Source: Rhodopirellula sp. SM50
GTDB lineage: Bacteria; Planctomycetota; Planctomycetia; Pirellulales; Pirellulaceae
NCBI RefSeq assembly: GCF_002289565.1
Contig: NZ_NTFY01000021.1
Location: 1-64,000, forward strand
Direction of reading: 5' to 3'
DNA: 64,000 nucleotides
The translations under genes and the position numbers were made by a program. This document shows, piece after piece, positions 1 to 64,000 of the stretch. Within the stretch, counting starts at the first letter, position 1. Every line of letters starts with the position of its first letter. The notes beneath the pieces are model-generated. The model saw only the letters and a program-made list of their open reading frames with translations. It was not told the origin of the DNA and searched no databases.

Positions 1-81
1 GTGGTCAAAGTCACAGCGGCCGTAAATCGCTCCTCACGAACAACCACAGTCCATTCTAATGGAACTGTATTTTCGTTATAC

Positions 82-187
82 GAGCGGCCGGACCTTCCGA
101 CGCTGCCCGAGGCCTGACGGCCGGCGGCTCACCATTGACTCAGCCGCCCCCGACTCAATCAACGGCCCGTTATGCGTCCCGCTGGCA
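82..187 (-). repeat. Partial copy of a dispersed composite repeat (module A)
   Basis: This stretch matches part of the element seen whole at 17478-17677 and 60230-60429: the words CGAGGCCTgACGGCC, GGCGGCTCACCATTGACTCA and the terminal CGTCCCGCTGG recur in the same order. Strand is given relative to the 60.3 kb copy. It lies just downstream of the KDG kinase gene. No coding function is seen. Confidence 0.7.
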
Positions 188-209
188 TGCCCGACTGGGC
201 CGGCAACGA

Positions 210-1286
210 TTAGCGTTTGACGCGAGCGTTGCCCTGCCAGATGCTCCACACCTGGTCTTCATCGGCGGGTTGGCCGTAATCGGTCAACATGGTTGCCGCC
301 AGTGCACCGGTGGCCCAGCCGAACTGGGTGCTCTTTTCGACATCCCAGCCGTTGAGCACGCCATAGAGCAGTCCGCCGACAAAACCATCGCCGCCGCCGA
401 TCCGATCCAGCACGCCGATTTCGCGCGGCTCCACGACGGTGAATTCGGTTCCGTGAGAGACGATGGCGCCCCACATGTGGGAGTTCGCGCTTTCCACTTC
501 CCGCAGCGTCGTGGCAAACAAGGTGGTCTCGGCGTACTCTTTTTTGACCCGTCCGATCATCTCTTTGAAACCGTCGATTTTCGCCCCGATGTCCTTTCCT
601 CCGGCTTCGGGCCCCTGGATATCCAGGCACAATTGAAAGTCTTCTTCGTTGCCGATCAGGATGTCCGACAGGCTGGCGATCTCTTTGAACGCGGCCGACA
701 ATTCGTCTTCGCGACCGACCCAGAACGAAGCCCGGTGATTGAGGTCAAACGAAATCCGAGCGCCGTGTTTCTTGGCCGCGCGGGCGATTTCCAAACAGAA
801 CTGACTGGTCTCTTCGGACAACGCCGCGATCAGACCGGACATGTGAACGATCTTCGCCCCTTCGTCGCGAAAGATCCGATCCAAATCAAAATCTTTGACA
901 CTGAGCAGACGCCCGACTTCGCCGGCCCGGTCGTTTTGGACGCGTGGACCACGCGATCCCCAACCGCTGTCGGCCATGTTGATCTGGTGCCGAACGCCCC
1001 ACGGGGTGGATTGTTCGAATTCGGGGCCTTCGTAATCCATGTGCCGCCGCGCCAAGTCGTCCTTGATGAACCGCGCGATCGGACTGTCTTTGACGAACGC
1101 CGTCAGAATCTTGACCGGCAAACCGAGAAAAGACGACACGCTACCGACGTTCGACTCGGCGCTCGTCGCTTGCATCTTGAAGGTGTCACTGCAATGGAAC
1201 GGCTGATGGTCGACCGGCGTCAACCGGGTGCCCATGCTGGTGGGGATGACGAGGGCATACTTGGCATCGTTGCGAAGTTCGATCAT
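210..1286 (-). CDS. kdgK: PfkB-family sugar kinase, probable 2-keto-3-deoxygluconate kinase
   Basis: A 358-residue carbohydrate kinase of the ribokinase/PfkB fold. The C-terminal signature DRIGGGDGFVGGLLYG (around residue 295) holds the GxGD catalytic aspartate and anion hole, and the N-terminal half has the expected substrate-binding region. Such enzymes phosphorylate 2-keto-3-deoxygluconate to KDPG in the cytoplasm. The KDG assignment is inferred from overall resemblance and from the next gene upstream on the same strand, a fructuronate-reductase-like SDR: together they would supply two steps of hexuronate breakdown. Start is an ATG at 1286; no clear ribosome-binding site is visible. About 200 bases filled with tandem REP-like repeats separate it from the SDR gene, so co-transcription is uncertain. 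Another PfkB substrate cannot be excluded. Confidence 0.8.
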   Translation of the reverse strand: MIELRNDAKYALVIPTSMGTRLTPVDHQPFHCSDTFKMQATSAESNVGSVSSFLGLPVKILTAFVKDSPIARFIKDDLARRHMDYEGPEFEQSTPWGVRHQINMADSGWGSRGPRVQNDRAGEVGRLLSVKDFDLDRIFRDEGAKIVHMSGLIAALSEETSQFCLEIARAAKKHGARISFDLNHRASFWVGREDELSAAFKEIASLSDILIGNEEDFQLCLDIQGPEAGGKDIGAKIDGFKEMIGRVKKEYAETTLFATTLREVESANSHMWGAIVSHGTEFTVVEPREIGVLDRIGGGDGFVGGLLYGVLNGWDVEKSTQFGWATGALAATMLTDYGQPADEDQVWSIWQGNARVKR

Positions 1287-1333
1287 TTCCGATGTTCTCG
1301 TTGTGCGACGAAATGGTTGGGGGAAAGGAGAGG

Positions 1334-1478
1334 TAGGGGTTCAGCCTGTCGGCTGTTGTGATGACAGGCTGGAAGCCTACCCCACGGTGTTTCGACAGGC
1401 TGGAAGCCTATCCCACGGTGTTTCGACAGGCGGGAGCCTATTCCACGTCGTTTCGACAGGCCAAACGCCTATCGGCAC
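1334..1478. repeat. REP-like array, unit of about 29 bases (family R)
   Basis: Four tandem units, each starting GACAGGCTGGAAGCC or a decayed form, run from 1363; one inverted piece (TTCAGCCTGTC) lies before them at about 1340. The array ends 6 bases from the stop codon of the SDR gene (minus strand). The unit is palindromic at its core. The same family occurs at 7.3, 8.4, 14.9, 26.8, 53.6 and 58.5 kb. Confidence 0.85.
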
Positions 1479-1484
1479 GGGTGG

Positions 1485-2297
1485 TTAAATGGTGACCGAT
1501 GCGAAGCCGCCATCGATCGCGATGTTTTGTCCGGTGACGAAGGACGACGCCTTTCGACTGGCCAACCAGATGGTCGCACCGGCAAGCTCTTCCGGATTGC
1601 CGAAGCGGCCCATCGGCGTGTGCCCGATGATCTGTCCGCCACGCTCGGTGTAACTGCCGTCGTCGTTGAACAGGAGTTTGCGGTTCTGTTCGGCGGGAAA
1701 GAAGCCGGGGCTGATCGCATTGACGCGGACTCCGGTGGTCGCCCATTCACGGGCCAGCCACATCGTCAAGTTGATCACCGCGCTCTTGGCCGCGGAATAA
1801 GCGACGACACGCGACAGCGGGATGATGCCGCTCATCGATGCGATGTTGATGATGCTGCCCACGCCGGCGTCGATCATGTCTTGGCCGAACACCTGGCAAG
1901 GCAACAGTGCGCCGCCGACCAGGTTCAGATCGAAAACGTCGCGCCACGCGTCCAGCGGCAACTTACAGAAATCGCCTCCCGGTGGAATCGTCGCCTCGGG
2001 GCGATTGCCGCCGGCGGCGTTGACCAGCACCGATGTCGGCGCGCCGGCCCACTGGGAAATCGCCGTCCGGGCTGAATCGAGCGACTCGGCGCTCAATCCA
2101 TCGGCGGCAAAGAATTTCGCCTCGCCGCCGCCGTCGGTGATTTTTTTGGCCCGCGCTTCACCGCGTTCGGCGTTGCGGCCGATCACAGCGACCTTGGCAC
2201 CGCCGGCGCCGAGTGCTTCTGCCATCAGCCCGCCCAATTCGCCGGTTCCGCCAATCACCGCCGCGACGTCGCTCTTGAGATCAAATAGATTATTCAT
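1485..2297 (-). CDS. SDR oxidoreductase, probable D-mannonate oxidoreductase (fructuronate reductase)
   Basis: A 270-residue classical short-chain dehydrogenase. The cofactor loop GGTGELGG is at residues 16-23, NAAGG follows near residue 93, and the catalytic set is Ser in NIASMSG with Tyr and Lys in YSAAK. The C-terminus ends in the usual GQNIAIDGG segment. The sequence resembles SDR-type fructuronate reductases (UxuB/YjmF type), which interconvert D-fructuronate and D-mannonate with NAD(H). The role is strengthened by the KDG kinase gene downstream on the same strand. ATG start at 2297. Gluconate 5-dehydrogenase or another sugar SDR remains possible. Confidence 0.72.
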   Translation of the reverse strand: MNNLFDLKSDVAAVIGGTGELGGLMAEALGAGGAKVAVIGRNAERGEARAKKITDGGGEAKFFAADGLSAESLDSARTAISQWAGAPTSVLVNAAGGNRPEATIPPGGDFCKLPLDAWRDVFDLNLVGGALLPCQVFGQDMIDAGVGSIINIASMSGIIPLSRVVAYSAAKSAVINLTMWLAREWATTGVRVNAISPGFFPAEQNRKLLFNDDGSYTERGGQIIGHTPMGRFGNPEELAGATIWLASRKASSFVTGQNIAIDGGFASVTI

Positions 2298-2347
2298 GGG
2301 CAGTAATTTAATCTGTCCGGCAGCCCGCTAACAGTGTGGGTTGGAGT

Positions 2348-3385
2348 TTACCCGCCGATCGAATACATCGGACGCTCGGGCGGAGAAAAGCCGCCGCCAT
2401 CGATCCCATGGCCGGCCGCCTTGGCCGCGACCGCCCGCCGAAACTGGTCGACCAGTTCGTCGTCGCGAAGGCCGCGCCGTAGCAAATCTCGGATCGAAAA
2501 TTCTTGCTGTGAGAACAGGCAATTTCGAATCGCGCCGTCCGCTGTTAAACGAATCCGGTCGCACGCATCACAAAACGGCTTGGTCACCGACTGGATCAGC
2601 CCGATCGAATGCCCGCCCGGCAAGCGAAAATCAGAAGCCGGCTGCGAGGCGACCGGCGGGGGAACCGGCACCAGCGGCCCAAACGCTCGCTCGATCATCG
2701 CGCCGATCGTCTCGCCGCTGAGCACGTTCTCGGTCCGCCAAGAACGGTCGGTGTCCAGCGGCATGAATTCGATAAATCGAATTTGGACGTTGCGCTCGAT
2801 CGCAAACGTGACCAGCGAGATGATTTCGCTTTCGGTGACGCCTTTGACAGCCGTCGTGTTGAGTTTGATCGTTTCGAACCCTGTCGCGATCGCGGCGTCG
2901 ATTCCGCGGATCACCTGATCGATACCACTGCGTCGTGAAACCTTCTGAAAGTTCACTTCGTCCAGCGTATCGATGCTGATGTTCAATCGCTTCAATCCGG
3001 CCCGGCGCAACGGATCGGCAAACTGCTCCAACAGAATCCCATTGGTCGTCAACGACAAATCATCCAAGGCATCAATCGACGCCAGCATCTCGACCAGTCG
3101 GGGCAGATCCTTTCGCACCAGCGGTTCGCCACCGGTCAAGCGAATGTCGCGGATCCCGCAACGCGACGTCAACACGTCGGCGATTCGTTGGATCTCTTCA
3201 AAGGTCAGCAACGTTTCCCGCGCGGCAAACTCGGCGCCGAATTCGGGCATGCAGTAAAAGCAGCGAAGGTTGCATCGGTCGGTCACGCTGATCCGTAGAC
3301 TGCGATGGACACGACCGAATCGGTCGACCAGCGGGTCGCCGATCAAACTGTCGGTTGGACGTTCGGCAGGTGGGGGTGTGATCAA
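2348..3385 (-). CDS. moaA: GTP 3',8-cyclase MoaA (molybdenum cofactor biosynthesis)
   Basis: A 345-residue radical SAM enzyme. The N-terminal cluster motif is CNLRCFYCMPE; RLTGGEPLVRKDL follows. The C-terminal second cluster is formed by CDACDRIRL plus the Cys in IRNCLF, and the protein ends in the Gly-Gly tail (MYSIGG) typical of MoaA. It turns GTP into 3',8-cyclo-GTP, the first step of molybdopterin synthesis, in the cytoplasm. The reading frame begins with TTG at 3385; no in-frame ATG precedes the conserved region. No other moa gene lies in the window. The stop is 50 bases from the SDR start, so the two may be co-transcribed. Confidence 0.95.
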   Translation of the reverse strand: MITPPPAERPTDSLIGDPLVDRFGRVHRSLRISVTDRCNLRCFYCMPEFGAEFAARETLLTFEEIQRIADVLTSRCGIRDIRLTGGEPLVRKDLPRLVEMLASIDALDDLSLTTNGILLEQFADPLRRAGLKRLNISIDTLDEVNFQKVSRRSGIDQVIRGIDAAIATGFETIKLNTTAVKGVTESEIISLVTFAIERNVQIRFIEFMPLDTDRSWRTENVLSGETIGAMIERAFGPLVPVPPPVASQPASDFRLPGGHSIGLIQSVTKPFCDACDRIRLTADGAIRNCLFSQQEFSIRDLLRRGLRDDELVDQFRRAVAAKAAGHGIDGGGFSPPERPMYSIGG

Positions 3386-3783
3386 TCGCTCGCGTCGCTA
3401 ACAGGGAACAAAGTGCAGATGCGTCAATCCGTTCGGCGCCGCTTCAGCCTAGCGGAATTGATCCAAATTTTCGACGTCCTCACTGCGCCCGGAGCCGACC
3501 GAGAGTGGCGCGAGCCGAACCACCCATTGGAGCAGCCTCGCCAGGCGATTGGATACAAACACTTACAAGATGCAGCACCCAAGGGGGGAGGGGTGGCGAT
3601 TATTTGGGACGCAAGGTCCGCGAAGCCGGCATTGCGCTTTGCATCGGGCCTTGCTTGCCGCTAATTTCGAACCTGCTGGCGGCGGTGAAATCGGCCGCGC
3701 GTCCCGCATCGCGCCGGGCTAATCCCTCTCTCGTCTTTCTATTCCCAGCCGGCGTTTTTTCAAATTCGTTCTAGGTGGTGATC
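3386..3783. other. Intergenic region between divergent moaA and the DUF1800 gene
   Basis: About 400 bases without a convincing gene. It must hold the upstream regions of both neighbours. I could not recognise a molybdenum-cofactor riboswitch or clear -35/-10 boxes by eye. Confidence 0.5.
3773..3778 (+). promoter_or_regulatory. Ribosome-binding site fixing the DUF1800 start
   Basis: AGGTGG ends five bases before the ATG at 3784. The frame is also open from a GTG at 3775, but that codon lies inside the site, so the ATG is the better start. Confidence 0.55.
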
Positions 3784-5673
3784 ATGCGCAAGCAACGCGA
3801 TCGACTTCAATGGGCTCTCTCTGCACTGTTCCTGGTCACATTGATCGGCTCGTCCTCGCTTGATCCCGCGGTTTCTCAAGCCGGTGAATTTCCGGTCAAA
3901 AGTTCGCGCGACGTGCGGCTGACGAAAGCCAAGGTTCGAGCGTCGCAGTTCCTGTCCAAAGCCACCTTCGGTCCGACCCAAGCCTCGATCGACTCACTCG
4001 CCCGCCGCATCAGTGAAGTCGGTTACAAACGCGCCACATCACAGTGGATCGATCAGCAATTCGACTTGCAGCCGACGTCACACGAAGCCGTGGCACGCGA
4101 CATCATCCACGTCGATGGACGCGAGCCGAATACCCAGAACATCGGCGTTTCTTTGTACCGCTATCAAGCATGGTGGCACATCGCGCTGACCGGTGAAGAC
4201 CAATTGCGTCAGCGGGTCGCCTGGGCACTCTCGCAGATCTTTGTCATCGGCGACTCGGGAACCGGTTTCAACAACGACGACAAGCGATCGATCGGCGGAG
4301 GGAAAGAGACGATCACTGACTGGCTGGGGATGTCCGACTATTACGACATGCTGTCCGAAGGAGTCGACGGAACCTACCGCGAACTTCTTGAAGACGTCAC
4401 CTACCATCCCTGCATGGGTGATTGGTTGAGTTCGCGAGGCAATCGCAAAGCCAACCTCAGCGCGGGGCGATTCCCCGATGAGAACTACGCGCGAGAGATC
4501 ATGCAACTGTTCTCGGTCGGTCTGTACCACATGCACCAAGATGGTCGCTTGAAGACCGATGAGGACGGTAATTTAATTCCGACCTACGACAACGAACAAA
4601 TCAAAGAACTGGGACGATTGTTCACGGGATTCAAATACAAACATTACTCTCGAAACGATTTTTACGTGCCGCGCAACTTCGGCGAACCGATGGAGATCCA
4701 TGTCGCCGAGCACGACAACAATTTGAACTACTCCGAAGACCCGGATGCTCCGGCGAGCAAGACGGTGTTCGGCACGGTGTTGCCTCCGCTGCCGTCCGCG
4801 GTGACGCAAGCGGACGTGAAAGCCGAGATCGGCGCGGGGCTCGATGCGATCGCCAACCACCCCAACGTCGCCCCGTTCATCTGCCGACTGCTGATCCAGC
4901 GGATGGTGAAATCGAATCCGTCCCGGGCCTACCTGCGACGGGTGACGCGAATCTTCAATGACAATGGCCGCGGCGTCCGCGGCGACCTCAAGGCCGTGGT
5001 CAAGGCGATCTTGACGGACCCGGAACTGTATCGCGGTCAGCGTGCGGTGCGGCGAAGGAACCCGACCCGCGTGGATGTGATCGTTCGCGGCACCGAATAC
5101 AGCCGACTGCGTGAACCGATCCTGCGTGCGACCTCCCTGATCCGAGCGATGCGGCCGACGACGAATTACGCGGCCGGCTACATGATGCTTTCTCACGGCG
5201 TCGGCGGTGAGTTTGGCCAGATGCCTTTCCGCTCGCCCAGTGTTTTCAATTTCTACCTGCCCGACTTCCAGCCCCCGGGCGACTTAATCGGTTACACGCC
5301 GACGCGGCGAAACCCCTATGACTCGTTGGTCGCCCCGGAGTTTCAAATTCTCAACGGCGTGACCGCCAACAAGACGCTGAACCGCCTGCGACTCTGGACC
5401 TACAGGCGCTACGTGCAATATGGAATGCGGAAGGGCACCTGCCGGATCACGTTTCATCTGGAACCGGAACTCGAATTGGCGAAAGACCTGGCCAATCTGG
5501 ATGAAATCCTGCGGCGTTTCGATCTTTGGTTGTGCAACGGGTCGATGAGCGAAGCGACAAAGACGAGCATCACGAATGCGATCGCAAGCGAACCGTCCGC
5601 CTCCAACGTCGAACGTCTCGAAGTGATACTCAACGCCGTGATCCTGTCCCCGGACTGCGCGGTGGAACAATAA
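3784..5673 (+). CDS. Secreted DUF1800 family protein
   Basis: A 629-residue protein starting MRKQRDRLQWALSALFLVTL, a clear signal peptide cut near the Ala before GEFPV. The rest matches DUF1800: the early block ASQFLSKATFGPT, the stretch PDENYAREIMQLFSVGLY, the TGFKYK segment and the central RLLIQRMVKSNPS block. DUF1800 proteins are encoded next to DUF1501 proteins in planctomycetes and other bacteria, as here (DUF1501 follows after 108 bases). The biochemical role is unknown; an exported, surface or periplasmic function is inferred. Length is in the family's range. Confidence 0.9.
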   Translation: MRKQRDRLQWALSALFLVTLIGSSSLDPAVSQAGEFPVKSSRDVRLTKAKVRASQFLSKATFGPTQASIDSLARRISEVGYKRATSQWIDQQFDLQPTSHEAVARDIIHVDGREPNTQNIGVSLYRYQAWWHIALTGEDQLRQRVAWALSQIFVIGDSGTGFNNDDKRSIGGGKETITDWLGMSDYYDMLSEGVDGTYRELLEDVTYHPCMGDWLSSRGNRKANLSAGRFPDENYAREIMQLFSVGLYHMHQDGRLKTDEDGNLIPTYDNEQIKELGRLFTGFKYKHYSRNDFYVPRNFGEPMEIHVAEHDNNLNYSEDPDAPASKTVFGTVLPPLPSAVTQADVKAEIGAGLDAIANHPNVAPFICRLLIQRMVKSNPSRAYLRRVTRIFNDNGRGVRGDLKAVVKAILTDPELYRGQRAVRRRNPTRVDVIVRGTEYSRLREPILRATSLIRAMRPTTNYAAGYMMLSHGVGGEFGQMPFRSPSVFNFYLPDFQPPGDLIGYTPTRRNPYDSLVAPEFQILNGVTANKTLNRLRLWTYRRYVQYGMRKGTCRITFHLEPELELAKDLANLDEILRRFDLWLCNGSMSEATKTSITNAIASEPSASNVERLEVILNAVILSPDCAVEQ

Positions 5674-5781
5674 CCCGAGCAGGAGGCCGAGCCATCGCCC
5701 CAGCTTTTCATCGGCGCGATCAAACGAACGGCTTGATCGGCGCGTTTCCCAACACTCTTCTGCTTCTCCGGATCCCTCGCC

Positions 5782-7302
5782 ATGAATCTTCACTCCAACG
5801 AATCGATTTTCACCTCGCGCCGCGCGCTGCTCAAAGCCGCCGGCGGTTGCGGCTTGATGACAAACACCTCGTTGATGGCAACGCTGTTGAACCTCCAGGC
5901 GACGAAATCGCTGATGGCGGCCGAAACCAACCCGACCGGTTACAAAGCGATCGTGTGCCTGTTCCTGCTCGGTGGCAACGACTCTTACAACATGTTGGCG
6001 CCCTACGACGGCACCACGACCAGCGGCGAATACGGCGATTACGTGAGCGCCCGCGGCGGCGTTCATGATCCCGACACCAACCCGAGCGGTCTGGCCATCG
6101 ATCGCAGTTCACTCGTTTCCATCGCCGGCCCCGACGCGCGGAATTTTGGACTGCACCCCGCGATGGCCGCGCAAGCCTTCGCCGAACCCGCACCCGATCC
6201 GCTGCCCGACCCTTCCACGACCGGTGTCGCCGGTCTCTACAACACGGGGAAATTGAGCTTCGTGTCCAACGTCGGGTCGCTGATCGCTCCCACCACGCGG
6301 GCGCAGTACAACTCGCGTGCAGGACTTCCCCTCGGATTGTTTTCCCACGCCGACCTGCAGCGCCACTGGCAAACCGGATTCCCGCAATCGCGTAGCAAGA
6401 TCACCGGCTGGGGCGGTCGCATGGCCGATCTCTTGCAAAGCACCAATTCCAACCCGACCGTCTCGATGAATATCTCGGTCAACGGCATGAACCTGTTCCA
6501 GACCGGTTCGGACGTGATCCCCTATGCGATCGGAAACAACGGCGCGACGAAGGTGAACGGTTACGCCGGCAGCTTGGGACGCCAGGATCGAATGAACTCC
6601 CGGGCCATCAATAACATTCTGGACCAAACCTACAACGACCTGTTGGCGAAATCATTCGCCGAAACCAACCGCAATTCCGCCGAAGCCGCCCTGGAGTTCA
6701 ATACCGCCACCGATGCGGTCGACATCACCACGCCATTCGCATCGGAAAACCCGAGCAACCAACTGAAAATGGTGGCCAAGGTGATCGGCGCCCGAGCGAC
6801 CCTCGGCCAAACCCGTCAGATTTTCTTTGTCACCAACGGCGGTTGGGATAACCACAGCGGTCTGATCGGAGCCCAGCAAACCAATTTGGCCGAAATCAGC
6901 CGGGCGGTCCGATCGTTCTACGACGCCACCGTTGAACTGGGCATCCAAAACGACGTCGCACTGTTCACCGCCTCCGACTTCGCCCGCACCCTGGGCACCA
7001 ACGGCCAGGGCAGCGATCACGCCTGGGGAGGCAACCAGATCGTCGCCGGCGGAAGCGTCGATGGTGGCAAGCTGTTCGGCAAGTATCCCACCAGTCTGAC
7101 CAGCCCAGTCGATCCGATTGCCGGCAACCTGAACCTCGGCCGCGGACGATTGATCCCGACGACCTCGGTCGACGAGATGGCCGCGGACCTGGCGATGTGG
7201 TTCGGCGTCGGTAACAATCAAGATCTGGTCGACGTGATTCCCAACATCCGTAACTTCTTCTCCGCCGGCCCAACCGCCGGCCCACTCGGATTGTTCACCT
7301 AA
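5782..7302 (+). CDS. DUF1501 family protein, twin-arginine exported
   Basis: A 506-residue protein with an N-terminal SRRALLKAAGG twin-arginine stretch and hydrophobic segment, so Tat export is likely. The DUF1501 core starts at AIVCLFLLGGNDSYNM and contains RQIFFVTNGGWDNHSG, DVALFTASDFARTLGTNG and the DHAWGGNQIV block, reminiscent of alkaline-phosphatase/sulfatase-fold proteins. It is the second gene of a two-gene unit with the DUF1800 protein and probably acts with it. Substrate is unknown. It differs clearly from the second DUF1501 protein at 32.6 kb, which is paired with a PSD1-type cytochrome protein. Confidence 0.9.
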   Translation: MNLHSNESIFTSRRALLKAAGGCGLMTNTSLMATLLNLQATKSLMAAETNPTGYKAIVCLFLLGGNDSYNMLAPYDGTTTSGEYGDYVSARGGVHDPDTNPSGLAIDRSSLVSIAGPDARNFGLHPAMAAQAFAEPAPDPLPDPSTTGVAGLYNTGKLSFVSNVGSLIAPTTRAQYNSRAGLPLGLFSHADLQRHWQTGFPQSRSKITGWGGRMADLLQSTNSNPTVSMNISVNGMNLFQTGSDVIPYAIGNNGATKVNGYAGSLGRQDRMNSRAINNILDQTYNDLLAKSFAETNRNSAEAALEFNTATDAVDITTPFASENPSNQLKMVAKVIGARATLGQTRQIFFVTNGGWDNHSGLIGAQQTNLAEISRAVRSFYDATVELGIQNDVALFTASDFARTLGTNGQGSDHAWGGNQIVAGGSVDGGKLFGKYPTSLTSPVDPIAGNLNLGRGRLIPTTSVDEMAADLAMWFGVGNNQDLVDVIPNIRNFFSAGPTAGPLGLFT

Positions 7303-7307
7303 ACCAA

Positions 7308-7422
7308 GTGGCGTAAGCTTCCAGCTTGCGTTCCCGTGGCGTAAGCTGCCAGCTTGCGATCCCGTGGCGTAAGCTTCCAGCTTGCGAATGTACCCTGATG
7401 GCAAGCTGGAAGCTTCCCCCAC
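7308..7422. repeat. REP-like array, family R variant
   Basis: Three direct units GTGGCGTAAGCTTCCAGC(TTGCG) followed by one inverted unit (GGCAAGCTGGAAGCTTCCCC). It begins 5 bases after the DUF1501 stop codon and ends 4 bases before the ATG of the next small gene, so it occupies the place where that gene's ribosome-binding site should be. Confidence 0.88.
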
Positions 7423-7426
7423 CCCG

Positions 7427-7606
7427 ATGAGCTACGACGACGAAGACGACGAAGAGTTCGACTACGACGAATTCGTCCAGCGCGAGTTCGGAACGCCGCT
7501 GCGTTCCAAAAGCACGCCGCTCCACTGGCAACTCGTCGCGATCGGACTGCTCGTACTGTTTGCACTCTTCACCTGGATGTCGCTTGGACTTTGGATGCCG
7601 TTTTAA
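7427..7606 (+). CDS. Small acidic single-pass membrane protein
   Basis: A 59-residue product. The first 20 residues are nearly all Asp/Glu with Tyr (SYDDEDDEEFDYDEF), then a basic stretch, then one hydrophobic helix (VAIGLLVLFALFTWMSLGLWM) to the C-terminus. No family recognised. The frame stays open upstream through the repeats, but the first ATG outside them is at 7427. It overlaps the start of the biotin ligase frame by 16 bases, which supports expression with that gene. Function unknown. Confidence 0.6.
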   Translation: MSYDDEDDEEFDYDEFVQREFGTPLRSKSTPLHWQLVAIGLLVLFALFTWMSLGLWMPF

Positions 7607-8442
7607 ATTGTGACGAAGGCGTCACACCGAGTTTGCGCCACACCCTCGATCACCTGATCCGAAACGCGGTGATTGCTTCGGCGGTTTACCGCAGGGAAAC
7701 CGCATCGACCAACAGCGATGCGTTGGCAGAGTTGCAGACGAACCGGATCGACGATCGCTTGCTGCCGCGACTGTACGTGGCCGACCGCCAGACCGCCGGC
7801 CGCGGCAGACACGGCAATGCGTGGATCAGCGAAGAGGACGCGTTAGCGTTCTCGCTGGTCATCCCGTTTGAATTGACCCATCCGTCCGCGTCCGTCTTGT
7901 CCCCCGCCGTCGGCGTTGCAGCCGCACGCGCGATCGAATTCAGCTGCCCGCCGTGCCGCGTCGCACTCAAGTGGCCCAACGACATCTGCGCCCGACGGTC
8001 AAACGGTTCCACCACGTCCCCCACGCTGCATAAACTTGGCGGCATTTTGATCGAGACCAACGCGACGATCGCCGGACGGATGGTGATCGGGGTGGGATTG
8101 AACCTGAACGGAAAACCGGAGCTGAACTCCCAGCACTCCACCCCGCCGGCGTCCATCGCTGAGATCGCCAATCGCCTCGTCAGCCGCGAAACGTTACTGG
8201 CCGCCCATGCCGAATCGCTCGCCGAAATGCTCGGCGAGCTCGACGACGGTCCAGATGAAATGATCCGTCAGTACCGGTCGCGCTGCGCGCTGGCCGGCCA
8301 CGACCTCTCGTTGAAACAGAGCCATCAAACGATCACCGGGTACTGCACCGGCATCGCCGACGACGGATCGCTGGAATTGATCGTCGACGGCAACCGGAGA
8401 CACTTCCGCAGCGGCGAAGTCCAACGCGTCCGACCGACGTAG
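7591..8442 (+). CDS. birA: Biotin-[acetyl-CoA-carboxylase] ligase
   Basis: Catalytic domain of a biotin-protein ligase: RRETASTNSDAL near residue 35, the biotinyl-AMP loop TAGRGRHGNAW near residue 70, KWPNDI near residue 128, and GGILIETN followed by VIGVGLNLN. The C-terminal 50 residues form the small BPL_C domain. There is no N-terminal helix-turn-helix, so it should be a mono-functional enzyme that attaches biotin to BCCP-type proteins without repressing transcription. The start is uncertain: the frame opens with TTG at 7591 inside the preceding gene, and another TTG is at 7633; no ATG is suitably placed. Confidence 0.9.
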   Translation: MDAVLNCDEGVTPSLRHTLDHLIRNAVIASAVYRRETASTNSDALAELQTNRIDDRLLPRLYVADRQTAGRGRHGNAWISEEDALAFSLVIPFELTHPSASVLSPAVGVAAARAIEFSCPPCRVALKWPNDICARRSNGSTTSPTLHKLGGILIETNATIAGRMVIGVGLNLNGKPELNSQHSTPPASIAEIANRLVSRETLLAAHAESLAEMLGELDDGPDEMIRQYRSRCALAGHDLSLKQSHQTITGYCTGIADDGSLELIVDGNRRHFRSGEVQRVRPT

Positions 8443-8447
8443 CGACC

Positions 8448-8564
8448 GTGGGACAGGCTTCCAGCCTGTCAATCCAGTGGGATAGGCTTCCAGCCTGTCA
8501 ATCCAGTGGGATAGGCTTCCAGCCTGTCAATCCAGCGGGACGACAGGCTGGAAGCCTATCCCAC
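8448..8564. repeat. REP-like array, family R (3 direct + 1 inverted unit)
   Basis: Three near-identical units GTGGGAtAGGCTTCCAGCC(TGTCAATCCA) and one reverse-complement unit. It fills the gap between two converging genes, 5 bases after the birA stop and 6 bases from the nei stop. A bidirectional terminator role is possible because each direct/inverted pair can fold into a long hairpin. Confidence 0.92.
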
Positions 8565-8570
8565 GTCTGC

Positions 8571-9368
8571 TTAGCCCTGACAGCCCGGGCACCAGTACAA
8601 CTTTCGCGCCGCGATTTCAACCGTCTCGATGGGGCGGTCACAGCGCGGGCAAGACGCTTTGCCATAAACGCGAAATCGATCGCGGCCTTCGAGCGTCGCT
8701 CGCGGCGCGCCGGCCTCTTTGGCCGTGACGGTGACGATCTTTCCGTACTTCACCCCCGTCCGCATCATCTTGACCAGCGACTTCCACAGCGAATCAAACG
8801 TCGCCTTGTCCAACTCCGCAGCGGGGAGACGCGGATCGACGCCGAGTTCGAAAAACAACTCGGCGCGAAAAATGTTGCCGACACCCGCGATCACAGACTG
8901 ATCCAAGACAAGGGCGCCGATCGGCTTCCGACTGGCGCGAACCGCGTCCCAAACAAGCGTCTTCTTGCGCGCCGACGAACCCTCGGCGAGCGGATCCGGG
9001 CCGAGCTTTCCGATCACCTCCTCGCGGGTTTGCTGATCGATGACGCGACAGGTCGTCGGGCCGTTCAGATCCAACGACCGAGTCTCGCCCACCAAACGCA
9101 TCCGCACCAGTCCGACCGGAGCCGGAGGCGGACTCGAGTGCGCGCGATACTTTCCGTACCGACCGAGGTGAATGTGGATCAAGCGATCGTTTTCAAAGTG
9201 ATAAAACAGATGCTTACCGATCGCCTCGCAGCGATCCATCAGCCGGCCGGAAACCTTTCGCGCGTCGCCGCGAAACCGTCCTTGCGGACTGGTCACCTTC
9301 AACGATTGCCCGGCAAACCAATCGGTGTGTTGGCGGGCAAGAAAATGGGTCTTGTGTCCTTCGGGCAT
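8571..9368 (-). CDS. nei: Fpg/Nei-family DNA glycosylase (endonuclease VIII-like)
   Basis: A 265-residue protein starting MPEGHKTHFLA: after Met removal Pro-1 is the Schiff-base nucleophile and Glu-2 the catalytic acid of this family. The middle contains the helix-two-turn-helix (VIAGVGNIFRAELFF), and the C-terminus has a zinc finger from CPRCDRP and CPGC. These enzymes excise oxidised bases and nick abasic DNA during base excision repair. The PEGH start favours the Nei branch over Fpg (usually PELPE); the substrate range is inferred. Convergent with birA. Confidence 0.9.
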   Translation of the reverse strand: MPEGHKTHFLARQHTDWFAGQSLKVTSPQGRFRGDARKVSGRLMDRCEAIGKHLFYHFENDRLIHIHLGRYGKYRAHSSPPPAPVGLVRMRLVGETRSLDLNGPTTCRVIDQQTREEVIGKLGPDPLAEGSSARKKTLVWDAVRASRKPIGALVLDQSVIAGVGNIFRAELFFELGVDPRLPAAELDKATFDSLWKSLVKMMRTGVKYGKIVTVTAKEAGAPRATLEGRDRFRVYGKASCPRCDRPIETVEIAARKLYWCPGCQG

Positions 9369-9619
9369 GGTGCTGGTAAACCTTCAATGGCGGCCAATGG
9401 TGATCGGGTAAGTATGGGTGGCTGTCGAGAGCCACACCGGGTGCGCCGGCAGAGCCGGCGCGGATGGCAAGCAGGATGCTTACCCCACTTCGCCCTTGGC
9501 CCCAGGCTCCCGCCTCCTGGCCGACAACAGATTTCCAAAAATGTCGTTGACAGGCCACCCCAACCACCGTACTATCTAAATAGCACACTCAATCACTGGC
9601 TCCTCGTTCAGGTCCAGCC

Positions 9620-10060
9620 ATGTTTTTTTCGATCGACGTCCAAAGCGACGTCGCGATCTACTTGCAGCTTGTTCGGCAAGTCAAATTTGCCATCGCCGCG
9701 GGAACGATTCGCCCGGGACAACTGCTCCCGAGCGTCCGCGCGCTCAGCAACCAGGTCGCGCTCAACCCCAACACGGTCGCCCGGGCTTTCAATCAACTGC
9801 AGGCCGACGGCGTGATCGAGACCTTGCGGGGCCGCGGCATGGTGGTTCGCGATGCGGCGGTCGAGATCTGTCGCCGCGAACGCGAGACGGTGTTGAACGA
9901 ACGCATCGGATCGGTGTTGGCAGAAGCCTGGCATGCGGGCCTTTCGAAAAAGCAGATCAAGACGTATGTGGACGATCACTTGCGTCAGTTGGTCGACACC
10001 GAACCGGCCGTCTTGGTGTCGTCGACCGAGCCGAGTGACAACGGCGGAGCCGAAGAATGA
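9620..10060 (+). CDS. GntR-family regulator, YtrA type
   Basis: A 146-residue protein with an N-terminal winged helix (YLQLVRQVKFAIAAGTIRPG, then LPSVRALSNQVALNPNTVARAF) and only a short helical tail instead of an effector domain, which defines the YtrA subfamily. These repressors usually control the ABC transporter genes directly downstream. Here the stop codon overlaps the ATG of the ATPase gene by four bases (ATGA), so they are translationally coupled. The 250 bases upstream hold the promoter and probably the operator; no obvious palindrome was picked out. Confidence 0.92.
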   Translation: MFFSIDVQSDVAIYLQLVRQVKFAIAAGTIRPGQLLPSVRALSNQVALNPNTVARAFNQLQADGVIETLRGRGMVVRDAAVEICRRERETVLNERIGSVLAEAWHAGLSKKQIKTYVDDHLRQLVDTEPAVLVSSTEPSDNGGAEE

Positions 10061-11028
10061 GTAGCGAAGCACCAGCCACTGACCGCCTTCCCGAACCCAA
10101 CGAAACGACCATGGAACCCGTCATCACCACCGACGCCCTGACGATGCACTTCCGTCGCTGTGACGCTCTGATGGGCGTCAGTTTGGAAATTCAGCCGGGA
10201 ACGGTGTTTGCACTGTTGGGCGAAAACGGCGCCGGCAAGACGACGATGATTCGCATCCTGACCGGGTTCCAAAAACCGACCAGCGGGTCGTGCACGGTTT
10301 GTGGCGTCAACCCGCTGCGTGACCCGCAAGGCGTACGGCGTCAAATCGGTTACGTCTCCGACGCACCGGCGCTCTACGATTGGATGACGGTCGCGCAGAT
10401 CGGCGGCTTCACGGCGTCGTTTTACGATGCATCGTTTTTGCCGAACTATGAAGCGTCGATTCGCCGCTACGAGATCCGCCCCGAACAAAAGATCCGCCAT
10501 CTTTCCAAGGGGCAACGTGCCAAGGTTGCCCTTTCACTTGCCCTGGCACACGACCCGTCACTGTTGATCTTGGACGAACCCACCAGCGGGCTGGACCCGA
10601 AGGTGCGTCGCAATTTCCTGGAATCGATGATCGACCGCGCCGCCACGGGGCGCACCGTGTTCCTGTCCAGCCATCAGATCAGTGAAGTCGAGCGGGTCGC
10701 CGACACGATTGCGATCCTGCACCACGGCCGAATCCGGTTGCACGGCCCGCTTGCGGAACTTCGCGAATCGATTCACGAGGTGGTCATTGACGTCGACGAT
10801 CCGCTGCGATCGATCGCCGCGCCCCCGGAGCCGGCCGAAGTGCTGACCGAAGAGACGTCGGGCCGCTCCCGCCAACTGTTCGTCCGCCACTTTTCACCGG
10901 AAATGATTCATGCGCTTCGCGAGATGCCAGGCGTGACGGAAGTCCGAACCCGAGTCGCGACGTTGGAAGAAATTTTTGTCGCCTGCACGTCCCATCGAAC
11001 CGCACCGGCGATGACCGCGTCGATCTGA
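10057..11028 (+). CDS. ABC transporter ATP-binding protein
   Basis: A 323-residue ATPase with Walker A GENGAGKTT (near residue 57), signature LSKGQRAKVALSLAL, Walker B LLILDEPTSGLD and switch His in FLSSHQ. A C-terminal stretch of about 90 residues after the ATPase core is typical of ATPases of ABC-2 exporters. It begins inside the regulator gene (ATGA overlap) and is followed after 138 bases by the cognate permease gene. Substrate is unknown. Confidence 0.93.
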   Translation: MSSEAPATDRLPEPNETTMEPVITTDALTMHFRRCDALMGVSLEIQPGTVFALLGENGAGKTTMIRILTGFQKPTSGSCTVCGVNPLRDPQGVRRQIGYVSDAPALYDWMTVAQIGGFTASFYDASFLPNYEASIRRYEIRPEQKIRHLSKGQRAKVALSLALAHDPSLLILDEPTSGLDPKVRRNFLESMIDRAATGRTVFLSSHQISEVERVADTIAILHHGRIRLHGPLAELRESIHEVVIDVDDPLRSIAAPPEPAEVLTEETSGRSRQLFVRHFSPEMIHALREMPGVTEVRTRVATLEEIFVACTSHRTAPAMTASI

Positions 11029-11166
11029 AGTCTTCGCTGACATTCGCCCGAACGCGGACGCGTCCGCGATACCCGATCGAGTAACCCTTTGACCAGACCG
11101 TGGGCTCGCGCCCACCGGCTGATGCAACCGCCGGCCCAAGGCGGAACTCCTCCGACTGATCTGCCA

Positions 11167-13629
11167 ATGAGCACCGAAGCAACACTCACAGCACTGACAA
11201 CGACGCGGCACGAAGCTTCCTCGACCGCGTGGTTCTGGTGGAAAGAAACTCGCCAGCTCGCGCCGTTGGTTGCGCTGCTGGCGATCGTCTCGCTGTTGAT
11301 CATCGTCATCAACGCCATCCTCGGCGTTGCGATGGATTCGTTTCGAATGCAACTGCCTCATGAAGTGACGATGCTGGTGTTCCCAGGTCTATTCGCGACC
11401 GGGGCAGGTCCCCTGTTGGTCGGCCAAGAACGATCTCAACGTACGATCGATTGGTTGGCCTTGCTGCCGATCTCGTCCAAACGGATCGCGACGACGAAAT
11501 TGTTGGTCGGCATGGCCGGGCTGGCCACGATGTGGGCGTTCGCGTTGCTGGTCATCACGGCGTTTGAACTCGGTCAACGCGACACGTCACATTGGACGAT
11601 CGGCGGTCAAACCGGCTATTCGGGAAACCCGTTCAGCTATCCGGTCTGGATCTCCCATTCGTTGTTCGTGTTGTTGGCAGGCTTTTATGTCGCCTGGCGG
11701 ATCAAAAATCAATTTTATTCTTTGATTGCTTTGATTCCGTTGGCGTTCGCGCCGCTGATCGCGACGTCGCTCGTCTCCGAGTTTGCCAATCGCCCGATGG
11801 CGACCGGGCAGCTGGACTGGATCAACTTGGGATTCACGTTGCTGGGCATCGTGATCGTGACTCCGATCTCCTATCGAGCCGCGATCCGGACCCTGGGCGC
11901 GGCGGAAGCCCCCTCGGTAAAGCCGCTGGTGGACGTCTCGCCCCATTCCCCGGCACGCGAAACGAATGATGCCATCCCGCCAACATTCGCAACGCACACC
12001 GCGCCGATCATTTGGCAATCGATTCACTCGGCCAAAGGCATGCTGGCGATCTTGATCGGCATGTTGTTGATCAGCTTCCTGGCTGCCGTTCAATTGGCGG
12101 CGGTGGATCGGTACCGCGGGATCATCGGACTGTTGCCTTGGCTGTTATTGCTGGCGCCCCTGGCCGTGTGCTGGTTGGGAATCAGCGTGTTCAAACACGA
12201 CGGGGCATCCGAGCGGGTGCGTTTTCTGGCCGACCGTGGCGTCTCTCCCGGCAAGACCTATTGCGCACTGCATGCGGTGCCGATCGCCATCCTCTGCTGT
12301 TCGCTGCTGGTGTACGGACTTTGGAATCTGACGATTGTTCATCGAGAGGCGGTCTCCAATTTCGCCGCGGGATTGCCGTCGCTGGTGACGATGCTGATGA
12401 TCGTGGTTTGGATCTATGCGATCTCCCAGTGGGTCAGCCAGTTTGTCCGCACACTGATTTTGTCGGTCATTCTGGCGCCGATCCTGTCTTTGGTGACGGT
12501 CGGCTGGCTGGTGTTCGCCTATCTCTCCTTGGGATTCCCGATCTATGGGTTGATCCTCTGCGGGCTCGCTCCGATGGTGGCGACGTACGTGATGATGCGG
12601 CGTTACATGGACACCGGTGACCGCCCATTGACATTCGTTGTCGGCGGCGGTGTGGTCGGGTTGATCGTGCTGCTGCCGATCGGTTTTGCCGCCGCGCACG
12701 TGCTCTCGGTCCCCGCCATGGATCCAACGCTGCGGGCGGAATTGCTCAGCGAAGCCCAGCGTCATGCCGAACCCAACGCCCGATTGGTCGCCGTGCCGGT
12801 CACCGGATTCGCGGACGACTCCGCGTTCCGTCACGATCCGCTGGGCGACAAGATGAAGGAACTCCAGAACTATCTTCACCACTACAAGATGGATCCACAG
12901 CAGAGCGTCGCGCCGCTGAAGTCCAACGCGAGTACGGAGGTGGTTGCGCTCGTCGGTCCGTGGGAGTACACACGCTGGCATGGAAACATGATGCGGGCAC
13001 GAATCCAGTGGCGACAGCAACAGGATGATCCGGCGTGGTCCGAATTGGCCCAATGGCTGGACGCCTCGGCAACGCTGCTGCCGGCGCTCCGTCGCAGTAC
13101 GTTGCTCTCGGGCCAGGAAATCGCCGACCGTTTGGAAGTGCTACTGATCGACACGCTGCAAAACGACGTGCCCGCTGAACGCGCCGATGAGCCCGCCGTG
13201 CAAGCGGCCACACAAGCCATCGGAACGCCGGCCAGTCGAGCCGCCGCGCGGCGGCGTGCGGTGGTGGTGACCTGGCAACACAAGTTCCAAGACGATCGAG
13301 AACGCTATCTGAATCACTATCTAACCGTGCTGGAGCATCAGCCGCCGGGACTCGTCGGTTGGATGCAACCCCGTTTCCACGACTCCTTGGTCACCGCCAT
13401 GCTGGAAGGGATCGACGCCGCGGCCAACCGCAGTGACGACATCGGCTGGCGATGGAAACTTCACCAGCTTCATCAAACCGGGGACGTGTTCCAGACCAGT
13501 CGCTACGCAGACGACCTGCGTTCGCTGCCGGCGATCGAAACGATGACCGTCGACCGCATCAACGGCTACGGCCAGCTGTGGGGCCGCGACTGGGAATACG
13601 TCGAATTAAACACCAGGACACAACCATGA
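11167..13629 (+). CDS. ABC-2 type permease-like membrane protein
   Basis: About 820 residues from the ATG at 11167; the frame is open further upstream to a TTG at 11089, but those residues look non-native. The N-terminal half has about six hydrophobic helices with the ABC-2 block RSQRTIDWLALLPISSKRI; a second membrane group lies near residues 275-510. The last 300 residues are soluble and without recognised domain. The stop overlaps the next ATG by four bases. With the ATPase and the YtrA regulator it probably forms a stress-regulated exporter or membrane-remodelling system. Confidence 0.8.
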   Translation: MSTEATLTALTTTRHEASSTAWFWWKETRQLAPLVALLAIVSLLIIVINAILGVAMDSFRMQLPHEVTMLVFPGLFATGAGPLLVGQERSQRTIDWLALLPISSKRIATTKLLVGMAGLATMWAFALLVITAFELGQRDTSHWTIGGQTGYSGNPFSYPVWISHSLFVLLAGFYVAWRIKNQFYSLIALIPLAFAPLIATSLVSEFANRPMATGQLDWINLGFTLLGIVIVTPISYRAAIRTLGAAEAPSVKPLVDVSPHSPARETNDAIPPTFATHTAPIIWQSIHSAKGMLAILIGMLLISFLAAVQLAAVDRYRGIIGLLPWLLLLAPLAVCWLGISVFKHDGASERVRFLADRGVSPGKTYCALHAVPIAILCCSLLVYGLWNLTIVHREAVSNFAAGLPSLVTMLMIVVWIYAISQWVSQFVRTLILSVILAPILSLVTVGWLVFAYLSLGFPIYGLILCGLAPMVATYVMMRRYMDTGDRPLTFVVGGGVVGLIVLLPIGFAAAHVLSVPAMDPTLRAELLSEAQRHAEPNARLVAVPVTGFADDSAFRHDPLGDKMKELQNYLHHYKMDPQQSVAPLKSNASTEVVALVGPWEYTRWHGNMMRARIQWRQQQDDPAWSELAQWLDASATLLPALRRSTLLSGQEIADRLEVLLIDTLQNDVPAERADEPAVQAATQAIGTPASRAAARRRAVVVTWQHKFQDDRERYLNHYLTVLEHQPPGLVGWMQPRFHDSLVTAMLEGIDAAANRSDDIGWRWKLHQLHQTGDVFQTSRYADDLRSLPAIETMTVDRINGYGQLWGRDWEYVELNTRTQP

Positions 13630-14933
13630 GTGCTTCCCGAAAAACATTTCGTGACCGAACGATGATCGCAGTGGCGATCGCTCCGCCGATCGCGCTGCTG
13701 TTGTTCTGCGTCTCCGCAGCCGCAACCTGGCAAGCCGGTGCGGCAAAGGTCAGACCGGTGCTGGAGCAGTCGTTTCCGCCGGAGCTGATCGATTCGCTGG
13801 TTACCCAGGCCGCCGACGACGCAGACCGGGTGAGCACCGAACACACGAAATTGAGCCGAGAACTGGCCAGTGCGGCTGAGGCGCTCAACGATCAATACCA
13901 CCTCTTGTTCGACGTCCTCGAAGAACACGACGACCTGTTTGAAAATCTCGACGAAGAGCACCCGCTCGACACCTACCTGGATGACTATCTGGCCGAAGCG
14001 GCACCGTTGCTGAACTTGACGAAACAATACGCCAACGAATTCGGAAATCCCAACAGCTATTCGAGCGGACTGATCTCCTTCCGCGGATTGCCCGAGTTGC
14101 TGCGAACGGAATTTCGTGACGCCGTCCGCGACAAGCAGACCGATCGAGCGATCGAAGCATTCCGACTGTTTCAAGGACTGGGTATCGGACCAACCGGCCA
14201 AGTCTCGCTCGATCTACTTCCTTTGGTCACGCAATCGATCGCCACGGGAATTTGGAGTGAGTCCGAACTGAATGAAATCGTTCAACTGGTCAAGGCGTCA
14301 CCGGACTTGAACCAGACGTGGCAAGACAGCATTCGCTCGACGACCTTGGCGCAGGTCCCTTGGTTGCTGCGTGGAGAAGTGGTCCAGAGGTGGCGTCGTG
14401 ATCCGACGCCGAAAACGTTCGCCCCTAGTCTGCGCCTCCAATGGCTCCAGCGCAACGAAGCATTCTCTCGTGTCGGCGGGATCGGAACGTTTGACGCGAT
14501 CAAACGTGTGATGAAATTGCAAGAGACGTTTCGTCGGGAATCTGGCTCCGGGTTGGATCTGGCGCTCCAAATCCCCGCGTACAATCAATCCTACAGTCCG
14601 GGTCAATCGAAGGACTACCTGGCGACCCTCTACACCAAAGTCGCAAACGAGCGGCGACACGCCCGAACAGCTGCCGCGGTGGCCAAGTACAAGCTAAAGT
14701 TTGGCCAATACCCGATGACGCTCGATGATTTGATCAAGGTGAACTTGCCGGCCAGCGCCACGCTCGACCCGCTGGGTGTCCCCTTTCACTTCTCGTCTGA
14801 TGGAGAGACGTGTGAATTGGGAAACGCCGCGATCTGGTTCACCGATAGCCGCGGATACAGCGGAACGTTCGGCACGCGCGATGGAACACTCTCGGCGATC
14901 CTGAAACAGTTCGTGGTGCTCAAGTTTCGGTAG
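13626..14933 (+). CDS. Membrane-anchored protein of unknown function, ABC operon
   Basis: A 435-residue protein beginning at the ATG that overlaps the permease stop (ATGA). One N-terminal hydrophobic helix (IAVAIAPPIALLLFCVSAAA) is followed by a long helical exported part. Near the C-terminus KYKLKFGQYPMTLDDL plus a Gly/Asp-rich tail recalls the end of type II pseudopilins, though the N-terminal prepilin motif is missing. No family assigned. Tight coupling suggests it works with the ABC-2 system, perhaps as an extracytoplasmic partner. Confidence 0.75.
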   Translation: MSASRKTFRDRTMIAVAIAPPIALLLFCVSAAATWQAGAAKVRPVLEQSFPPELIDSLVTQAADDADRVSTEHTKLSRELASAAEALNDQYHLLFDVLEEHDDLFENLDEEHPLDTYLDDYLAEAAPLLNLTKQYANEFGNPNSYSSGLISFRGLPELLRTEFRDAVRDKQTDRAIEAFRLFQGLGIGPTGQVSLDLLPLVTQSIATGIWSESELNEIVQLVKASPDLNQTWQDSIRSTTLAQVPWLLRGEVVQRWRRDPTPKTFAPSLRLQWLQRNEAFSRVGGIGTFDAIKRVMKLQETFRRESGSGLDLALQIPAYNQSYSPGQSKDYLATLYTKVANERRHARTAAAVAKYKLKFGQYPMTLDDLIKVNLPASATLDPLGVPFHFSSDGETCELGNAAIWFTDSRGYSGTFGTRDGTLSAILKQFVVLKFR

Positions 14934-14941
14934 TCTTGCGA

Positions 14942-15028
14942 GTGGGATAGGCTTCCAGCCTGTCAATCCAGTGGGATAGGCTTCCAGCCTGTCATTGCAG
15001 TATCGACAGGCTGGAAGCCTATCCCACT
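14942..15028. repeat. REP-like array, family R (2 direct + 1 inverted unit)
   Basis: Two direct GTGGGATAGGCTTCCAGCC units and one inverted unit between two converging genes, 8 bases after one stop codon and 9 bases from the other. Confidence 0.92.
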
Positions 15029-15037
15029 TATGTTCCG

Positions 15038-17410
<2,373 letters not shown>

Positions 17411-17477
17411 CACTTCAAAAAGTCGTCCGGAAAGGGTGGGGACGATTCATTGTAGCGGGTCCGCGCATCGCTTCGCG

Positions 17478-17677
17478 CCCAGCGGGACGGCTTGTTGACT
17501 TTGTGAGCCGCGACGCGTAAGCGGCCGGGCTTTGCGGCGCCCGCCCGAGGCCTTACGGCCAGCGGCTCACCATTGACTCAGCGGATCGTGGATCAATCAA
17601 CGGACCGGTCAGCGACCGGCGCGTGGTGAAATCCACACGCACACGCGCCACTGGCTCACGCCACGTGCTGAGATGCG
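17478..17677 (-). repeat. Composite dispersed repeat (modules A+B), about 200 bases
   Basis: The reverse complement of this stretch matches 60230-60429 along its length: module B (GCACGTGGCGTGAGCCAGTG to GCTCGCTGACC-like) followed by module A (GAGTCAATGGTGAGCCGCTG ... CTTACGCGTCGCGGCTCAC) and a terminal CGTCCCGCTGGG. Module A is itself an imperfect palindrome (GTGAGCCGC at both ends). It fills most of the gap downstream of the acetolactate synthase gene. No ORF inside looks real. Confidence 0.85.
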
Positions 17678-17690
17678 GAACCAGCGTGAC

Positions 17691-19472
17691 CTACTGCAGG
17701 ATCATGTCGTCGACGGTCATGCCGCCGGGGATCATCGGCAAGACGTGCTCTTGGTAAGGCACTTCGACGTCCAAGACGTAGGGACCGGGATGGGCGATCA
17801 TTTCACGGATCGCACCTTCCAGATCCGATTTCTTTCTCACCGTCGCCGCACCGCACCCGTATCCTTGCGCGATTTTCACAAAATCGGGATAACGCTCGGT
17901 GGCGTAGGAGAACCGTTCGGCGTCGCTGTTGCCGCTGGCTTCATTGTGACTGATCGGTCCCAAGTAGGTGTGGGCCCGGTTTCGATCCATGAAGCGATCT
18001 TCCCACTGAACCACCATTCCCAGGTGCTGGTTGTTGAGCAAGAAGACTTTGACGGGTAGTTCTTCGCAGAAACACGTCGCCAGTTCTTGGACGTTCATCT
18101 GGAAACTGCCATCGCCGTCGATGTCGATGACCAACGAATTCGGTAGCGCCGCTTGGATGCCCATCGCACACGGCAATCCGAATCCCATGGTGCCCAGTCC
18201 GCTGCTGGAGTGCCAGGTGCGGGGGCGTCGGAATCGGTAGAACTGTGCCGCCCACATCTGGTGCTGCCCGACACCGACGGAGATTTGGGCGTCCATGTCC
18301 GCGGTGATGTCACTGAGCGTGCGGATCGCGTGCTGCTGCAGGATCCCGTCGAACTCGGTGTCATACTTGAAGGGGTACTTCGCTTTGAGTTCTTTGCAAT
18401 GCTCGCGCCAGGGCTCGATGTCGCACTTGGTGACGGTCTTATTGAGGGCGTTGAGCACTTGCTTGACGTCGCCGCGAACCGGGATGTGGGCTTCCTTGTT
18501 CTTGTTCAGCTCGGATCCGTCGATGTCGACGTGGATGATCTTGGCGTCCTTGGCGAACGCTTCGACTTTCCCGGTCACGCGGTCGTCAAAACGAACGCCC
18601 AACGCGATCAACAGGTCGCAATCCCGGACGGCATAATTGGCGTACGCCGCGCCGTGCATTCCCAACCAGTCCATGGAGTTTTCGTTGTCCGGCGGAACGG
18701 CACCGATGCCCATCACGGTGGTCACGGTCGGAATCCCCGTCTTGTTGATGAACTCGTTGAGTTCTTCGCTGGCGTTGCCCAAGATGATTCCGCCCCCGGC
18801 GTAGATCATCGGGCGACGGGCGAGTCGGATCGCGGCGGTGAGCTGGCGAATCGTCTCGCTGGCCACCGGCGGGGGCGCCGCTTCGTAGCCGGGCAGATTC
18901 ATCGGCGGATCCAAATCCAAGTCGCTCGTCACGTCGGACAATTGGACGTCCTTGGGCAAATCGACCAACACCGGCCCCGGGCGACCGCTACTGGCGATGT
19001 GGAACGCCTCTTTCATCACTCGCGGCAATTCGCGGATATCGGTGACCAGGTAGTGGTGTTTGGTGATTCCGCGGCAAACCTCGACCATCGGTGTTTCTTG
19101 AAACGCGTCCGAACCGATCGCTCGGGTGGGAACCTGGGCGGTCAGACAGACCATCGGAATGCTGTCCAGTTTGGCGTCGGCGATCGCGGTGACCAAGTTC
19201 GTGGCGCCCGGGCCGCTGGTGGCAAGCACCACGCCGACCCGACCGGTCGAACGTGCGTAACCTTGGGCGGCAAACGCCCCCCCCTGCTCGTGACGTGGCA
19301 AAATCGTCCGAATCGAATCGCCGTAACGTGTCAGGGCCTGGTGCAACGGCATGCTGCATCCGCCCGGATAGGCGAATAGTACATCGACCCCGTGATCTAC
19401 CAGTGATTTGACAATGATGTCGGCTCCGGTCATCACGCGGTTTTCAGTGTTGGCAGCTTTTGCGGTGCTCAT
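17691..19472 (-). CDS. ilvB: Acetolactate synthase large subunit
   Basis: A thiamine-diphosphate enzyme of 593 residues. The catalytic Glu is in [18 protein letters not shown], the FAD/central domain follows, and the ThDP/Mg motif is [14 protein letters not shown] with NNQHLGMV. It condenses pyruvate (or pyruvate with 2-ketobutyrate) in branched-chain amino acid synthesis. The frame is open to 19532, but residues before [13 protein letters not shown] look non-coding, so the ATG at 19472 is chosen. No ilvN regulatory subunit gene is next to it. A catabolic acetolactate synthase is less likely given the FAD-type central domain. Confidence 0.93.
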
Positions 19473-19617
19473 GAGTGGGAAATTGCTAGGACGAAATGGA
19501 AATGGAGACGTCGAAAGTAGAAAAACTGACATTTACGTGGCAGGGAGAACTTCCGAACCTAGCTGCTAACGTAAGTGGGGGCCGAAGCTTAGGCAATGCG
19601 AAAAACACCCGGCAAAG

Positions 19618-20010
19618 ATGACTAGTTGGTTCAATTTGGCAGCAATCGCCTTGGGCGGAGCGATCGGATCGCTCTGCCGATACGGCCTGACACTCTCCGC
19701 GGCGGCGCTGCCGGGCGGGTCGACGATGCTGGGAACCACGATTGCCAATCTCGTCGGATGCGGCCTCTTGGGGGCTCTGTCTTCCCTTGACCCGACACAA
19801 TCGGAGTCCATTGAGCGATTAATGCTTGCCCTCCGGGTCGGATTCCTGGGCTCGATGACCACGTTTTCCACGTTCACGGCCGAGTCGACGATGCTCGCCG
19901 GCGAAGGGCGCTGGGGGGCGTCAGGCATCTACGTCCTGGCCAATCTGATCCTCGGCTATTTGGCGCTGATTCTCGCGGGCAACCTGGTCAGGTGGTGGAT
20001 TCAAACATGA
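19618..20010 (+). CDS. crcB: Fluoride-exporting channel CrcB/Fluc
   Basis: A 130-residue protein of four hydrophobic helices. It has GGAIGSLCRYGL near the N-terminus, the conserved Asn in TTIANLVGCGLLG and the TFSTFTAE stretch of the fluoride pore. It works as a dual-topology dimer that lets fluoride leave the cell. No fluoride riboswitch pattern was recognised in the 85 bases between it and the divergent ilvB start. Confidence 0.93.
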   Translation: MTSWFNLAAIALGGAIGSLCRYGLTLSAAALPGGSTMLGTTIANLVGCGLLGALSSLDPTQSESIERLMLALRVGFLGSMTTFSTFTAESTMLAGEGRWGASGIYVLANLILGYLALILAGNLVRWWIQT

Positions 20011-23000
20011 ACGGCGGAATTTTGATGCACCAGACAGACCACAATCATGGACATCGTGACCCTCACCCGAGGGAACAGACGTCCACGACAGCCCCCCTCT
20101 TCACTAGGCCAAGGAACCACCCTCCCGTGCGGAAGTCGCGCGGTTTGAAAGTCGTTGAGAGTAGGGGGTTTTCGTCACTCTCCCCCTGGGCATTGGTATC
20201 GACACAACTTCAGTCACCCTCCCTGGCAGGGAGGGTCGAGCGCAGCGAGGGGAGGGGCGAGTGGTTGTCGCTGAGTGATTCCCAGCCGCATAGACCCTCC
20301 CCGCGTCGTCGTAAACTCCTCCGCGACCCTCCCAGAGGGAGGGTGACTTCAAGTCTTGCGACCTGTGTAGATACCAATGCCTGCCAGGAGGGTGACTTTA
20401 AAACCGCACGACCTTTGTGCGGAAGGGGCGAGGGGAGGGCTCTCCTGGCGTGGGCAGGTCTGATCGCGATGCTTTCCCTCGCGCTCGTTGGCACACCGGA
20501 AGCTCATGCCCAGCCGGCTCCCAACGGGCCAGACACCCTACGATCGCTGCCGCCCATTCAAGCCATCCCAATCACGTCGGGCGCCGGCTCCAAAGGCACC
20601 GCCCCGTCCGCGCTGATGTCTCCGCCCTATTGCGATAGCGAGACCCTGAGAGTGTCCGCGACGATTCGAGCGTTGCAGTTTTGGGGCCAGGATCGTGGCG
20701 TTGCGGTCGGCGACCACGGCAGCATCGTTGTCACCGCCGATGGCGGACGATCATGGAAGGATGTCGAAAGCGGGGTCCAGTGCCGACTCAATGACATCCT
20801 GTGGGTCGATGACCGGCGCGTCGTCGCCCTCGGCGGCGGCGTGGACGTGGTCACGCGGATCAGTCGCGGCGTCATTTTGGTCAGCCACGATGCGGGAGCG
20901 TCGTGGCGTCGATCGGGTGATTCCGAGCTGCCATTGCTGCACTCGATCGAACGCACCCCTGGCAACCACTCCGGCGACCGGCGTTCTTCCATCACCGCCG
21001 TCGGCGCCCCCGATCCGATCACCGGCGCCACCTCGTTTCAGTCGCGCGACGGCGGACGAAGCTGGCAATCCATGCTCGACCCGCAAGCGACTCCAACGAC
21101 CAACGCACTGCCACGCAGCGCACCGCCAGGATCGTCGATGCGACCGACTGCGACCGCGGAACAGTCCGCGAGCTTGTCTGATCGAGTCAACACGCGATCG
21201 ATCATCCGCGCCTCGTGTCGACTGGACGATCAAACCATCTTGTGTGCCGGCGACCACGGAAACATTTTTCGATCGACCGATGGCGGACGAACCTGGTCGG
21301 TCGTACGGTCGACCGACGCGACGCAAGGCCCGCCCGGATCCTGCGCGATGTTGGTGATCGCCGCCAACGAAGACCAGATCCCGTGGACGTTGATCGGGCG
21401 CGAAACATTGGAAAAACGATTGCGTTGCAATCTGATCGTCGGGACGCTCGACCCACCGACGTCGCATGCCCTGGACCAAGCCGCGATGAGACTCGGTGTC
21501 GCGGCAGTGGACTCGTTTCCGGCCGCTGACGAGAACGATTCGCTGGCGACACTGCGACGTTGGATCGACGTCCACCAGCCACCGATTCTTGCCCTCAGCG
21601 ACGCGCTACCTGCGGAAACCAAAACGGCATTGCTGCAACACGCCGTCGCCGGCGGTACCGAAAAAGTCGTCGAGTTCGCATTGCACGGACGCGGCGAAAC
21701 GCTCTTGCACGACAGCGCGATGCTTCCCGACAGCGGCGTATTGGCGGGTGACTTCGCCGCTGACGGCTTGATGTTGGTGTCTGATTTCGAACTCGCCACC
21801 GGCGCCGAAGCCGCAGAGAACCCTTGGGTCGCCATCAACACCCGTTACAGCGGAGGTTCCCAACTCGCACGCGGCGACAGCCTCGGCCTGGGCGTTCGCC
21901 TCAATCGTGGGCATCGTCTGCCACCGCGCCAGACCAAAGCCAGTCGCCGACGATTGAACATCATCCAGGGAAGACTGAAACAGCAGGCGGCCATCACCGA
22001 GTTGCTGATGACGCAAACGGGCGCATCACGACAGGTGACGCCCGACGAGTTCGCCGAAGCGCTGAGCCGACTACTGGATCAAACCAGCCGCGAAGATCAA
22101 TTTCGGTCCGCCTGGTCGATCGCGCGACGGTCGATCGGTCAACCGAACCCGATCGCGGTGTGGAATGAGGTCTCGCGCCGATTCAACGATTCCTCCGCCG
22201 CCCAGCTGCTGGGACTCCACGCCCGCGCACGCCAGCAGAGCCAGGAATGGGACCGGCATCGGGCGCTGATCAACCGCCTGCGTTCGGCGGGCGAAACGAC
22301 CGCGTCGACCGCACCTGCCGCGACGCCCTTCAGCGACGTCCAATCGCTGCCCGACGCTGCCCAAGAACTGTTGCCGACCGGCGGCGGTCATGCGGCAATC
22401 GTTTCGCCATTCCAATCCAACCGCAGTGCGACCCCGGATTCGCAACCGACCGTGATCCAAGCCTCCGCCGCACTGCCCCTCGGCAATCAACGATTCAACC
22501 GCCTGCACCGACCCAATAGCCTGCTCACCCCCTTTCGCCAAGCGTCCGAACACACGGCGGATCACCAAATCGATCTGGCGTGGCAAATGCATCCGGTTCG
22601 TTTGATCGTCGAAGACGCGTTGGCTCGGCACCCGCGGAGCGCAAGCGATCAGACCGCGAGCGCAAGCGACCAAGCCGCGAGCGCAACCGACCAAGCCGCG
22701 AGCGAACGGGGCACCACCGAGCAAGCCACATCCGAGCAAGCCACATCCGAGCAGGCCGACGAAGCCCCCACCGGGGCGCCCGGGGCGGAGCATGACTTCT
22801 CCGCCGACGTGCGTCGTATCGCCGATCACCAGTCGCCTTGGTCTAGTTTGCTTCAGCCGTCTTCACGCCAAACCGCGATCGCCGCAAGAACCGCTGAACC
22901 TCCGCGGTTGGACGGCCAGCTCGACGAATTGTTCTGGAATACCCCAGGTATCCAATCCGCGCAAACACGAGGGCGGAGACCACTGACGCTTCAATTCGCT

Positions 23001-23423
23001 TGGGATGAACAATATCTGTATGTGGCGGTACAGGGACCCGCCGAACACTTCGTCTCGACCGATGACGCCCAGCCGGTGGGACGCCGCGATGCGGACCTGA
23101 CGCAATCGGATCGCGTCACGTTGGGCTTCGACATCGACCGCGATCTGCTGACGGCGATGAACCTCAGCTTCACCCGCCGGGGACGGACGCACGACGACCT
23201 GGACGGCTCGGACCGCTGGAACCCCACTTGGTACGTCGCGACCCATGCGTCCGACGACGGCGTCCTGACCGCCGAGATCGCGATCGAACAACGCAGTCTG
23301 GCCGTGTCGCTGCGCGAGGGAGACACCTGGTTCGTCGAAGCCCAGTCGCTCGCCGCCGGCCGACCGAGACGCTACCACCTGATGCCCGATCCGCTAACAC
23401 GCGTGCGTGTGGATTTTCGCTAA
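20007..23423 (+). CDS. Large secreted protein with BNR/Ycf48-like repeats and CBM9-like C-terminus
   Basis: An open frame of about 1140 residues. Four Asp-box motifs of a beta-propeller are visible: TADGGRSW (about 20735), SHDAGASW (20885), SRDGGRSW (21043) and STDGGRTW (21273). A low-complexity Ser-Asp-Gln-Ala stretch lies at 22640-22765, followed by a CBM9-like/DOMON-like domain (LDGQLDELFW ... LQFAWDEQYLYVAV). A signal-peptide-like helix (AWAGLIAMLSLALVGTPEAHA) is found only at about 20450-20510. Everything before it is encoded by a palindromic insert and repeat-derived sequence. The true start is therefore unclear: ATG 20007 would place the signal internally, and ATG 20469 leaves a very short one. 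The 4-base overlap with crcB favours 20007 as the original start. Function unknown; extracellular carbohydrate or protein binding is inferred. Confidence 0.72.
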   Translation: MNGGILMHQTDHNHGHRDPHPREQTSTTAPLFTRPRNHPPVRKSRGLKVVESRGFSSLSPWALVSTQLQSPSLAGRVERSEGRGEWLSLSDSQPHRPSPRRRKLLRDPPRGRVTSSLATCVDTNACQEGDFKTARPLCGRGEGRALLAWAGLIAMLSLALVGTPEAHAQPAPNGPDTLRSLPPIQAIPITSGAGSKGTAPSALMSPPYCDSETLRVSATIRALQFWGQDRGVAVGDHGSIVVTADGGRSWKDVESGVQCRLNDILWVDDRRVVALGGGVDVVTRISRGVILVSHDAGASWRRSGDSELPLLHSIERTPGNHSGDRRSSITAVGAPDPITGATSFQSRDGGRSWQSMLDPQATPTTNALPRSAPPGSSMRPTATAEQSASLSDRVNTRSIIRASCRLDDQTILCAGDHGNIFRSTDGGRTWSVVRSTDATQGPPGSCAMLVIAANEDQIPWTLIGRETLEKRLRCNLIVGTLDPPTSHALDQAAMRLGVAAVDSFPAADENDSLATLRRWIDVHQPPILALSDALPAETKTALLQHAVAGGTEKVVEFALHGRGETLLHDSAMLPDSGVLAGDFAADGLMLVSDFELATGAEAAENPWVAINTRYSGGSQLARGDSLGLGVRLNRGHRLPPRQTKASRRRLNIIQGRLKQQAAITELLMTQTGASRQVTPDEFAEALSRLLDQTSREDQFRSAWSIARRSIGQPNPIAVWNEVSRRFNDSSAAQLLGLHARARQQSQEWDRHRALINRLRSAGETTASTAPAATPFSDVQSLPDAAQELLPTGGGHAAIVSPFQSNRSATPDSQPTVIQASAALPLGNQRFNRLHRPNSLLTPFRQASEHTADHQIDLAWQMHPVRLIVEDALARHPRSASDQTASASDQAASATDQAASERGTTEQATSEQATSEQADEAPTGAPGAEHDFSADVRRIADHQSPWSSLLQPSSRQTAIAARTAEPPRLDGQLDELFWNTPGIQSAQTRGRRPLTLQFAWDEQYLYVAVQGPAEHFVSTDDAQPVGRRDADLTQSDRVTLGFDIDRDLLTAMNLSFTRRGRTHDDLDGSDRWNPTWYVATHASDDGVLTAEIAIEQRSLAVSLREGDTWFVEAQSLAAGRPRRYHLMPDPLTRVRVDFR
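20117..20430. mobile_element. MITE-like palindromic insert in the 5' part of the BNR protein gene
   Basis: Two long imperfect arms face each other. GCGCGGTTTGAAAGT near 20138 pairs with ACTTTAAAACCGCACG at 20395, and GCATTGGTATCGACAC near 20190 pairs with GTGTAGATACCAATGC near 20365; GGGAGGGT blocks lie near the arm tips. The centre is GC-rich and has its own GGGAGGG/CCCTCCC repeats. There is no transposase. The element keeps the reading frame open. Confidence 0.65.
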
Positions 23424-23424
23424 G

Positions 23425-23570
23425 CCGGCTCGCGCCGTTCTGCGAACGCCGGCAGGTGCTGTTAGCGGCAGGGCGCAAGCCCTCCGGTCATTCATACCGT
23501 TTTGGGGCTTACACCGGACGGCTCGCGCCGTTCCGCTAACGCCGGCAGTTGGTGTTAGCGGCGTTGGTCC
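23425..23570. repeat. Repeat family C (TTAGCGG / CGGCTCGCGCCG words)
   Basis: CGGCTCGCGCCGTTC occurs twice (23427 and 23520), each followed by ACGCCGGCAG and then GTTAGCGGC; between them lies AGGGCGCAAGCCCTCCGGT, nearly identical to an arm of the palindrome at 36981. It starts directly after the stop of the BNR protein gene. Confidence 0.75.
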
Positions 23571-23584
23571 CGCGCCAAACCGCG

Positions 23585-23710
23585 GCTAACCGCTAACCGC
23601 TAACCGCTAACCGCTAACCGCTAACCGCTAACCGCTAACCGCTAACCGCTAACTGCTAACTGCTAACCGCTAACTGCTAACCGCTAACCGCTAACCGCTA
23701 ACCGCTAACC
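23585..23710. repeat. Heptamer tandem array, 18 copies of GCTAACC
   Basis: Eighteen consecutive 7-base units with only a few C-to-T variants (GCTAACT), ending at GCTATAAA. Inverted GTTAGCGG words lie about 25 and 120 bases before the array. The last unit contains the stop codon of treZ (minus strand), so the treZ mRNA would continue into (GGUUAGC)n. Confidence 0.95.
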
Positions 23711-25543
23711 GCTATAAACCCTGGCATGGTTGGAACGCAAACCACCGCTCCCCCATTCCTCACGCGAATCCAGAATCAACTCGCCATCGAAATCAACGTC
23801 GATCGAATCATCCGGCTCGATCAGCGGTGAGAGCCGAACGGCGATCGTCAGTGTCTCGTTGCCGTGGGCGTAGCGAAGCAGGTACAAACTCTTTTCCAGA
23901 TCGGTTTCGACCGCCAAGTTGGCATCGACGAGCAAGCCACTTGCACGACACCGTTTCCGCAATTCGATCAACCGGCGATACCACTGCAAGGTCACCGCAT
24001 CGCCGTCGGCACGGGAACCAATCTTGGCGGCACTGAACGAAGCGGGATCGGTTGGTAGGACGCCGAAATCCCAGTCGTGTTGCGGGTACTCGCGGCGACG
24101 CCCTTTGACAACCGCGTCGCGCAGTGCTTGATCGGAAAAATCGACGAAGAACCGAAACGGATGCTCGCACGCGAACTCTTCGCCCATGAACAACATCGGG
24201 ATCGCCGGCAACAGCATCATCAGCGCCGCGGCAGCTCGCTGGGCATCGGCGGACGTGAGCTGGTGCAAGCGGACACCGAGGGGATGGTTGCCGATGAAGT
24301 CGTGGTTCTGAATCGAATACACCAAGGCATGCGTGTCGACACGGTTGGTGGGCGTCGACCGTCGGCGTTCCTTTCGCAGGGTACCTTCGTAAACATATCC
24401 ATGCCGCAACGTGTGGTCCAAATCGATTTTAGGATGGTACGGACGATGGCAAAGCTGTTCGCCGGGGCGGAGGACAGAAAACGTGCTGTGCAAAAAATCG
24501 TCGCACCACATCGCGTCAAAACCGACCCCGCCGCTCTCACGCGGAACCGTCATTTCGGGATCATAGACATTGGATTCGGCGATCAGCATCACGTCGCGTC
24601 GGTTTTGCCGCGACCAGAACGCCACTTCGTCACTGATCTCGGCAGCCACATGGGGCTCACGATCATCCGCCATGCAATGAATCGCGTCGACACGCAACCC
24701 ATCCAGATGAAACTCGTCCAACCAGTACACCGCGTTGGCGGCAAAGAATCGTCGCACCGCATCGCCGTGAACGGGATCATCGAAATTCGGAGCATCGCCC
24801 CAAACGGTCCGATGCTTCGACGAAAGGTAAGGACCAAATTCAGACAAATAGTTGCCTTCCGGCCCCAGGTGGTTGTAAACGACATCCAAAAACACGGCCA
24901 AGCCCGCCGCATGTGCGGCGTCGACGAAGCGGCGAAAGTCGTCCGGAGCCCCGAACGCATTCATCGGGGCAAACAACGCGACGCCGTCGTAGCCCCAATT
25001 CCAGCGGCCGGCCGACGCGGCGACCGGCATCAACTCGATCGCGGTGATTCCTAATTCCACGAGTTCAGCAATTCGATCGATCGCCGCGGCAAACGTTCCT
25101 GCGTCGGTAAAGGTCCCGACGTGAAGCTCGTAAATGATCAGCTCGTCGCGACGCGGGGCGCGATAGTCCTGGTCGGTCCAGTCAAAGCTCGGATCAATCA
25201 CCTCGCTCGGTCCGTGGACCCCTTGGGGCTGAAATCGTGACGCGGGGTCCGGCCGTCGCGGTCCGTCGTCGACGCGATAAAAATAACGCGATCCCGCCGT
25301 GACTCCGGCGGCCGTCGCGTGATGATATCCGACCGAGTCCTTGGTCATTTCGATCGCTTGCGGCCCATCGACCACGTCGATGGTGACGCGATCGGCCAGC
25401 GGCGCCCAAACCGAAAAACTCGTTGACCCATCGGCCAAAGGTCGAGCCCCCAGGTGTTGGTGCACTTCGATCGCGGGGCAATTATGAAGATCAATCATCG
25501 GTTCTGATTCAGCGTGATAAAATTGAAACCGCTCTCTTAGCAT
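23705..25543 (-). CDS. treZ: Malto-oligosyltrehalose trehalohydrolase
   Basis: A GH13 enzyme of about 610 residues. An N-terminal beta-sandwich (SFSVWAPLADRVTIDV) is followed by the (beta/alpha)8 barrel with NWGYDGVALFAPMNAFG, LDVVYNHLGPEGNYL, the nucleophile region DGLRVDAIH, the acid region MLIAESNVYD and IQNHDFIGNHP. The GPEGNYL block is typical of TreZ, which releases trehalose from maltooligosyl-trehalose made by TreY. treY is not in the window. The frame is open to 25744, but the ATG at 25543 or the one at 25498 is the realistic start; both put it head-to-head with the EEP gene with a short shared promoter region. The stop codon lies inside the heptamer array. Confidence 0.88.
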   Translation of the reverse strand: MLRERFQFYHAESEPMIDLHNCPAIEVHQHLGARPLADGSTSFSVWAPLADRVTIDVVDGPQAIEMTKDSVGYHHATAAGVTAGSRYFYRVDDGPRRPDPASRFQPQGVHGPSEVIDPSFDWTDQDYRAPRRDELIIYELHVGTFTDAGTFAAAIDRIAELVELGITAIELMPVAASAGRWNWGYDGVALFAPMNAFGAPDDFRRFVDAAHAAGLAVFLDVVYNHLGPEGNYLSEFGPYLSSKHRTVWGDAPNFDDPVHGDAVRRFFAANAVYWLDEFHLDGLRVDAIHCMADDREPHVAAEISDEVAFWSRQNRRDVMLIAESNVYDPEMTVPRESGGVGFDAMWCDDFLHSTFSVLRPGEQLCHRPYHPKIDLDHTLRHGYVYEGTLRKERRRSTPTNRVDTHALVYSIQNHDFIGNHPLGVRLHQLTSADAQRAAAALMMLLPAIPMLFMGEEFACEHPFRFFVDFSDQALRDAVVKGRRREYPQHDWDFGVLPTDPASFSAAKIGSRADGDAVTLQWYRRLIELRKRCRASGLLVDANLAVETDLEKSLYLLRYAHGNETLTIAVRLSPLIEPDDSIDVDFDGELILDSREEWGSGGLRSNHARVYSG

Positions 25544-25663
25544 CAAGCAGCGTCCGGGGTAGGCTACCGGTAGGTCCGCCCGTCTGTCTCCATGGGAAAC
25601 GGCATCCCGAACGTCGTTGACGGTTTTGCGACCGGCACACGATTGAGGTCCAAGCGACAAACA

Positions 25664-26833
25664 ATGTATCGAAAGACCACGTTGATTCGAATGACCCTCG
25701 CGCTCTCGATCGCGACCTTCCTGGTGCCGGAAGCGACGGCCCAAACGTCGTCCACGGAGACTCCGATGACGGAAACGTTACGCATCGCGACCTTCAACGC
25801 CTCACTGTACGGCAAACGCCAAGGACAAGTCCGAGAGCGTCTTTCCGCTCGCGACGATCTGCAAGCCAAACGGATCGCGAGCATCGTTCAAACCATACGA
25901 CCGGACGTGCTGCTGATCAATGAACTCGATCACGAACCCGATGCGGCGCCGGCCAGGCTGCTGGCGGAAAACTATTTTGCCGTCCCGCAAAACACTGGCC
26001 AAAACACTGCCGATGGCGAGGGCGATGGAAAATTATCCCCCATCGTTTTCCCGTACTTCTACAGTGCGCCCAGCAACACCGGAATCGATTCGACCTTGGA
26101 TTTGAACAACGATGGACAATTGGGTTCCGGCAACGACGCCTGGGGTTACGGCATTTACCCCGGCCAGTACTCCATGACCGTCTACAGCCGTTTTCCGATC
26201 GACACCGCGTCGATTCGCTCGTTTCAAAAACTGCGTTGGAAAGATCTGCCCGGTGCGATTCGTCCGCTAGATCCCGCGACCGGGCAGCCGTATTACGACG
26301 ACGCGACGTGGTCCAAGCTGCGGCTGAGCAGCAAGAATCACATCGATGTGCCGATTCAAGTCGGTGAGCGTTTGATCCACGTCCTCGCCAGCCATCCGAC
26401 GCCGCCGGTGTTCGACGGCCCCGAAGACCGAAACGGGGCTCGCAACCACGATGAAATTGAGTTTTGGAATCACTATCTGTCCGACGATGATTCCGCCAAC
26501 ACGTGGCTGATCGACGATGACGGCCGCGCCGGCCCGCTCGATGCCGACGCCAGTTTCGTCGTGATGGGCGATCTGAACGCCGACCCGATCGACGGCAGCG
26601 GCCGCCGCGAAGCGATCATCCGGCTGTTGAATCACCCCCGCACCCGAGACGTCCAGCAGAACAAGACCGCCGATTTCGGACGCAACGGTTTGATGCGAGT
26701 CGACTTTGTCCTGCCCAGCAAGGATTTGAATGTCATCGACAGCGGGGTGTTCTGGCCGACCGGCGACGCCCCGCAAAGCACGTGGATCAAAGCCAGCGAT
26801 CACAGGCTGGTCTGGATCGACGTGAAACGATAA
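25664..26833 (+). CDS. Secreted endonuclease/exonuclease/phosphatase family protein
   Basis: About 389 residues from the ATG at 25664, beginning with a signal peptide (TTLIRMTLALSIATFLVPEATAQ). The EEP fold shows as LRIATFNASLYG, LLINELDHE, SHPTPPVF, VVMGDLNADP and a final SDHRLVWIDV, which carry the metal-binding and catalytic residues. It may be an extracellular nuclease or phosphodiesterase; the substrate cannot be told. An Asp/Asn stretch (DLNNDGQLGSGNDAW) resembles a calcium loop. The frame is open upstream to 25592, overlapping the treZ leader, but that part lacks the signal peptide. Confidence 0.85.
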   Translation: MYRKTTLIRMTLALSIATFLVPEATAQTSSTETPMTETLRIATFNASLYGKRQGQVRERLSARDDLQAKRIASIVQTIRPDVLLINELDHEPDAAPARLLAENYFAVPQNTGQNTADGEGDGKLSPIVFPYFYSAPSNTGIDSTLDLNNDGQLGSGNDAWGYGIYPGQYSMTVYSRFPIDTASIRSFQKLRWKDLPGAIRPLDPATGQPYYDDATWSKLRLSSKNHIDVPIQVGERLIHVLASHPTPPVFDGPEDRNGARNHDEIEFWNHYLSDDDSANTWLIDDDGRAGPLDADASFVVMGDLNADPIDGSGRREAIIRLLNHPRTRDVQQNKTADFGRNGLMRVDFVLPSKDLNVIDSGVFWPTGDAPQSTWIKASDHRLVWIDVKR

Positions 26834-26836
26834 ACA

Positions 26837-26922
26837 GTGGGGTAAGCTTCCAGCTTGCCAAAGTGGGGTAAGCTTCCAGCTTGCCAACTCGCCTGAATCG
26901 CAAGCTGGAAGCTTACGCCACG
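26837..26922. repeat. REP-like array, family R (2 direct + 1 inverted unit)
   Basis: Two direct GTGGGGTAAGCTTCCAGC(TTGCC) units and one inverted unit, beginning 3 bases after the EEP stop codon and ending 25 bases before the glycosyltransferase start. Confidence 0.92.
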
Positions 26923-26947
26923 TTTTCAAACGAGAGATGGAAACCGC

Positions 26948-28120
26948 ATGCCGAATCCGCGCAAACGAGTCTTGTTGATGGTCAGCTCGATGCGCGGCGG
27001 CGGCAGCGAACGGCAGGTGTTGCTGCTTTCGCAAGCGTTGGACCGATCGCGATTCGAACCGCATCTCTACTTGACCGAAGCGGCGGGTGAATTCCTGGAT
27101 CACGTTCCGTCGGATGTCCCGATCCATTCCTTTGACACCTGCCCGGATGCCGGCGGCATCTATTTTCCCGGCCGACAACTTCGTCGACAGACCGCATTTT
27201 TGCGCGGCGTGATTCGCGACCACAAGATCGACGTGGTTTACGATCGCACGTTTCACATGACGATGATCGCCGGCAAAGCGGCGGTCGGCATTCGCAGAGT
27301 TTCGACGATTGTCAGCCCGCCGCACCTGGCGTTACCGCTGGTCGAAAAACGCTTCGTCGCACTCAAGCGTCGGCGGCTGGCGGAGGCCTATCGCCGTGCG
27401 GACGTGGTCGTCGCCGTCAGCCGACAAGCCGCCCTGTCCGCGGAATCCTACTACGGCCTGGCCACCGATAGCGTTGTCGTTGTCAAGAATCCGGTTGATG
27501 TGGCAAACCTTCGCAAGGCCGCTGGAACGCCAACACCACGGTCCCATGATCAAACCGTGTTGGTCTGCGTCGGCCGGATGACCGAGGAGAAGGGGCATGC
27601 CGATTTGATCGATGCGTTGGCGCTCGCGAAATCGCAGTGGCCCGCGACGCGTTCCCCCTGGACCGTGCGGATGATCGGCGAAGGCCCGCTGCGTCGCGAA
27701 CTGGAGGCACGCTCCCGATCACTCGGTCTAGCCGATCAGATTCAATTCGTCGGCAGCCTCGCCAGTGCGGCCGCAGAGATCAACGCCGCCGACGCGTTGG
27801 TGTTGCCGTCACGTTTCGAAGGCATGCCGAACGTGGTGTTGGAAGCGATGGCGCTCGGCACGCCGGTGATCGCAACACGTGCCGGGGGAACGATTGAATT
27901 GCAGCACGACTCCCCGACGGCCTTCTGGGCCGAACCCGGCGATCCAGCATCACTCGCCCAAGCGATCCTGCAATTCGCAGCCAACCCCCGGCAAGCCGAA
28001 CTGCAACGACTCGCAGCGCAGCGTCTGGTCGACTCCGACCACCACCCCGACGCGATTACCCATCGCATCGAAGACCTGCTGCACCCCGCCGCTGACAAAA
28101 AGGGGAAGGGGGTGTTTTAA
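26948..28120 (+). CDS. Glycosyltransferase family 4
   Basis: A 390-residue GT-B enzyme. The N-terminal domain starts RVLLMVSSMRGGGSERQVLLL, the glycine-rich acceptor loop. The C-terminal nucleotide-sugar domain has LVCVGRMTEEKGHADLI, IQFVGSL and the E-x7-E block FEGMPNVVLEAMALGTPVIAT. It should transfer a sugar from a nucleotide donor to a lipid or polysaccharide acceptor on the cytoplasmic side. Donor and acceptor are not predictable; no other polysaccharide genes lie close by. Confidence 0.92.
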   Translation: MPNPRKRVLLMVSSMRGGGSERQVLLLSQALDRSRFEPHLYLTEAAGEFLDHVPSDVPIHSFDTCPDAGGIYFPGRQLRRQTAFLRGVIRDHKIDVVYDRTFHMTMIAGKAAVGIRRVSTIVSPPHLALPLVEKRFVALKRRRLAEAYRRADVVVAVSRQAALSAESYYGLATDSVVVVKNPVDVANLRKAAGTPTPRSHDQTVLVCVGRMTEEKGHADLIDALALAKSQWPATRSPWTVRMIGEGPLRRELEARSRSLGLADQIQFVGSLASAAAEINAADALVLPSRFEGMPNVVLEAMALGTPVIATRAGGTIELQHDSPTAFWAEPGDPASLAQAILQFAANPRQAELQRLAAQRLVDSDHHPDAITHRIEDLLHPAADKKGKGVF

Positions 28121-28374
28121 CGCATGCGGTCCCAAAATGCGTCGCCGAGATGACAGAAAAATGCGGGGCAGGAAAATGAGACGACGCGTTCGGAGCGAAT
28201 AGCACGGCCAATGGTTTTGCGATTGTCGCGCGTTGGCGATATCATCACCGATGCCGATACCGTTGCGAGTCTGGCGTAACGGTCTAAACAATTCGACCCA
28301 ACCCATTCGACGGAAGCTCTACGACGTCCAGGTCGGGGAACGACAACCAACCCAATCAAGACCCTGAATCAAGA
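28121..28374. other. Intergenic region with weak 16-mer-like words
   Basis: About 250 bases without a gene. GACAGAAAAATGCGG followed by GGCAGGAAAATGAGA at about 28152-28182 resembles two decayed units of the GGTCAAAAAATGGG family at 48, 52, 56 and 63 kb, with the same period of about 16. Confidence 0.4.
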
Positions 28375-29370
28375 TTGAAAAGATTTTTGAACGCTACAAC
28401 ACCCAGCCTGGAAAGCAAGACGGATGCCGAATTGCTTGACGAACTGAAGAGAGCTCCCAAAGGCGTTCTTCCCAGCATCCTGCTGCATGAACTCCAATCT
28501 CGCGGCGAATCCGTGGTCCCCGGATTGATCGAAATCCTTCGAGCTGAAACCGAAAACGCGTCGAAGGGGAACACCATCGAAACGGATGGCGCATTCTTCG
28601 CATTTAATTTGCTCAGTGCCATCGGTGACCCGCGCGCCCTACCGGCAGTCATCGAAGCGATTTCGTTGTCGCAAGAAGCCCTCAATTCGTTGCTCGGGGA
28701 CCTGATCCACGACGATTTGCAGCGGCTCATCGTCAAATTGATCGGCACTGATTTCGATCAAATCGGACAGCTGATCGAAAACCAGGACGTGTACGAGTAC
28801 GTGAGATGGTCGTTGGCCTGCACCTATTTCCTGCTGTACCGGCAAGGAAGACTGAGTCGTGAAGACGGCGCCGAGAGGCTGGAGCGACATTTGAATCGGC
28901 TGATGGAGTTCCCCTGCTACGAGTTAAACGCCGGTCTCTGTATGGAACTGGCCAATTTCGGCGTCCCTGACTCCATGGAGACCATTCGGCGCGCCTATGC
29001 GTCGGGGAATGTCGCTGAGGGGATCGTGTCGCAAAAAGAGCTTGAGGAAACGATCAACGGTTTTGACGAAAGCTCTATTCGCGAGGTAGATGAAATGCCA
29101 CCCTTAGAGTTTGATGTCGTGGAGGAACTGAGTAGGTGGGCCTGTTTCGCACCGATAGACAAACCGAAAAGGCCGACTCCTCAACCGTCGGTCACGAAGC
29201 CTCAAGCCGTCCCGGTTTCTACGACCACGAACGAGGCGCCGCACCCGACATCGCACCCGCCCGTCAGGACCATTCGAAATACCGACAAAACGCCCGGACG
29301 CAACGATCCTTGTTCGTGCGGCAGCGGAAAGAAATACAAGAATTGTTGTCGGCTGACGTCGAGGCGTTAA
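28375..29370 (+). CDS. SEC-C motif protein with helical-repeat N-terminus (DUF1186-like)
   Basis: A 331-residue protein. Residues 1-240 are helical and HEAT-like with AIGDPRALPAVIEAI and two later helical blocks, resembling DUF1186. A Pro/Thr-rich linker leads to the C-terminal SEC-C zinc motif GRNDPCSCGSGKKYKNCC, the same as at the end of SecA. The frame begins with TTG at 28375. SEC-C proteins often act in ribosome or export-related quality control, but the role here is unknown. Confidence 0.8.
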   Translation: MKRFLNATTPSLESKTDAELLDELKRAPKGVLPSILLHELQSRGESVVPGLIEILRAETENASKGNTIETDGAFFAFNLLSAIGDPRALPAVIEAISLSQEALNSLLGDLIHDDLQRLIVKLIGTDFDQIGQLIENQDVYEYVRWSLACTYFLLYRQGRLSREDGAERLERHLNRLMEFPCYELNAGLCMELANFGVPDSMETIRRAYASGNVAEGIVSQKELEETINGFDESSIREVDEMPPLEFDVVEELSRWACFAPIDKPKRPTPQPSVTKPQAVPVSTTTNEAPHPTSHPPVRTIRNTDKTPGRNDPCSCGSGKKYKNCCRLTSRR

Positions 29371-29430
29371 TGTGCCCCCCATCTCCGCAATAGTCCGACG
29401 CCGATCTGCCAGGGCGAGTTTGTTTGCTTT

Positions 29431-31476
29431 GTGAAAAAACTGCGAAACATGCATTCCCGATCTATCGGATTGGTCTCGGTCATCCTCATCGTTGCGTGTG
29501 TCTTGGTATGGTTCACATCTTCCGACCCGCAATCTCCGGTTGACTCGAGCGCATTTCTTCCCCAAGGGGCCGAAGACCTCGGTTGGCCGACAATCCGGGG
29601 ACCCCATCTGACTGGGCACAGCGACGAAAATCATCTGGCCGACGCGTGGCCGAACCACGGGCCGCCGGTGCTGTGGCGCCGCAATCTTGGCCAGGGCTAC
29701 TCATCATTCGTGGCGTTCGACGGCCGCGTGTTTACACAATACCAAACACTCGCGGGTCAATTTGTCCTCTGTTTGGATGCCACCACGGGTTCGACCCTTT
29801 GGCAACATCGATATGATGATCCCTACGAACTCGGTGGGATGTATCCCGGACCACGAAGTACGCCGACGATTGACGAGAAACACATTTACTTTACCAGTCC
29901 CGACTTGACGGTCGGTTGTCTGAATTGGGAAGGCGAGGAACTCTGGTCGGTCGATCTGTCGCAACGCTTTGAGTCGCGCGGCACTGGATTCGGATACGCT
30001 TGCAGCCCAATCATTGCCGGCGAGAAAATCCTGCTTCCGGTTGGAGGCAGGAACTCCGCCATGATCGCATTGAACAAACGGACCGGAGAGCTGATTTGGA
30101 AATCGGGTGATGATCCGGCCAGCTACTCGTCGGCGCTCCCTGTTACGGTTCTCGAAAAACAGATCGTCATCGGACTTTTGCAAAACAGTCTTTGTGGATT
30201 TGATCTGCATGCGGGAACGCAATTGTTTCGTGTCGCGCTGTCACGCGGCTATGACGAACATTCTGCCTGGCCGATCACGCGGAACGATCTTGTCTGGATC
30301 TCATCACCCTTTCAAGGCGGCAGCCAGCTGTATCGGATCAGACCCGATCAGTCGCCAGCGATCGAATTGATCGGCGAATATGAATCGATGTCCAATGACG
30401 TCGCATCCAGTGTTTTGGTTGGCGAGTATGTCTTTGGTTTTGACTTGAAAGAATCCCAGTCGAATGCCCGACACCCTTCGCGTGGAAGTTTTCGCTGCGT
30501 GAATTTCTATACTGGCGAAATCGCTTGGTCCAATGGGAACACGAAGCCGCGCCGCAGCGTGGAATTCGAGACGATGAAACAGTCGCAAACAATCGGCCAT
30601 GCGTCGGTGATTGTTGCCGATGAAAAGTTGATCCTGCTCAATGACACCGGCGATCTCGTTCTCGCGAAAGCGTTGCCGGAGCAATACACTGAACTGGCCA
30701 GAGCACGTGTCCTTGCTGGTAAAACCGCGTGGGCGACACCGGCGTTACACCGCGGGCTTCTTTTTGTTCGCAACCACTCATCTGCAGCCTGTGTCGATTT
30801 GCGCCACCGCGACCACAGCGCTGCGACCGTTTTGCAACGGTCTGTCCGATTGAGGTCGAAGCCGGCCTCAGGCTCCGAAAGGAATTGGATCGGGATTCAG
30901 CCAGAGGACACACTTCGAATGCCGACCGCTGGGGCGATGATTTACGGTTGGATCGCAACGACGGCATCGAATGCTTGCGCTGCGATCTTGACCGCGGTGG
31001 CTTGTTTAATCGGTCCGCGAACCCTGCGTTCGCAACGCTATGCCGTTTTCCTGTCGCTTAGCCTGATTACCTGCATGACGGCTGGGCCGCTGCTGTCTCA
31101 TGCGCTCAATGAATTCATCTTTACATGGCCCGGATGTCTTTTCCTGGTGTTCCAGCATGCGATGATCGTGGCCCAGTTGCGGCGAAACGCCCCGCATGAT
31201 TCGCCTTGGCATGGCCGTGCCACCGCCGCCGGATTCATCGCGATGTGTTACGTTTACTTTGTGATCTGTCGTGATCACAACCTTGTTTCGGCTTGGATCT
31301 TTCTCTGTGCATTCCCGGCCGCCATCCCGGGGGCACTTGCGACACGATGGATTCACAACCGGAAGGACATGGAGAATTCCGCTACCGAAACCACCGCATT
31401 CTTGGTCTCACTGACCGTCTATTATATCGGCGCCGCGGCGATACTATGGTGGCGTTATGGATTACCCTTGAACTAG
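29431..31476 (+). CDS. PQQ-like beta-propeller protein with C-terminal multi-pass membrane domain
   Basis: A 681-residue protein starting with GTG. One N-terminal helix (SIGLVSVILIVACVLVWF) is followed by about 420 residues of PQQ-like repeats: blocks such as WPTIRGPHLTGHS, LDATTGSTLWQHRYDD, ALNKRTGELIWKSGDD and FYTGEIAWSNG are typical propeller blades. From about residue 490 there are around six hydrophobic helices. Propellers of this type in planctomycetes usually face the periplasm. The fusion to a membrane domain is less usual; function unknown. Confidence 0.82.
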   Translation: MKKLRNMHSRSIGLVSVILIVACVLVWFTSSDPQSPVDSSAFLPQGAEDLGWPTIRGPHLTGHSDENHLADAWPNHGPPVLWRRNLGQGYSSFVAFDGRVFTQYQTLAGQFVLCLDATTGSTLWQHRYDDPYELGGMYPGPRSTPTIDEKHIYFTSPDLTVGCLNWEGEELWSVDLSQRFESRGTGFGYACSPIIAGEKILLPVGGRNSAMIALNKRTGELIWKSGDDPASYSSALPVTVLEKQIVIGLLQNSLCGFDLHAGTQLFRVALSRGYDEHSAWPITRNDLVWISSPFQGGSQLYRIRPDQSPAIELIGEYESMSNDVASSVLVGEYVFGFDLKESQSNARHPSRGSFRCVNFYTGEIAWSNGNTKPRRSVEFETMKQSQTIGHASVIVADEKLILLNDTGDLVLAKALPEQYTELARARVLAGKTAWATPALHRGLLFVRNHSSAACVDLRHRDHSAATVLQRSVRLRSKPASGSERNWIGIQPEDTLRMPTAGAMIYGWIATTASNACAAILTAVACLIGPRTLRSQRYAVFLSLSLITCMTAGPLLSHALNEFIFTWPGCLFLVFQHAMIVAQLRRNAPHDSPWHGRATAAGFIAMCYVYFVICRDHNLVSAWIFLCAFPAAIPGALATRWIHNRKDMENSATETTAFLVSLTVYYIGAAAILWWRYGLPLN

Positions 31477-31552
31477 GTCGCGTCCGATCCGACAGAACTG
31501 ATCGAGACATTCAAGCAAGGAATGAGCAAGCCCCCTTTTTCGGAGCCGGTCG

Positions 31553-32257
31553 GTGCGAACATTGCAGATCTTCAGCAATGCCGTTGAAGCGGAAATTCTC
31601 CGCGCTCGACTGGATGCCGCCGGGATTTTCGCCGTCGTCAATGGCGGCGAGGTCGCGACGATGCTCAGCCACATCGGTTCCGCGGTCGTCCGGGTGCGGG
31701 TGGAGGTGGCGCCGGAGGACTTCGAGCGGGCGAAGGAAATATTGGAAACGGATGAGATCGAGCGCAGCGAGCGAACGGCATGGCAGTGCAGCCGTTGCGA
31801 CGAACGCAACGAACCCTTGTTCGATCTCTGCTGGAGCTGCGGAAAGACTCGGGACGAATCGGACCTGTCGCGTCCGTTACTAGAGTTTGAATTACCGGTC
31901 ATCCGAGAGTCCGGCCCGATGGTCGTCGCCGATCAGCCGCCGCGAAAACCGGTCAGTTCCAATCCCTACGCGCCGGTCCTGATCCCCAACGAGGATTGCG
32001 GTCCACGATCCGAGTCAGATCAGGCTGAGCAAGATTCCCGTGACGCCGAACTGGTTGCACGCATTTTTCGCGGCGCCGTCATCGGAATCTTCATCCTGCC
32101 ACCCCTGCTGACCTTCTACGTGCTGTTCTTGTTGGTCTTCGAAGTTCCCCGAGCCGCCTATCGAGACCCCAGACTCTATTGGCGTTTGCTGGCTTCGTGG
32201 TTCTTGTGCCTGATCGCGATTGGATTCGCGGCGGTGGTCTGGTCGCGATTTTTCTGA
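31553..32257 (+). CDS. DUF2007-type protein with zinc ribbon and two membrane helices
   Basis: A 234-residue protein starting with GTG. Residues 1-70 match DUF2007, a putative signal-transducing domain (TLQIFSNAVEAEILRARLDAAGI ... VRVEVAPEDFERAKEIL, shown here with a gap). Residues 82-102 form a zinc ribbon (CSRCDERNEPLFDLCWSCG). A polar linker precedes two C-terminal hydrophobic helices. The ligand is unknown. It follows the PQQ protein by 76 bases on the same strand. Confidence 0.8.
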   Translation: MRTLQIFSNAVEAEILRARLDAAGIFAVVNGGEVATMLSHIGSAVVRVRVEVAPEDFERAKEILETDEIERSERTAWQCSRCDERNEPLFDLCWSCGKTRDESDLSRPLLEFELPVIRESGPMVVADQPPRKPVSSNPYAPVLIPNEDCGPRSESDQAEQDSRDAELVARIFRGAVIGIFILPPLLTFYVLFLLVFEVPRAAYRDPRLYWRLLASWFLCLIAIGFAAVVWSRFF

Positions 32258-32569
32258 GCCACGTTACACTGAAACGGTATTCAGCATCCGTCGGTGCTTA
32301 GCCGTTCGGCGATACCCGGTCGCTGCGAGGGACGTCGATTCTTTTACTGCAGGATTTGGCAACTGATTTAGATTCTCTCCCTCTGGGAGAGACGGCGTTT
32401 GCGCAGCAAGCAAACGCCAGAGAGGGCCGGCGCTGCGAAAGTCTTGACGACGATCAACTCCGCCACTTGTACAATCGACGTCCCACGCGGCGACCGTGGG
32501 CGGCTAAAGCCTGCACACCAACACTGATGCCCGTGCCATTTGTTCCTGCGGATTTCCGGTGGGCGTGGT
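32258..32569. other. Intergenic region between converging genes, with hairpin
   Basis: About 310 bases without a credible gene. It contains a perfect 9-base stem GGCGTTTGC / GCAAACGCC (32394-32402 and 32410-32418) inside a larger imperfect palindrome of CTCCCTCTGGGAGAG and CCAGAGAGGG. This could terminate transcription or be a decayed repeat related to the insert at 20.1 kb. Confidence 0.55.
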
Positions 32570-33961
32570 TCAGGCAAAGATGTCCTTCGCCACCACGCCT
32601 TCGACATCGGTCAAACGAAAATCTCGCCCGGCGTAGCGATAGGTCAGCCGTTCGTGGTCCAGCCCCATCAAGTGCAATAGAGTTGCGTGCAGATCGTGAA
32701 CGTGCATCTTGTTTTCCACGGCGTAGTAACCGTAGTCGTCGGTCGCACCATACGCGTAGCCCCCCTTCACCCCGCCGCCGGCCATCCACATCGTGAACCC
32801 GTGTGGGTTATGGTCGCGACCGTTGCTGCCTTGAGCCGTCGGTGTGCGTCCGAATTCGCCGCCCCACAAGACGAGCGTGTCTTCGAGCAGCCCCCTTGCC
32901 TTTAGGTCTTGCAGGAACCCTGCGATCGGCCGATCGACTTCGGCCGCGTTCTTGGTGTGACCTTGGTACAGGCCCGAGTGTTGGTCCCACTGAACGACGC
33001 TATCGCTGTGCGTCACCTGAACAAACCGAACACCTTGCTCGAGAAATCGTCGCGCCATCAAACACTGTCGGCCAAAATCCTCGGTGACCGGATCATCGAT
33101 CCCATACAGACGCTGCGTCGCCGCGGACTCCGATGCCAAATCCTGAATCTCGGGCATCGCGGTTTGCATGCGATAGGCCAATTCGAACGAGTTCAACCGT
33201 CCTTCGAGCGCTTGGTCGCGACCGGCCATTTCGAGATGCTCTCGATTCATCGACGCGATCAAGTCCAGTTGTCGACGCTGGAGATCGGGAGCGATGCGAT
33301 CGTTTCGAATGTGCTTGACCTTGGCCGCCGTCGCCGGCAAGCTGGCATTGCCGATCGGCGTGCCCTGGCAATGCGCCGGCAAGAACGCGGTGCCCCAGTT
33401 GTTGACTCCACCGTGGGCCAACGTCGGACAAATCGTCACGAAGGCCGGCAAATTTTCATTCTCGGTCCCCAACCCGTAAACCAACCAAGATCCCATGCTG
33501 GGCCGGACAAATTGATCGCTGCCGGTGTGCAGTTTCAATAGCGCCCCGCCGTGGGCGGGATTGGTTCCATGCACCGATCGCAGCACGCACAAGTCATCCA
33601 CGTGACGGGCGACGTTGGGAAACAATTCGCTGACCGGCAATCCACTCTCGCCGTATCGCTTGAACTTCCATGGCGACTTCAACAAGTTGCCCTGCTTGGC
33701 GAACGTGACATCGGGCAAATCAAACGGCGGCGCCTTGCCATGATCCCGGTCCAATTGAGGCTTGGGGTCAAAGGTGTCGACGTGTGACGGACCGCCTTTC
33801 ATGAACAGAAACACGATCCGCTTGGCGCGGGCCGGAAAATGGGGGCCCTTGGGAGCCAATGGATTCTCCGCGGCCAAGGCTTCCTGGCCCAACATCGCGG
33901 AAAAGGCCAAGTGACCGAATCCGATCGCCGAGTTTCGCAGAAGCTGTCGTCGGGATTGCAT
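32570..33961 (-). CDS. DUF1501 family protein, twin-arginine exported
   Basis: A 463-residue protein with the Tat-type start [16 protein letters not shown]. The alkaline-phosphatase-like core shows [25 protein letters not shown]-like proline-rich loops, a [16 protein letters not shown] block and [18 protein letters not shown] near the end. It lies 10 bases downstream of the PSCyt1/DUF1549/DUF1553 gene and is surely co-transcribed with it. This pairing is widespread and multiplied in planctomycetes; role unknown but thought to relate to breakdown of complex sulfated or other polysaccharides. Confidence 0.93.
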
Positions 33962-33971
33962 CAGAAAGAAC

Positions 33972-36800
33972 CTAACGTAGATAGATGAATTCGTTGCTGG
34001 CCATCAGACTTTGACAGAACAGCGACCAGGCTTGCTCGTGCTGTCTCGTTGACTTCGCATCGGCACCGTCGGTCAACTGTGAGATGAACCGAAGCACGCG
34101 TTCGGTCTCCCGCGGCGACGGTTCACGTCCGACCGCCCGGCGATACGCATCGGCGACACGGTCGGCGGCGTCTTTCGACTGCGACAGGACGGACTTTGCC
34201 AGCGCGTCGGCCGACTCCATCACCAACGCGTCGTTCATCAACAGCAAGTTCTGTGGCGCAATCACGGTGGCGTTGCGTGAACCGGTGGGCATCGTCGGAT
34301 CCGGGTAATCGAACTGCGTGAAGAACGCGTACAAGTTGTTGCGGATCACGGGCAGGTACAACGCGCGCCGAACGCTATCGTATTTGGTGTGGTCTTCGGA
34401 CGTGTGGTTGAACACGAATTGTCGATTTCGCAGCGGCAATGTTTTTCCGCCGATTTCGAGATTCAAACGTCCGCCGACCGCCAAAATCGAATCGCGGATC
34501 TGCTCGGCTTCCAGTCGCCTCAAGTTCGCTTTCCAAAGCAGCCGGTTTTCCGGATCGATCGTCGCGTAATGTTGTTCCTGCGGATGTGACGACGCGAGCC
34601 GATAAACGTTGGACCGCAGAATCAGACGATGCAGGTCTTTGATCGACCAACCGCCGGCCATGAATCGCCTGGCCAGCCAATCGAGCAAGTCTGGATGCGA
34701 CGGCCGATCCCCCAGACGTCCAAAGTTCTCGGTCGTCCGCACCAACGCCTCGCCGAAGTGCCATCCCCAGATGCGATTGACGATCACACGGGCCGTCAAG
34801 GGATGCCTCGTGTCGGCCATCCAACGAGCCAGCTCCAGTCGACCGCTTTGCCCGCGGGGAAAGATCGGCCGGACCGTGGAATGTCGCATCACTTCGGGAA
34901 ACTCCCGCGCGACCGGGTCGCCCAGGTTCTTGTAACTGCCACGGATATGGATCGGCAACTCTGCCACCACCGTTCCTTCGCCGACGCCCATCGCTGCCGT
35001 TTCGTCGGCGGCGACGCTTTCAAAGGCCCTCGCCTCATCCATCAACCGGTAGTATTCCGCGAGCGTTTGCTCGTCGAAGGCGAACGCTTCTTTGGAGGGA
35101 ACGGCCAACAGCCCCGAAGGGTCCAACAAGGCGGACCGGGCGGCCTGCAACGTCGGATCGTCCAGCGTTTTTATTTTCGGATCCTGCTTCTTCGCCTCGG
35201 CAAACGCGTTTTCCGCGCGGTCAAACAAATCGCCATAGTGCCGACGGATCTGGTCGACGTTTCCTTCGGCGGCCAGTTGATGCCACCGGACCAACAGCGG
35301 ATCATCCCGATGGAAATCCAAATGCATGCGGCAGTGGTGCAGGATTCGAGGATGCAGCCCGAGCGGTTGGGCGATGTCCGCGACGGTGGTCAGGGGCGCG
35401 GAGACCTCGAATTGTGCCGCGGCAGCCAGATAGTCGGCCACCTTGTCTCGAGCCCCGGCTTGAATCTTGGCGATCGCCGCGCTCTTAAAACTCGCCGCCG
35501 CTTTCTTTTTCTCCGCGATCTGGGCGTCGATTTCCTTCAGCCGCGCCGCTTCCTCGTCCGACGCAAAGGAGTGCTCGTACCAATGTTTGATCGCGCCGGT
35601 GTTCGTCTCGCCAAGCGTCTTGGTGCTCTTGAAGATCGCGGCTAAAGCGTAGTAGTCCGATTGCTTGATCGGATCAAACTTGTGGTCGTGACATCGGACA
35701 CAGCCGAAGGTCATTCCCAGGAATGCTTTGCCGAGTGTGTCGAGTTGTTCATCGATGATGTCCATCTCCAGCTTTTGCCGATCCGGTTCGGCCAGCACCT
35801 TGGCGCCCAGTGACAGAAACCCGGTCGCCGTCTTGGTTTCACGATTCGCTTCGGGCAACAAGTCACCGGCAACCTGCTCGATCAAGAAACGGTCAAAGGG
35901 CTTGTCGTTGTTGAAGGCATCGACAACGTAATCGCGATAACGCCACGCTTGCCCGAACCCCAAGTTTTCATCCAGTCCGTTGGAATCGGCGTAGCGTGCG
36001 ACGTCCAACCAATGCCGTCCCCAGCGGACACCGTAATGTGGTGAATTCAAAAGTCTTTCGACGACCTTGTCATACGCCGCGGGCGATTCGTCGGCGATGA
36101 AGGCATCGATTTCTTCGGGCGTGGGCGGCAAACCGATCAGGTCTTGCGTGATGCGGCGAATCAACGTGATCTTGTCCGCCGCCGGTGCCGGTGCCAGGCC
36201 GTTGTCGTGAAGTCGCGCCAACACAAACGCGTCGATCGGATTTTCGGTCCACTGCGTCTCGGCAAGCTTGGGAATCGCGGGGTCACGCAGCGGCCGAAAC
36301 GCCCAGAACTGCCGGCCCTCCTCGATACTCATCCCCGACGGCCCGCGATCGGGGGCTGAACTTGACGGCGCCGACGCGCGCGGATCGGGGGCACCGTCGG
36401 CGACCCATTTCGTCAGCGCCTTGACGGCCTGTTCGGGCAACCGGTTTCGGGGCGGCATTTGCAGATCGTGGTTCTGATACCCGATCGCTTCGATCAGCAG
36501 ACTTGCATCGGGGTCGCCGGCGACGATCGCCGCCCCCGAGTCCCCTCCTTCAAGCAGCCCGGCGCGGGTATCCAGCCGCAGCCCGCCCTTGATGCTGCCT
36601 TCGGCGGAATGACAGTCATAACAGTGCTCGACCAACACCGGCCGAACTTCTTTTTCGAAAAACGCGATCGCTTGCGGTGACGCATCTTGGCCAACTCCGA
36701 TCGCTGCCGCGATGGCGAAAACGACCGCGGCGAGGCGACCGGTCAAGCGTTTCAACGCGTCCAGCAGAGAACTGGGCAAATGCATGGTCAAGGTAGGCAT
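33972..36800 (-). CDS. PSCyt1-DUF1549-DUF1553 (PSD1-type) cytochrome c-like protein
   Basis: About 942 residues. After a hydrophobic N-terminus ([15 protein letters not shown]) comes a planctomycete cytochrome c domain with the heme motif CYDCH and the distal MPPR ligand region. DUF1549 follows ([18 protein letters not shown] ... [14 protein letters not shown], shown with a gap) with a second CxxCH in [16 protein letters not shown]1553 is C-terminal ([17 protein letters not shown]). It should be exported and heme-bearing. Start is ambiguous: ATGs at 36863, 36800 and 36785 are all in frame; the last two give a sensible signal peptide. Paired with the DUF1501 gene downstream. Confidence 0.93.
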
Positions 36801-36980
36801 GGGAGGGAGATCAGAGGCGGGCGGGAAATTCATTGTAGCCATTCGCCACCCGGCCGTCATCAAAATACCTTACCATCGCAGCGAGCGATGTCATTCGAAT
36901 CCCGATGCCAGTGAGAACAGGTATTGATTCCGGCCCCGTAAGCAACGCTGTGAAGCATTTTTCTCATGTGTTTCTTGAGG

Positions 36981-37057
36981 TTTTAGCGGCAGGGCGCGAG
37001 CCCTCCGGTTCTTCATCTCTGCCAAAACACCGGAGGGCTCGCGCCCTACCGCTAAAA
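36981..37057. repeat. Long palindrome with 29-base arms (repeat family C)
   Basis: The arms 36981-37009 and 37029-37057 are reverse complements with one mismatch; they read inward from TTTTAGCGGCAGGGCGCGAG. The loop is 19 bases. It lies between the start of the PSD1 gene and the stop of the anti-sigma gene on the same strand, and would form a strong hairpin in either transcript. Related words occur at 23.4-23.6 kb. Confidence 0.92.
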
Positions 37058-37089
37058 AATGCGTCACAGCGTAGCCCGCTGCCCCCCGA

Positions 37090-37836
37090 TTATACCAGCG
37101 ACGTGAAACCGATCGCAGAATCGAGGGTGGAGGTCTGTTCTTGGAAGGGTTCCGGTTGGATGGCCGGCGTCAAGTTGGGTGCATCGATCGTAGTCGAGCC
37201 GGATTGGATCATCAGAATGGCAATCGCCTGTTTCATCGAACGACCGATCGGTGCGACTCCGATTCGAACGGAGTTAACGGCTGGAAGGGTGTGGTGCACC
37301 CAGGGTTCGTCCGAGACCACGCTCCACCACTGACTGGTCGGCAAGCTGATCGCCGCTGCGCGTGGTTGTGTGGGTGGTTGCAAGGGTTCGCCGGGGGAGG
37401 GCTCTTGGGCACTCTCAGCGGCGGATGGGGAGGCCGAGGGTTGGGACGCGAAGGTTCCGTCGGTGGCCACCGATGCGATCGCGCGAGATTCGGATTTGCC
37501 CGAGGCGGGATCGGTGGATCCCCAGCGACCGGCGATCGTCACGCACACCAGGATGACTGCAGCGCTCGCCCAGGCTCCGCTCGCCCACGCCCCGGTCGCC
37601 CATCTGCCGGTGGTGGCCATGGGGACGCCGCGGCGGCTGGGCATCCGCGGTGCCGCGTCAGCAGGCGAAAGGGATTCTTCCGGCGAAACGAAGGCATCGA
37701 TCGTGCACCAGATCTGTAAACTGTCGCGACAGGTCTGGCATTGGTCGGCATGGTCGCACAGCAGGGCGTCTTGGCCGACATCCTGTCGCGCGTCCAAGAG
37801 CTGATCCAACCGATCGTGAAACTGGTCGCATCTCAT
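37090..37836 (-). CDS. ZAS-type transmembrane anti-sigma factor
   Basis: A 248-residue protein starting MRCDQFHDRLDQLLDAR. The zinc anti-sigma motif HADQCQTC (HxxxCxxC) is near residue 30. One hydrophobic helix (ASAAVILVCVTIAG) follows near residue 110, then a Ser/Pro-rich exported part. The ATG overlaps the stop of the ECF sigma gene by four bases, so the two are made together. It should hold the sigma factor at the membrane until a signal arrives. The frame is open further upstream, but those residues belong to the sigma gene in another frame. Confidence 0.85.
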   Translation of the reverse strand: MRCDQFHDRLDQLLDARQDVGQDALLCDHADQCQTCRDSLQIWCTIDAFVSPEESLSPADAAPRMPSRRGVPMATTGRWATGAWASGAWASAAVILVCVTIAGRWGSTDPASGKSESRAIASVATDGTFASQPSASPSAAESAQEPSPGEPLQPPTQPRAAAISLPTSQWWSVVSDEPWVHHTLPAVNSVRIGVAPIGRSMKQAIAILMIQSGSTTIDAPNLTPAIQPEPFQEQTSTLDSAIGFTSLV

Positions 37837-38477
37837 TTCATAGCCCCTTTGTGCTGCGGCGCAGTGCCGACCGTGTTGCCCGGCACGACGTCTCGTTGCC
37901 TGAGTTGTTCGATCAGGGAGAGCCGTGCGCGATGCACCAGCGTCTTGACGGTGCCGATCGGGCATCGCATCTGTCGAGCGATTTCGACGTAGGACATCGA
38001 TTGCTCATGGAAGTATTCGAACGCCATCCGCTGCCTGTCGGGAAGATTTCCGAGGGCCAACGAGATTTCTTCACGCATCGCATCGGCGGCGTGATTGTGG
38101 CCGGTGGCCAGCGATTCCGGTTCGTCGGCCGCAGTCAGCGGCGCGTAGACTTTACGGCGGGCAAGATGGCTGCGGGAACGATTGCCGGCGACGGTGGCCA
38201 GCCAGGGCTCGAGCGGCCGTCGGGGGTCCCAGCGGTCCAGGTACTTGGCGACTCGGCTGAAGGTGTCTTGCGTGGCGTCTTCGGCGTCTTGTCGATGTCG
38301 CAGGATGGCGAAGCAGATGCGGAAGACAAAATCGTGATAGCGTTCGACCAACAGTGCAAAGGCGCCACTTTCCTGGGCCATGATCCGCCGGGCCAGCGAG
38401 GCATTGGATTCGAGGGTTGCACCGCCAGAACCGTCGATCGAAGGTGGCAGGTCGGCGGGCTCCGGTCGGCCACGCAT
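37833..38477 (-). CDS. ECF-type RNA polymerase sigma factor
   Basis: About 214 residues. Region 2 is FALLVERYHDFVFRICFAIL plus DAEDATQDTFSRVAKYL; region 4 is LGNLPDRQRMAFEYFHEQSM with EIARQMRCPIGTVKTLVHRAR, the DNA-binding helix-turn-helix. ATG at 38477 chosen; a TTG at 38501 is also possible and is 4 bases from the FHA gene stop. Part of a three-gene unit FHA, sigma, anti-sigma. Confidence 0.93.
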   Translation of the reverse strand: MRGRPEPADLPPSIDGSGGATLESNASLARRIMAQESGAFALLVERYHDFVFRICFAILRHRQDAEDATQDTFSRVAKYLDRWDPRRPLEPWLATVAGNRSRSHLARRKVYAPLTAADEPESLATGHNHAADAMREEISLALGNLPDRQRMAFEYFHEQSMSYVEIARQMRCPIGTVKTLVHRARLSLIEQLRQRDVVPGNTVGTAPQHKGAMK

Positions 38478-38504
38478 CCGATGGTTCTGGCGTGGAGACA
38501 AGGT

Positions 38505-39224
38505 TTAACGTCCGCTGAAGAATCGTTTCAGTGCGTCGTCGGCGGCGGCCTTGGAGCTGTCCGTCATCGACTTCTTGAGACCTTCGGGCAGTTTGCCTTT
38601 GCCCTTCTTGGCTTTCTTCTGTTCGCGCAGTCGTTCCAGCAGGGAACTGTCGTTGGCCGAAAGCTCCGTGCTATCGCTGGAGGGGTCCTTGGAAGACGAA
38701 TCGTCGTCGTCCTCGTCTGCCTCCAGTTCGGCTTTCTTTAAATCGTCGATTCGAAACTGACGGGTGTCGGGATCGGAAAGCTTGCGGACACGGTCGATTT
38801 GATCGGCTTCGTCGAGCCAGCCGGTCACGTCGACCTCTTCGAATCGGCTGTCGCTGTCTTGGACCGTTCGCGCGGCCGCTTCACCGACGTCGGCGACTTG
38901 TGGTTTTTTGGCGCCCTTGAGTCCGTGTTCGATGACGACTTCAAAGAGCAGTTTGCCGATCTTGAGCGCGTCGCCGGCGGAGAGGATCTTTGCGCGATCA
39001 CTCGGCAAGCGTTTTTCATTGACATACGTGCCGTTGCGGCTTTTTAAATCCTGGATCAGCAACCGGCCGTCGCGGATGACCAAAATGCAATGTTTTCGGC
39101 TGATCGAATCACTCTTGGGGCGCAGCTGGCAGGATTCACTGCGGCCGATCAAAAACTTATCACCGCTGATCGGGATCTCCGTCCCCTCGTGGCTCCCCGT
39201 CATGACCCTCAGCTTTACTTGCAT
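38505..39224 (-). CDS. FHA-domain protein
   Basis: A 239-residue protein. Residues 1-95 form an FHA domain with IGRSESCQL, SISRKHCIL and KSRNGTYVNEKRL, the phosphothreonine-binding loops. The rest is charged and partly coiled (LEADEDDDDSSSKDPSSD, then Lys-rich). Such proteins read phosphorylation by Ser/Thr kinases. It is the first gene of the unit leading to an ECF sigma factor and its ZAS anti-sigma factor, suggesting that kinase signalling feeds into this sigma system. No kinase gene is adjacent. Confidence 0.93.
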   Translation of the reverse strand: MQVKLRVMTGSHEGTEIPISGDKFLIGRSESCQLRPKSDSISRKHCILVIRDGRLLIQDLKSRNGTYVNEKRLPSDRAKILSAGDALKIGKLLFEVVIEHGLKGAKKPQVADVGEAAARTVQDSDSRFEEVDVTGWLDEADQIDRVRKLSDPDTRQFRIDDLKKAELEADEDDDDSSSKDPSSDSTELSANDSSLLERLREQKKAKKGKGKLPEGLKKSMTDSSKAAADDALKRFFSGR

Positions 39225-39565
39225 ACGGCACCTGTTCCTATCTTGACTTCCGCTGAATCACGGTTTGCGCAACTTGACTTGTCAGCAGCTGATAAGCGAT
39301 GGGGCCACGGGAAAACGCGTGACTGGGGCCGACAAGGGTGGTGGTATTGTAGACGGTTGCAGAGGTGGGGAAAATGCCGTAATTGCCGTTTTGCGCTCAC
39401 CCGCAGCTTTGTCGATACCCGCCCGTGAAAGGGGGTTGGCGTAAACGCGCACTGCAACATCTCGCTCGGCTCACTCTCAGTCGCACCCTGATGATTCTCG
39501 TTCCGGTGCTCAGGATATCGTATTCCCGACGCCCGTGCGCGATCGGTGCGCCAACTCACTCATTC
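39225..39565. other. Intergenic region upstream of the FHA-sigma-anti-sigma operon
   Basis: About 340 bases with no credible gene. It should hold the promoter of the FHA operon and the terminator of the gcvT-gcvH-lipM unit. No specific site could be identified by eye. Confidence 0.45.
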
Positions 39566-40345
39566 TTAACGTCGGGTCCACCACTCGGATCGGCCGAAGC
39601 GGTCCGCCACGATTTCATCGGCCCGGTTTAATTCAGTCGCGGTTAACACGTCCGATTCGAATGCGATCCCCGACAACGTTTCAAATGCTTCGCCGATGCG
39701 CGTCAAAAGCGTCTCGGGGTCGAGGCTGATGGAGGTCAGGTCGACAAGGCCGGGCAATTCGCTGGCGTACTCACTGGCACGCAGCAGCAGACTCCCATGC
39801 TGCAGGATCGAGCGTTTGAAGCGCCGTTGGGCGCTGCCGAGCACTTTGTACCCGCTGACGATGAGGTCTTCGTCGGTGCGTCGCTGAAAGCAGAGGAAGG
39901 GATCGTCGCTGGCCGCAAGCGTTTCAGCCGCGGCGGTTTTGTTTAGGTAATGAGGTCGCGCATCGATCCCGTGGCGGTGCAGCGCGTTGATGATTGCGGC
40001 GTGGACGCGACGGTACAAATCCGTTCGTGCCCCGTGTTCACCCGCTGAGCTGGGGACGGACAAGCTGTACGTCAATTCGTGATGATGCAAGATCGCACCG
40101 CCTCCGGTGCTGCGCCGGACCCGCTTGGTGGGGTCGAATCGCGGCGACGCATCGGCGCTGGATTGAAAGTACCCGAGCGAGAGCGTCGGTGCGGCCCAGG
40201 TGTAGAACCGCAGCGTGTACGTCGGCGCGGACCCCGACGGGGCTTGGGCGCTGACGGATTCGGCGATCGCTTGGTCCACCGCCATGTTCCAGGCCGATTC
40301 GCCTTCGCGATGAAACAGCAATCGCCCGGGGCGTGGATCAGTCAT
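39566..40345 (-). CDS. Lipoate-protein ligase / octanoyltransferase (LplA/LipM family)
   Basis: A 259-residue cofactor-transferase. RRSTGGGAILHHHELTYS is the ligand-binding loop; VSGYKVLGSAQRR carries the conserved Lys. A Cys in DPFLCFQRR sits where LipM has its catalytic cysteine, which favours an octanoyltransferase over an ATP-using lipoate ligase. It starts 4 bases after the gcvH stop, so it is almost certainly expressed with gcvH, whose product is a lipoylation substrate. Confidence 0.85.
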   Translation of the reverse strand: MTDPRPGRLLFHREGESAWNMAVDQAIAESVSAQAPSGSAPTYTLRFYTWAAPTLSLGYFQSSADASPRFDPTKRVRRSTGGGAILHHHELTYSLSVPSSAGEHGARTDLYRRVHAAIINALHRHGIDARPHYLNKTAAAETLAASDDPFLCFQRRTDEDLIVSGYKVLGSAQRRFKRSILQHGSLLLRASEYASELPGLVDLTSISLDPETLLTRIGEAFETLSGIAFESDVLTATELNRADEIVADRFGRSEWWTRR

Positions 40346-40349
40346 GGGA

Positions 40350-40751
40350 TCAACCGGATTCGGCGCACTGCTTTTCGTAGGCCGCGAAATCCATCAGGTT
40401 TGCCAGTGCCGATTCGTCCTCAATTTTCAGTTTGACGATCCAGCCGAAGTCATAGGGATCGTCGTTGAGTTGATCCAGATTGTCCGGCAGCTCGGCATGC
40501 ACTTCGATCACTTCGCCGCCGACGGGGCTGTACAGCGGGCTGACCGCTTTGACGGATTCCACTTCACCGAATTCTTCACCGGCATCGATCGTCTTCCCGA
40601 CTTCGGGAAGTTCCATGTAGACCAGGTCGTTGAGTTGCTCGATGGCGAAGCCTGAGATTCCGATCGTCGCGATCTTTTGACCGCCTTCTTCGGCAACGTC
40701 GACCCACTCATGGGTCTCGGCGTACAGAAGTTTGCTCTTGTCGCGTGACAC
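40350..40751 (-). CDS. gcvH: Glycine cleavage system H protein
   Basis: About 133 residues; the lipoyl-accepting Lys is in EVESVKAVSPLYSP, with KLLYAETHEWVDV at the N-terminus and DLVYMELPEVGKTI before it. It carries the aminomethyl group between the P, T and L proteins. The GTG at 40751 gives the usual H-protein length; the frame also opens with an ATG at 40796. The gene sits between gcvT and the LipM-like gene. Confidence 0.96.
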   Translation of the reverse strand: MSRDKSKLLYAETHEWVDVAEEGGQKIATIGISGFAIEQLNDLVYMELPEVGKTIDAGEEFGEVESVKAVSPLYSPVGGEVIEVHAELPDNLDQLNDDPYDFGWIVKLKIEDESALANLMDFAAYEKQCAESG

Positions 40752-40849
40752 TTTGGCTGGTTCCCTTTGCAGTGGTTTCGGATGGTGGTTTGTCAAACGG
40801 ATCGGCTGGGCGTCGCCGCCGGCCGGTGAATGGATTATGGCAGACGCCG

Positions 40850-41986
40850 CTATTTTTGGGCACGCCGGTAAAAGGGTAACTTCGTTCGGGTCGCGGGGGA
40901 ACGTTTGCCTCGAATGTCGATCTCAAACTCCGACGCGGTCGCGTGCTCGGCGTCGACCATCGCCATCGCGATCGGATAACCGAGCGTCGGTGAGGGGCCA
41001 CCGCTGGTGATCTTGCCGATGACCTGTCCGTCGGTCGACAGCACGTCGCATCCCTCGCGGGCCGGCCGGCGGCCGGCGGGCAACAGGCCGATGCGGACCC
41101 GCCGCGGGCCGGCGGATTTGACCGCCGCGATCGCATCGCGACCAATGAAGTCCCGGTCTTCGAGATTGCAGGCGAAATTCAAGCCGGCTGTGATCGGATC
41201 AACCGTTTCATCCAGCTCATGCCCATACAGCGGCATCGCGGCTTCCATGCGAAGCGTGTCGCGGGCGCCCAGGCCGGCGGGGACGAACCCCGCCTCGCGA
41301 CCGGCCAGCAACACGTTCTCCCAAACTCGAGTCGCCTCTTCGGCCCGCACGACCAATTCGAATCCGCCTTCACCGGTGTAGCCGGTTCGGCTGACGATGA
41401 CGGGTTTGGAGAACTGGTCGGTGATCCGCGCCTGGTAATATTTCAATCGACTCGGGTCGAAGGAAAACAGCCGCTTGCAGGTCTCCATCGCGAGAGGACC
41501 CTGGACCGCGATCATCGCCGTCAGCTCGGTGCGGTCGGAGAACGTGACTTTGGGAAAATCCTCGAGGAGGGGTTTGATCCACTCCACGATTTTCGCCCGG
41601 TTGGACGCGTTGACGACCAGCAGGTGGTAACGTGATTCGCTGGGCGTTTTCAGATGAGAGACCAGGACATCGTCCAAAATCCCGCCGTCTTGATTGCAGA
41701 CCATGCCGTAACGAACGCCGCCGATGGGCAGATCCGTCACACGCCGCGTCAGCAATCGGTCCAGCAACGCTTCGCTGCCGTCGCCGTCAAACCGCAGCCG
41801 CCCCATGTGGGAGACGTCAAACAGGGCCGCGGCGTTGCGGCAGGCGTGGTGTTCGCTGACGATCGATTCGTATTGAATCGGCATTTCGTAGCCGGCAAAC
41901 GGGACCATCTTGGCCCCCGCCGATCGGTGCCAGTCGCCCAGCGGCGTTTGCGCGTACGTTTGTGGTGAAGAATCGGCCTGACTCAT
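40850..41986 (-). CDS. gcvT: Aminomethyltransferase, glycine cleavage system T protein
   Basis: A 378-residue protein with AGAKMVPFAGYEMPIQY, FDVSHMGRLRF and the folate-site stretch RTGYTGEGGFELVV, plus the C-terminal barrel (RKGCD-like REGCDVLSTDGQVIGKITSGG). It transfers the methylene group from H-protein to tetrahydrofolate with release of ammonia. First gene of gcvT-gcvH-lipM; gcvP is absent from the window. Confidence 0.96.
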   Translation of the reverse strand: MSQADSSPQTYAQTPLGDWHRSAGAKMVPFAGYEMPIQYESIVSEHHACRNAAALFDVSHMGRLRFDGDGSEALLDRLLTRRVTDLPIGGVRYGMVCNQDGGILDDVLVSHLKTPSESRYHLLVVNASNRAKIVEWIKPLLEDFPKVTFSDRTELTAMIAVQGPLAMETCKRLFSFDPSRLKYYQARITDQFSKPVIVSRTGYTGEGGFELVVRAEEATRVWENVLLAGREAGFVPAGLGARDTLRMEAAMPLYGHELDETVDPITAGLNFACNLEDRDFIGRDAIAAVKSAGPRRVRIGLLPAGRRPAREGCDVLSTDGQVIGKITSGGPSPTLGYPIAMAMVDAEHATASEFEIDIRGKRSPATRTKLPFYRRAQK

Positions 41987-42151
41987 GCGTCACTCGGAAA
42001 GGTGGTGATGGCGTGGTCGCTCAGAAAGCGGGCAGAGATGTCAATGATCGGCTGGGACGCGGGTGAAACAACACGCCGCGAAGGTTTCGGCGGTAACCGC
42101 CAGAGCAAAAGTGTACCGAATAAGGAACGCGGTTCCAGGGTCGGACAGAGC

Positions 42152-44422
42152 CTAGCGCCGTTTCCGTTTGCCCTTTTGGCGGCGTTCCTTTTTGCGTTTG
42201 TCTTTGTACGTCGACTTGCCCCCGCCCGACTTGCCGGCTTTCACGCTGCGGTCGTTGGGGTTGCTTTTGCCGACCGAGTGGTTTTTAACCGGTTCCAAGA
42301 ACAATTCGCGTTGGATCAGGTCGACGCGGCTGATTTTGACCGTCAACTGATCTCCCAGTCGATAGCGATGATGCGCTTTGAAACCGACCAGCATTTGACC
42401 GCGACGTTCAAATCGATATTGATCCGACGGAAGCTGATCGACGCTGACGTAACCGTCGACGGGAAGTTTGATGCAGCGTGCCAAAAAGCCATCGGCAAAG
42501 ACGCGGCTGATGACGGCGGTCATCGTGTCGCCCAGGTGTTTTTTTAAGTAATGCAGCAGTTTCAGCTCGGTCAGTTCACGCTCGGCCTGCGCCGCGTTGC
42601 GTTCCATGTCGCTGCAATGGTGCCCCAGTTGCAACAACGCACCGACCGATTCATCCGGAGTCTTTTCGCCGGCGTGGAGTCGGTCGATCAGACGATGCAC
42701 CGTCAAGTCCGGGTAACGGCGAATCGGACTGGTGAAGTGACAGTAGTGCTGCATGTCGAGCGCATAGTGTCCGTCGGTCTGGGGGCCATAGACCGCTTTG
42801 TTCATGCTCTTGAGCACGGCAAAGTTCACGGCGTCTTCCAGCGGTGTGCCGGCGACGCGGTCGAGGACGTTTTGGATTTCGAATCGGCTCTCGACCGAAT
42901 CAATTCCCAGTCGCAAGTCACGGACAAAATGGGACAGCTGACGCAGTTTGCGCCGTTCCGGCGGCGGGTGAATGCGATGCAAAAACTTCAGCCCCGCGTC
43001 GTCCAGCCAGGTCGCGACGGCTTGATTGGCCGCCAGCATGAACTCTTCGATCAACTGGTGGCTTTCAGTGTTCTCCGTCCGGTACGCGCCTTTGACTTTG
43101 CCGCTGCGGTCCAGTTCCAATTTGACTTCGGGCATGTCCATCGAGATCGCGCCACGTTTGAAACGCCGCTTGCGGATCGTCATGGCGAGTGAGTGCATGT
43201 CGCGGAGCATGTCGCAAATCGCATCGCCCCACTTCTCGCGATACTTGTCCGGGGCTTCCAGGAATTGGTCGACCAGGCGGTAGTGCAACCGCATGTCACT
43301 GCGGATCACACTGTTGTGAACTTCGCTGTGGATCACGGTGCCGTCATCGGTCATTTCGATCTCGACCGATTTGGCCAACCGAACTTTCTCCGGCTGCAGA
43401 CTGGCCAGATGATTGCTGATGATTTCCGGCACCATGGGAATCACGCGATCGGGCAGGTAGACACTGGTCGCCCGCTGACGCGCTTCCTGATCGAGTTGGC
43501 CGCCGGGGTGGATGAAGTAGCCGACATCTGCGATGTGCACCCACAATCGCCACCGCCCTTCGTCTTCACGGACCAGCGAAATCGCGTCGTCAAAATCACG
43601 CGCGTCGTAGGGGTCGATCGTGAGCGTTAATTGTCCGGTCAGGTCCAGCCGATCGGCCGGAGGGTTGTCTTCGTCGAACTCATCGGCCCGCTGTCGCGCT
43701 TCGTCGATCACCGCTTCGGGGAACTCGTCGGGCAACCCGTATTGCCGCATGATGGTCAGCGTGTCGATCCCGGGATTGGTGGAACTGCCGAGTCGTTCCA
43801 GCAGGACCGCTTCGCCGCCCTTGCCGTTTTCGCCGGGGAACGTCACCACTTCGACAAACACCTTGTCATCTTTTTCGATCGGCAATCCTTGGATGTCGCC
43901 GATAAAGACCGGTGCGTCGTGCGGTGTGCCGTCCAGGTAAACAGCCGGTCGGCCGTCGACCATGTTGAACGTGCCGGTGAATTGTCGCCGCGACCGCTCG
44001 ATGATGCGGCTGACACTGCCTTCGCTGCCGCCGCGGCGACTCGGTCGGACTTTGACTTCGACCAAGTCGCCTTCGAACGCCCCGCCGGTCTGTCCCGGCG
44101 GAATGAACAGGTCTTCACTGACCGCTCCGTCGCCGGAGTCGCCCGGACGGACGAACCCGAATTGGCCGCCGGCGGCCATGCGAAAGACGCCACGGATCCG
44201 ATCCAGGGGGCCGCCGATCGCCCCCGTGCTGATGATCAAATGATTCGACGCATAGATCAGACGTCCTTCCAGAACCAATTGCTTGATCGTGCGTCTGAGT
44301 TCCCGATAGTCGTCCGCGTCCAGATTGAGTGTTGCCGCGATCTGTTTGGGTTTGCTCGGCCGGTATTCCGGCGAGACGACCAACCGCATCACGCGGTCGG
44401 CGAGTTCTTGTGAGATTTCCAT
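42152..44422 (-). CDS. rnr: Ribonuclease R
   Basis: A 756-residue RNB exoribonuclease. It has a winged-helix-like start, cold-shock domains (GQFGFVRPGD), the RNB catalytic block TIDPYDARDFDDAIS with its Asp cluster, HYCHFTSPIRRYPDL, a C-terminal S1 domain (DTMTAVISRVFADGFLARC) and a long basic tail ending KRKKERRQKGKRKRR that is typical of RNase R. It degrades structured RNA from the 3' end. ATG start at 44422. Confidence 0.96.
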   Translation of the reverse strand: MEISQELADRVMRLVVSPEYRPSKPKQIAATLNLDADDYRELRRTIKQLVLEGRLIYASNHLIISTGAIGGPLDRIRGVFRMAAGGQFGFVRPGDSGDGAVSEDLFIPPGQTGGAFEGDLVEVKVRPSRRGGSEGSVSRIIERSRRQFTGTFNMVDGRPAVYLDGTPHDAPVFIGDIQGLPIEKDDKVFVEVVTFPGENGKGGEAVLLERLGSSTNPGIDTLTIMRQYGLPDEFPEAVIDEARQRADEFDEDNPPADRLDLTGQLTLTIDPYDARDFDDAISLVREDEGRWRLWVHIADVGYFIHPGGQLDQEARQRATSVYLPDRVIPMVPEIISNHLASLQPEKVRLAKSVEIEMTDDGTVIHSEVHNSVIRSDMRLHYRLVDQFLEAPDKYREKWGDAICDMLRDMHSLAMTIRKRRFKRGAISMDMPEVKLELDRSGKVKGAYRTENTESHQLIEEFMLAANQAVATWLDDAGLKFLHRIHPPPERRKLRQLSHFVRDLRLGIDSVESRFEIQNVLDRVAGTPLEDAVNFAVLKSMNKAVYGPQTDGHYALDMQHYCHFTSPIRRYPDLTVHRLIDRLHAGEKTPDESVGALLQLGHHCSDMERNAAQAERELTELKLLHYLKKHLGDTMTAVISRVFADGFLARCIKLPVDGYVSVDQLPSDQYRFERRGQMLVGFKAHHRYRLGDQLTVKISRVDLIQRELFLEPVKNHSVGKSNPNDRSVKAGKSGGGKSTYKDKRKKERRQKGKRKRR

Positions 44423-44462
44423 ATCATGAAGATAACGTTGTAAGTTGTTTGTTGTAAGTTGC

Positions 44463-44592
44463 GGGTTTCAAGTTTCAAGTTCCAGGCACTACGTCAAATC
44501 CCAAACTTGAAACTTGAAACTTGAAACTTGAAACTTGAAACTTGAAACTTGAAACTTGAAACTTGAAACTTGAAACTTGAAACTTGAAACTT
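44463..44592. repeat. Heptamer tandem array, about 13 copies of AAACTTG, with inverted arm
   Basis: From 44503 to 44592 the unit AAACTTG repeats about 13 times without error. Before it, at 44464-44482, GGTTTCAAGTTTCAAGTT is the inverted arm, separated by about 20 bases. The array reaches exactly to the stop codon of the aldehyde dehydrogenase gene. This mirrors the array-plus-short-inverted-arm design of the other repeats. Confidence 0.95.
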
Positions 44593-46019
44593 CAGTTCCG
44601 AAGCGTGACCCATTTCCAGGTGGTGAAGTCTTCGATGCCGGTTTCCATGCCTTCGCGGCCGAAGCCGGATAGCCCGTCGCCCCCGAAGGGGACTTCGGGT
44701 TCTTGCTGGATCGTCATGTCATTGACGTGAACCATCGCAGTCCCCAGAGAGTCTGCGAACGTCATCGCCGCATCGAGGTCCGACGTGAAGACGGCTGCTG
44801 AGAGCATGCCGGGGGAGGCATTGGCGAGTTCCAACGCGTGCTGGCGGTCGTTGGCGGTCTCGATCGAGACGACCGGGCCGAAGGTTTCTTCGCGAAACAG
44901 CTTCATGGAAGCAGTGACACCGGAAACGATAGTGGGGTTCACTCGATGGTTGGTCCATCGATTCCCGCACAAGATGCTTGCTCCGCCGTCGACCGCATCA
45001 GCCAGATGATCGCGTATTCGTTGGCGGGCGTTCGCCGTGATGATCGGGCCGATCACCGTTTTCGGATCCGTCAGCTCGCCCATCCCGAGCGACTCGGACG
45101 CGGCCACAAAACGCTCCGTGAAGGCTTCGGCCAACGATTCGTCGACGATCACGCGGCTGGATGCCATGCAGATCTGGCCTTGGTAAATGAACCCGCCCCG
45201 CACGGCTGCATCGACCGCGGCGTCCAGGTTTGCGTCGTCGAGCACGATCAGCGGGTTCTTGCCACCGAGTTCCAACGTCACGCGTTTTCCGTGTCGACCG
45301 CACATCGATTGCACGTGCCGTCCGACCGCCGCCGAGCCGGTGAAGCAGACCGCTGCGATCTGCGGGGCGGACACCAAGTCATCGCCGATCTCCGCGCCGT
45401 CGCCCAACACGATGTTCAGCGCCCCGGCGGGCAGCCCCGCATCGTGGTACAGCTGGGCGATCGCGGCGGCAATCAGCGGCGTCTGCTGCGACGGGAGCCA
45501 GACCACCGTGTTGCCCGTCGCCAGTGGCATGCTGCTGTGTTTGATGCCTTTGATCAGCGGGACATTAAACGGGGTGATGGAGGCGACGACGCCGAGCGGT
45601 TTTCGAAACCCCAGACTCCAGCGGCCCGGAACGTCACTCGAATAAGTCCGCCCCGTCATCCGCCGGGCCATCGCCGCGTTGGCTTTTAACACGCGGGTCG
45701 CGATCCCGATTTCCATCGACGCCTTGCCGACCGGTGAGCCGATTTCGCGGATCAGCAGGTCGCGAAAGTCCGCCGATCGCTGTTGCAATAATTCCGCGGC
45801 ACGCAACAAAATCGCTTCACGTTGCGACGGCCCCAGGTCTTGAAAACGCTCAAACGCTTGGGCGGCTGAATCGACCGCCAACGCGACATCGCCGGCGTCG
45901 CCACAGGCTGCGGTGGCAATCACCGAGTCGTCTTCGGGGTTGAGCGATTCGAAGGTGCGGGCGGACGACGACGCGTGGTGCTCGCCATCGATCCAGTGGT
46001 GCAGGTTGGAACGGTTCAA
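44592..46019 (-). CDS. NAD(P)-dependent aldehyde dehydrogenase
   Basis: A 475-residue ALDH. Cofactor region ITPFNVPLIKGIKHSS, GFTGSAAVGRHV (FTGS motif), catalytic Glu in VTLELGGKNPLIV, nucleophile Cys in YQGQICMASSRVIVD, and EETFGPVVSIE. The closest look is to benzaldehyde/vanillin-type dehydrogenases, but the substrate is unknown. The TTG start at 46019 overlaps the stop of the methyltransferase gene (TTGA), giving translational coupling. The frame is open to 46253, but that part overlaps the methyltransferase and looks like shadow sequence. Confidence 0.9.
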   Translation of the reverse strand: MNRSNLHHWIDGEHHASSSARTFESLNPEDDSVIATAACGDAGDVALAVDSAAQAFERFQDLGPSQREAILLRAAELLQQRSADFRDLLIREIGSPVGKASMEIGIATRVLKANAAMARRMTGRTYSSDVPGRWSLGFRKPLGVVASITPFNVPLIKGIKHSSMPLATGNTVVWLPSQQTPLIAAAIAQLYHDAGLPAGALNIVLGDGAEIGDDLVSAPQIAAVCFTGSAAVGRHVQSMCGRHGKRVTLELGGKNPLIVLDDANLDAAVDAAVRGGFIYQGQICMASSRVIVDESLAEAFTERFVAASESLGMGELTDPKTVIGPIITANARQRIRDHLADAVDGGASILCGNRWTNHRVNPTIVSGVTASMKLFREETFGPVVSIETANDRQHALELANASPGMLSAAVFTSDLDAAMTFADSLGTAMVHVNDMTIQQEPEVPFGGDGLSGFGREGMETGIEDFTTWKWVTLRN

Positions 46020-46720
46020 TGGACTCTCGGTGCAGCGACGGCGGCTAGTTTTCCCCAGGTCGTGTTCCAGGATTCGATCTCGTAGTGCCGTTGGAACGTC
46101 TCGCGGATCACTTCGGGCATCTCCAGCCATTGTTCGTACGTCACGCGTTCTCGCTCGGTCATGATCGCCAACGCGTCGCCTTTGGCATACAACGTTCGCA
46201 TCAGCGACAACTCGGTCACGGCATGGGCAAACACCAGAAACGGCGTCTTCCACGGTTCAATGACGTAGAACTTTCCTGACGGTTTTAGGATCCGCTGGAC
46301 TCCCGCCAGCGATCGATCCAAGTCCCTCGGCATGTCCGGCAGGTGATGCAGTCCGCCTTGGACGATCACAACGTCATAGCGATTCGATTCTAGCGGCAGA
46401 TCCAGGCAATCGGCCAGATGCAGTTGTGCCGGCCCGCGATACTCTTCCAACAGGCTGTCGCTCAGATCGACGCCTTCGAGGTTTTGAAATCCCATTTGCT
46501 CGAGTGCGACGAGCCCGTTGCCGCGGCCGCAAAAGATTTCGACGATGCGACAGTCGCGGTTCAGCGTTTCGAACCCGAATCGCCGCAGTCGTTTGCTGAA
46601 CTTTGCGATCTCCTGTTCCGGCGTTTCAAATCGTTTGTACGCGGCTTCCCAGACGGGGTCACAGCACAGTTGGCCCGCGGCGACATGACGAATGATGTCC
46701 GGGCGCGACGAATCGGTCAT
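46016..46720 (-). CDS. Class I SAM-dependent methyltransferase
   Basis: A 234-residue protein: motif I is VEIFCGRGNGLVALEQMG, followed by the acidic LEGVDLSDSLL, DCLDLPLESNRYDVVIVQGGLHHL and the post-motif GKFYVIEPWKTPF. It methylates a small molecule or lipid rather than DNA. It overlaps the GT2 gene upstream (ATGA) and the ALDH gene downstream (TTGA), so the three are a coupled unit. Confidence 0.9.
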   Translation of the reverse strand: MTDSSRPDIIRHVAAGQLCCDPVWEAAYKRFETPEQEIAKFSKRLRRFGFETLNRDCRIVEIFCGRGNGLVALEQMGFQNLEGVDLSDSLLEEYRGPAQLHLADCLDLPLESNRYDVVIVQGGLHHLPDMPRDLDRSLAGVQRILKPSGKFYVIEPWKTPFLVFAHAVTELSLMRTLYAKGDALAIMTERERVTYEQWLEMPEVIRETFQRHYEIESWNTTWGKLAAVAAPRVH

Positions 46721-47991
46721 GACAAAGTCTCTTGCGGCGAAGCGGTCGTTGTCCGGTGATCATCATCCGTTCCCGCAATCGGCCGATCGAGCCGACGTGA
46801 ACGCTGCATCATCAACACACCGCTCATCAGCGATGCCATCGCGGTCTGGAAACCGATCGCGACCAGCGTGACGCCCGGCACGACCCACCGCATGGTGAAC
46901 GGGTAATCCAAGGCGCCGAAGTCCTGTTGCCACCATCGCCAGACCACAAAGCCGATCATCGCCACTCCGCCGATTCCGGACGCAATCCCGAACGCCAGTC
47001 CACGTTCGACGGTGACGTGTTCCAGTTTTTCGTGGGGCGGCATCATGCCTTCGCGTCCGGTAAAAATCCTCGCCAGCGTCGCCAACAACACGCACTGCCA
47101 TCCCATCAACACAAACAGACTGGCGACCAACAGCGTGTGGACATCCAACGCCGCGCCGAACACTTTGACTTGCGGCAGTGCCAAGGCGTAGCCGACCAGC
47201 CCGATCATCAACAGAACCAAGCCGGGACGGAAAAACGTCCAGGTAGGGCTGAAGGCCAAAAACAAACGCAGGGTTCGCCAGCCGTCGCGAAAGGTGCGCA
47301 AATGCGGCGGGTGCGCCTGGCGGCCATCGGGATGAAGCGTGATCGGCACCTGGCTCCAAGACGTGCCATGGGAATCGCGGTGCAGTCCGCTCTTGATGAT
47401 CATCTCCGTCGCGAATTCCATCCCCGGCGATCGAAGGTCGAGCTGGTCATAGTGTTTTCGCGTGAAGCCGCGCATCCCACAATAGATATCGTTGATCGGG
47501 ATGCGAAACATCAATCGGACAAGCCAGCTGAGCACGGGATTGCCGAACCAACGGTGCAAAAACGGCATCGCGCCGGGCAGAACCCGGCCGCCACCGCGGG
47601 GCAGTCGGCAGCCTTGGACCAAATCGTGGCCTTGCCGTAGCGAGTCGATGAATTTGGGGATTTCCAGAAAGTCGTAACTGTCGTCGGCGTCGCCCATCAG
47701 GACGTACTTGCCTCGGCTGGCTTCGATGCCGTGCATCAACGCGGCGCCGTATCCTCGCTGCGGCACGTCGACGATTCGCGCCCCTTGTTCAATCGCCAAT
47801 TCCTGTGACCCGTCGGTGCTTCCGTTATCGGCGACGACGACTTCGCCCACGATGCCCGCTTCCTTCATCGCCCGGACGGCTTTCTCGACACAGGTTGCCA
47901 CCGTATCGGCTTCATTCAGACAGGGCATGACGACCGACAGTTCGATCGGCCTGGTTTCACCACTCGGCCCACTTTCCTCTGAACTTCTCAT
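46717..47991 (-). CDS. Polyprenyl-phosphate glycosyltransferase-like GT2 membrane protein
   Basis: A 424-residue protein. Residues 20-270 form a GT-A domain of the DPM1/ArnC type (VVMPCLNEADTVATCVEKAV, VVVADNGSTDGS, YVLMGDADDSYDFLEI, GRVLPGAMPFLHRWFGN). The C-terminal 150 residues have about four hydrophobic helices. It would load a sugar onto undecaprenyl phosphate. It lies downstream of the GT39-like gene on the same strand, separated by a 16-mer array, and is the first of the GT2-methyltransferase-ALDH unit. Confidence 0.88.
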   Translation of the reverse strand: MRSSEESGPSGETRPIELSVVMPCLNEADTVATCVEKAVRAMKEAGIVGEVVVADNGSTDGSQELAIEQGARIVDVPQRGYGAALMHGIEASRGKYVLMGDADDSYDFLEIPKFIDSLRQGHDLVQGCRLPRGGGRVLPGAMPFLHRWFGNPVLSWLVRLMFRIPINDIYCGMRGFTRKHYDQLDLRSPGMEFATEMIIKSGLHRDSHGTSWSQVPITLHPDGRQAHPPHLRTFRDGWRTLRLFLAFSPTWTFFRPGLVLLMIGLVGYALALPQVKVFGAALDVHTLLVASLFVLMGWQCVLLATLARIFTGREGMMPPHEKLEHVTVERGLAFGIASGIGGVAMIGFVVWRWWQQDFGALDYPFTMRWVVPGVTLVAIGFQTAMASLMSGVLMMQRSRRLDRPIAGTDDDHRTTTASPQETLS

Positions 47992-48034
47992 TCTAACTTG
48001 GTCGTTTCGGTAGGATCGTCGGTCGGGAACAATG

Positions 48035-48322
48035 GGTCAAAAGATGAGTTGGTCAAAAGATGGGTTGGTCAAAAGATGGGTTGGTCAAAAGATGGGTTGG
48101 TCAAAAGATGAGTTGGTCAAAAAATGAGTTGGTCAAAAAATGAGTTGGTCAAAAGTTGAGTTGGTCAAAAGATGGGTTGGTCAAAAGATGGGTTGGTCAA
48201 ATGATGGGTTGGTCAAATGATGGGTTGGTCAAATGATGGGTTGGTCAAATGATGGGCGAGTGATTCTCCACGAACGTACTACCCTGTTCTTTCATATTTT
48301 TTGACCACTCAATTTTTTGACC
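48035..48322. repeat. 16-mer palindromic element, expanded copy (14 direct + 2 inverted units)
   Basis: Fourteen tandem units GGTCAAAARATGRGTT (48035-48258) are followed by a spacer of 38 bases and two inverted units starting at 48297 and 48313, again exactly 16 apart. The spacer is almost identical to the one at 52.2 kb. The inverted units overlap the 3' end of the GT39-like gene and encode its last 11 residues and lie next to its stop. Confidence 0.95.
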
Positions 48323-49758
48323 AAACCTCCCCACCAAACTCTCAAACCCCCATCACTAGCCGAAATCGAGACGATCGCCAACGCGATCACCAGCAGGACA
48401 ATCGGCTCGATGATCATTCGGTAGCGGTAGGCGGGGATTTCCAGCACCGCGGTGACGGTGGCAAAATAGCCGAGGATGGCTCCCAGCCAAAGGCCCGCGG
48501 CGCGTGTGGGCCGTCGCCAGATCAACAGCATCGTTGAAGCCAGCGTCGCGAACATCAACAACGTGTTGCCGGTCAACCAATTGCTCCAGCGATGGCGGAG
48601 GGCTGTATCGACAGGTGGGACTTTAACGCCCCAGACCGGCTGTCCGCTATAAAACTCCGTGGACAACTCCTCACGCGTCGCGGTGCCGTCGGCTGCCAGA
48701 TCGGCCAACTGAGCCGGGATCTCCGTCGCTCGTGTTCGCCAGAAGTTGACCAGCCGGCGCACCGTTTTTCTTGCGAACTGCAGCGGTTCCTCTGCGATCG
48801 CATCGGTGGCCACCCGCTTCATCAAACGGTCTGCCGAGGGGTCGTCCATCCCCGACGCGGTCAGTGCGTTGGAGACGGTCCAGGTATGTCGCCAGCTCTG
48901 GTCGTCGGACAGGGTTGCCCAAACGCCGTCATCCATTTGTGTCTTCAGTTGCGTCGCACCGTCGGAGTCGGGAAGCTCCAATCCGGCGCCGCTGCCGTCC
49001 TGGAAGGTGACGATCCAGAGATTGCGGCCGACGAATTCGGTGAGCATCGCCTTTCCGAACAGGGCGTGATTGCGGGCCAGCCAGGGACCGACACAGGCAA
49101 CCGTCACGATGCCGGCCAGCATCACGCAAATCCAGCCGCGGCGACGACAAAGATGCTTCGTCGCCGGATTGGCAATCCAGTACCAGCAGGTGATCACGTA
49201 AATCACGTCGGCGATCCATACCAGCATCGCCACCGGACGCGTCAAAATCGCCAGCCCCAGCGTCAGTCCGACGCAGACTCCGCCCGCGACGGTCGGCTGG
49301 CGGGTAAACCGGGCGACCGTCCACAAGTGCAGGACCACTGAAAAGACGAAGAGTGTTTCGGTCAGCACCGTCGTGACATACACGGCCGAACAGAGCATCG
49401 GGATCGCCAGGGCCACCACGACCCACGCGACACGCCGACTTCGCGAAATCTCCGCCGCGAGCGCCGCGATCAATCCGATCGTGGCGATCCACAGCACACT
49501 CTGAAAACAAACCAGGGCGAACAGCGGATCGCTGCAAGCGGCTCGGAACAGACCGATCAGCCACGGGTAGGCCGGTGTTCGATAGGCGATCGGACGCTGC
49601 ATCAACAGCCAATCACCGTCGGCGACCAAGCCACCCAATTCCCAGTAAAACCGGGCGTCAAGCACCATCGGGCTGGGGCCACGCATCACGACGCCGACCA
49701 CTTTGCCGATCAGCAGTCCGAGGAGCAAGAAGAACCCGATTTTTCGCGGCAAAGACAA
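48292..49758 (-). CDS. GT39/ArnT-like multi-pass glycosyltransferase
   Basis: A 488-residue integral membrane protein with about ten helices. The first periplasmic loop has DARFYWELGGLVADGDW and RTPAYPWLIGLF, with the acidic residues and layout of dolichyl/undecaprenyl-phosphate-sugar dependent transferases. A large soluble loop lies near residues 240-370. It would use a lipid-linked sugar such as that made by the GT2 enzyme encoded downstream. The C-terminus GLVKKLSGQKI is encoded by the inverted arm of the 16-mer repeat, so the native end has been replaced or extended. Confidence 0.82.
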   Translation of the reverse strand: MSLPRKIGFFLLLGLLIGKVVGVVMRGPSPMVLDARFYWELGGLVADGDWLLMQRPIAYRTPAYPWLIGLFRAACSDPLFALVCFQSVLWIATIGLIAALAAEISRSRRVAWVVVALAIPMLCSAVYVTTVLTETLFVFSVVLHLWTVARFTRQPTVAGGVCVGLTLGLAILTRPVAMLVWIADVIYVITCWYWIANPATKHLCRRRGWICVMLAGIVTVACVGPWLARNHALFGKAMLTEFVGRNLWIVTFQDGSGAGLELPDSDGATQLKTQMDDGVWATLSDDQSWRHTWTVSNALTASGMDDPSADRLMKRVATDAIAEEPLQFARKTVRRLVNFWRTRATEIPAQLADLAADGTATREELSTEFYSGQPVWGVKVPPVDTALRHRWSNWLTGNTLLMFATLASTMLLIWRRPTRAAGLWLGAILGYFATVTAVLEIPAYRYRMIIEPIVLLVIALAIVSISASDGGLRVWWGGLVKKLSGQKI

Positions 49759-49945
49759 TGTTCGTCGATTCGGTCGTGGTGCCTGGTGTACCTGTCTCGC
49801 GACTGCTACGCCGGTCGTGGCCGGAAAGTTCTCGCTCGACCGGCGGATTCGGCGGCAATTCCCGCTGGCGGTTGCACACGCCGCATGAGCATTGTCTTAT
49901 CCTTGCATTTCTCCGTGTCCCAACGTTCCTTCGATTGCTGCGTCC

Positions 49946-50977
49946 ATGAAGTCACTTCTGCCGGTCATCAACACCGGTTTGCCCACCAATCTTGTCCAGC
50001 CGTTCGCCGCTCGGGTCGCCCGCGAAGCCTCGCCGATGCGGCGGATTGCGGTGGAGCAATTGCAAATCAACCTGGGGAAACTGTGCAACCAAACCTGTAC
50101 ACACTGTCATGTCGACGCCGGGCCGACCAAGAAACGCGAGAACATGGATGCCAAGACGGCGGCCCGTGTCGTCGAACTGTCACGCGATTGTCGCGCCCTC
50201 CGCACCGTCGATCTGACCGGCGGCGCGCCCGAGATGAATCCGAGCTTTTGTGATCTGGTCCGCGAGTTCCGCGGCCGCGGCATTCGGGTCATCGATCGCT
50301 GCAATTTGACCATCCTGCAACAACCGGGCTACGAATGGGCCGCGCCCTTCTTGGCAGACCATGGCGTCGATGTCGTTGCATCGCTGCCCTGCTATCTAGA
50401 ACAAAACGTGGACGGCCAACGCGGCGACGGCGTGTTTCGGCAGAGTATCGATGCGCTGCGGCGGCTCAACGACCTCGGCTACGGTGATGATTCCAGCCGG
50501 CTGCGGCTGGACCTGGTGTTCAACCCCACCGGACCGTCTCTACCGCCCGACCAAGCGAGTTTGCAGGCCGATTACAAACGTGAACTTCAGGCACGCTATG
50601 GCATCCGTTTCAATCAGCTGCTGACGATCACGAACATTCCCATCAAACGCTACGCCATGTTCCTGGCCAAGAAACAATGCCTGGAGCAGTACATGCATCT
50701 GCTGGAAGAAAATTTTAATTCCGCCGCGGCAGAAGCGGTGATGTGTCGATCGTTGTTGTCGATCGCCTGGGATGGTTCGATCTATGATTGCGACTTCAAT
50801 CAGATGATCGACCTGCCCGCGAGCAGTTCCGCCGTTGGTTCGCATTCCACGGAGCCGCCGACGATCTGGAACACCGATTCGCTGCACCAGTTTGCCAACC
50901 GCCGCATCGCAACCGCAGACCACTGTTATGGTTGTACCGCCGGTGCCGGCAGCAGTTGCAGCGGCGCGTTGTTGTAA
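49946..50977 (+). CDS. arsS: Arsenosugar biosynthesis radical SAM protein ArsS (Cys form)
   Basis: A 343-residue radical SAM enzyme. The cluster motif CNQTCTHCHVDAGP is near residue 48, then DLTGGAPEMNP. The C-terminal half holds several Cys (AEAVMCRSLLS, YDCDFNQM) and ends CYGCTAGAGSSCSGALL, the known end of ArsS/DUF3641 proteins; in many homologues a selenocysteine stands where SSC has Cys. ArsS is reported to add the deoxyadenosyl group to dimethylarsinic acid. ATG at 49946 starts MKSLLPVINTGL; the frame is open to 49892. The arsM gene follows after 38 bases, and GT39 diverges upstream. Confidence 0.93.
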   Translation: MKSLLPVINTGLPTNLVQPFAARVAREASPMRRIAVEQLQINLGKLCNQTCTHCHVDAGPTKKRENMDAKTAARVVELSRDCRALRTVDLTGGAPEMNPSFCDLVREFRGRGIRVIDRCNLTILQQPGYEWAAPFLADHGVDVVASLPCYLEQNVDGQRGDGVFRQSIDALRRLNDLGYGDDSSRLRLDLVFNPTGPSLPPDQASLQADYKRELQARYGIRFNQLLTITNIPIKRYAMFLAKKQCLEQYMHLLEENFNSAAAEAVMCRSLLSIAWDGSIYDCDFNQMIDLPASSSAVGSHSTEPPTIWNTDSLHQFANRRIATADHCYGCTAGAGSSCSGALL

Positions 50978-51014
50978 CCGTCTCCTTTTCCCCAGCGAGC
51001 AGCCTTCGCCAACC

Positions 51015-52172
51015 ATGTCGACTTTGAATACCGAATCCGCCGTTCGTCAACGCTATTCCTCGGCCGCCGAAGCGAGTGAACCCGCACTGTGTTGTCCGGT
51101 CGATTACGACCGACGCTACCTGGAAGTCATTCCGCAAGAAGTGATCGATCGTGATTATGGCTGCGGAGACCCGTCCAAATATGTCCGCCAAGGCGAGACG
51201 GTGTTGGACCTCGGTAGCGGTGGCGGAAAGATCTGTTTCATCGCCGCGCAGGTCGTCGGCCAGTCCGGCGCCGTGATCGGCGTCGACATGAATGACGAGA
51301 TGCTGGCTCTGGCGAGAAACAGTCACCGTGTCGTCGCCCAGCGAATCGGGTATGACAACGTCCGGTTCTGCAAAGGCAAGATTCAAGACATGCAGATCGA
51401 TCGAGATCGCGTCGATGCGTACCTGTCCGAAAACCCGGTCGATAGCGAAGCCGCGTTGCAGCGATTTGAAGCGTTCGTTGCAGACATGCGATCACAACAA
51501 CCGATGATCCCCGACAACTCCGTCGATGTCGTGGTCAGCAACTGCGTGTTGAACTTGGTCGACGCGGCGGAGAAGGGGAAACTGTTCGCGGAGATCTTTC
51601 GTGTGTTGCGACCCGGCGGCCGGGCGGTGATCAGTGACATCGTCAGCGATGAACCAGTCCCGCTGCACATGCAGCAGGACGGACAGCTGTGGAGTGGCTG
51701 TATCAGCGGGGCACTGCAAGAAAAGGAGTTCATTGACGCGTTCATTCGGGCCGGATTTCAAGCCGCCCAGATGCCGGCCTATCAAAGCGAACCCTGGCAA
51801 ATCGTCGAGGGGATCGAATTCAGGTCCGTCACGGTCATCGCCTACAAGTATCCCGACACGCCCTGCTATGAACACAACGAAGCGGTGATGTATCGGGGAC
51901 CCTACGCCAGTGTGAAAGACGACGACGGCCACGAGTTCACCCGCGGCGTCCGAGCCGCTGTCTGCCGCAAAACGTTTGAAAAGATGCAGAGTGAACCCTA
52001 CTCGCAAGATTTTCTCGGTCTCTCACCGGCAACGGAAATCCTGCCGCAAGACGCCGCACCGTACGACTGTACCGGAGGCCAGGTTGAACGCCCGCCGAAG
52101 GTCACCAAAGCTGGCGGAAAATCGGTGAAGCTGCCGATCGAGGATTGCTGCGGGGAGGGAGGGTGTTGCTGA
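51015..52172 (+). CDS. arsM: Arsenite methyltransferase of the ArsS-linked type
   Basis: A 385-residue methyltransferase from the ATG at 51015. It has CCPVDYDRRYLEVIP, DYGCGDPSKYV before motif I (VLDLGSGGGKICFIAAQVVG), GVDMNDEML, VVVSNCVLNL and SGCISGAL; the conserved Cys in these blocks bind trivalent arsenic. The tail EDCCGEGGCC adds a metal-binding cluster. It should methylate arsenite toward dimethylarsenic, the substrate of ArsS. No arsR or efflux gene is adjacent. Confidence 0.92.
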   Translation: MSTLNTESAVRQRYSSAAEASEPALCCPVDYDRRYLEVIPQEVIDRDYGCGDPSKYVRQGETVLDLGSGGGKICFIAAQVVGQSGAVIGVDMNDEMLALARNSHRVVAQRIGYDNVRFCKGKIQDMQIDRDRVDAYLSENPVDSEAALQRFEAFVADMRSQQPMIPDNSVDVVVSNCVLNLVDAAEKGKLFAEIFRVLRPGGRAVISDIVSDEPVPLHMQQDGQLWSGCISGALQEKEFIDAFIRAGFQAAQMPAYQSEPWQIVEGIEFRSVTVIAYKYPDTPCYEHNEAVMYRGPYASVKDDDGHEFTRGVRAAVCRKTFEKMQSEPYSQDFLGLSPATEILPQDAAPYDCTGGQVERPPKVTKAGGKSVKLPIEDCCGEGGCC

Positions 52173-52290
52173 AGATGGGTTGGTCAAAAAATGAGTTGGT
52201 CAAAAAATGGGCGAGTGATTCTCCACGAACGTACTACCCTGTTCTTTCTTATTTTTTGACCACTAAAGTTTTTGACCAAACCTCCCCACC
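52173..52290. repeat. 16-mer palindromic element, short copy
   Basis: Right after the arsM stop come two and a half GGTCAAAAAATGRG units, the 38-base spacer shared with 48.26 kb, and two inverted units (52252 on). It ends a few bases before the stop of the converging GxxExxY gene. Flanking sequence beyond the right arm (CCCCACCAAAC ... TCAAAC) also matches the 48.3 kb copy. Confidence 0.93.
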
Positions 52291-52296
52291 AAACCT

Positions 52297-53085
52297 TCAA
52301 ACCACCGTCACAAACCGAACCTCCTTAAGCGTTATATTGACCCAATGAATCGCGTCGAACGGGCTATGGCGGAGTAACTTACGCAAATTCTGTTCATACT
52401 GGCGATGACCGTTCAGCAACGCCGTCACCTCGAACGCCGAGCTATTGCTCAGAACATGAAACCGTTGCCGTCCCAGCGGCAATCCATCTCGATTCATGGG
52501 GACTTGTTTCACGACTCGCTCCTCACCTCCAAGCAAATGTGTCAACGCCTGGTAGTACAAGGGCAGACTCAGCCCTGTTCCCCAATCTCGGAGGATCTCG
52601 ATGCAAAGGCTTCTCAGCGGAGACGCGTCTTTCCAGCACGTATCGTCGACTTGGGATTTTTGACGTTGCGATCGAGTCGTTCCTGAATTCACAAATTGAC
52701 ATTCCACTCGATCTGTCCGGAAGTTAATGAGTTTCCCGCGTTCAATATCCAGCAGATAGAGATAGTTCAGCAGTTGCATCTCATGTTCTGGCGTTAAACA
52801 ACGCGTGACTTTGAGTTCATAGACACCACATCCGCCAGCGACCACATCAAGGGCGTAGCGTTTTTCGAACGTATCGAACGACACGTAAACCGGCACTTCA
52901 ATTTGCGTTTCAAGCCCCGACTCGCGCAGCCTCGCGGCAAAGTCGGCTTTGTAGACGAATTCGTCCGCCAATGGGCCGAGGCAATTGTGGGTGCAAAACG
53001 CCTGAGGCATCACCCGGCAGTAATCCAGCTCTTTGAACTCTTCGTAGCAGGGGCTGCGGATTGCCAAAGGGCATGAAATGGGCAT
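52297..53085 (-). CDS. GxxExxY family protein with C-terminal extension
   Basis: About 262 residues. The family core is residues 20-145: CLGPLADEFVYKADFAARL, then YALDVVAGGCGVYELKVT, which supplies the D...ExK set of a PD-(D/E)XK nuclease-like fold, then MQLLNYLYLLDIERGKLINF. Usual members are near 125 residues; here about 110 more residues follow, ending WVNITLKEVRFVTVV. ATG at 53085 chosen; a TTG at 53091 is in frame. Biological role unknown. Confidence 0.83.
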   Translation of the reverse strand: MPISCPLAIRSPCYEEFKELDYCRVMPQAFCTHNCLGPLADEFVYKADFAARLRESGLETQIEVPVYVSFDTFEKRYALDVVAGGCGVYELKVTRCLTPEHEMQLLNYLYLLDIERGKLINFRTDRVECQFVNSGTTRSQRQKSQVDDTCWKDASPLRSLCIEILRDWGTGLSLPLYYQALTHLLGGEERVVKQVPMNRDGLPLGRQRFHVLSNSSAFEVTALLNGHRQYEQNLRKLLRHSPFDAIHWVNITLKEVRFVTVV

Positions 53086-53170
53086 GATCAATCCTTTTGA
53101 TGAGCAGAAGAGGATTGGATTTTATAGAATCCTCTTGCCCTGTTGACCTCCTTGACCCAAGAGTCGTTCG

Positions 53171-53566
53171 ATGAACTTTGGTTACACGCTGCTTTATGTT
53201 GCCGATGTTGAACAGTCCCTGGCGTTCTATGAGGCCGCGTTCGGATTTGCTCGCAAATCCATGCACAAGGACGGGGATCAGGAATATGGTGAACTGGACA
53301 GCGGCGCCGTCACGCTCGGTTTTGTCTCCCATGCCTTGGCCAAGTCACACGGGTTCGACTATGCCGAAACGCGTCCCGATGGTCCCTCGGCGGCCTTCGA
53401 GATCGCCTTCACCACCGAAGACGTCCAGGCGGGCTATGACCGTGCAATCGAAAACGGTGCCGTCGCCGTGTCACCGCCAAACACCAAGCCATGGGGGCAA
53501 ACCGTTTCTTATGTGCGAGACAACAACGGTTTCCTGATCGAGATCTGTTCGCCGATGGGCGGTTGA
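53171..53566 (+). CDS. VOC family protein (glyoxalase/bleomycin resistance fold)
   Basis: A 131-residue protein of two beta-alpha-beta-beta-beta modules: YTLLYVADVEQSLAFYEAAF at the start, then SAAFEIAFTTEDVQAGYDRA and ending FLIEICSPMGG with a likely metal-binding Glu. It could be a small lyase, dioxygenase or binding protein; no substrate clue in the surroundings. Confidence 0.9.
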   Translation: MNFGYTLLYVADVEQSLAFYEAAFGFARKSMHKDGDQEYGELDSGAVTLGFVSHALAKSHGFDYAETRPDGPSAAFEIAFTTEDVQAGYDRAIENGAVAVSPPNTKPWGQTVSYVRDNNGFLIEICSPMGG

Positions 53567-53582
53567 GGACCGGGGGAGCAAG

Positions 53583-53680
53583 TGGGATAGGCTTCCAGCC
53601 TGTCGATGCCGAGGATGAACGATGGGGGCAAAACGATGGGGGCAGAATGATGGGGTGGCAGAATGATGGGGGTGATGGAC
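53583..53680. repeat. Single family R unit plus decayed 16-mer-like units
   Basis: One GTGGGATAGGCTTCCAGCC unit lies 16 bases after the VOC stop. It is followed by three GGCARAAYGATGGGG units with a period of about 16 (53628-53673), which look like a divergent member of the GGTCAAAAAATGGG family. Confidence 0.7.
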
Positions 53681-53695
53681 TGCGTATTCCGCATG

Positions 53696-55666
53696 TCAGT
53701 GTGAGTGATTCGATTCGGTGGTCGCGACCTTGCATGTGACAATCGTGGCGGTGAAGACGTTGGGGGCCTCGTAGTCTCCGGCGGCCGATTGGTCGTCCGA
53801 ACCGACCGACACTCCGTCCTTGGGTTGCACCGTGATCAAACCGGGGGAGGACATCGTTGTCGGCGTCCCGCCGTTGATCGACAGACTGATTGATTGGGCG
53901 TTGAGCGTTGCAACCAGGCGACTCTGTCCGCTGACTTTGATGTTCGATTTCAGTCGCGTGACTGTCCCCGATCGGCGGACATCAAAAACGGGTTCTCCGT
54001 TAACGACATGCAACGCATAGCCGTGTTCACGTCCGCCTTGTGCCACGACCACGCCGTGAGGTTTGGGCCCTTTGATCGTCGCTTGGATGACCAAGTTTCG
54101 GTTCGCGATCGGCGGTGTCTTCAAGACCGGGAGGTTCTTTTGAGTCGATCGCGATGGCACGCGGCGGTCTTTCCGCACCGCTTCGGGATAGGTTGCCAGT
54201 ATCGCTTTTAATTTTGCCAGAACGTCCGGTTTCGAATCTGCCAGGTTTTGTGTTTCGTTCGGGTCGGTTTGATAGTCGTAAAGTTCGTACTCGGCATCGG
54301 CGGAGTCTGCGCCCGGCGTTTTCCACTCGACCATCCGGTAGCGTTCGGTACGAATCGCGCGCCCCATCTTGCGTTTGGGATAGGCGTGAAAGGCGTGTCC
54401 TCGCACGCGCGCTTTCGGGTTTTTTAGCACCGGCACCAAACTGACACCGTCGATCGATTGAGGGCCGGTGGGTTGGGGCAGCCCGGCCAACTCGGCGAGC
54501 GTCGGGTAGAGGTCGACGCTCTCGGCGGGCTGGTCGGTGGACTGCTTCGGCTTCGTCGTCCCCGGTGCGATGATGAAGATCGGGATCCGATTGGCTTGTT
54601 CGTAGTTGGTGTGCTTGGTCCAGATGCCGAGGTCGCCGAGGTGGAAGCCGTGATCGCCCCACAGCACGATGATCGTGTTGTCGGACAGTTTTAGTTCATC
54701 GAGCGCGTCGACGACTTTGCCGATCTGTGCGTCGACGTAACTGGTGCTGGCATAGTAACCGTGGACCAGGTTGCGTTTCAGTTCGTCGGAGAACTCGGCA
54801 TCGCGATCTTCGGGGACGGGTTTGTAGTTGGTGATTTCACCGCCGCGTTTATGTGCGACGCTCGGTGAATCTTTTGGCAGTTCTTCGTTGACCGGCATCG
54901 GAAGTTGGTCGGGATCAAACAGGTCCCAGTACCGCTGGGGTGCGGAGAAGGGCAGGTGCGGGCGGGCGAAACCGGCGGCGATGAAGAACGGTGTTCCTTC
55001 ACCGTCGCGGCGTTGTTTGGCGTCGCGCAGACGACGAATCGTTTCGGCCGCAACACGTCCGTCCGCGTAGGCTTCGTCGTCGGCCTCGGGTGATTCGTAG
55101 GCCGCTCCGCGTGGCAGCGACTTGATGCGGTCGAGTTGTTGATTGGTGAAGTACGCTTCTTCACGCGTCAGTTGCCCGCCGCCGGTGCTTTCCGGATCAA
55201 CGTACTCGATCACCTTCTCTTTGAAGTGCTCCACGGAAAAGGATTCGGGATCGCCATGGTTGCCGTGACCGATGTGAAAGATCTTGCCGAGCGATTCGGT
55301 GCGGTAGCCGTGTGCGGCGAAGTGCTGCGGCAACGTAACCGCGTCGGGCATCACGTGTCGCAGTTCGCTGCCCAGGCCGTACAACCCCGTTGAAGTCGAA
55401 TGCGAGCCGAGCATCAGGGTGAACCGCGAGGGAGCACAGACGGCTTGGTTGCAGTAAGCCGCGTCGAATCGCATGCCCCGCGCCGAGAGCGCGTCCAAGT
55501 TCGGTGTCTTGGCGATCGGATCACCGTAGCATCCCAGCGCCGGTTTCAAGTCATCGACCAAGATCATCAACACGTTGGGCCGTTCGGCCGAGACGTTTGC
55601 GGCGGCCAGTGAGAATGCAAGAAGACAACAGAGTTGGAGGGGAAAGAAATGGGGGCGGGTATTCAT
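53696..55666 (-). CDS. Secreted sulfatase, C-A-P-S-R type, with extra C-terminal domain
   Basis: A 656-residue type I sulfatase. Signal peptide FFPLQLCCLLAFSLAAANVSA, metal site NVLMILVDDLKP, formylglycine Cys in AVCAPSRFTLM (CxPxR), and LWGDHGFHLGD near residue 335. Residues 525-650 form a beta-rich domain that may bind carbohydrate. It resembles iduronate-2-sulfatase-like sulfatases of family S1_7. An exported role in desulfating algal or similar polysaccharides is inferred. Divergent from the second sulfatase gene, with a 16-mer element between. Confidence 0.93.
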   Translation of the reverse strand: MNTRPHFFPLQLCCLLAFSLAAANVSAERPNVLMILVDDLKPALGCYGDPIAKTPNLDALSARGMRFDAAYCNQAVCAPSRFTLMLGSHSTSTGLYGLGSELRHVMPDAVTLPQHFAAHGYRTESLGKIFHIGHGNHGDPESFSVEHFKEKVIEYVDPESTGGGQLTREEAYFTNQQLDRIKSLPRGAAYESPEADDEAYADGRVAAETIRRLRDAKQRRDGEGTPFFIAAGFARPHLPFSAPQRYWDLFDPDQLPMPVNEELPKDSPSVAHKRGGEITNYKPVPEDRDAEFSDELKRNLVHGYYASTSYVDAQIGKVVDALDELKLSDNTIIVLWGDHGFHLGDLGIWTKHTNYEQANRIPIFIIAPGTTKPKQSTDQPAESVDLYPTLAELAGLPQPTGPQSIDGVSLVPVLKNPKARVRGHAFHAYPKRKMGRAIRTERYRMVEWKTPGADSADAEYELYDYQTDPNETQNLADSKPDVLAKLKAILATYPEAVRKDRRVPSRSTQKNLPVLKTPPIANRNLVIQATIKGPKPHGVVVAQGGREHGYALHVVNGEPVFDVRRSGTVTRLKSNIKVSGQSRLVATLNAQSISLSINGGTPTTMSSPGLITVQPKDGVSVGSDDQSAAGDYEAPNVFTATIVTCKVATTESNHSH

Positions 55667-55794
55667 CGGTGCCGTGTGGGGAGGGGGGCGGTCGGGAGCC
55701 GGACGCTCTATTACAGCCTGTCATCGTCGCCCGTGCCATGTAATCAGGCGTTTTGTTGCTTTGAAATATTGTCAGGCGGCGGGAGGAGATTGTT

Positions 55795-56027
55795 GGTCAA
55801 AAAATGGGATGGTCAAAAAATGGGATGGTCAAAAAATGGGATGGTCAAAAAATGGGATGGTCAAAAAATGGGATGGTCAAAAAATGGGAGGGTCAAAAAA
55901 TGGGAGGGTCAAAAAATGGGAGGGCGGGGAGAGGACCACGGATGGCAAAGCGTACCCACGGATTCCAGGGGACGAGAAATCCGGGCACGCGATTTGTGAT
56001 ATTTTTTGACCCACCCATTTTTTACCC
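55795..56027. repeat. 16-mer palindromic element, expanded copy (8 direct + 2 inverted units)
   Basis: Eight perfect or nearly perfect units GGTCAAAAAATGGGAT (55795-55922), a 79-base spacer unlike that at 48 and 52 kb, and two inverted units starting at 56002 and 56018. This copy lies between two divergently transcribed sulfatase genes, so here it is upstream of both starts. Confidence 0.95.
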
Positions 56028-56086
56028 TCTCTCCGGATACCATGGACGGCTTCCCAACTCCCCCCGCACGCGAAATTCACAAATCG

Positions 56087-57517
56087 ATGCATCGCTTCCG
56101 TTTTCTTTCTGCCCTGGTCGTATGCCTCATCGCGGCGTCGACCTTGCTCGCCGAACGGCCCAATGTCCTGTTGATCTGCGTCGACGATCTTCGTCCGGAA
56201 CTGAATTGTTTCGGGAGATCGTACATTGAATCTCCCAACATCGACGCATTGGCGGCGTCCGGTCGTGCGTTTCACCGGCATTACGTCCAGGCACCGACGT
56301 GCGGCGCGTCTCGCTACACCTTGCTGACGGGCCTCTACGGTCCGGCCAGCAACGGGGCGTTGTTTGCTCGCGCGAAACAAATGCAAAACGATTCCGCTGC
56401 GGTTCCGCCCAGCATGCCGGCTTGGTTTCGCAAGCATGGTTACCGTACCGTTTCCGTCGGCAAGGTGTCGCATCATCCCGGCGGACGCGGCGGCTCGGAT
56501 TGGGATGACGAGGCGATGCCCGAGATGCCGAACTCCTGGGACCGACATTTGCTGCCGGCCGGCCCTTGGCAACATCCACGCGGATGGATGCACGGGCTGG
56601 CCCATGGTGAGATCCGCAAGAATGCCAAAGAGATGGATGTCTTCCAGTCGGTCGACGGCGACGATTCGATTTACCCCGACGGAATCTCGGTCGAGGAAGC
56701 ACTTCGGCAGTTGGATCAACTGACCGCCGCCGACGAGCCACCGTTCTTTCTGGCCGTCGGAATCCTCCGTCCCCATTTGCCGTTTGGTGCCCCGGCGAAG
56801 TACATGAAGCCCTACATCGATGTGGAACTGCCGCCGATTCCGCATCCCGAAAAGCCGCAGGGGAAAACGACCTGGCATGCGTCCGGCGAATTCATGAAGT
56901 ACAACCGCTGGGGACGCAACCCCAACGATGACGATGCGTTCGCCACCGAAGTCCGCCGACACTACGCCGCTTGCGTCACGTATGCCGACGCACAGGTCGG
57001 TCGAGTGCTCGACCGTTTGGAGGAATCGGGCCAGGCCGACAACACGATCGTCGTTCTGTGGGGCGACCACGGCTGGAATCTCGGCGAACACGCGATCTGG
57101 GGAAAGCACTGTTTGTTCGAAGAATCGTTGCGGTCGCCGTTGATCATTCGCTATCCCGGGATCAAACGAGCCGGAAAGCCGACCGACGGAATCGTTGAAA
57201 CCCTCGATCTCTTTCCCACGCTTTGCGAATTGACCGGCGTGCGAATTCCCGCATTTGTGCAAGGCCGGTCGCTGCGACCGCTGTTGGAAAACGAGCAAGC
57301 CCAAGGGCATTTGGCGATCGCGTATCGCAACAACGCCAAAACGATTCGCACCGACACGCATCGATTGATCGTGCACAACGACGGATTTGTGGAGTTGTAC
57401 GATCATCGAAATCCAGACGCCGAAACGATCAATCTGGCCACGTCGGGTGATCGCCCCGATGCGTTGATCGAGGAGTTGATCGGTCAGATCGATCAACGCT
57501 TGCCCGGCGGAAATTGA
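56087..57517 (+). CDS. Secreted sulfatase, C-G-A-S-R type
   Basis: A 476-residue sulfatase. Signal peptide [34 protein letters not shown], formylglycine Cys in [14 protein letters not shown] (CxAxR) and [19 protein letters not shown]. It resembles iduronate-2-sulfatase-like enzymes. The ATG at 56087 gives a normal signal peptide; the frame runs back to 56006, but that part is repeat sequence. The BASS transporter gene follows on the same strand after 32 bases and may carry a product of desulfation or be unrelated. Confidence 0.93.
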
Positions 57518-57549
57518 ATCTCACCATCGACCTCTGATTCAAACGCTTG

Positions 57550-58515
57550 ATGCCGAAATCGAAAGCAACCTCAAAGTTCGGCGGCGTGGGCGTCCTGGCG
57601 GCGCTCGTCGTCAGTTCGGCTTTGGCGTATTTCTGGCCGGCGTTTGGTGTCGCCTTGGATCCTTTTCGATTGAGTCCTGGGGCGCTTTCGGCACTCGTCG
57701 TGGTGACGATGTTCTGTTTGGGGTTGGTGGTTCAGCAGCATGAACTGACGGAGCTTCGGCAACGACCCTTGACCGTGTTTCTGGGCGTGGCCGTCCAGTG
57801 CACGGTGATGCCTGCGCTGGCATGGCTGGTGGTGCGGACCTTGGGACTGGATGGTCCGTTGTCCTACGGCGTGTTGCTGTGCGGTTGTGTCCCCGGTGCG
57901 ATGGCGTCGAATGTTTTGACAATGACCGCGCGGGGGAACGTCAGCTACAGCGTGAGTCTGACCTCGGTCGCGACGTTGCTGTCACCGGTTACCGTTCCGG
58001 TCGCATTGGTCGTCGTCGCGGGACTGGAGACGGGGGCCGAGGTTTTCAAACCGGCAAAGTTGGCGGTGACGTTGTTGTTGACGGTGGTGGTTCCGGTGAT
58101 CGCGGGTTATTGGGTCAAGCGACTGAGTACGTTCGTGCGACGCTATGCCCTGGTGGTCGCGCCGCCGATCGCCATCGTGGCACTGCTGTGGATCATCGCG
58201 TCGGTTGTCGCCGGTAACCGCGATCGGTTGTCTCAGGTCGCCGTCAGCTTGCTGGCGGGGCTGCTGGTCATGAATGTGCTCGGCTATTTCAGCGGTTACA
58301 CGGTCGGTCGGATCGCGCGGATGCCCGAAGCGATGCGCCGCGCGCTGACGTTGGAAGTCGGCATGCAAAACGCAGGGCTGGGGACGATGCTGGCGGCTAC
58401 CTTGTTGGGCGCCGATTCGGCGGCACAGATTCCGACCGCGGCGTATACGTTCGGCTGCATGTTGACCGGGACGCTGATCGCTGCGGTTTGGGCCGGGAAG
58501 GGGAAGGTGGGATAG
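57550..58515 (+). CDS. Bile acid:sodium symporter (BASS) family transporter
   Basis: A 321-residue membrane protein with about nine or ten helices: LSALVVVTMFCLGLVVQ, the crossover blocks GVLLCGCVPGAMASNVLT and LTLEVGMQNAGLGTMLAA are typical of BASS carriers. It probably moves an organic anion with sodium; bile acids are unlikely substrates in this organism. The last two residues and the stop codon (GTGGGATAG) are the start of a family R repeat unit. Confidence 0.9.
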   Translation: MPKSKATSKFGGVGVLAALVVSSALAYFWPAFGVALDPFRLSPGALSALVVVTMFCLGLVVQQHELTELRQRPLTVFLGVAVQCTVMPALAWLVVRTLGLDGPLSYGVLLCGCVPGAMASNVLTMTARGNVSYSVSLTSVATLLSPVTVPVALVVVAGLETGAEVFKPAKLAVTLLLTVVVPVIAGYWVKRLSTFVRRYALVVAPPIAIVALLWIIASVVAGNRDRLSQVAVSLLAGLLVMNVLGYFSGYTVGRIARMPEAMRRALTLEVGMQNAGLGTMLAATLLGADSAAQIPTAAYTFGCMLTGTLIAAVWAGKGKVG

Positions 58516-58635
58516 GCTTCCAGCCTGTCGGTCCACTGCTGCTGGCAGGCTGGAAGCCTGTTCCACGGAACGCAAGCTGGAAGCTTACGCCACCGAACGC
58601 AAGCTGGAAGCTTACGCCACGGAACGCAAGCTACG
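58507..58635. repeat. REP-like array, family R (1 direct + 4 inverted units)
   Basis: One direct GTGGGATAGGCTTCCAGCC unit, then one inverted unit of the same subtype, then three inverted units of the GCAAGCTGGAAGCTTACGCC subtype (the last truncated). It fills the gap between the converging BASS and lipoprotein genes and supplies the BASS stop codon. Confidence 0.92.
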
Positions 58636-58640
58636 GCGCG

Positions 58641-59342
58641 TTAGGGGAGGTTGGGGTTGGTGAACAGGGCCAGACCGAAGCCGGCTTGCCAGTCATCGGC
58701 ATCACGGCCTTCGGTGGTGACCATGTAACGTCCGTAGCTGGTCAAACGGATTCGGGGCGTCCACCAAAAATGAACGCCGACTTCGGGGTAGATCGCCGCC
58801 AGCGAGCCCGAGATGCGTTCATCGTCTTCGCCGTGTTCGTCGATGAACCCGTCATCGTCGTTGTCGATCCAGTCGTCGTCGGCGGAGACCACTTCTTTGG
58901 CGTACCCGGCGTAGACGCCCGCACCGACGAAGGGCGCCAGCCGGCTGGGTGTTTGCAGCCGCAGCCCCGCGTCGAGACCGGTGAACCAGTCGTCGCCGTT
59001 GCCCATGCCCATCAACGAGGCCCGCGCGGTCATGAAGCTGGTCGCATACATTTCCGCTCCGATGTCGACCGTGAACAGGCCGTGGTCGGCATCGGTTCGT
59101 TTGGTGACGCCGCTGGAGACGAACAGGCCGGTGGCGTCTTCTTGAAAACGGGCGTCGGCGGCCTGTTTGAGCTTGCCCAGCACGTCGCTCTTTTCCGCGC
59201 CGTCACAGTATTTTTCGGCGTATTCGGGGTCGTCCATCGCCCACCGCGAACGCAGGATTCCGGTCGGCAGCGCACAGCCGATTTGCGTCAGCGCGGCGAT
59301 GGAGATCGCCAGCATCAGGGCGGACGCTTGGGGGGACAGCAC
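58641..59342 (-). CDS. Putative outer-membrane-like lipoprotein with calcium-loop insert
   Basis: A 233-residue protein. A hydrophobic start (ALMLAISIAALTQIGC) ends at a Cys, suggesting a lipoprotein although the lipobox is imperfect. The rest is beta-rich (LFVSSGVT, LFTVDIGAEMYATSF, LAPFVGAGVYAGYAKEV), as in small beta-barrels. An acidic insert DDDWIDNDDDGFIDEHGED looks like an EF-hand/thrombospondin-like calcium loop. No family assigned. Confidence 0.7.
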   Translation of the reverse strand: MLSPQASALMLAISIAALTQIGCALPTGILRSRWAMDDPEYAEKYCDGAEKSDVLGKLKQAADARFQEDATGLFVSSGVTKRTDADHGLFTVDIGAEMYATSFMTARASLMGMGNGDDWFTGLDAGLRLQTPSRLAPFVGAGVYAGYAKEVVSADDDWIDNDDDGFIDEHGEDDERISGSLAAIYPEVGVHFWWTPRIRLTSYGRYMVTTEGRDADDWQAGFGLALFTNPNLP

Positions 59343-59448
59343 GGTGGACTCCGGGGGGCGGTGGACGGGCGGCGTACTTCAGCGGTCACTCCTAGCAAAA
59401 CGAATGGGGCAACGTCAATTGCCGCTCGCCGACGTGTCGCACCGGGGG

Positions 59449-59529
59449 CATCTCAGCACGTGGCGTCAGCCAGTGGCGAGTGAGAGTTGTGGTTTCGACA
59501 CGCGCCGCTCGCTGACGCGTCCCGCTGGG
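59449..59529 (+). repeat. Module B only copy of the dispersed composite repeat
   Basis: CTCAGCACGTGGCGTCAGCC to CGCGCCGCTCGCTGACG matches module B at 60230 and, reversed, at 17600-17677. It is directly followed by the CGTCCCGCTGGG word that ends the whole element elsewhere, as if module A had been lost. It lies downstream of the ECF sigma gene. Confidence 0.8.
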
Positions 59530-59543
59530 GTGTGATGCGTCGA

Positions 59544-60152
59544 TCACGGCAATTCGCTCAGTCGTTGTCTTAACTTGCGCAAGACGCGAGATTTGGCCTG
59601 ATAGACGCTCGCGACGGACAACCCCGTCCTCTCGGCGACCAGTGATGCCGGTTGATTCTCCATCGTCGAGATCCAGAAAGCGTTCCACGTCGCCGGTTCA
59701 AATTCGTTTTCGACCGATTTCAAGACTTGGCGCACCACCGGGCTGCTGATCGAGTCGCCGTCGATCGATTCATCCAATGAGTCCGCTTTCTGTTGCAGTC
59801 GCGTCAACGCTTCGGTGCCGCCTTCGGCCGGTTGTCGGCCGGCGAGTCGTCGAAAGTGATCGCGGACGCGATTCCGCGTGATCGTGGCCAGCCAGCTGCG
59901 AAAACTGCCGGATTCCTTTTGACGCTCGAAGCCCGAAATGCCCCGCGCGACCGACGCGAAGATGTCTTGGACGACGTCCGGCGCGTCACTTTCGGCGACG
60001 CCGGAGGTTCGGCACCAGCGATACACGATCGGCCCGAACGTTTCCACCAGCCGGCTCCACTGGGCCGGATCGTTCTGTTTGACGCCCTCAAGAAACGGGT
60101 GTGACAGCGTCGGGTGTTCGGGGCGGCGGCGGTCGTCGGGGGTGGCATTCAT
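59544..60152 (-). CDS. ECF-type RNA polymerase sigma factor linked to a Ser/Thr kinase gene
   Basis: About 202 residues from the ATG at 60152. Region 2 shows as RLVETFGPIVYRWCRTSGV and PDVVQDIFASVARGI; region 4 as PATWNAFWISTMENQPASLV and ERTGLSVASVYQAKSRVLRKL. Planctomycete ECF factors of this look are often encoded next to Ser/Thr kinases. Here the kinase gene diverges from it across a composite repeat, and that kinase begins with a ZAS-like zinc motif, so it is a candidate anti-sigma partner. Confidence 0.92.
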   Translation of the reverse strand: MNATPDDRRRPEHPTLSHPFLEGVKQNDPAQWSRLVETFGPIVYRWCRTSGVAESDAPDVVQDIFASVARGISGFERQKESGSFRSWLATITRNRVRDHFRRLAGRQPAEGGTEALTRLQQKADSLDESIDGDSISSPVVRQVLKSVENEFEPATWNAFWISTMENQPASLVAERTGLSVASVYQAKSRVLRKLRQRLSELP

Positions 60153-60229
60153 AAGGAAAAGTCTAACCAAATTTTCTTCCGGAATTTGGTGTCAGACGTC
60201 CGCGTTTATCCAAGTGGCAAGACGCACAC

Positions 60230-60429
60230 CAGCACGTGGCGTGAGCCAGTGGCGGGTGATGGCTGTGTTTTCACCATGCGCCGCTCGCTGACCAGCTTGT
60301 CGATTGAATCGGGATCTGCGGAGTCAATGGTGAGCCGCTGGCCGTAAGGCCTCGGGCGGGCGCCGAAATGCCCGGCCGCTTACGCGTCGCGGCTCACTCA
60401 ATCGACAGCCCGTGACGCTTCCCGCTGGG
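60230..60429 (+). repeat. Composite dispersed repeat (modules B+A), reference copy
   Basis: About 200 bases: module B (CAGCACGTGGCGTGAGCC to CGCTCGCTGACC), then module A (GAGTCAATGGTGAGCCGCTG ... CTTACGCGTCGCGGCTCAC) and the end word CCCGCTGGG. The 17.5 kb copy is its inverted counterpart. It occupies the divergent promoter region between sigma and kinase genes. Confidence 0.85.
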
Positions 60430-60483
60430 ATGACAGGCTGGGGTGCCGATCCCACGTTAATGCTTGAACCTGATCCCAAACCT

Positions 60484-60490
60484 GAGGAGA
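60484..60490 (+). promoter_or_regulatory. Ribosome-binding site fixing the kinase start
   Basis: GAGGAGA lies 5 bases before the ATG at 60496. The frame stays open upstream to 60412 through repeat sequence, so this site decides the start. Confidence 0.7.
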
Positions 60491-60495
60491 ATACG

Positions 60496-63054
60496 ATGAT
60501 GACAGCGACCGAGTGCCCGACCGTGGAACGATGGAGAGCGTATTCGCTCGGGTGGCTGCCCGATGCCGAAAACGACGAGCTCTTTCAACACCTGCGGTCC
60601 TGTTCCACCTGCCAGGCTGAACTGGAAACCGTTGATGATGCCGAAGACTCGCTGATCAGTGAGCTCCGCGTCGCCGATCCCCACGCCGGCCTTTCGGAGG
60701 AACCCGATTGCAAGCTCGCGATGGCGAAGGCGCTCGGCGCTCTCGCGGCGTCGGACGAACTTTCCGAGACCGGGATGCACCACATCCCCCGCACGATCGG
60801 CGAGTACGAAATCGTCCGGTTGCTCGGCCGTGGCGGGATGGGCAAAGTTTACTTGGCGCGACACAGCAAGCTCGGGCGTCACGTCGCGGTGAAGTTGCTG
60901 TCGGGACATCGTTTGGCTGATCAACGCAGCCGCGAACGTTTTGATGCCGAAATGCGCGCCGTCGGCCAATTGAGCCATCCCAACATCGTCACGGCGCACG
61001 ACGCCCGCGAGATCGAAGGCAGGGCGGTGTTGGTGACCGAATACATCGACGGGTTGGACTTGGGCGAGTTGGTCGCCCGGGGCGGACCGCTCCGCATCGC
61101 TGATGCCTGCGAGATCATTCGCAAGGTCGCCGCGGCGCTGCAATACACCAGCGATCAAGGGTTTGTGCATCGCGATGTCAAACCGTCCAACATCATGATC
61201 AGCCGCAATGGCGAAGTGAAATTGTTGGATCTGGGACTGGCACGCTACCAGAGTGGGCGGGAAAGCGAATTGACGGCGGCAGGACAGGCGATCGGGACGG
61301 CGGACTATGTTTCACCCGAGCAGGTCACCGATGGTCGAGACGTTGATTGCCGATCGGATGTCTATTCGCTCGGATGCACCCTGTTCAAGCTGCTTTCGGG
61401 CAATGCACCGTTTGCCGACCAGACGCACCAGACGGTGTTCGCCAAGATGACCGCCCATGTTTCTGAACCGCCACCGAGTCTGGGCGAACGTGTTTCGGAT
61501 TGTCCGTCCCCGTTGGTCCAACTGGTCGATTCGATGTTGGCCAAGGATCCGGCCAAACGTCCGCAATTACCCGGCGACGTCGCCGCGGCACTAGCACCTT
61601 GGGCCTCCGGGCATGAATTGGCGCGTTTGGTCGAAGACGCGTCCGCTGCCGAAGCACAAACACAACCCTTACCGCCATCGACGTCGGCACAGGTCAAGCC
61701 GTGGTCTCGACGCTCGGTCCCGTTGACCATGGCGATCGCTTCGGGAGTGCTGGGAGTCCTCATCGGTTTGCTGATGGGCTTGTTTATCAAAATCACCTTT
61801 CCCGACGGGACGGTGTTTCAAGCACCGCTGGATGGCGCCACCATCGAAGTCGTGCAAGGAGACGATGCCGACGCCGCGGACGCGGAAGCGGCAGACGTCG
61901 CCCTGCCGGCCGCCAAAGAACAATTGGCCCGGCAGGCAATGATGCGGCACAGCGACGTGCTCGAAAAATTGTCGGGAATCTGGCTGTTGGTCGGATACAA
62001 ACAACCCAACAGCGTCCTGCCCGATGGCATGTTGCTGGCCATCGATCAAACTGAATTCTATGCCGTGACCAAACAAAACGCTCAGGCGGACCTCCACGTC
62101 TCCGCCGGTCAGTTCACCAGAATCCAGCGGGATCAAAAGGGGCTGAATTTGCTGGCGGTCGACGAAGTGACGGGGAATCGCATCTCGGTCGGCTGTCAGT
62201 TCCCCGATGAATCCTCCATGGTGTTTCAATTTGATCCCTTCCTGGACACTGCCGAGATGCCGTTTCAGGGCCGGCTGAGAAACCAAGGGAAGGGGCACCA
62301 GTATCGATTCAAAAAGCTGGGGGCATTTTCCGAGATCAATCAAATCCCGCCGACGGGTCCCGATTCAGATGAAGCCCAGGCGCTCTCGATGATTCGGCAA
62401 CTGAAAACGCTGGGAGTCGATCAGTATCTCAAACAACACGGTGACCCGACCAGCGCGCCGGTACAGCAACAGCGTTCGGTGAACAACTTGCAGCAGATCG
62501 GACTCGCGTTTCACAACTTCCACGCGGTCTATCGCAAATTCCCCGGTTCGGTCAACGTGCAGGAAGGGGCCGTGGGAGCGGGAAAGAAAAAGATCCACCC
62601 CTTCAGCTGGCGCGTCGCGATCCTGCCGTTCGTGGAGGGGGCTTTGTTGTACGAGCAGTACAGGTTTGACGAACCCTGGGACAGCGAAAACAATCGCAAG
62701 CTGCTCGATCAAATGCCGGAAGTCTATCGCAGTCCAAACGCGCCCGAAGACCAACCCAGCGGTCACACGAATTACCTCGGTTTTGCGACGGGCAACAGTG
62801 CGCTCGGAACCGAAGGCGGAGTTGGATTGCGGGATTTCGTCGACGGCACCAGCAATACGCTGCTATTGATTGAAACGAAGAATAGCGTGCCGTGGACCAA
62901 GCCGGAGGATCTGAGCTGGAGTGATGACATCGAGTTCTTCGATCCGGTGACGTACCTGATGGCCGACGGCAGCGTGCGTCGGACGGAGAAACTCGATCCG
63001 GAGTTGCTCAAGAAACTGATCACCCGCGACGGTGGCGAGGTGATTCCTCGTTGA
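60496..63054 (+). CDS. Ser/Thr protein kinase with N-terminal zinc anti-sigma-like motif and DUF1559-like tail
   Basis: An 852-residue protein. Residues 25-50 contain HLRSCSTC, the HxxxCxxC pattern of zinc anti-sigma domains. The kinase domain (about 105-365) has LLGRGGMGKVYLARH, AVKLLSG, catalytic FVHRDVKPSNIM and DLG in place of DFG (LLDLGLARY). One membrane helix (MAIASGVLGVLIGLLMGLFI) is near residue 420. Outside follow a lipocalin-like region (LSGIWLLVGY) and a DUF1559-like domain (NNLQQIGLAFHNFHAVYRKF, FVDGTSNTLLLIE, TYLMADGSVRR). It likely senses an envelope signal with the outer part. It diverges from the ECF sigma gene. Regulation of that sigma by the N-terminal motif is inference. 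Confidence 0.92.
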   Translation: MMTATECPTVERWRAYSLGWLPDAENDELFQHLRSCSTCQAELETVDDAEDSLISELRVADPHAGLSEEPDCKLAMAKALGALAASDELSETGMHHIPRTIGEYEIVRLLGRGGMGKVYLARHSKLGRHVAVKLLSGHRLADQRSRERFDAEMRAVGQLSHPNIVTAHDAREIEGRAVLVTEYIDGLDLGELVARGGPLRIADACEIIRKVAAALQYTSDQGFVHRDVKPSNIMISRNGEVKLLDLGLARYQSGRESELTAAGQAIGTADYVSPEQVTDGRDVDCRSDVYSLGCTLFKLLSGNAPFADQTHQTVFAKMTAHVSEPPPSLGERVSDCPSPLVQLVDSMLAKDPAKRPQLPGDVAAALAPWASGHELARLVEDASAAEAQTQPLPPSTSAQVKPWSRRSVPLTMAIASGVLGVLIGLLMGLFIKITFPDGTVFQAPLDGATIEVVQGDDADAADAEAADVALPAAKEQLARQAMMRHSDVLEKLSGIWLLVGYKQPNSVLPDGMLLAIDQTEFYAVTKQNAQADLHVSAGQFTRIQRDQKGLNLLAVDEVTGNRISVGCQFPDESSMVFQFDPFLDTAEMPFQGRLRNQGKGHQYRFKKLGAFSEINQIPPTGPDSDEAQALSMIRQLKTLGVDQYLKQHGDPTSAPVQQQRSVNNLQQIGLAFHNFHAVYRKFPGSVNVQEGAVGAGKKKIHPFSWRVAILPFVEGALLYEQYRFDEPWDSENNRKLLDQMPEVYRSPNAPEDQPSGHTNYLGFATGNSALGTEGGVGLRDFVDGTSNTLLLIETKNSVPWTKPEDLSWSDDIEFFDPVTYLMADGSVRRTEKLDPELLKKLITRDGGEVIPR

Positions 63055-63087
63055 GGAAGAGGCGCGGAGATGGCAGGGAAATGGTGG

Positions 63088-63441
63088 GGCAGAAAAATGG
63101 GTGGGGATGGAAAGACAAGAAAATGGGTGGCAAGAAAATGGTGCCGGTGATTTATTTTCTTGTCACCGATCTTCCTGTCTACTTCGGACACTTCTCGCTG
63201 TGCGCCACCACATTTGATTCAATACGTCCGTTGGACGACGGGAAATGGGTCAAAAAATTGGGTGGTCAAAAAATGAAGAGTTCCGCCAGGGGGAGCCAGA
63301 TATTATTCGCCGGGAACGCCAACGAGACACTGAATCGACAACTGCAGTTCGGCACGGCCGTTGTGGTTGCTTCTCATTGATTCACCCGTACTCGTGTGCT
63401 GTGTCTCTTTTCTTATTTTTTGACCAACCAATTTTTTGACC
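63088..63441. repeat. 16-mer palindromic elements, two nested variants
   Basis: First, GACAAGAAAATGGGTG and GCAAGAAAATGG (63114-63141) with an inverted ATTTTCTTGTC at 63154-63164 (perfect 11-base stem). Second, two GGTCAAAAAATKGG units at 63248 and 63264, a spacer of about 136 bases, and inverted TTTTTTGACC units at 63416 and 63432, exactly 16 apart. The last unit ends 3 bases from the stop of the next gene. The whole gap of about 390 bases holds no convincing gene. Confidence 0.88.
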
Positions 63442-63444
63442 AAC

Positions 63445-64000
63445 CTACCCGCAGAAATTATCCACCACGCCGATGCCCTTGACGCCTTGGCGACGGAGCT
63501 GTGCGGCGGCCAATGCGACTTCGGATGGGCTGGTTCGGCGGGCGTCACGGACGATCAAGCTGGAATCGACTGCGGCGGCGATTTGAGGTGTCGCCCAGGC
63601 ACCCGCAACGGGGCCGTCGAACAACAGCAGATCGAAACAACCGTCGAGTTGTTCGAGCAGCTGGTCGATTTCCGTGGGAGTGATCGGCACGCCGCGGTGA
63701 CCGGAAAGTACCAGCGGCAGCAGCGTCACGCCGTCTTCGATCGACGCGATCGCGGCATCTTCGATGCGCTCGCCCTGGCGGATCGCGGCAACCCAATCGA
63801 TTTCGACTTCCAGACGCAACAGTTCTGATTGGCTGGGCGTGTCCAAATCGATGTCGATCAGGGCCACTCGCACGCCGGTGGCGGCTGCGGCAATGGCGGT
63901 GCCGATTGCAACGGTCGAACGTCCTTCGCCGGCGCTCAAACTGGTCACCAGCACGCTGCGAAGGCCTTCACGTACCGATTGGCCGAGGTGTTCGGCGATC
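63445..64000 (-). CDS. CpsD/CapB-like P-loop ATPase, cut by the window edge
   Basis: Only the C-terminal part (about 185 residues) is inside; the frame is open to the last base. It has SLSAGEGRSTVAIGTAIAAA where a Walker A loop is expected (Lys replaced by Arg), VALIDIDLDTPSQ as Walker A' and DLLLFDGPVAG as Walker B, the layout of bacterial tyrosine-kinase and MinD-like ATPases in exopolysaccharide systems. The end lacks a Tyr cluster (IGVVDNFCG). With the altered P-loop it may be inactive or a regulatory paralogue. Confidence 0.75.
   Translation of the reverse strand, partial: IAEHLGQSVREGLRSVLVTSLSAGEGRSTVAIGTAIAAAATGVRVALIDIDLDTPSQSELLRLEVEIDWVAAIRQGERIEDAAIASIEDGVTLLPLVLSGHRGVPITPTEIDQLLEQLDGCFDLLLFDGPVAGAWATPQIAAAVDSSLIVRDARRTSPSEVALAAAQLRRQGVKGIGVVDNFCG

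What the first reader, a model, noticed from the sequence alone, without database searches (positions are those of the whole stretch)
1334..63441. Palindromic intergenic elements whose one arm is amplified and the other is not
At least four unrelated unit sequences show one design: n direct units, a spacer, then one or two inverted units. Unit ~29 bases: 3+1 (7308, 8448), 2+1 (14942, 26837), 1+4 (58507). Unit 16: 14+2 (48035), about 2.5+2 (52173), 8+2 (55795), 2+2 (63248). Unit 7: AAACTTG 13 versus about 2.5 (44463) and GCTAACC 18 versus single inverted words (23585). Period is kept exactly in the inverted arm of the 16-mers. Shared architecture across different sequences points to a common copying mechanism acting on hairpins, such as slippage on one arm, or to a trans-acting enzyme, rather than to inheritance of one repeat.
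Basis: partly seen in the sequence, partly recalled or inferred. Interest (0 to 1): 0.72.

Follow-up and report, generated by a model that had tools for sequence, protein, structure and literature searches.

The report
Inverted repeat pairs expanding one-sidedly
Short repeats between genes of this marine planctomycete come as facing pairs, and in many places one side of the pair has grown into a long row; one group is a known kind of repeat, another is a distinctive paired-site family whose job is unknown.

Summary
The repeats are real but are three different things. (A) The 26-31 base units are REP/BIME elements: GTGG tag, covarying stem, mostly beside stop codons. (B) The 16-base units belong to a distinctive family: two direct 11-mers (GGTCAAAAAAT, period 16) facing two inverted ones. 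(2,2) is the basic form. Of 104 elements with at least two units per arm, 34 have one arm expanded (to 21 units) and none has both. Other dialects keep the plan; GGCARAANNAT doublets occur in 20 of 100 sampled genomes of the family, own included. Orthologous loci show class B growing in place from (2,2). The 11-mers are 95.5% conserved between species against 68% for spacers, yet arms do not covary, so the sites look recognised by sequence. (C) Heptamer arrays; there both arms can grow. One-sidedness exceeds independence only modestly (1 both-arm case against 6.8 expected, P about 0.01), and expanded arrays without a partner exist, so slippage within one arm suffices. No hairpin-copying enzyme is shown. 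Y1 transposases exist but mostly sit inside other repeats.

The parts
1337..1461 (-). Class A (REP): one degenerate direct copy, then 3.2 inverted copies (period 31)
7308..7422 (+). Class A (REP/BIME): 3 direct + 1 inverted, starting 6 nt after the end of a called gene
   Evidence: fold z -6.45
8448..8564 (+). Class A (REP/BIME): 3 direct + 1 inverted, starting 6 nt after the end of a called gene
   Evidence: fold z -9.35
14941..15027 (+). Class A (REP/BIME): 2 direct + 1 inverted, between convergent genes
26836..26922 (+). Class A (REP/BIME), second stem subfamily: 2 direct + 1 inverted
   Evidence: fold z -7.79
53582..53604 (+). Class A single REP
58507..58632 (.). Class A mixed: 1 direct, 1 inverted of same subfamily, 2 inverted of the other, 1 truncated
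48035..48322 (+). Class B element, T1 unit GGTCAAAAAAT period 16: 14 direct + 2 inverted, 42-nt spacer
   Evidence: orthologues (10,2), (2,2), (2,2)
52182..52277 (+). Class B element: 2 direct + 2 inverted; spacer homologous to 48035
   Evidence: orthologue (6,2); fold z -5.18
55795..56027 (+). Class B element: 8 direct + 2 inverted; another palindrome (CCCACGGAT family) lies in the spacer
   Evidence: orthologues (2,2), (2,2)
63248..63441 (+). Class B element: 2 direct + 2 inverted, 140-nt spacer, carried in a longer dispersed repeat
63114..63179 (+). Class B element of another dialect (GACAAGAAAAT / GACAGGAAGAT, period 15): 2 + 2
53617..53672 (+). Class B dialect arm (GGCAAAACGAT / GGCAGAATGAT), 3 clear units and a degenerate one, no inverted unit within about 500 nt
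44463..44592 (+). Class C heptamers: about 2.5 inverted AAACTTG, a spacer, 12.9 direct copies
23585..23714 (+). Class C heptamers GCTAACC x 18.6, no comparable inverted arm

Best explanation
Three unrelated kinds of intergenic repeat share one look. Class A is a GTGG-tagged REP/BIME family. Class B is a family of sequence-recognised sites whose basic form is two direct 11-mers (16 bases apart) facing two inverted 11-mers; an unidentified protein, probably one per dialect, most likely binds the four sites (inferred). Class C is heptamer arrays. A pre-existing inverted pair is the starting form (shown by orthologues for class B, inferred for A and C), and single arms later expand in place, unit by unit, most simply by replication slippage or unequal exchange within the direct repeats of one arm (inferred). 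An arm that has started to grow would grow faster while the other usually stays at its base number (inferred), so the element looks one-sided. A mild extra deficit of two-sided growth may reflect loss of long palindromes (inferred). No hairpin-copying enzyme is required.
For: Shown: base form and one-arm expansion. In-place change at orthologues, e.g. 48035 (14,2)/(10,2)/(2,2)/(2,2), 55795 (8,2)/(2,2)/(2,2), C104:340677 (2,5)/(2,2)/(2,3). Class A: 152 of 168 tag-blind hits carry GTGG, three of the five stem pairs left free by the pattern covary, 94 of 154 distances to a 3' end are 30 nt or less (my own gene calls). Class B: no covariation between arms (one-sided changes 61 and 36, matching double changes 1 and 0 for outer and inner units); units 630/660 identical between orthologues, spacers 582/853, adjacent 40 nt 857/1200, flanks 140-340 nt away 5025/6000. 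Expanded arrays without a partner exist. Independence of arms predicts few double expansions.
Against: The both-arm deficit is larger than independence predicts (P 0.008 pooled; orthologues are counted more than once). The same arm is expanded in 4 of 4 loci where two species are expanded, which could mean polarity, though shared ancestry explains it. The binding protein is not identified. Slippage itself was not observed. The one class B element folded has a strong predicted fold (z -5.18), so a hairpin role is not excluded. Unit conservation is partly a matter of ascertainment, since elements were found by their units.
Confidence: 0.6

Rival explanations
1. One reading: a copying process acts on the hairpin and duplicates units on one arm only, across unrelated sequences.
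For: 1 both-arm expansion against 6.84 expected over 192 elements; same architecture in several dialects; the arms of the one class B element folded can pair (z -5.18), as can three class A clusters (z -6.45 to -9.35).
Against: 11 of 12 unpaired expanded T1 arrays have no partner doublet within 450 nt, one of them at a contig end. Expanded arms are unpaired at least as often as unexpanded ones (12 of 46 against 25 of 199, P 0.04; with the contig-end array and the one with a distant partner dropped, 10 of 44, P 0.10; elements with a one-unit arm left out). Arms do not covary. Both arms grown in one class A locus; opposite arms grown in two species at the heptamer locus.
Confidence: 0.15
2. Class B elements are miniature transposons whose ends carry two transposase sites each, as in the ends of large DDE elements (recalled); the enzyme acts in trans.
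For: Two-sites-per-end layout, inverted between ends. Copies with homologous spacers: 14 of 44 own spacers fall into three groups of 10, 2 and 2, the largest carried in a longer dispersed repeat. Tandem alternating clusters in another genus.
Against: 30 of 44 own spacers match no other. 15 long-range arm pairs were seen in 2.42 Mb plus 79 relative loci; of the three inspected, one encloses a lactonase-family gene, one a HicA/HicB-type pair and a DUF6941 gene, one only other repeats: no transposase. Elements persist at orthologous sites with conserved units. Two loci lack a recognisable element in the own genome; one shows decayed remains, the other did not align clearly, so no clean empty site.
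Confidence: 0.2
3. All classes are mobilised by Y1 (RAYT/TIRYT/IS200-type) enzymes.
For: 8 Y1 matches in the genome; one of three proteins tested resembles the RAYT model below its cut-off, 53.3 of 80 bits, the other two pass the IS200/IS605 model; doublet-positive genomes of the family have more Y1 genes (median 8 against 2, P 6e-5; at least 6.5 Mb: 8 against 5, P 0.007). For class A the fit is natural.
Against: Seven of the eight Y1 loci have other inverted repeats around the gene (by eye) and no class A or T1 copy within 1.5 kb; 17 doublet-negative genomes have 8 or more Y1 genes; class B units are not tagged hairpins. Phylogeny was not controlled.
Confidence: 0.2
4. Class B elements act as RNA hairpins (terminators or mRNA stabilisers).
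For: Strong predicted fold of the one class B element tested; convergent pairs hold 15 of 47 own elements against 18% of intergenic bases.
Against: No compensatory changes; 7 of 47 lie between divergent genes; no Rfam match in the window at gathering threshold.
Confidence: 0.08

Closest known systems
REP / BIME elements (GTAG superfamily; PMC3733652 and PMC8266576, passages seen)
   Same: Class A: tetranucleotide tag, imperfect palindrome, high copy, intergenic, inverted pairs with tags outside, often in tandem. GTGG variants are reported for Opitutus terrae (passage in PMC3733652).
   Different: Tag GTGG instead of GTAG; no Y1 gene convincingly flanked by it; expansion mostly of one member of the pair.
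TIR families of TIR-associated tyrosine transposases (PMC3733652, section 16 read)
   Same: Dispersed inverted repeats present as dimers and clusters, unrelated to REP tags.
   Different: Class B units do not flank 7 of the 8 Y1 matches of this genome; the eighth has one unpaired T1 doublet about 1.2 kb away.
MITEs (recalled; one passage in PMC3733652)
   Same: 70-300 bp, inverted ends, no coding capacity, some copies with homologous spacers.
   Different: Ends are doublets of one 11-mer; 30 of 44 own spacers match no other; no autonomous copy seen; no target duplication shown.
Heptameric intergenic repeats (STRR of cyanobacteria, recalled; TAACTGA repeats, PMC4679880, passages seen)
   Same: Class C: tandem 7-mers between genes.
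   Different: Different words; inverted words beside some arrays (6 of 13).

Membership tests
REP (class A) | Conserved tetranucleotide tag before the palindrome | tested here: met
   152 of 168 tag-blind hits carry GTGG; two permuted tags on the same core 0 against 231
REP (class A) | Imperfect palindrome maintained by pairing | tested here: met
   Pair 1 GC 136 / CG 82, pair 2 GC 111 / AT 108, pair 5 GC 113 / AT 96 of 231; pair 3 a T-G wobble in 211; the three pairs nearest the loop are fixed by the search pattern
REP (class A) | High copy number, intergenic | tested here: met
   288 copies in 133 clusters in 2.42 Mb; 125 of 133 clusters assigned to an intergenic region by my own gene calls
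BIME (class A) | REP and inverted REP combined | tested here: met
   60 direct-then-inverted clusters, tags outside; one mixed cluster departs; 72 clusters are single or direct only
REPtron (class A with RAYT) | RAYT gene flanked by the REP | tested here: inconclusive
   None within about 1.5 kb of 7 of 8 Y1 matches; three copies near L008, about what the density of one cluster per 18 kb would give
REP (class B) | Unit is a tagged, self-complementary hairpin kept by pairing | tested here: not met
   11-mer is not self-complementary; arms do not covary
TIR family of a TIRYT (class B) | Repeat flanks a Y1 gene | tested here: not met
   0 of 7 Y1 loci carry T1 units within 1.5 kb; L008 has one T1 doublet about 1.2 kb away, without inverted partner
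MITE (class B) | Target-site duplication and related autonomous element | tested here: inconclusive
   Two candidate empty sites, neither clean; no transposase between the arms of the three long pairs inspected
Heptamer repeats (class C) | Tandem 7-mers in several places of the genome | tested here: met
   13 period-7 arrays in 2.42 Mb; gene context was looked at only for the two in the window

The most novel reading that the evidence does not exclude
Class B marks a new chromosomal system of Pirellulaceae: a set of paralogous DNA-binding proteins with genus- and type-specific 11-bp dialects, each needing two direct sites facing two inverted ones, with the chromosomal sites kept by selection; the limit of expansion to one arm reflects how the protein bridges the four sites.
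Probability: 0.25. Interest if true: 0.75.

Novelty: new variant of a known kind. Interest (0 to 1): 0.5.

Why it matters
Class B gives orthologous, countable loci where the gain of repeat units on one arm of an inverted pair can be followed between species, and a conserved four-site code with dialects that points to an unknown binding protein. Six sequence words of classes A and B were searched in the open-access full texts: none of the 18 hits looked, from title and start of abstract, like a paper on bacterial intergenic repeats. Topic searches showed nothing on these sequences in their listings; a survey of prokaryote satellites, PMC6749651, counts 29 satellites in Rhodopirellula baltica, and the passages I saw do not describe these elements. 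That is a limited search, not proof that it is not in print.

Tried and rejected
Hairpin-specific copying: weakened by partnerless expanded arrays and by absent covariation. Strand polarity: the expanded strand lies on the locally G-rich strand in 17 of 26 cases, P 0.17; GC skew is noisy, so undecided. Autonomous transposon: the three long arm pairs inspected (of 15 listed) enclose no transposase. Y1 terminal repeats: different sequences (only the first eight matches per locus were printed, judged by eye). Rfam: no match in the window. Viral collection: 0 exact matches of the T1 doublet. Cut-site idea for GTGG tags (CC expected from PMC8266576 passages): C is common 4 and 5 nt after the stem (94 and 132 of 231), but the CC dinucleotide is not outstanding, so left open. 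Gene neighbours of the large clusters in another genus: 10 of the 41 ORFs listed were scanned, 8 fall in ordinary families and 2 match nothing, no enzyme candidate. pair columns were offset by one and are replaced. Rows left out of the both-arm counts: 3 own and 20 relative T1 elements with a one-unit arm, 4 of the latter with an expanded other arm. Many own stretches were chosen because they held T1 or class A matches, so densities there are biased upward. Other-dialect arms were mostly unpaired (99 unpaired arms against 23 pairs), which is against a strict facing-pair rule for those dialects; in one other genus doublets occur in the same direction only.
Full report
What the window is. The window is contig C61 of a 9.8 Mb genome in 146 contigs. 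Loci with the same 16-base doublet come from Stieleria sedimenti, Planctomycetes bacterium TBK1r and Rhodopirellula sp. JC639 (the listing of PMC12254169 names JC639 Stieleria mannarensis), so the genome is very likely a Stieleria (Pirellulaceae; lineage).

Checking the observation. A general test on 2.42 Mb of the genome shows that tandem arrays of period 14-17, 7 and 26-31 have inverted copies of their unit nearby more often than controls (64/166 against 7 and 13; 6/13 against 1 and 0; 23/55 against 8 and 3). For period 26-31 part of the signal comes from the unit being palindromic itself.

Class A is a REP/BIME family. A tag-blind search finds 168 copies in 1.65 Mb, 152 of them with GTGG in front. 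With the tag required there are 231 copies in 2.42 Mb against none for two permuted tags; three stem pairs covary while pair 3 stays a T-G wobble in 211 of 231. Copies occur alone, in tandem, or as direct-then-inverted clusters with the tag outside (60 of 133 own clusters; one mixed cluster), close to stop codons (median 17 nt by my own gene calls). GTGG-tagged REPs are reported for Opitutus terrae, a Verrucomicrobium, in PMC3733652 (passages seen); PMC8266576 (passages seen) shows that a GTGG variant of a REP can still be cut.

Class B is a family of facing doublets. The unit is the 11-mer GGTCAAAAAAT, twice in direct order 16 bases apart, a spacer (11-235 nt, mostly 33-58, in 44 own elements), then twice inverted. 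Position frequencies over 82 distinct elements are above 96% at ten of the eleven positions. Of the 44 own spacers, 14 fall into three homology groups (10, 2 and 2) and 30 match no other. The same plan occurs with other units in the same genomes: GGCAGAAAAAT, GACAAGAAAAT, GGCAGAATGAT, GGCAAAACGAT, GGCAGAGGAAT and GGTAGGAAGAT, periods 14-16, although for these dialects most arms are unpaired (99 unpaired arms, 23 pairs). At C35:143656 one dialect is nested in another, and at C35:176201 two are interleaved. GGCARAANNAT doublets occur in 20 of 100 genomes drawn from the family, own included, with a single match in the reversed controls of the 100, and in 7 of 294 genomes drawn from the phylum, own included, again with one control match. 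The T1 doublet, with up to two mismatches, is found in 2 of the 100 family genomes, own and one weak match. The two other genomes placed in the same genus have neither.

One arm grows. Among T1 elements with at least two units per arm, 44 own and 60 from relatives, 34 have one arm above two (up to 21 units) and none has both. Among other dialects 7 of 23, none both. A whole-genome pattern in four genomes (spacers 28-58, exact at the specified bases) lists 28 hits, and no element is hit on both strands. Under independence 3.52 both-arm cases are expected in class B (P 0.03); with class A, 6.84 against 1 seen (P 0.008). Orthologues are counted more than once in these figures, so the true strength is lower. 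Long arrays are not only a draft-assembly effect: a 16-unit T1 array lies in the single-contig TBK1r chromosome.

Growth is in place. Eleven orthologous loci with counts in two to four species show different unit numbers at the same place: window 48035 (14,2) against (10,2), (2,2), (2,2); 52182 (2,2) against (6,2); 55795 (8,2) against (2,2), (2,2); C104:340677 (2,5) against (2,2), (2,3); C35:89248 (7,2) against (4,1); C1:208498 (2,4) against (2,2); C54:111533 (2,6) against (2,3); C57:35346, 8 units on one arm against (2,2); C104:122963 (2,2) against (2,3); C104:331351 (2,2) against (3,2); and the heptamer locus 44463. Other orthologous loci have equal counts or a decayed unit, and two (L130:5797 and L166:1691) have no recognisable element in the own genome, without a clean empty site. 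Where two species are expanded it is the same arm in 4 of 4 class B loci; common descent or polarity could explain this.

What the units do. In 15 orthologue comparisons the 11-mers are 630/660 identical, spacers 582/853, adjacent 40-nt flanks 857/1200, and flanks 140-340 nt away 5025/6000. The comparison leans towards the units, since the elements were found by them. If pairing of the arms were kept, changes should match across arms: there are 61 one-sided and 1 matched change for outer units, 36 and 0 for inner ones, no more than shuffles give. In another genus the two arms carry different dialect words. I read the units as sequence-recognised sites. The protein is unknown. The one class B element folded as RNA nevertheless folds strongly (z -5.18; three class A clusters z -6.45 to -9.35).

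Looking for an enzyme. The genome has 8 Y1_Tnp matches. Of three proteins tested, one resembles the RAYT model below its cut-off and two pass the IS200/IS605 model. Inverted repeats bracket seven of the eight genes, and they are not class A or T1 sequences (I judged by eye from a cut listing). L008 has three class A copies and one unpaired T1 doublet about 1 kb away. Doublet-positive genomes of the family carry more Y1 genes, but without phylogenetic control, and 17 negatives carry 8 or more. No autonomous class B element was found among the three long arm pairs inspected.

Class C and others. At 44463 the sedimenti orthologue has the left arm expanded in larger compound units and about five right-arm heptamers, so both arms can grow. 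GCTAACC at 23585 has no comparable arm.

Verdict. The likely cause is ordinary growth of direct repeats starting from inverted pairs that are there for other reasons: REP biology for class A, an unknown recognition system for class B. The second is the part worth following.

Noticed in passing
L220:7754-12785, L221:9656-17742, L223:4106-5411 (another genus of the family): Long clusters of facing doublets in alternating orientation every about 180 nt, like tandem BIMEs, with different words on the two arms.
   Followed up: partly
L229:4452-4517, L230:6162-6227, L232:8696-8761 (another genus): Doublets point outwards with a 12-nt loop, the reverse of the Stieleria geometry.
   Followed up: no
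L224:6658-6808 and 14010-14160 (another genus): Pairs of doublets in the same direction about 110 nt apart instead of facing each other.
   Followed up: no
own C109:88037-88337, C54:7873, C118:2784; window 55795 spacer: A further palindrome family, CCCACGGAT twice at period 20 with a loop of about 15 nt, also inside class B spacers.
   Followed up: no
own C54:21845, C1:159875, and fetched stretches of C133 and C57: GTAG-tagged hairpins (GTAG + GTCACGC-TGT-GCGTGAC and GTAG + GGCATGC-TGT-GCATGCC), looking like classic GTAG REPs.
   Followed up: no
window 23455-23560 and own C104:272914: A repeat with GGGCGCGAGCCCTCCGG flanked by TTAGCGG; the GCTAACC heptamers start beside it.
   Followed up: no
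L001-L007: Y1 transposase genes bracketed by inverted repeats of their own, like the TIRtrons of PMC3733652.
   Followed up: partly
own C104:82181-82791: A 413-bp tandem duplication carrying a whole (2,2) element; nine further or related own spacers in the same group, among them window 63248, C35:168317 and C109:50966 (the group has 10 members in all).
   Followed up: partly
own C35:140521-141043: A HicA/HicB-type gene pair between two GGCAGAAAAAT arms about 1.8 kb apart.
   Followed up: no
L198:4502-4528: One exact T1 doublet in a Hodarchaeaceae MAG contig, possibly chance or contamination.
   Followed up: no
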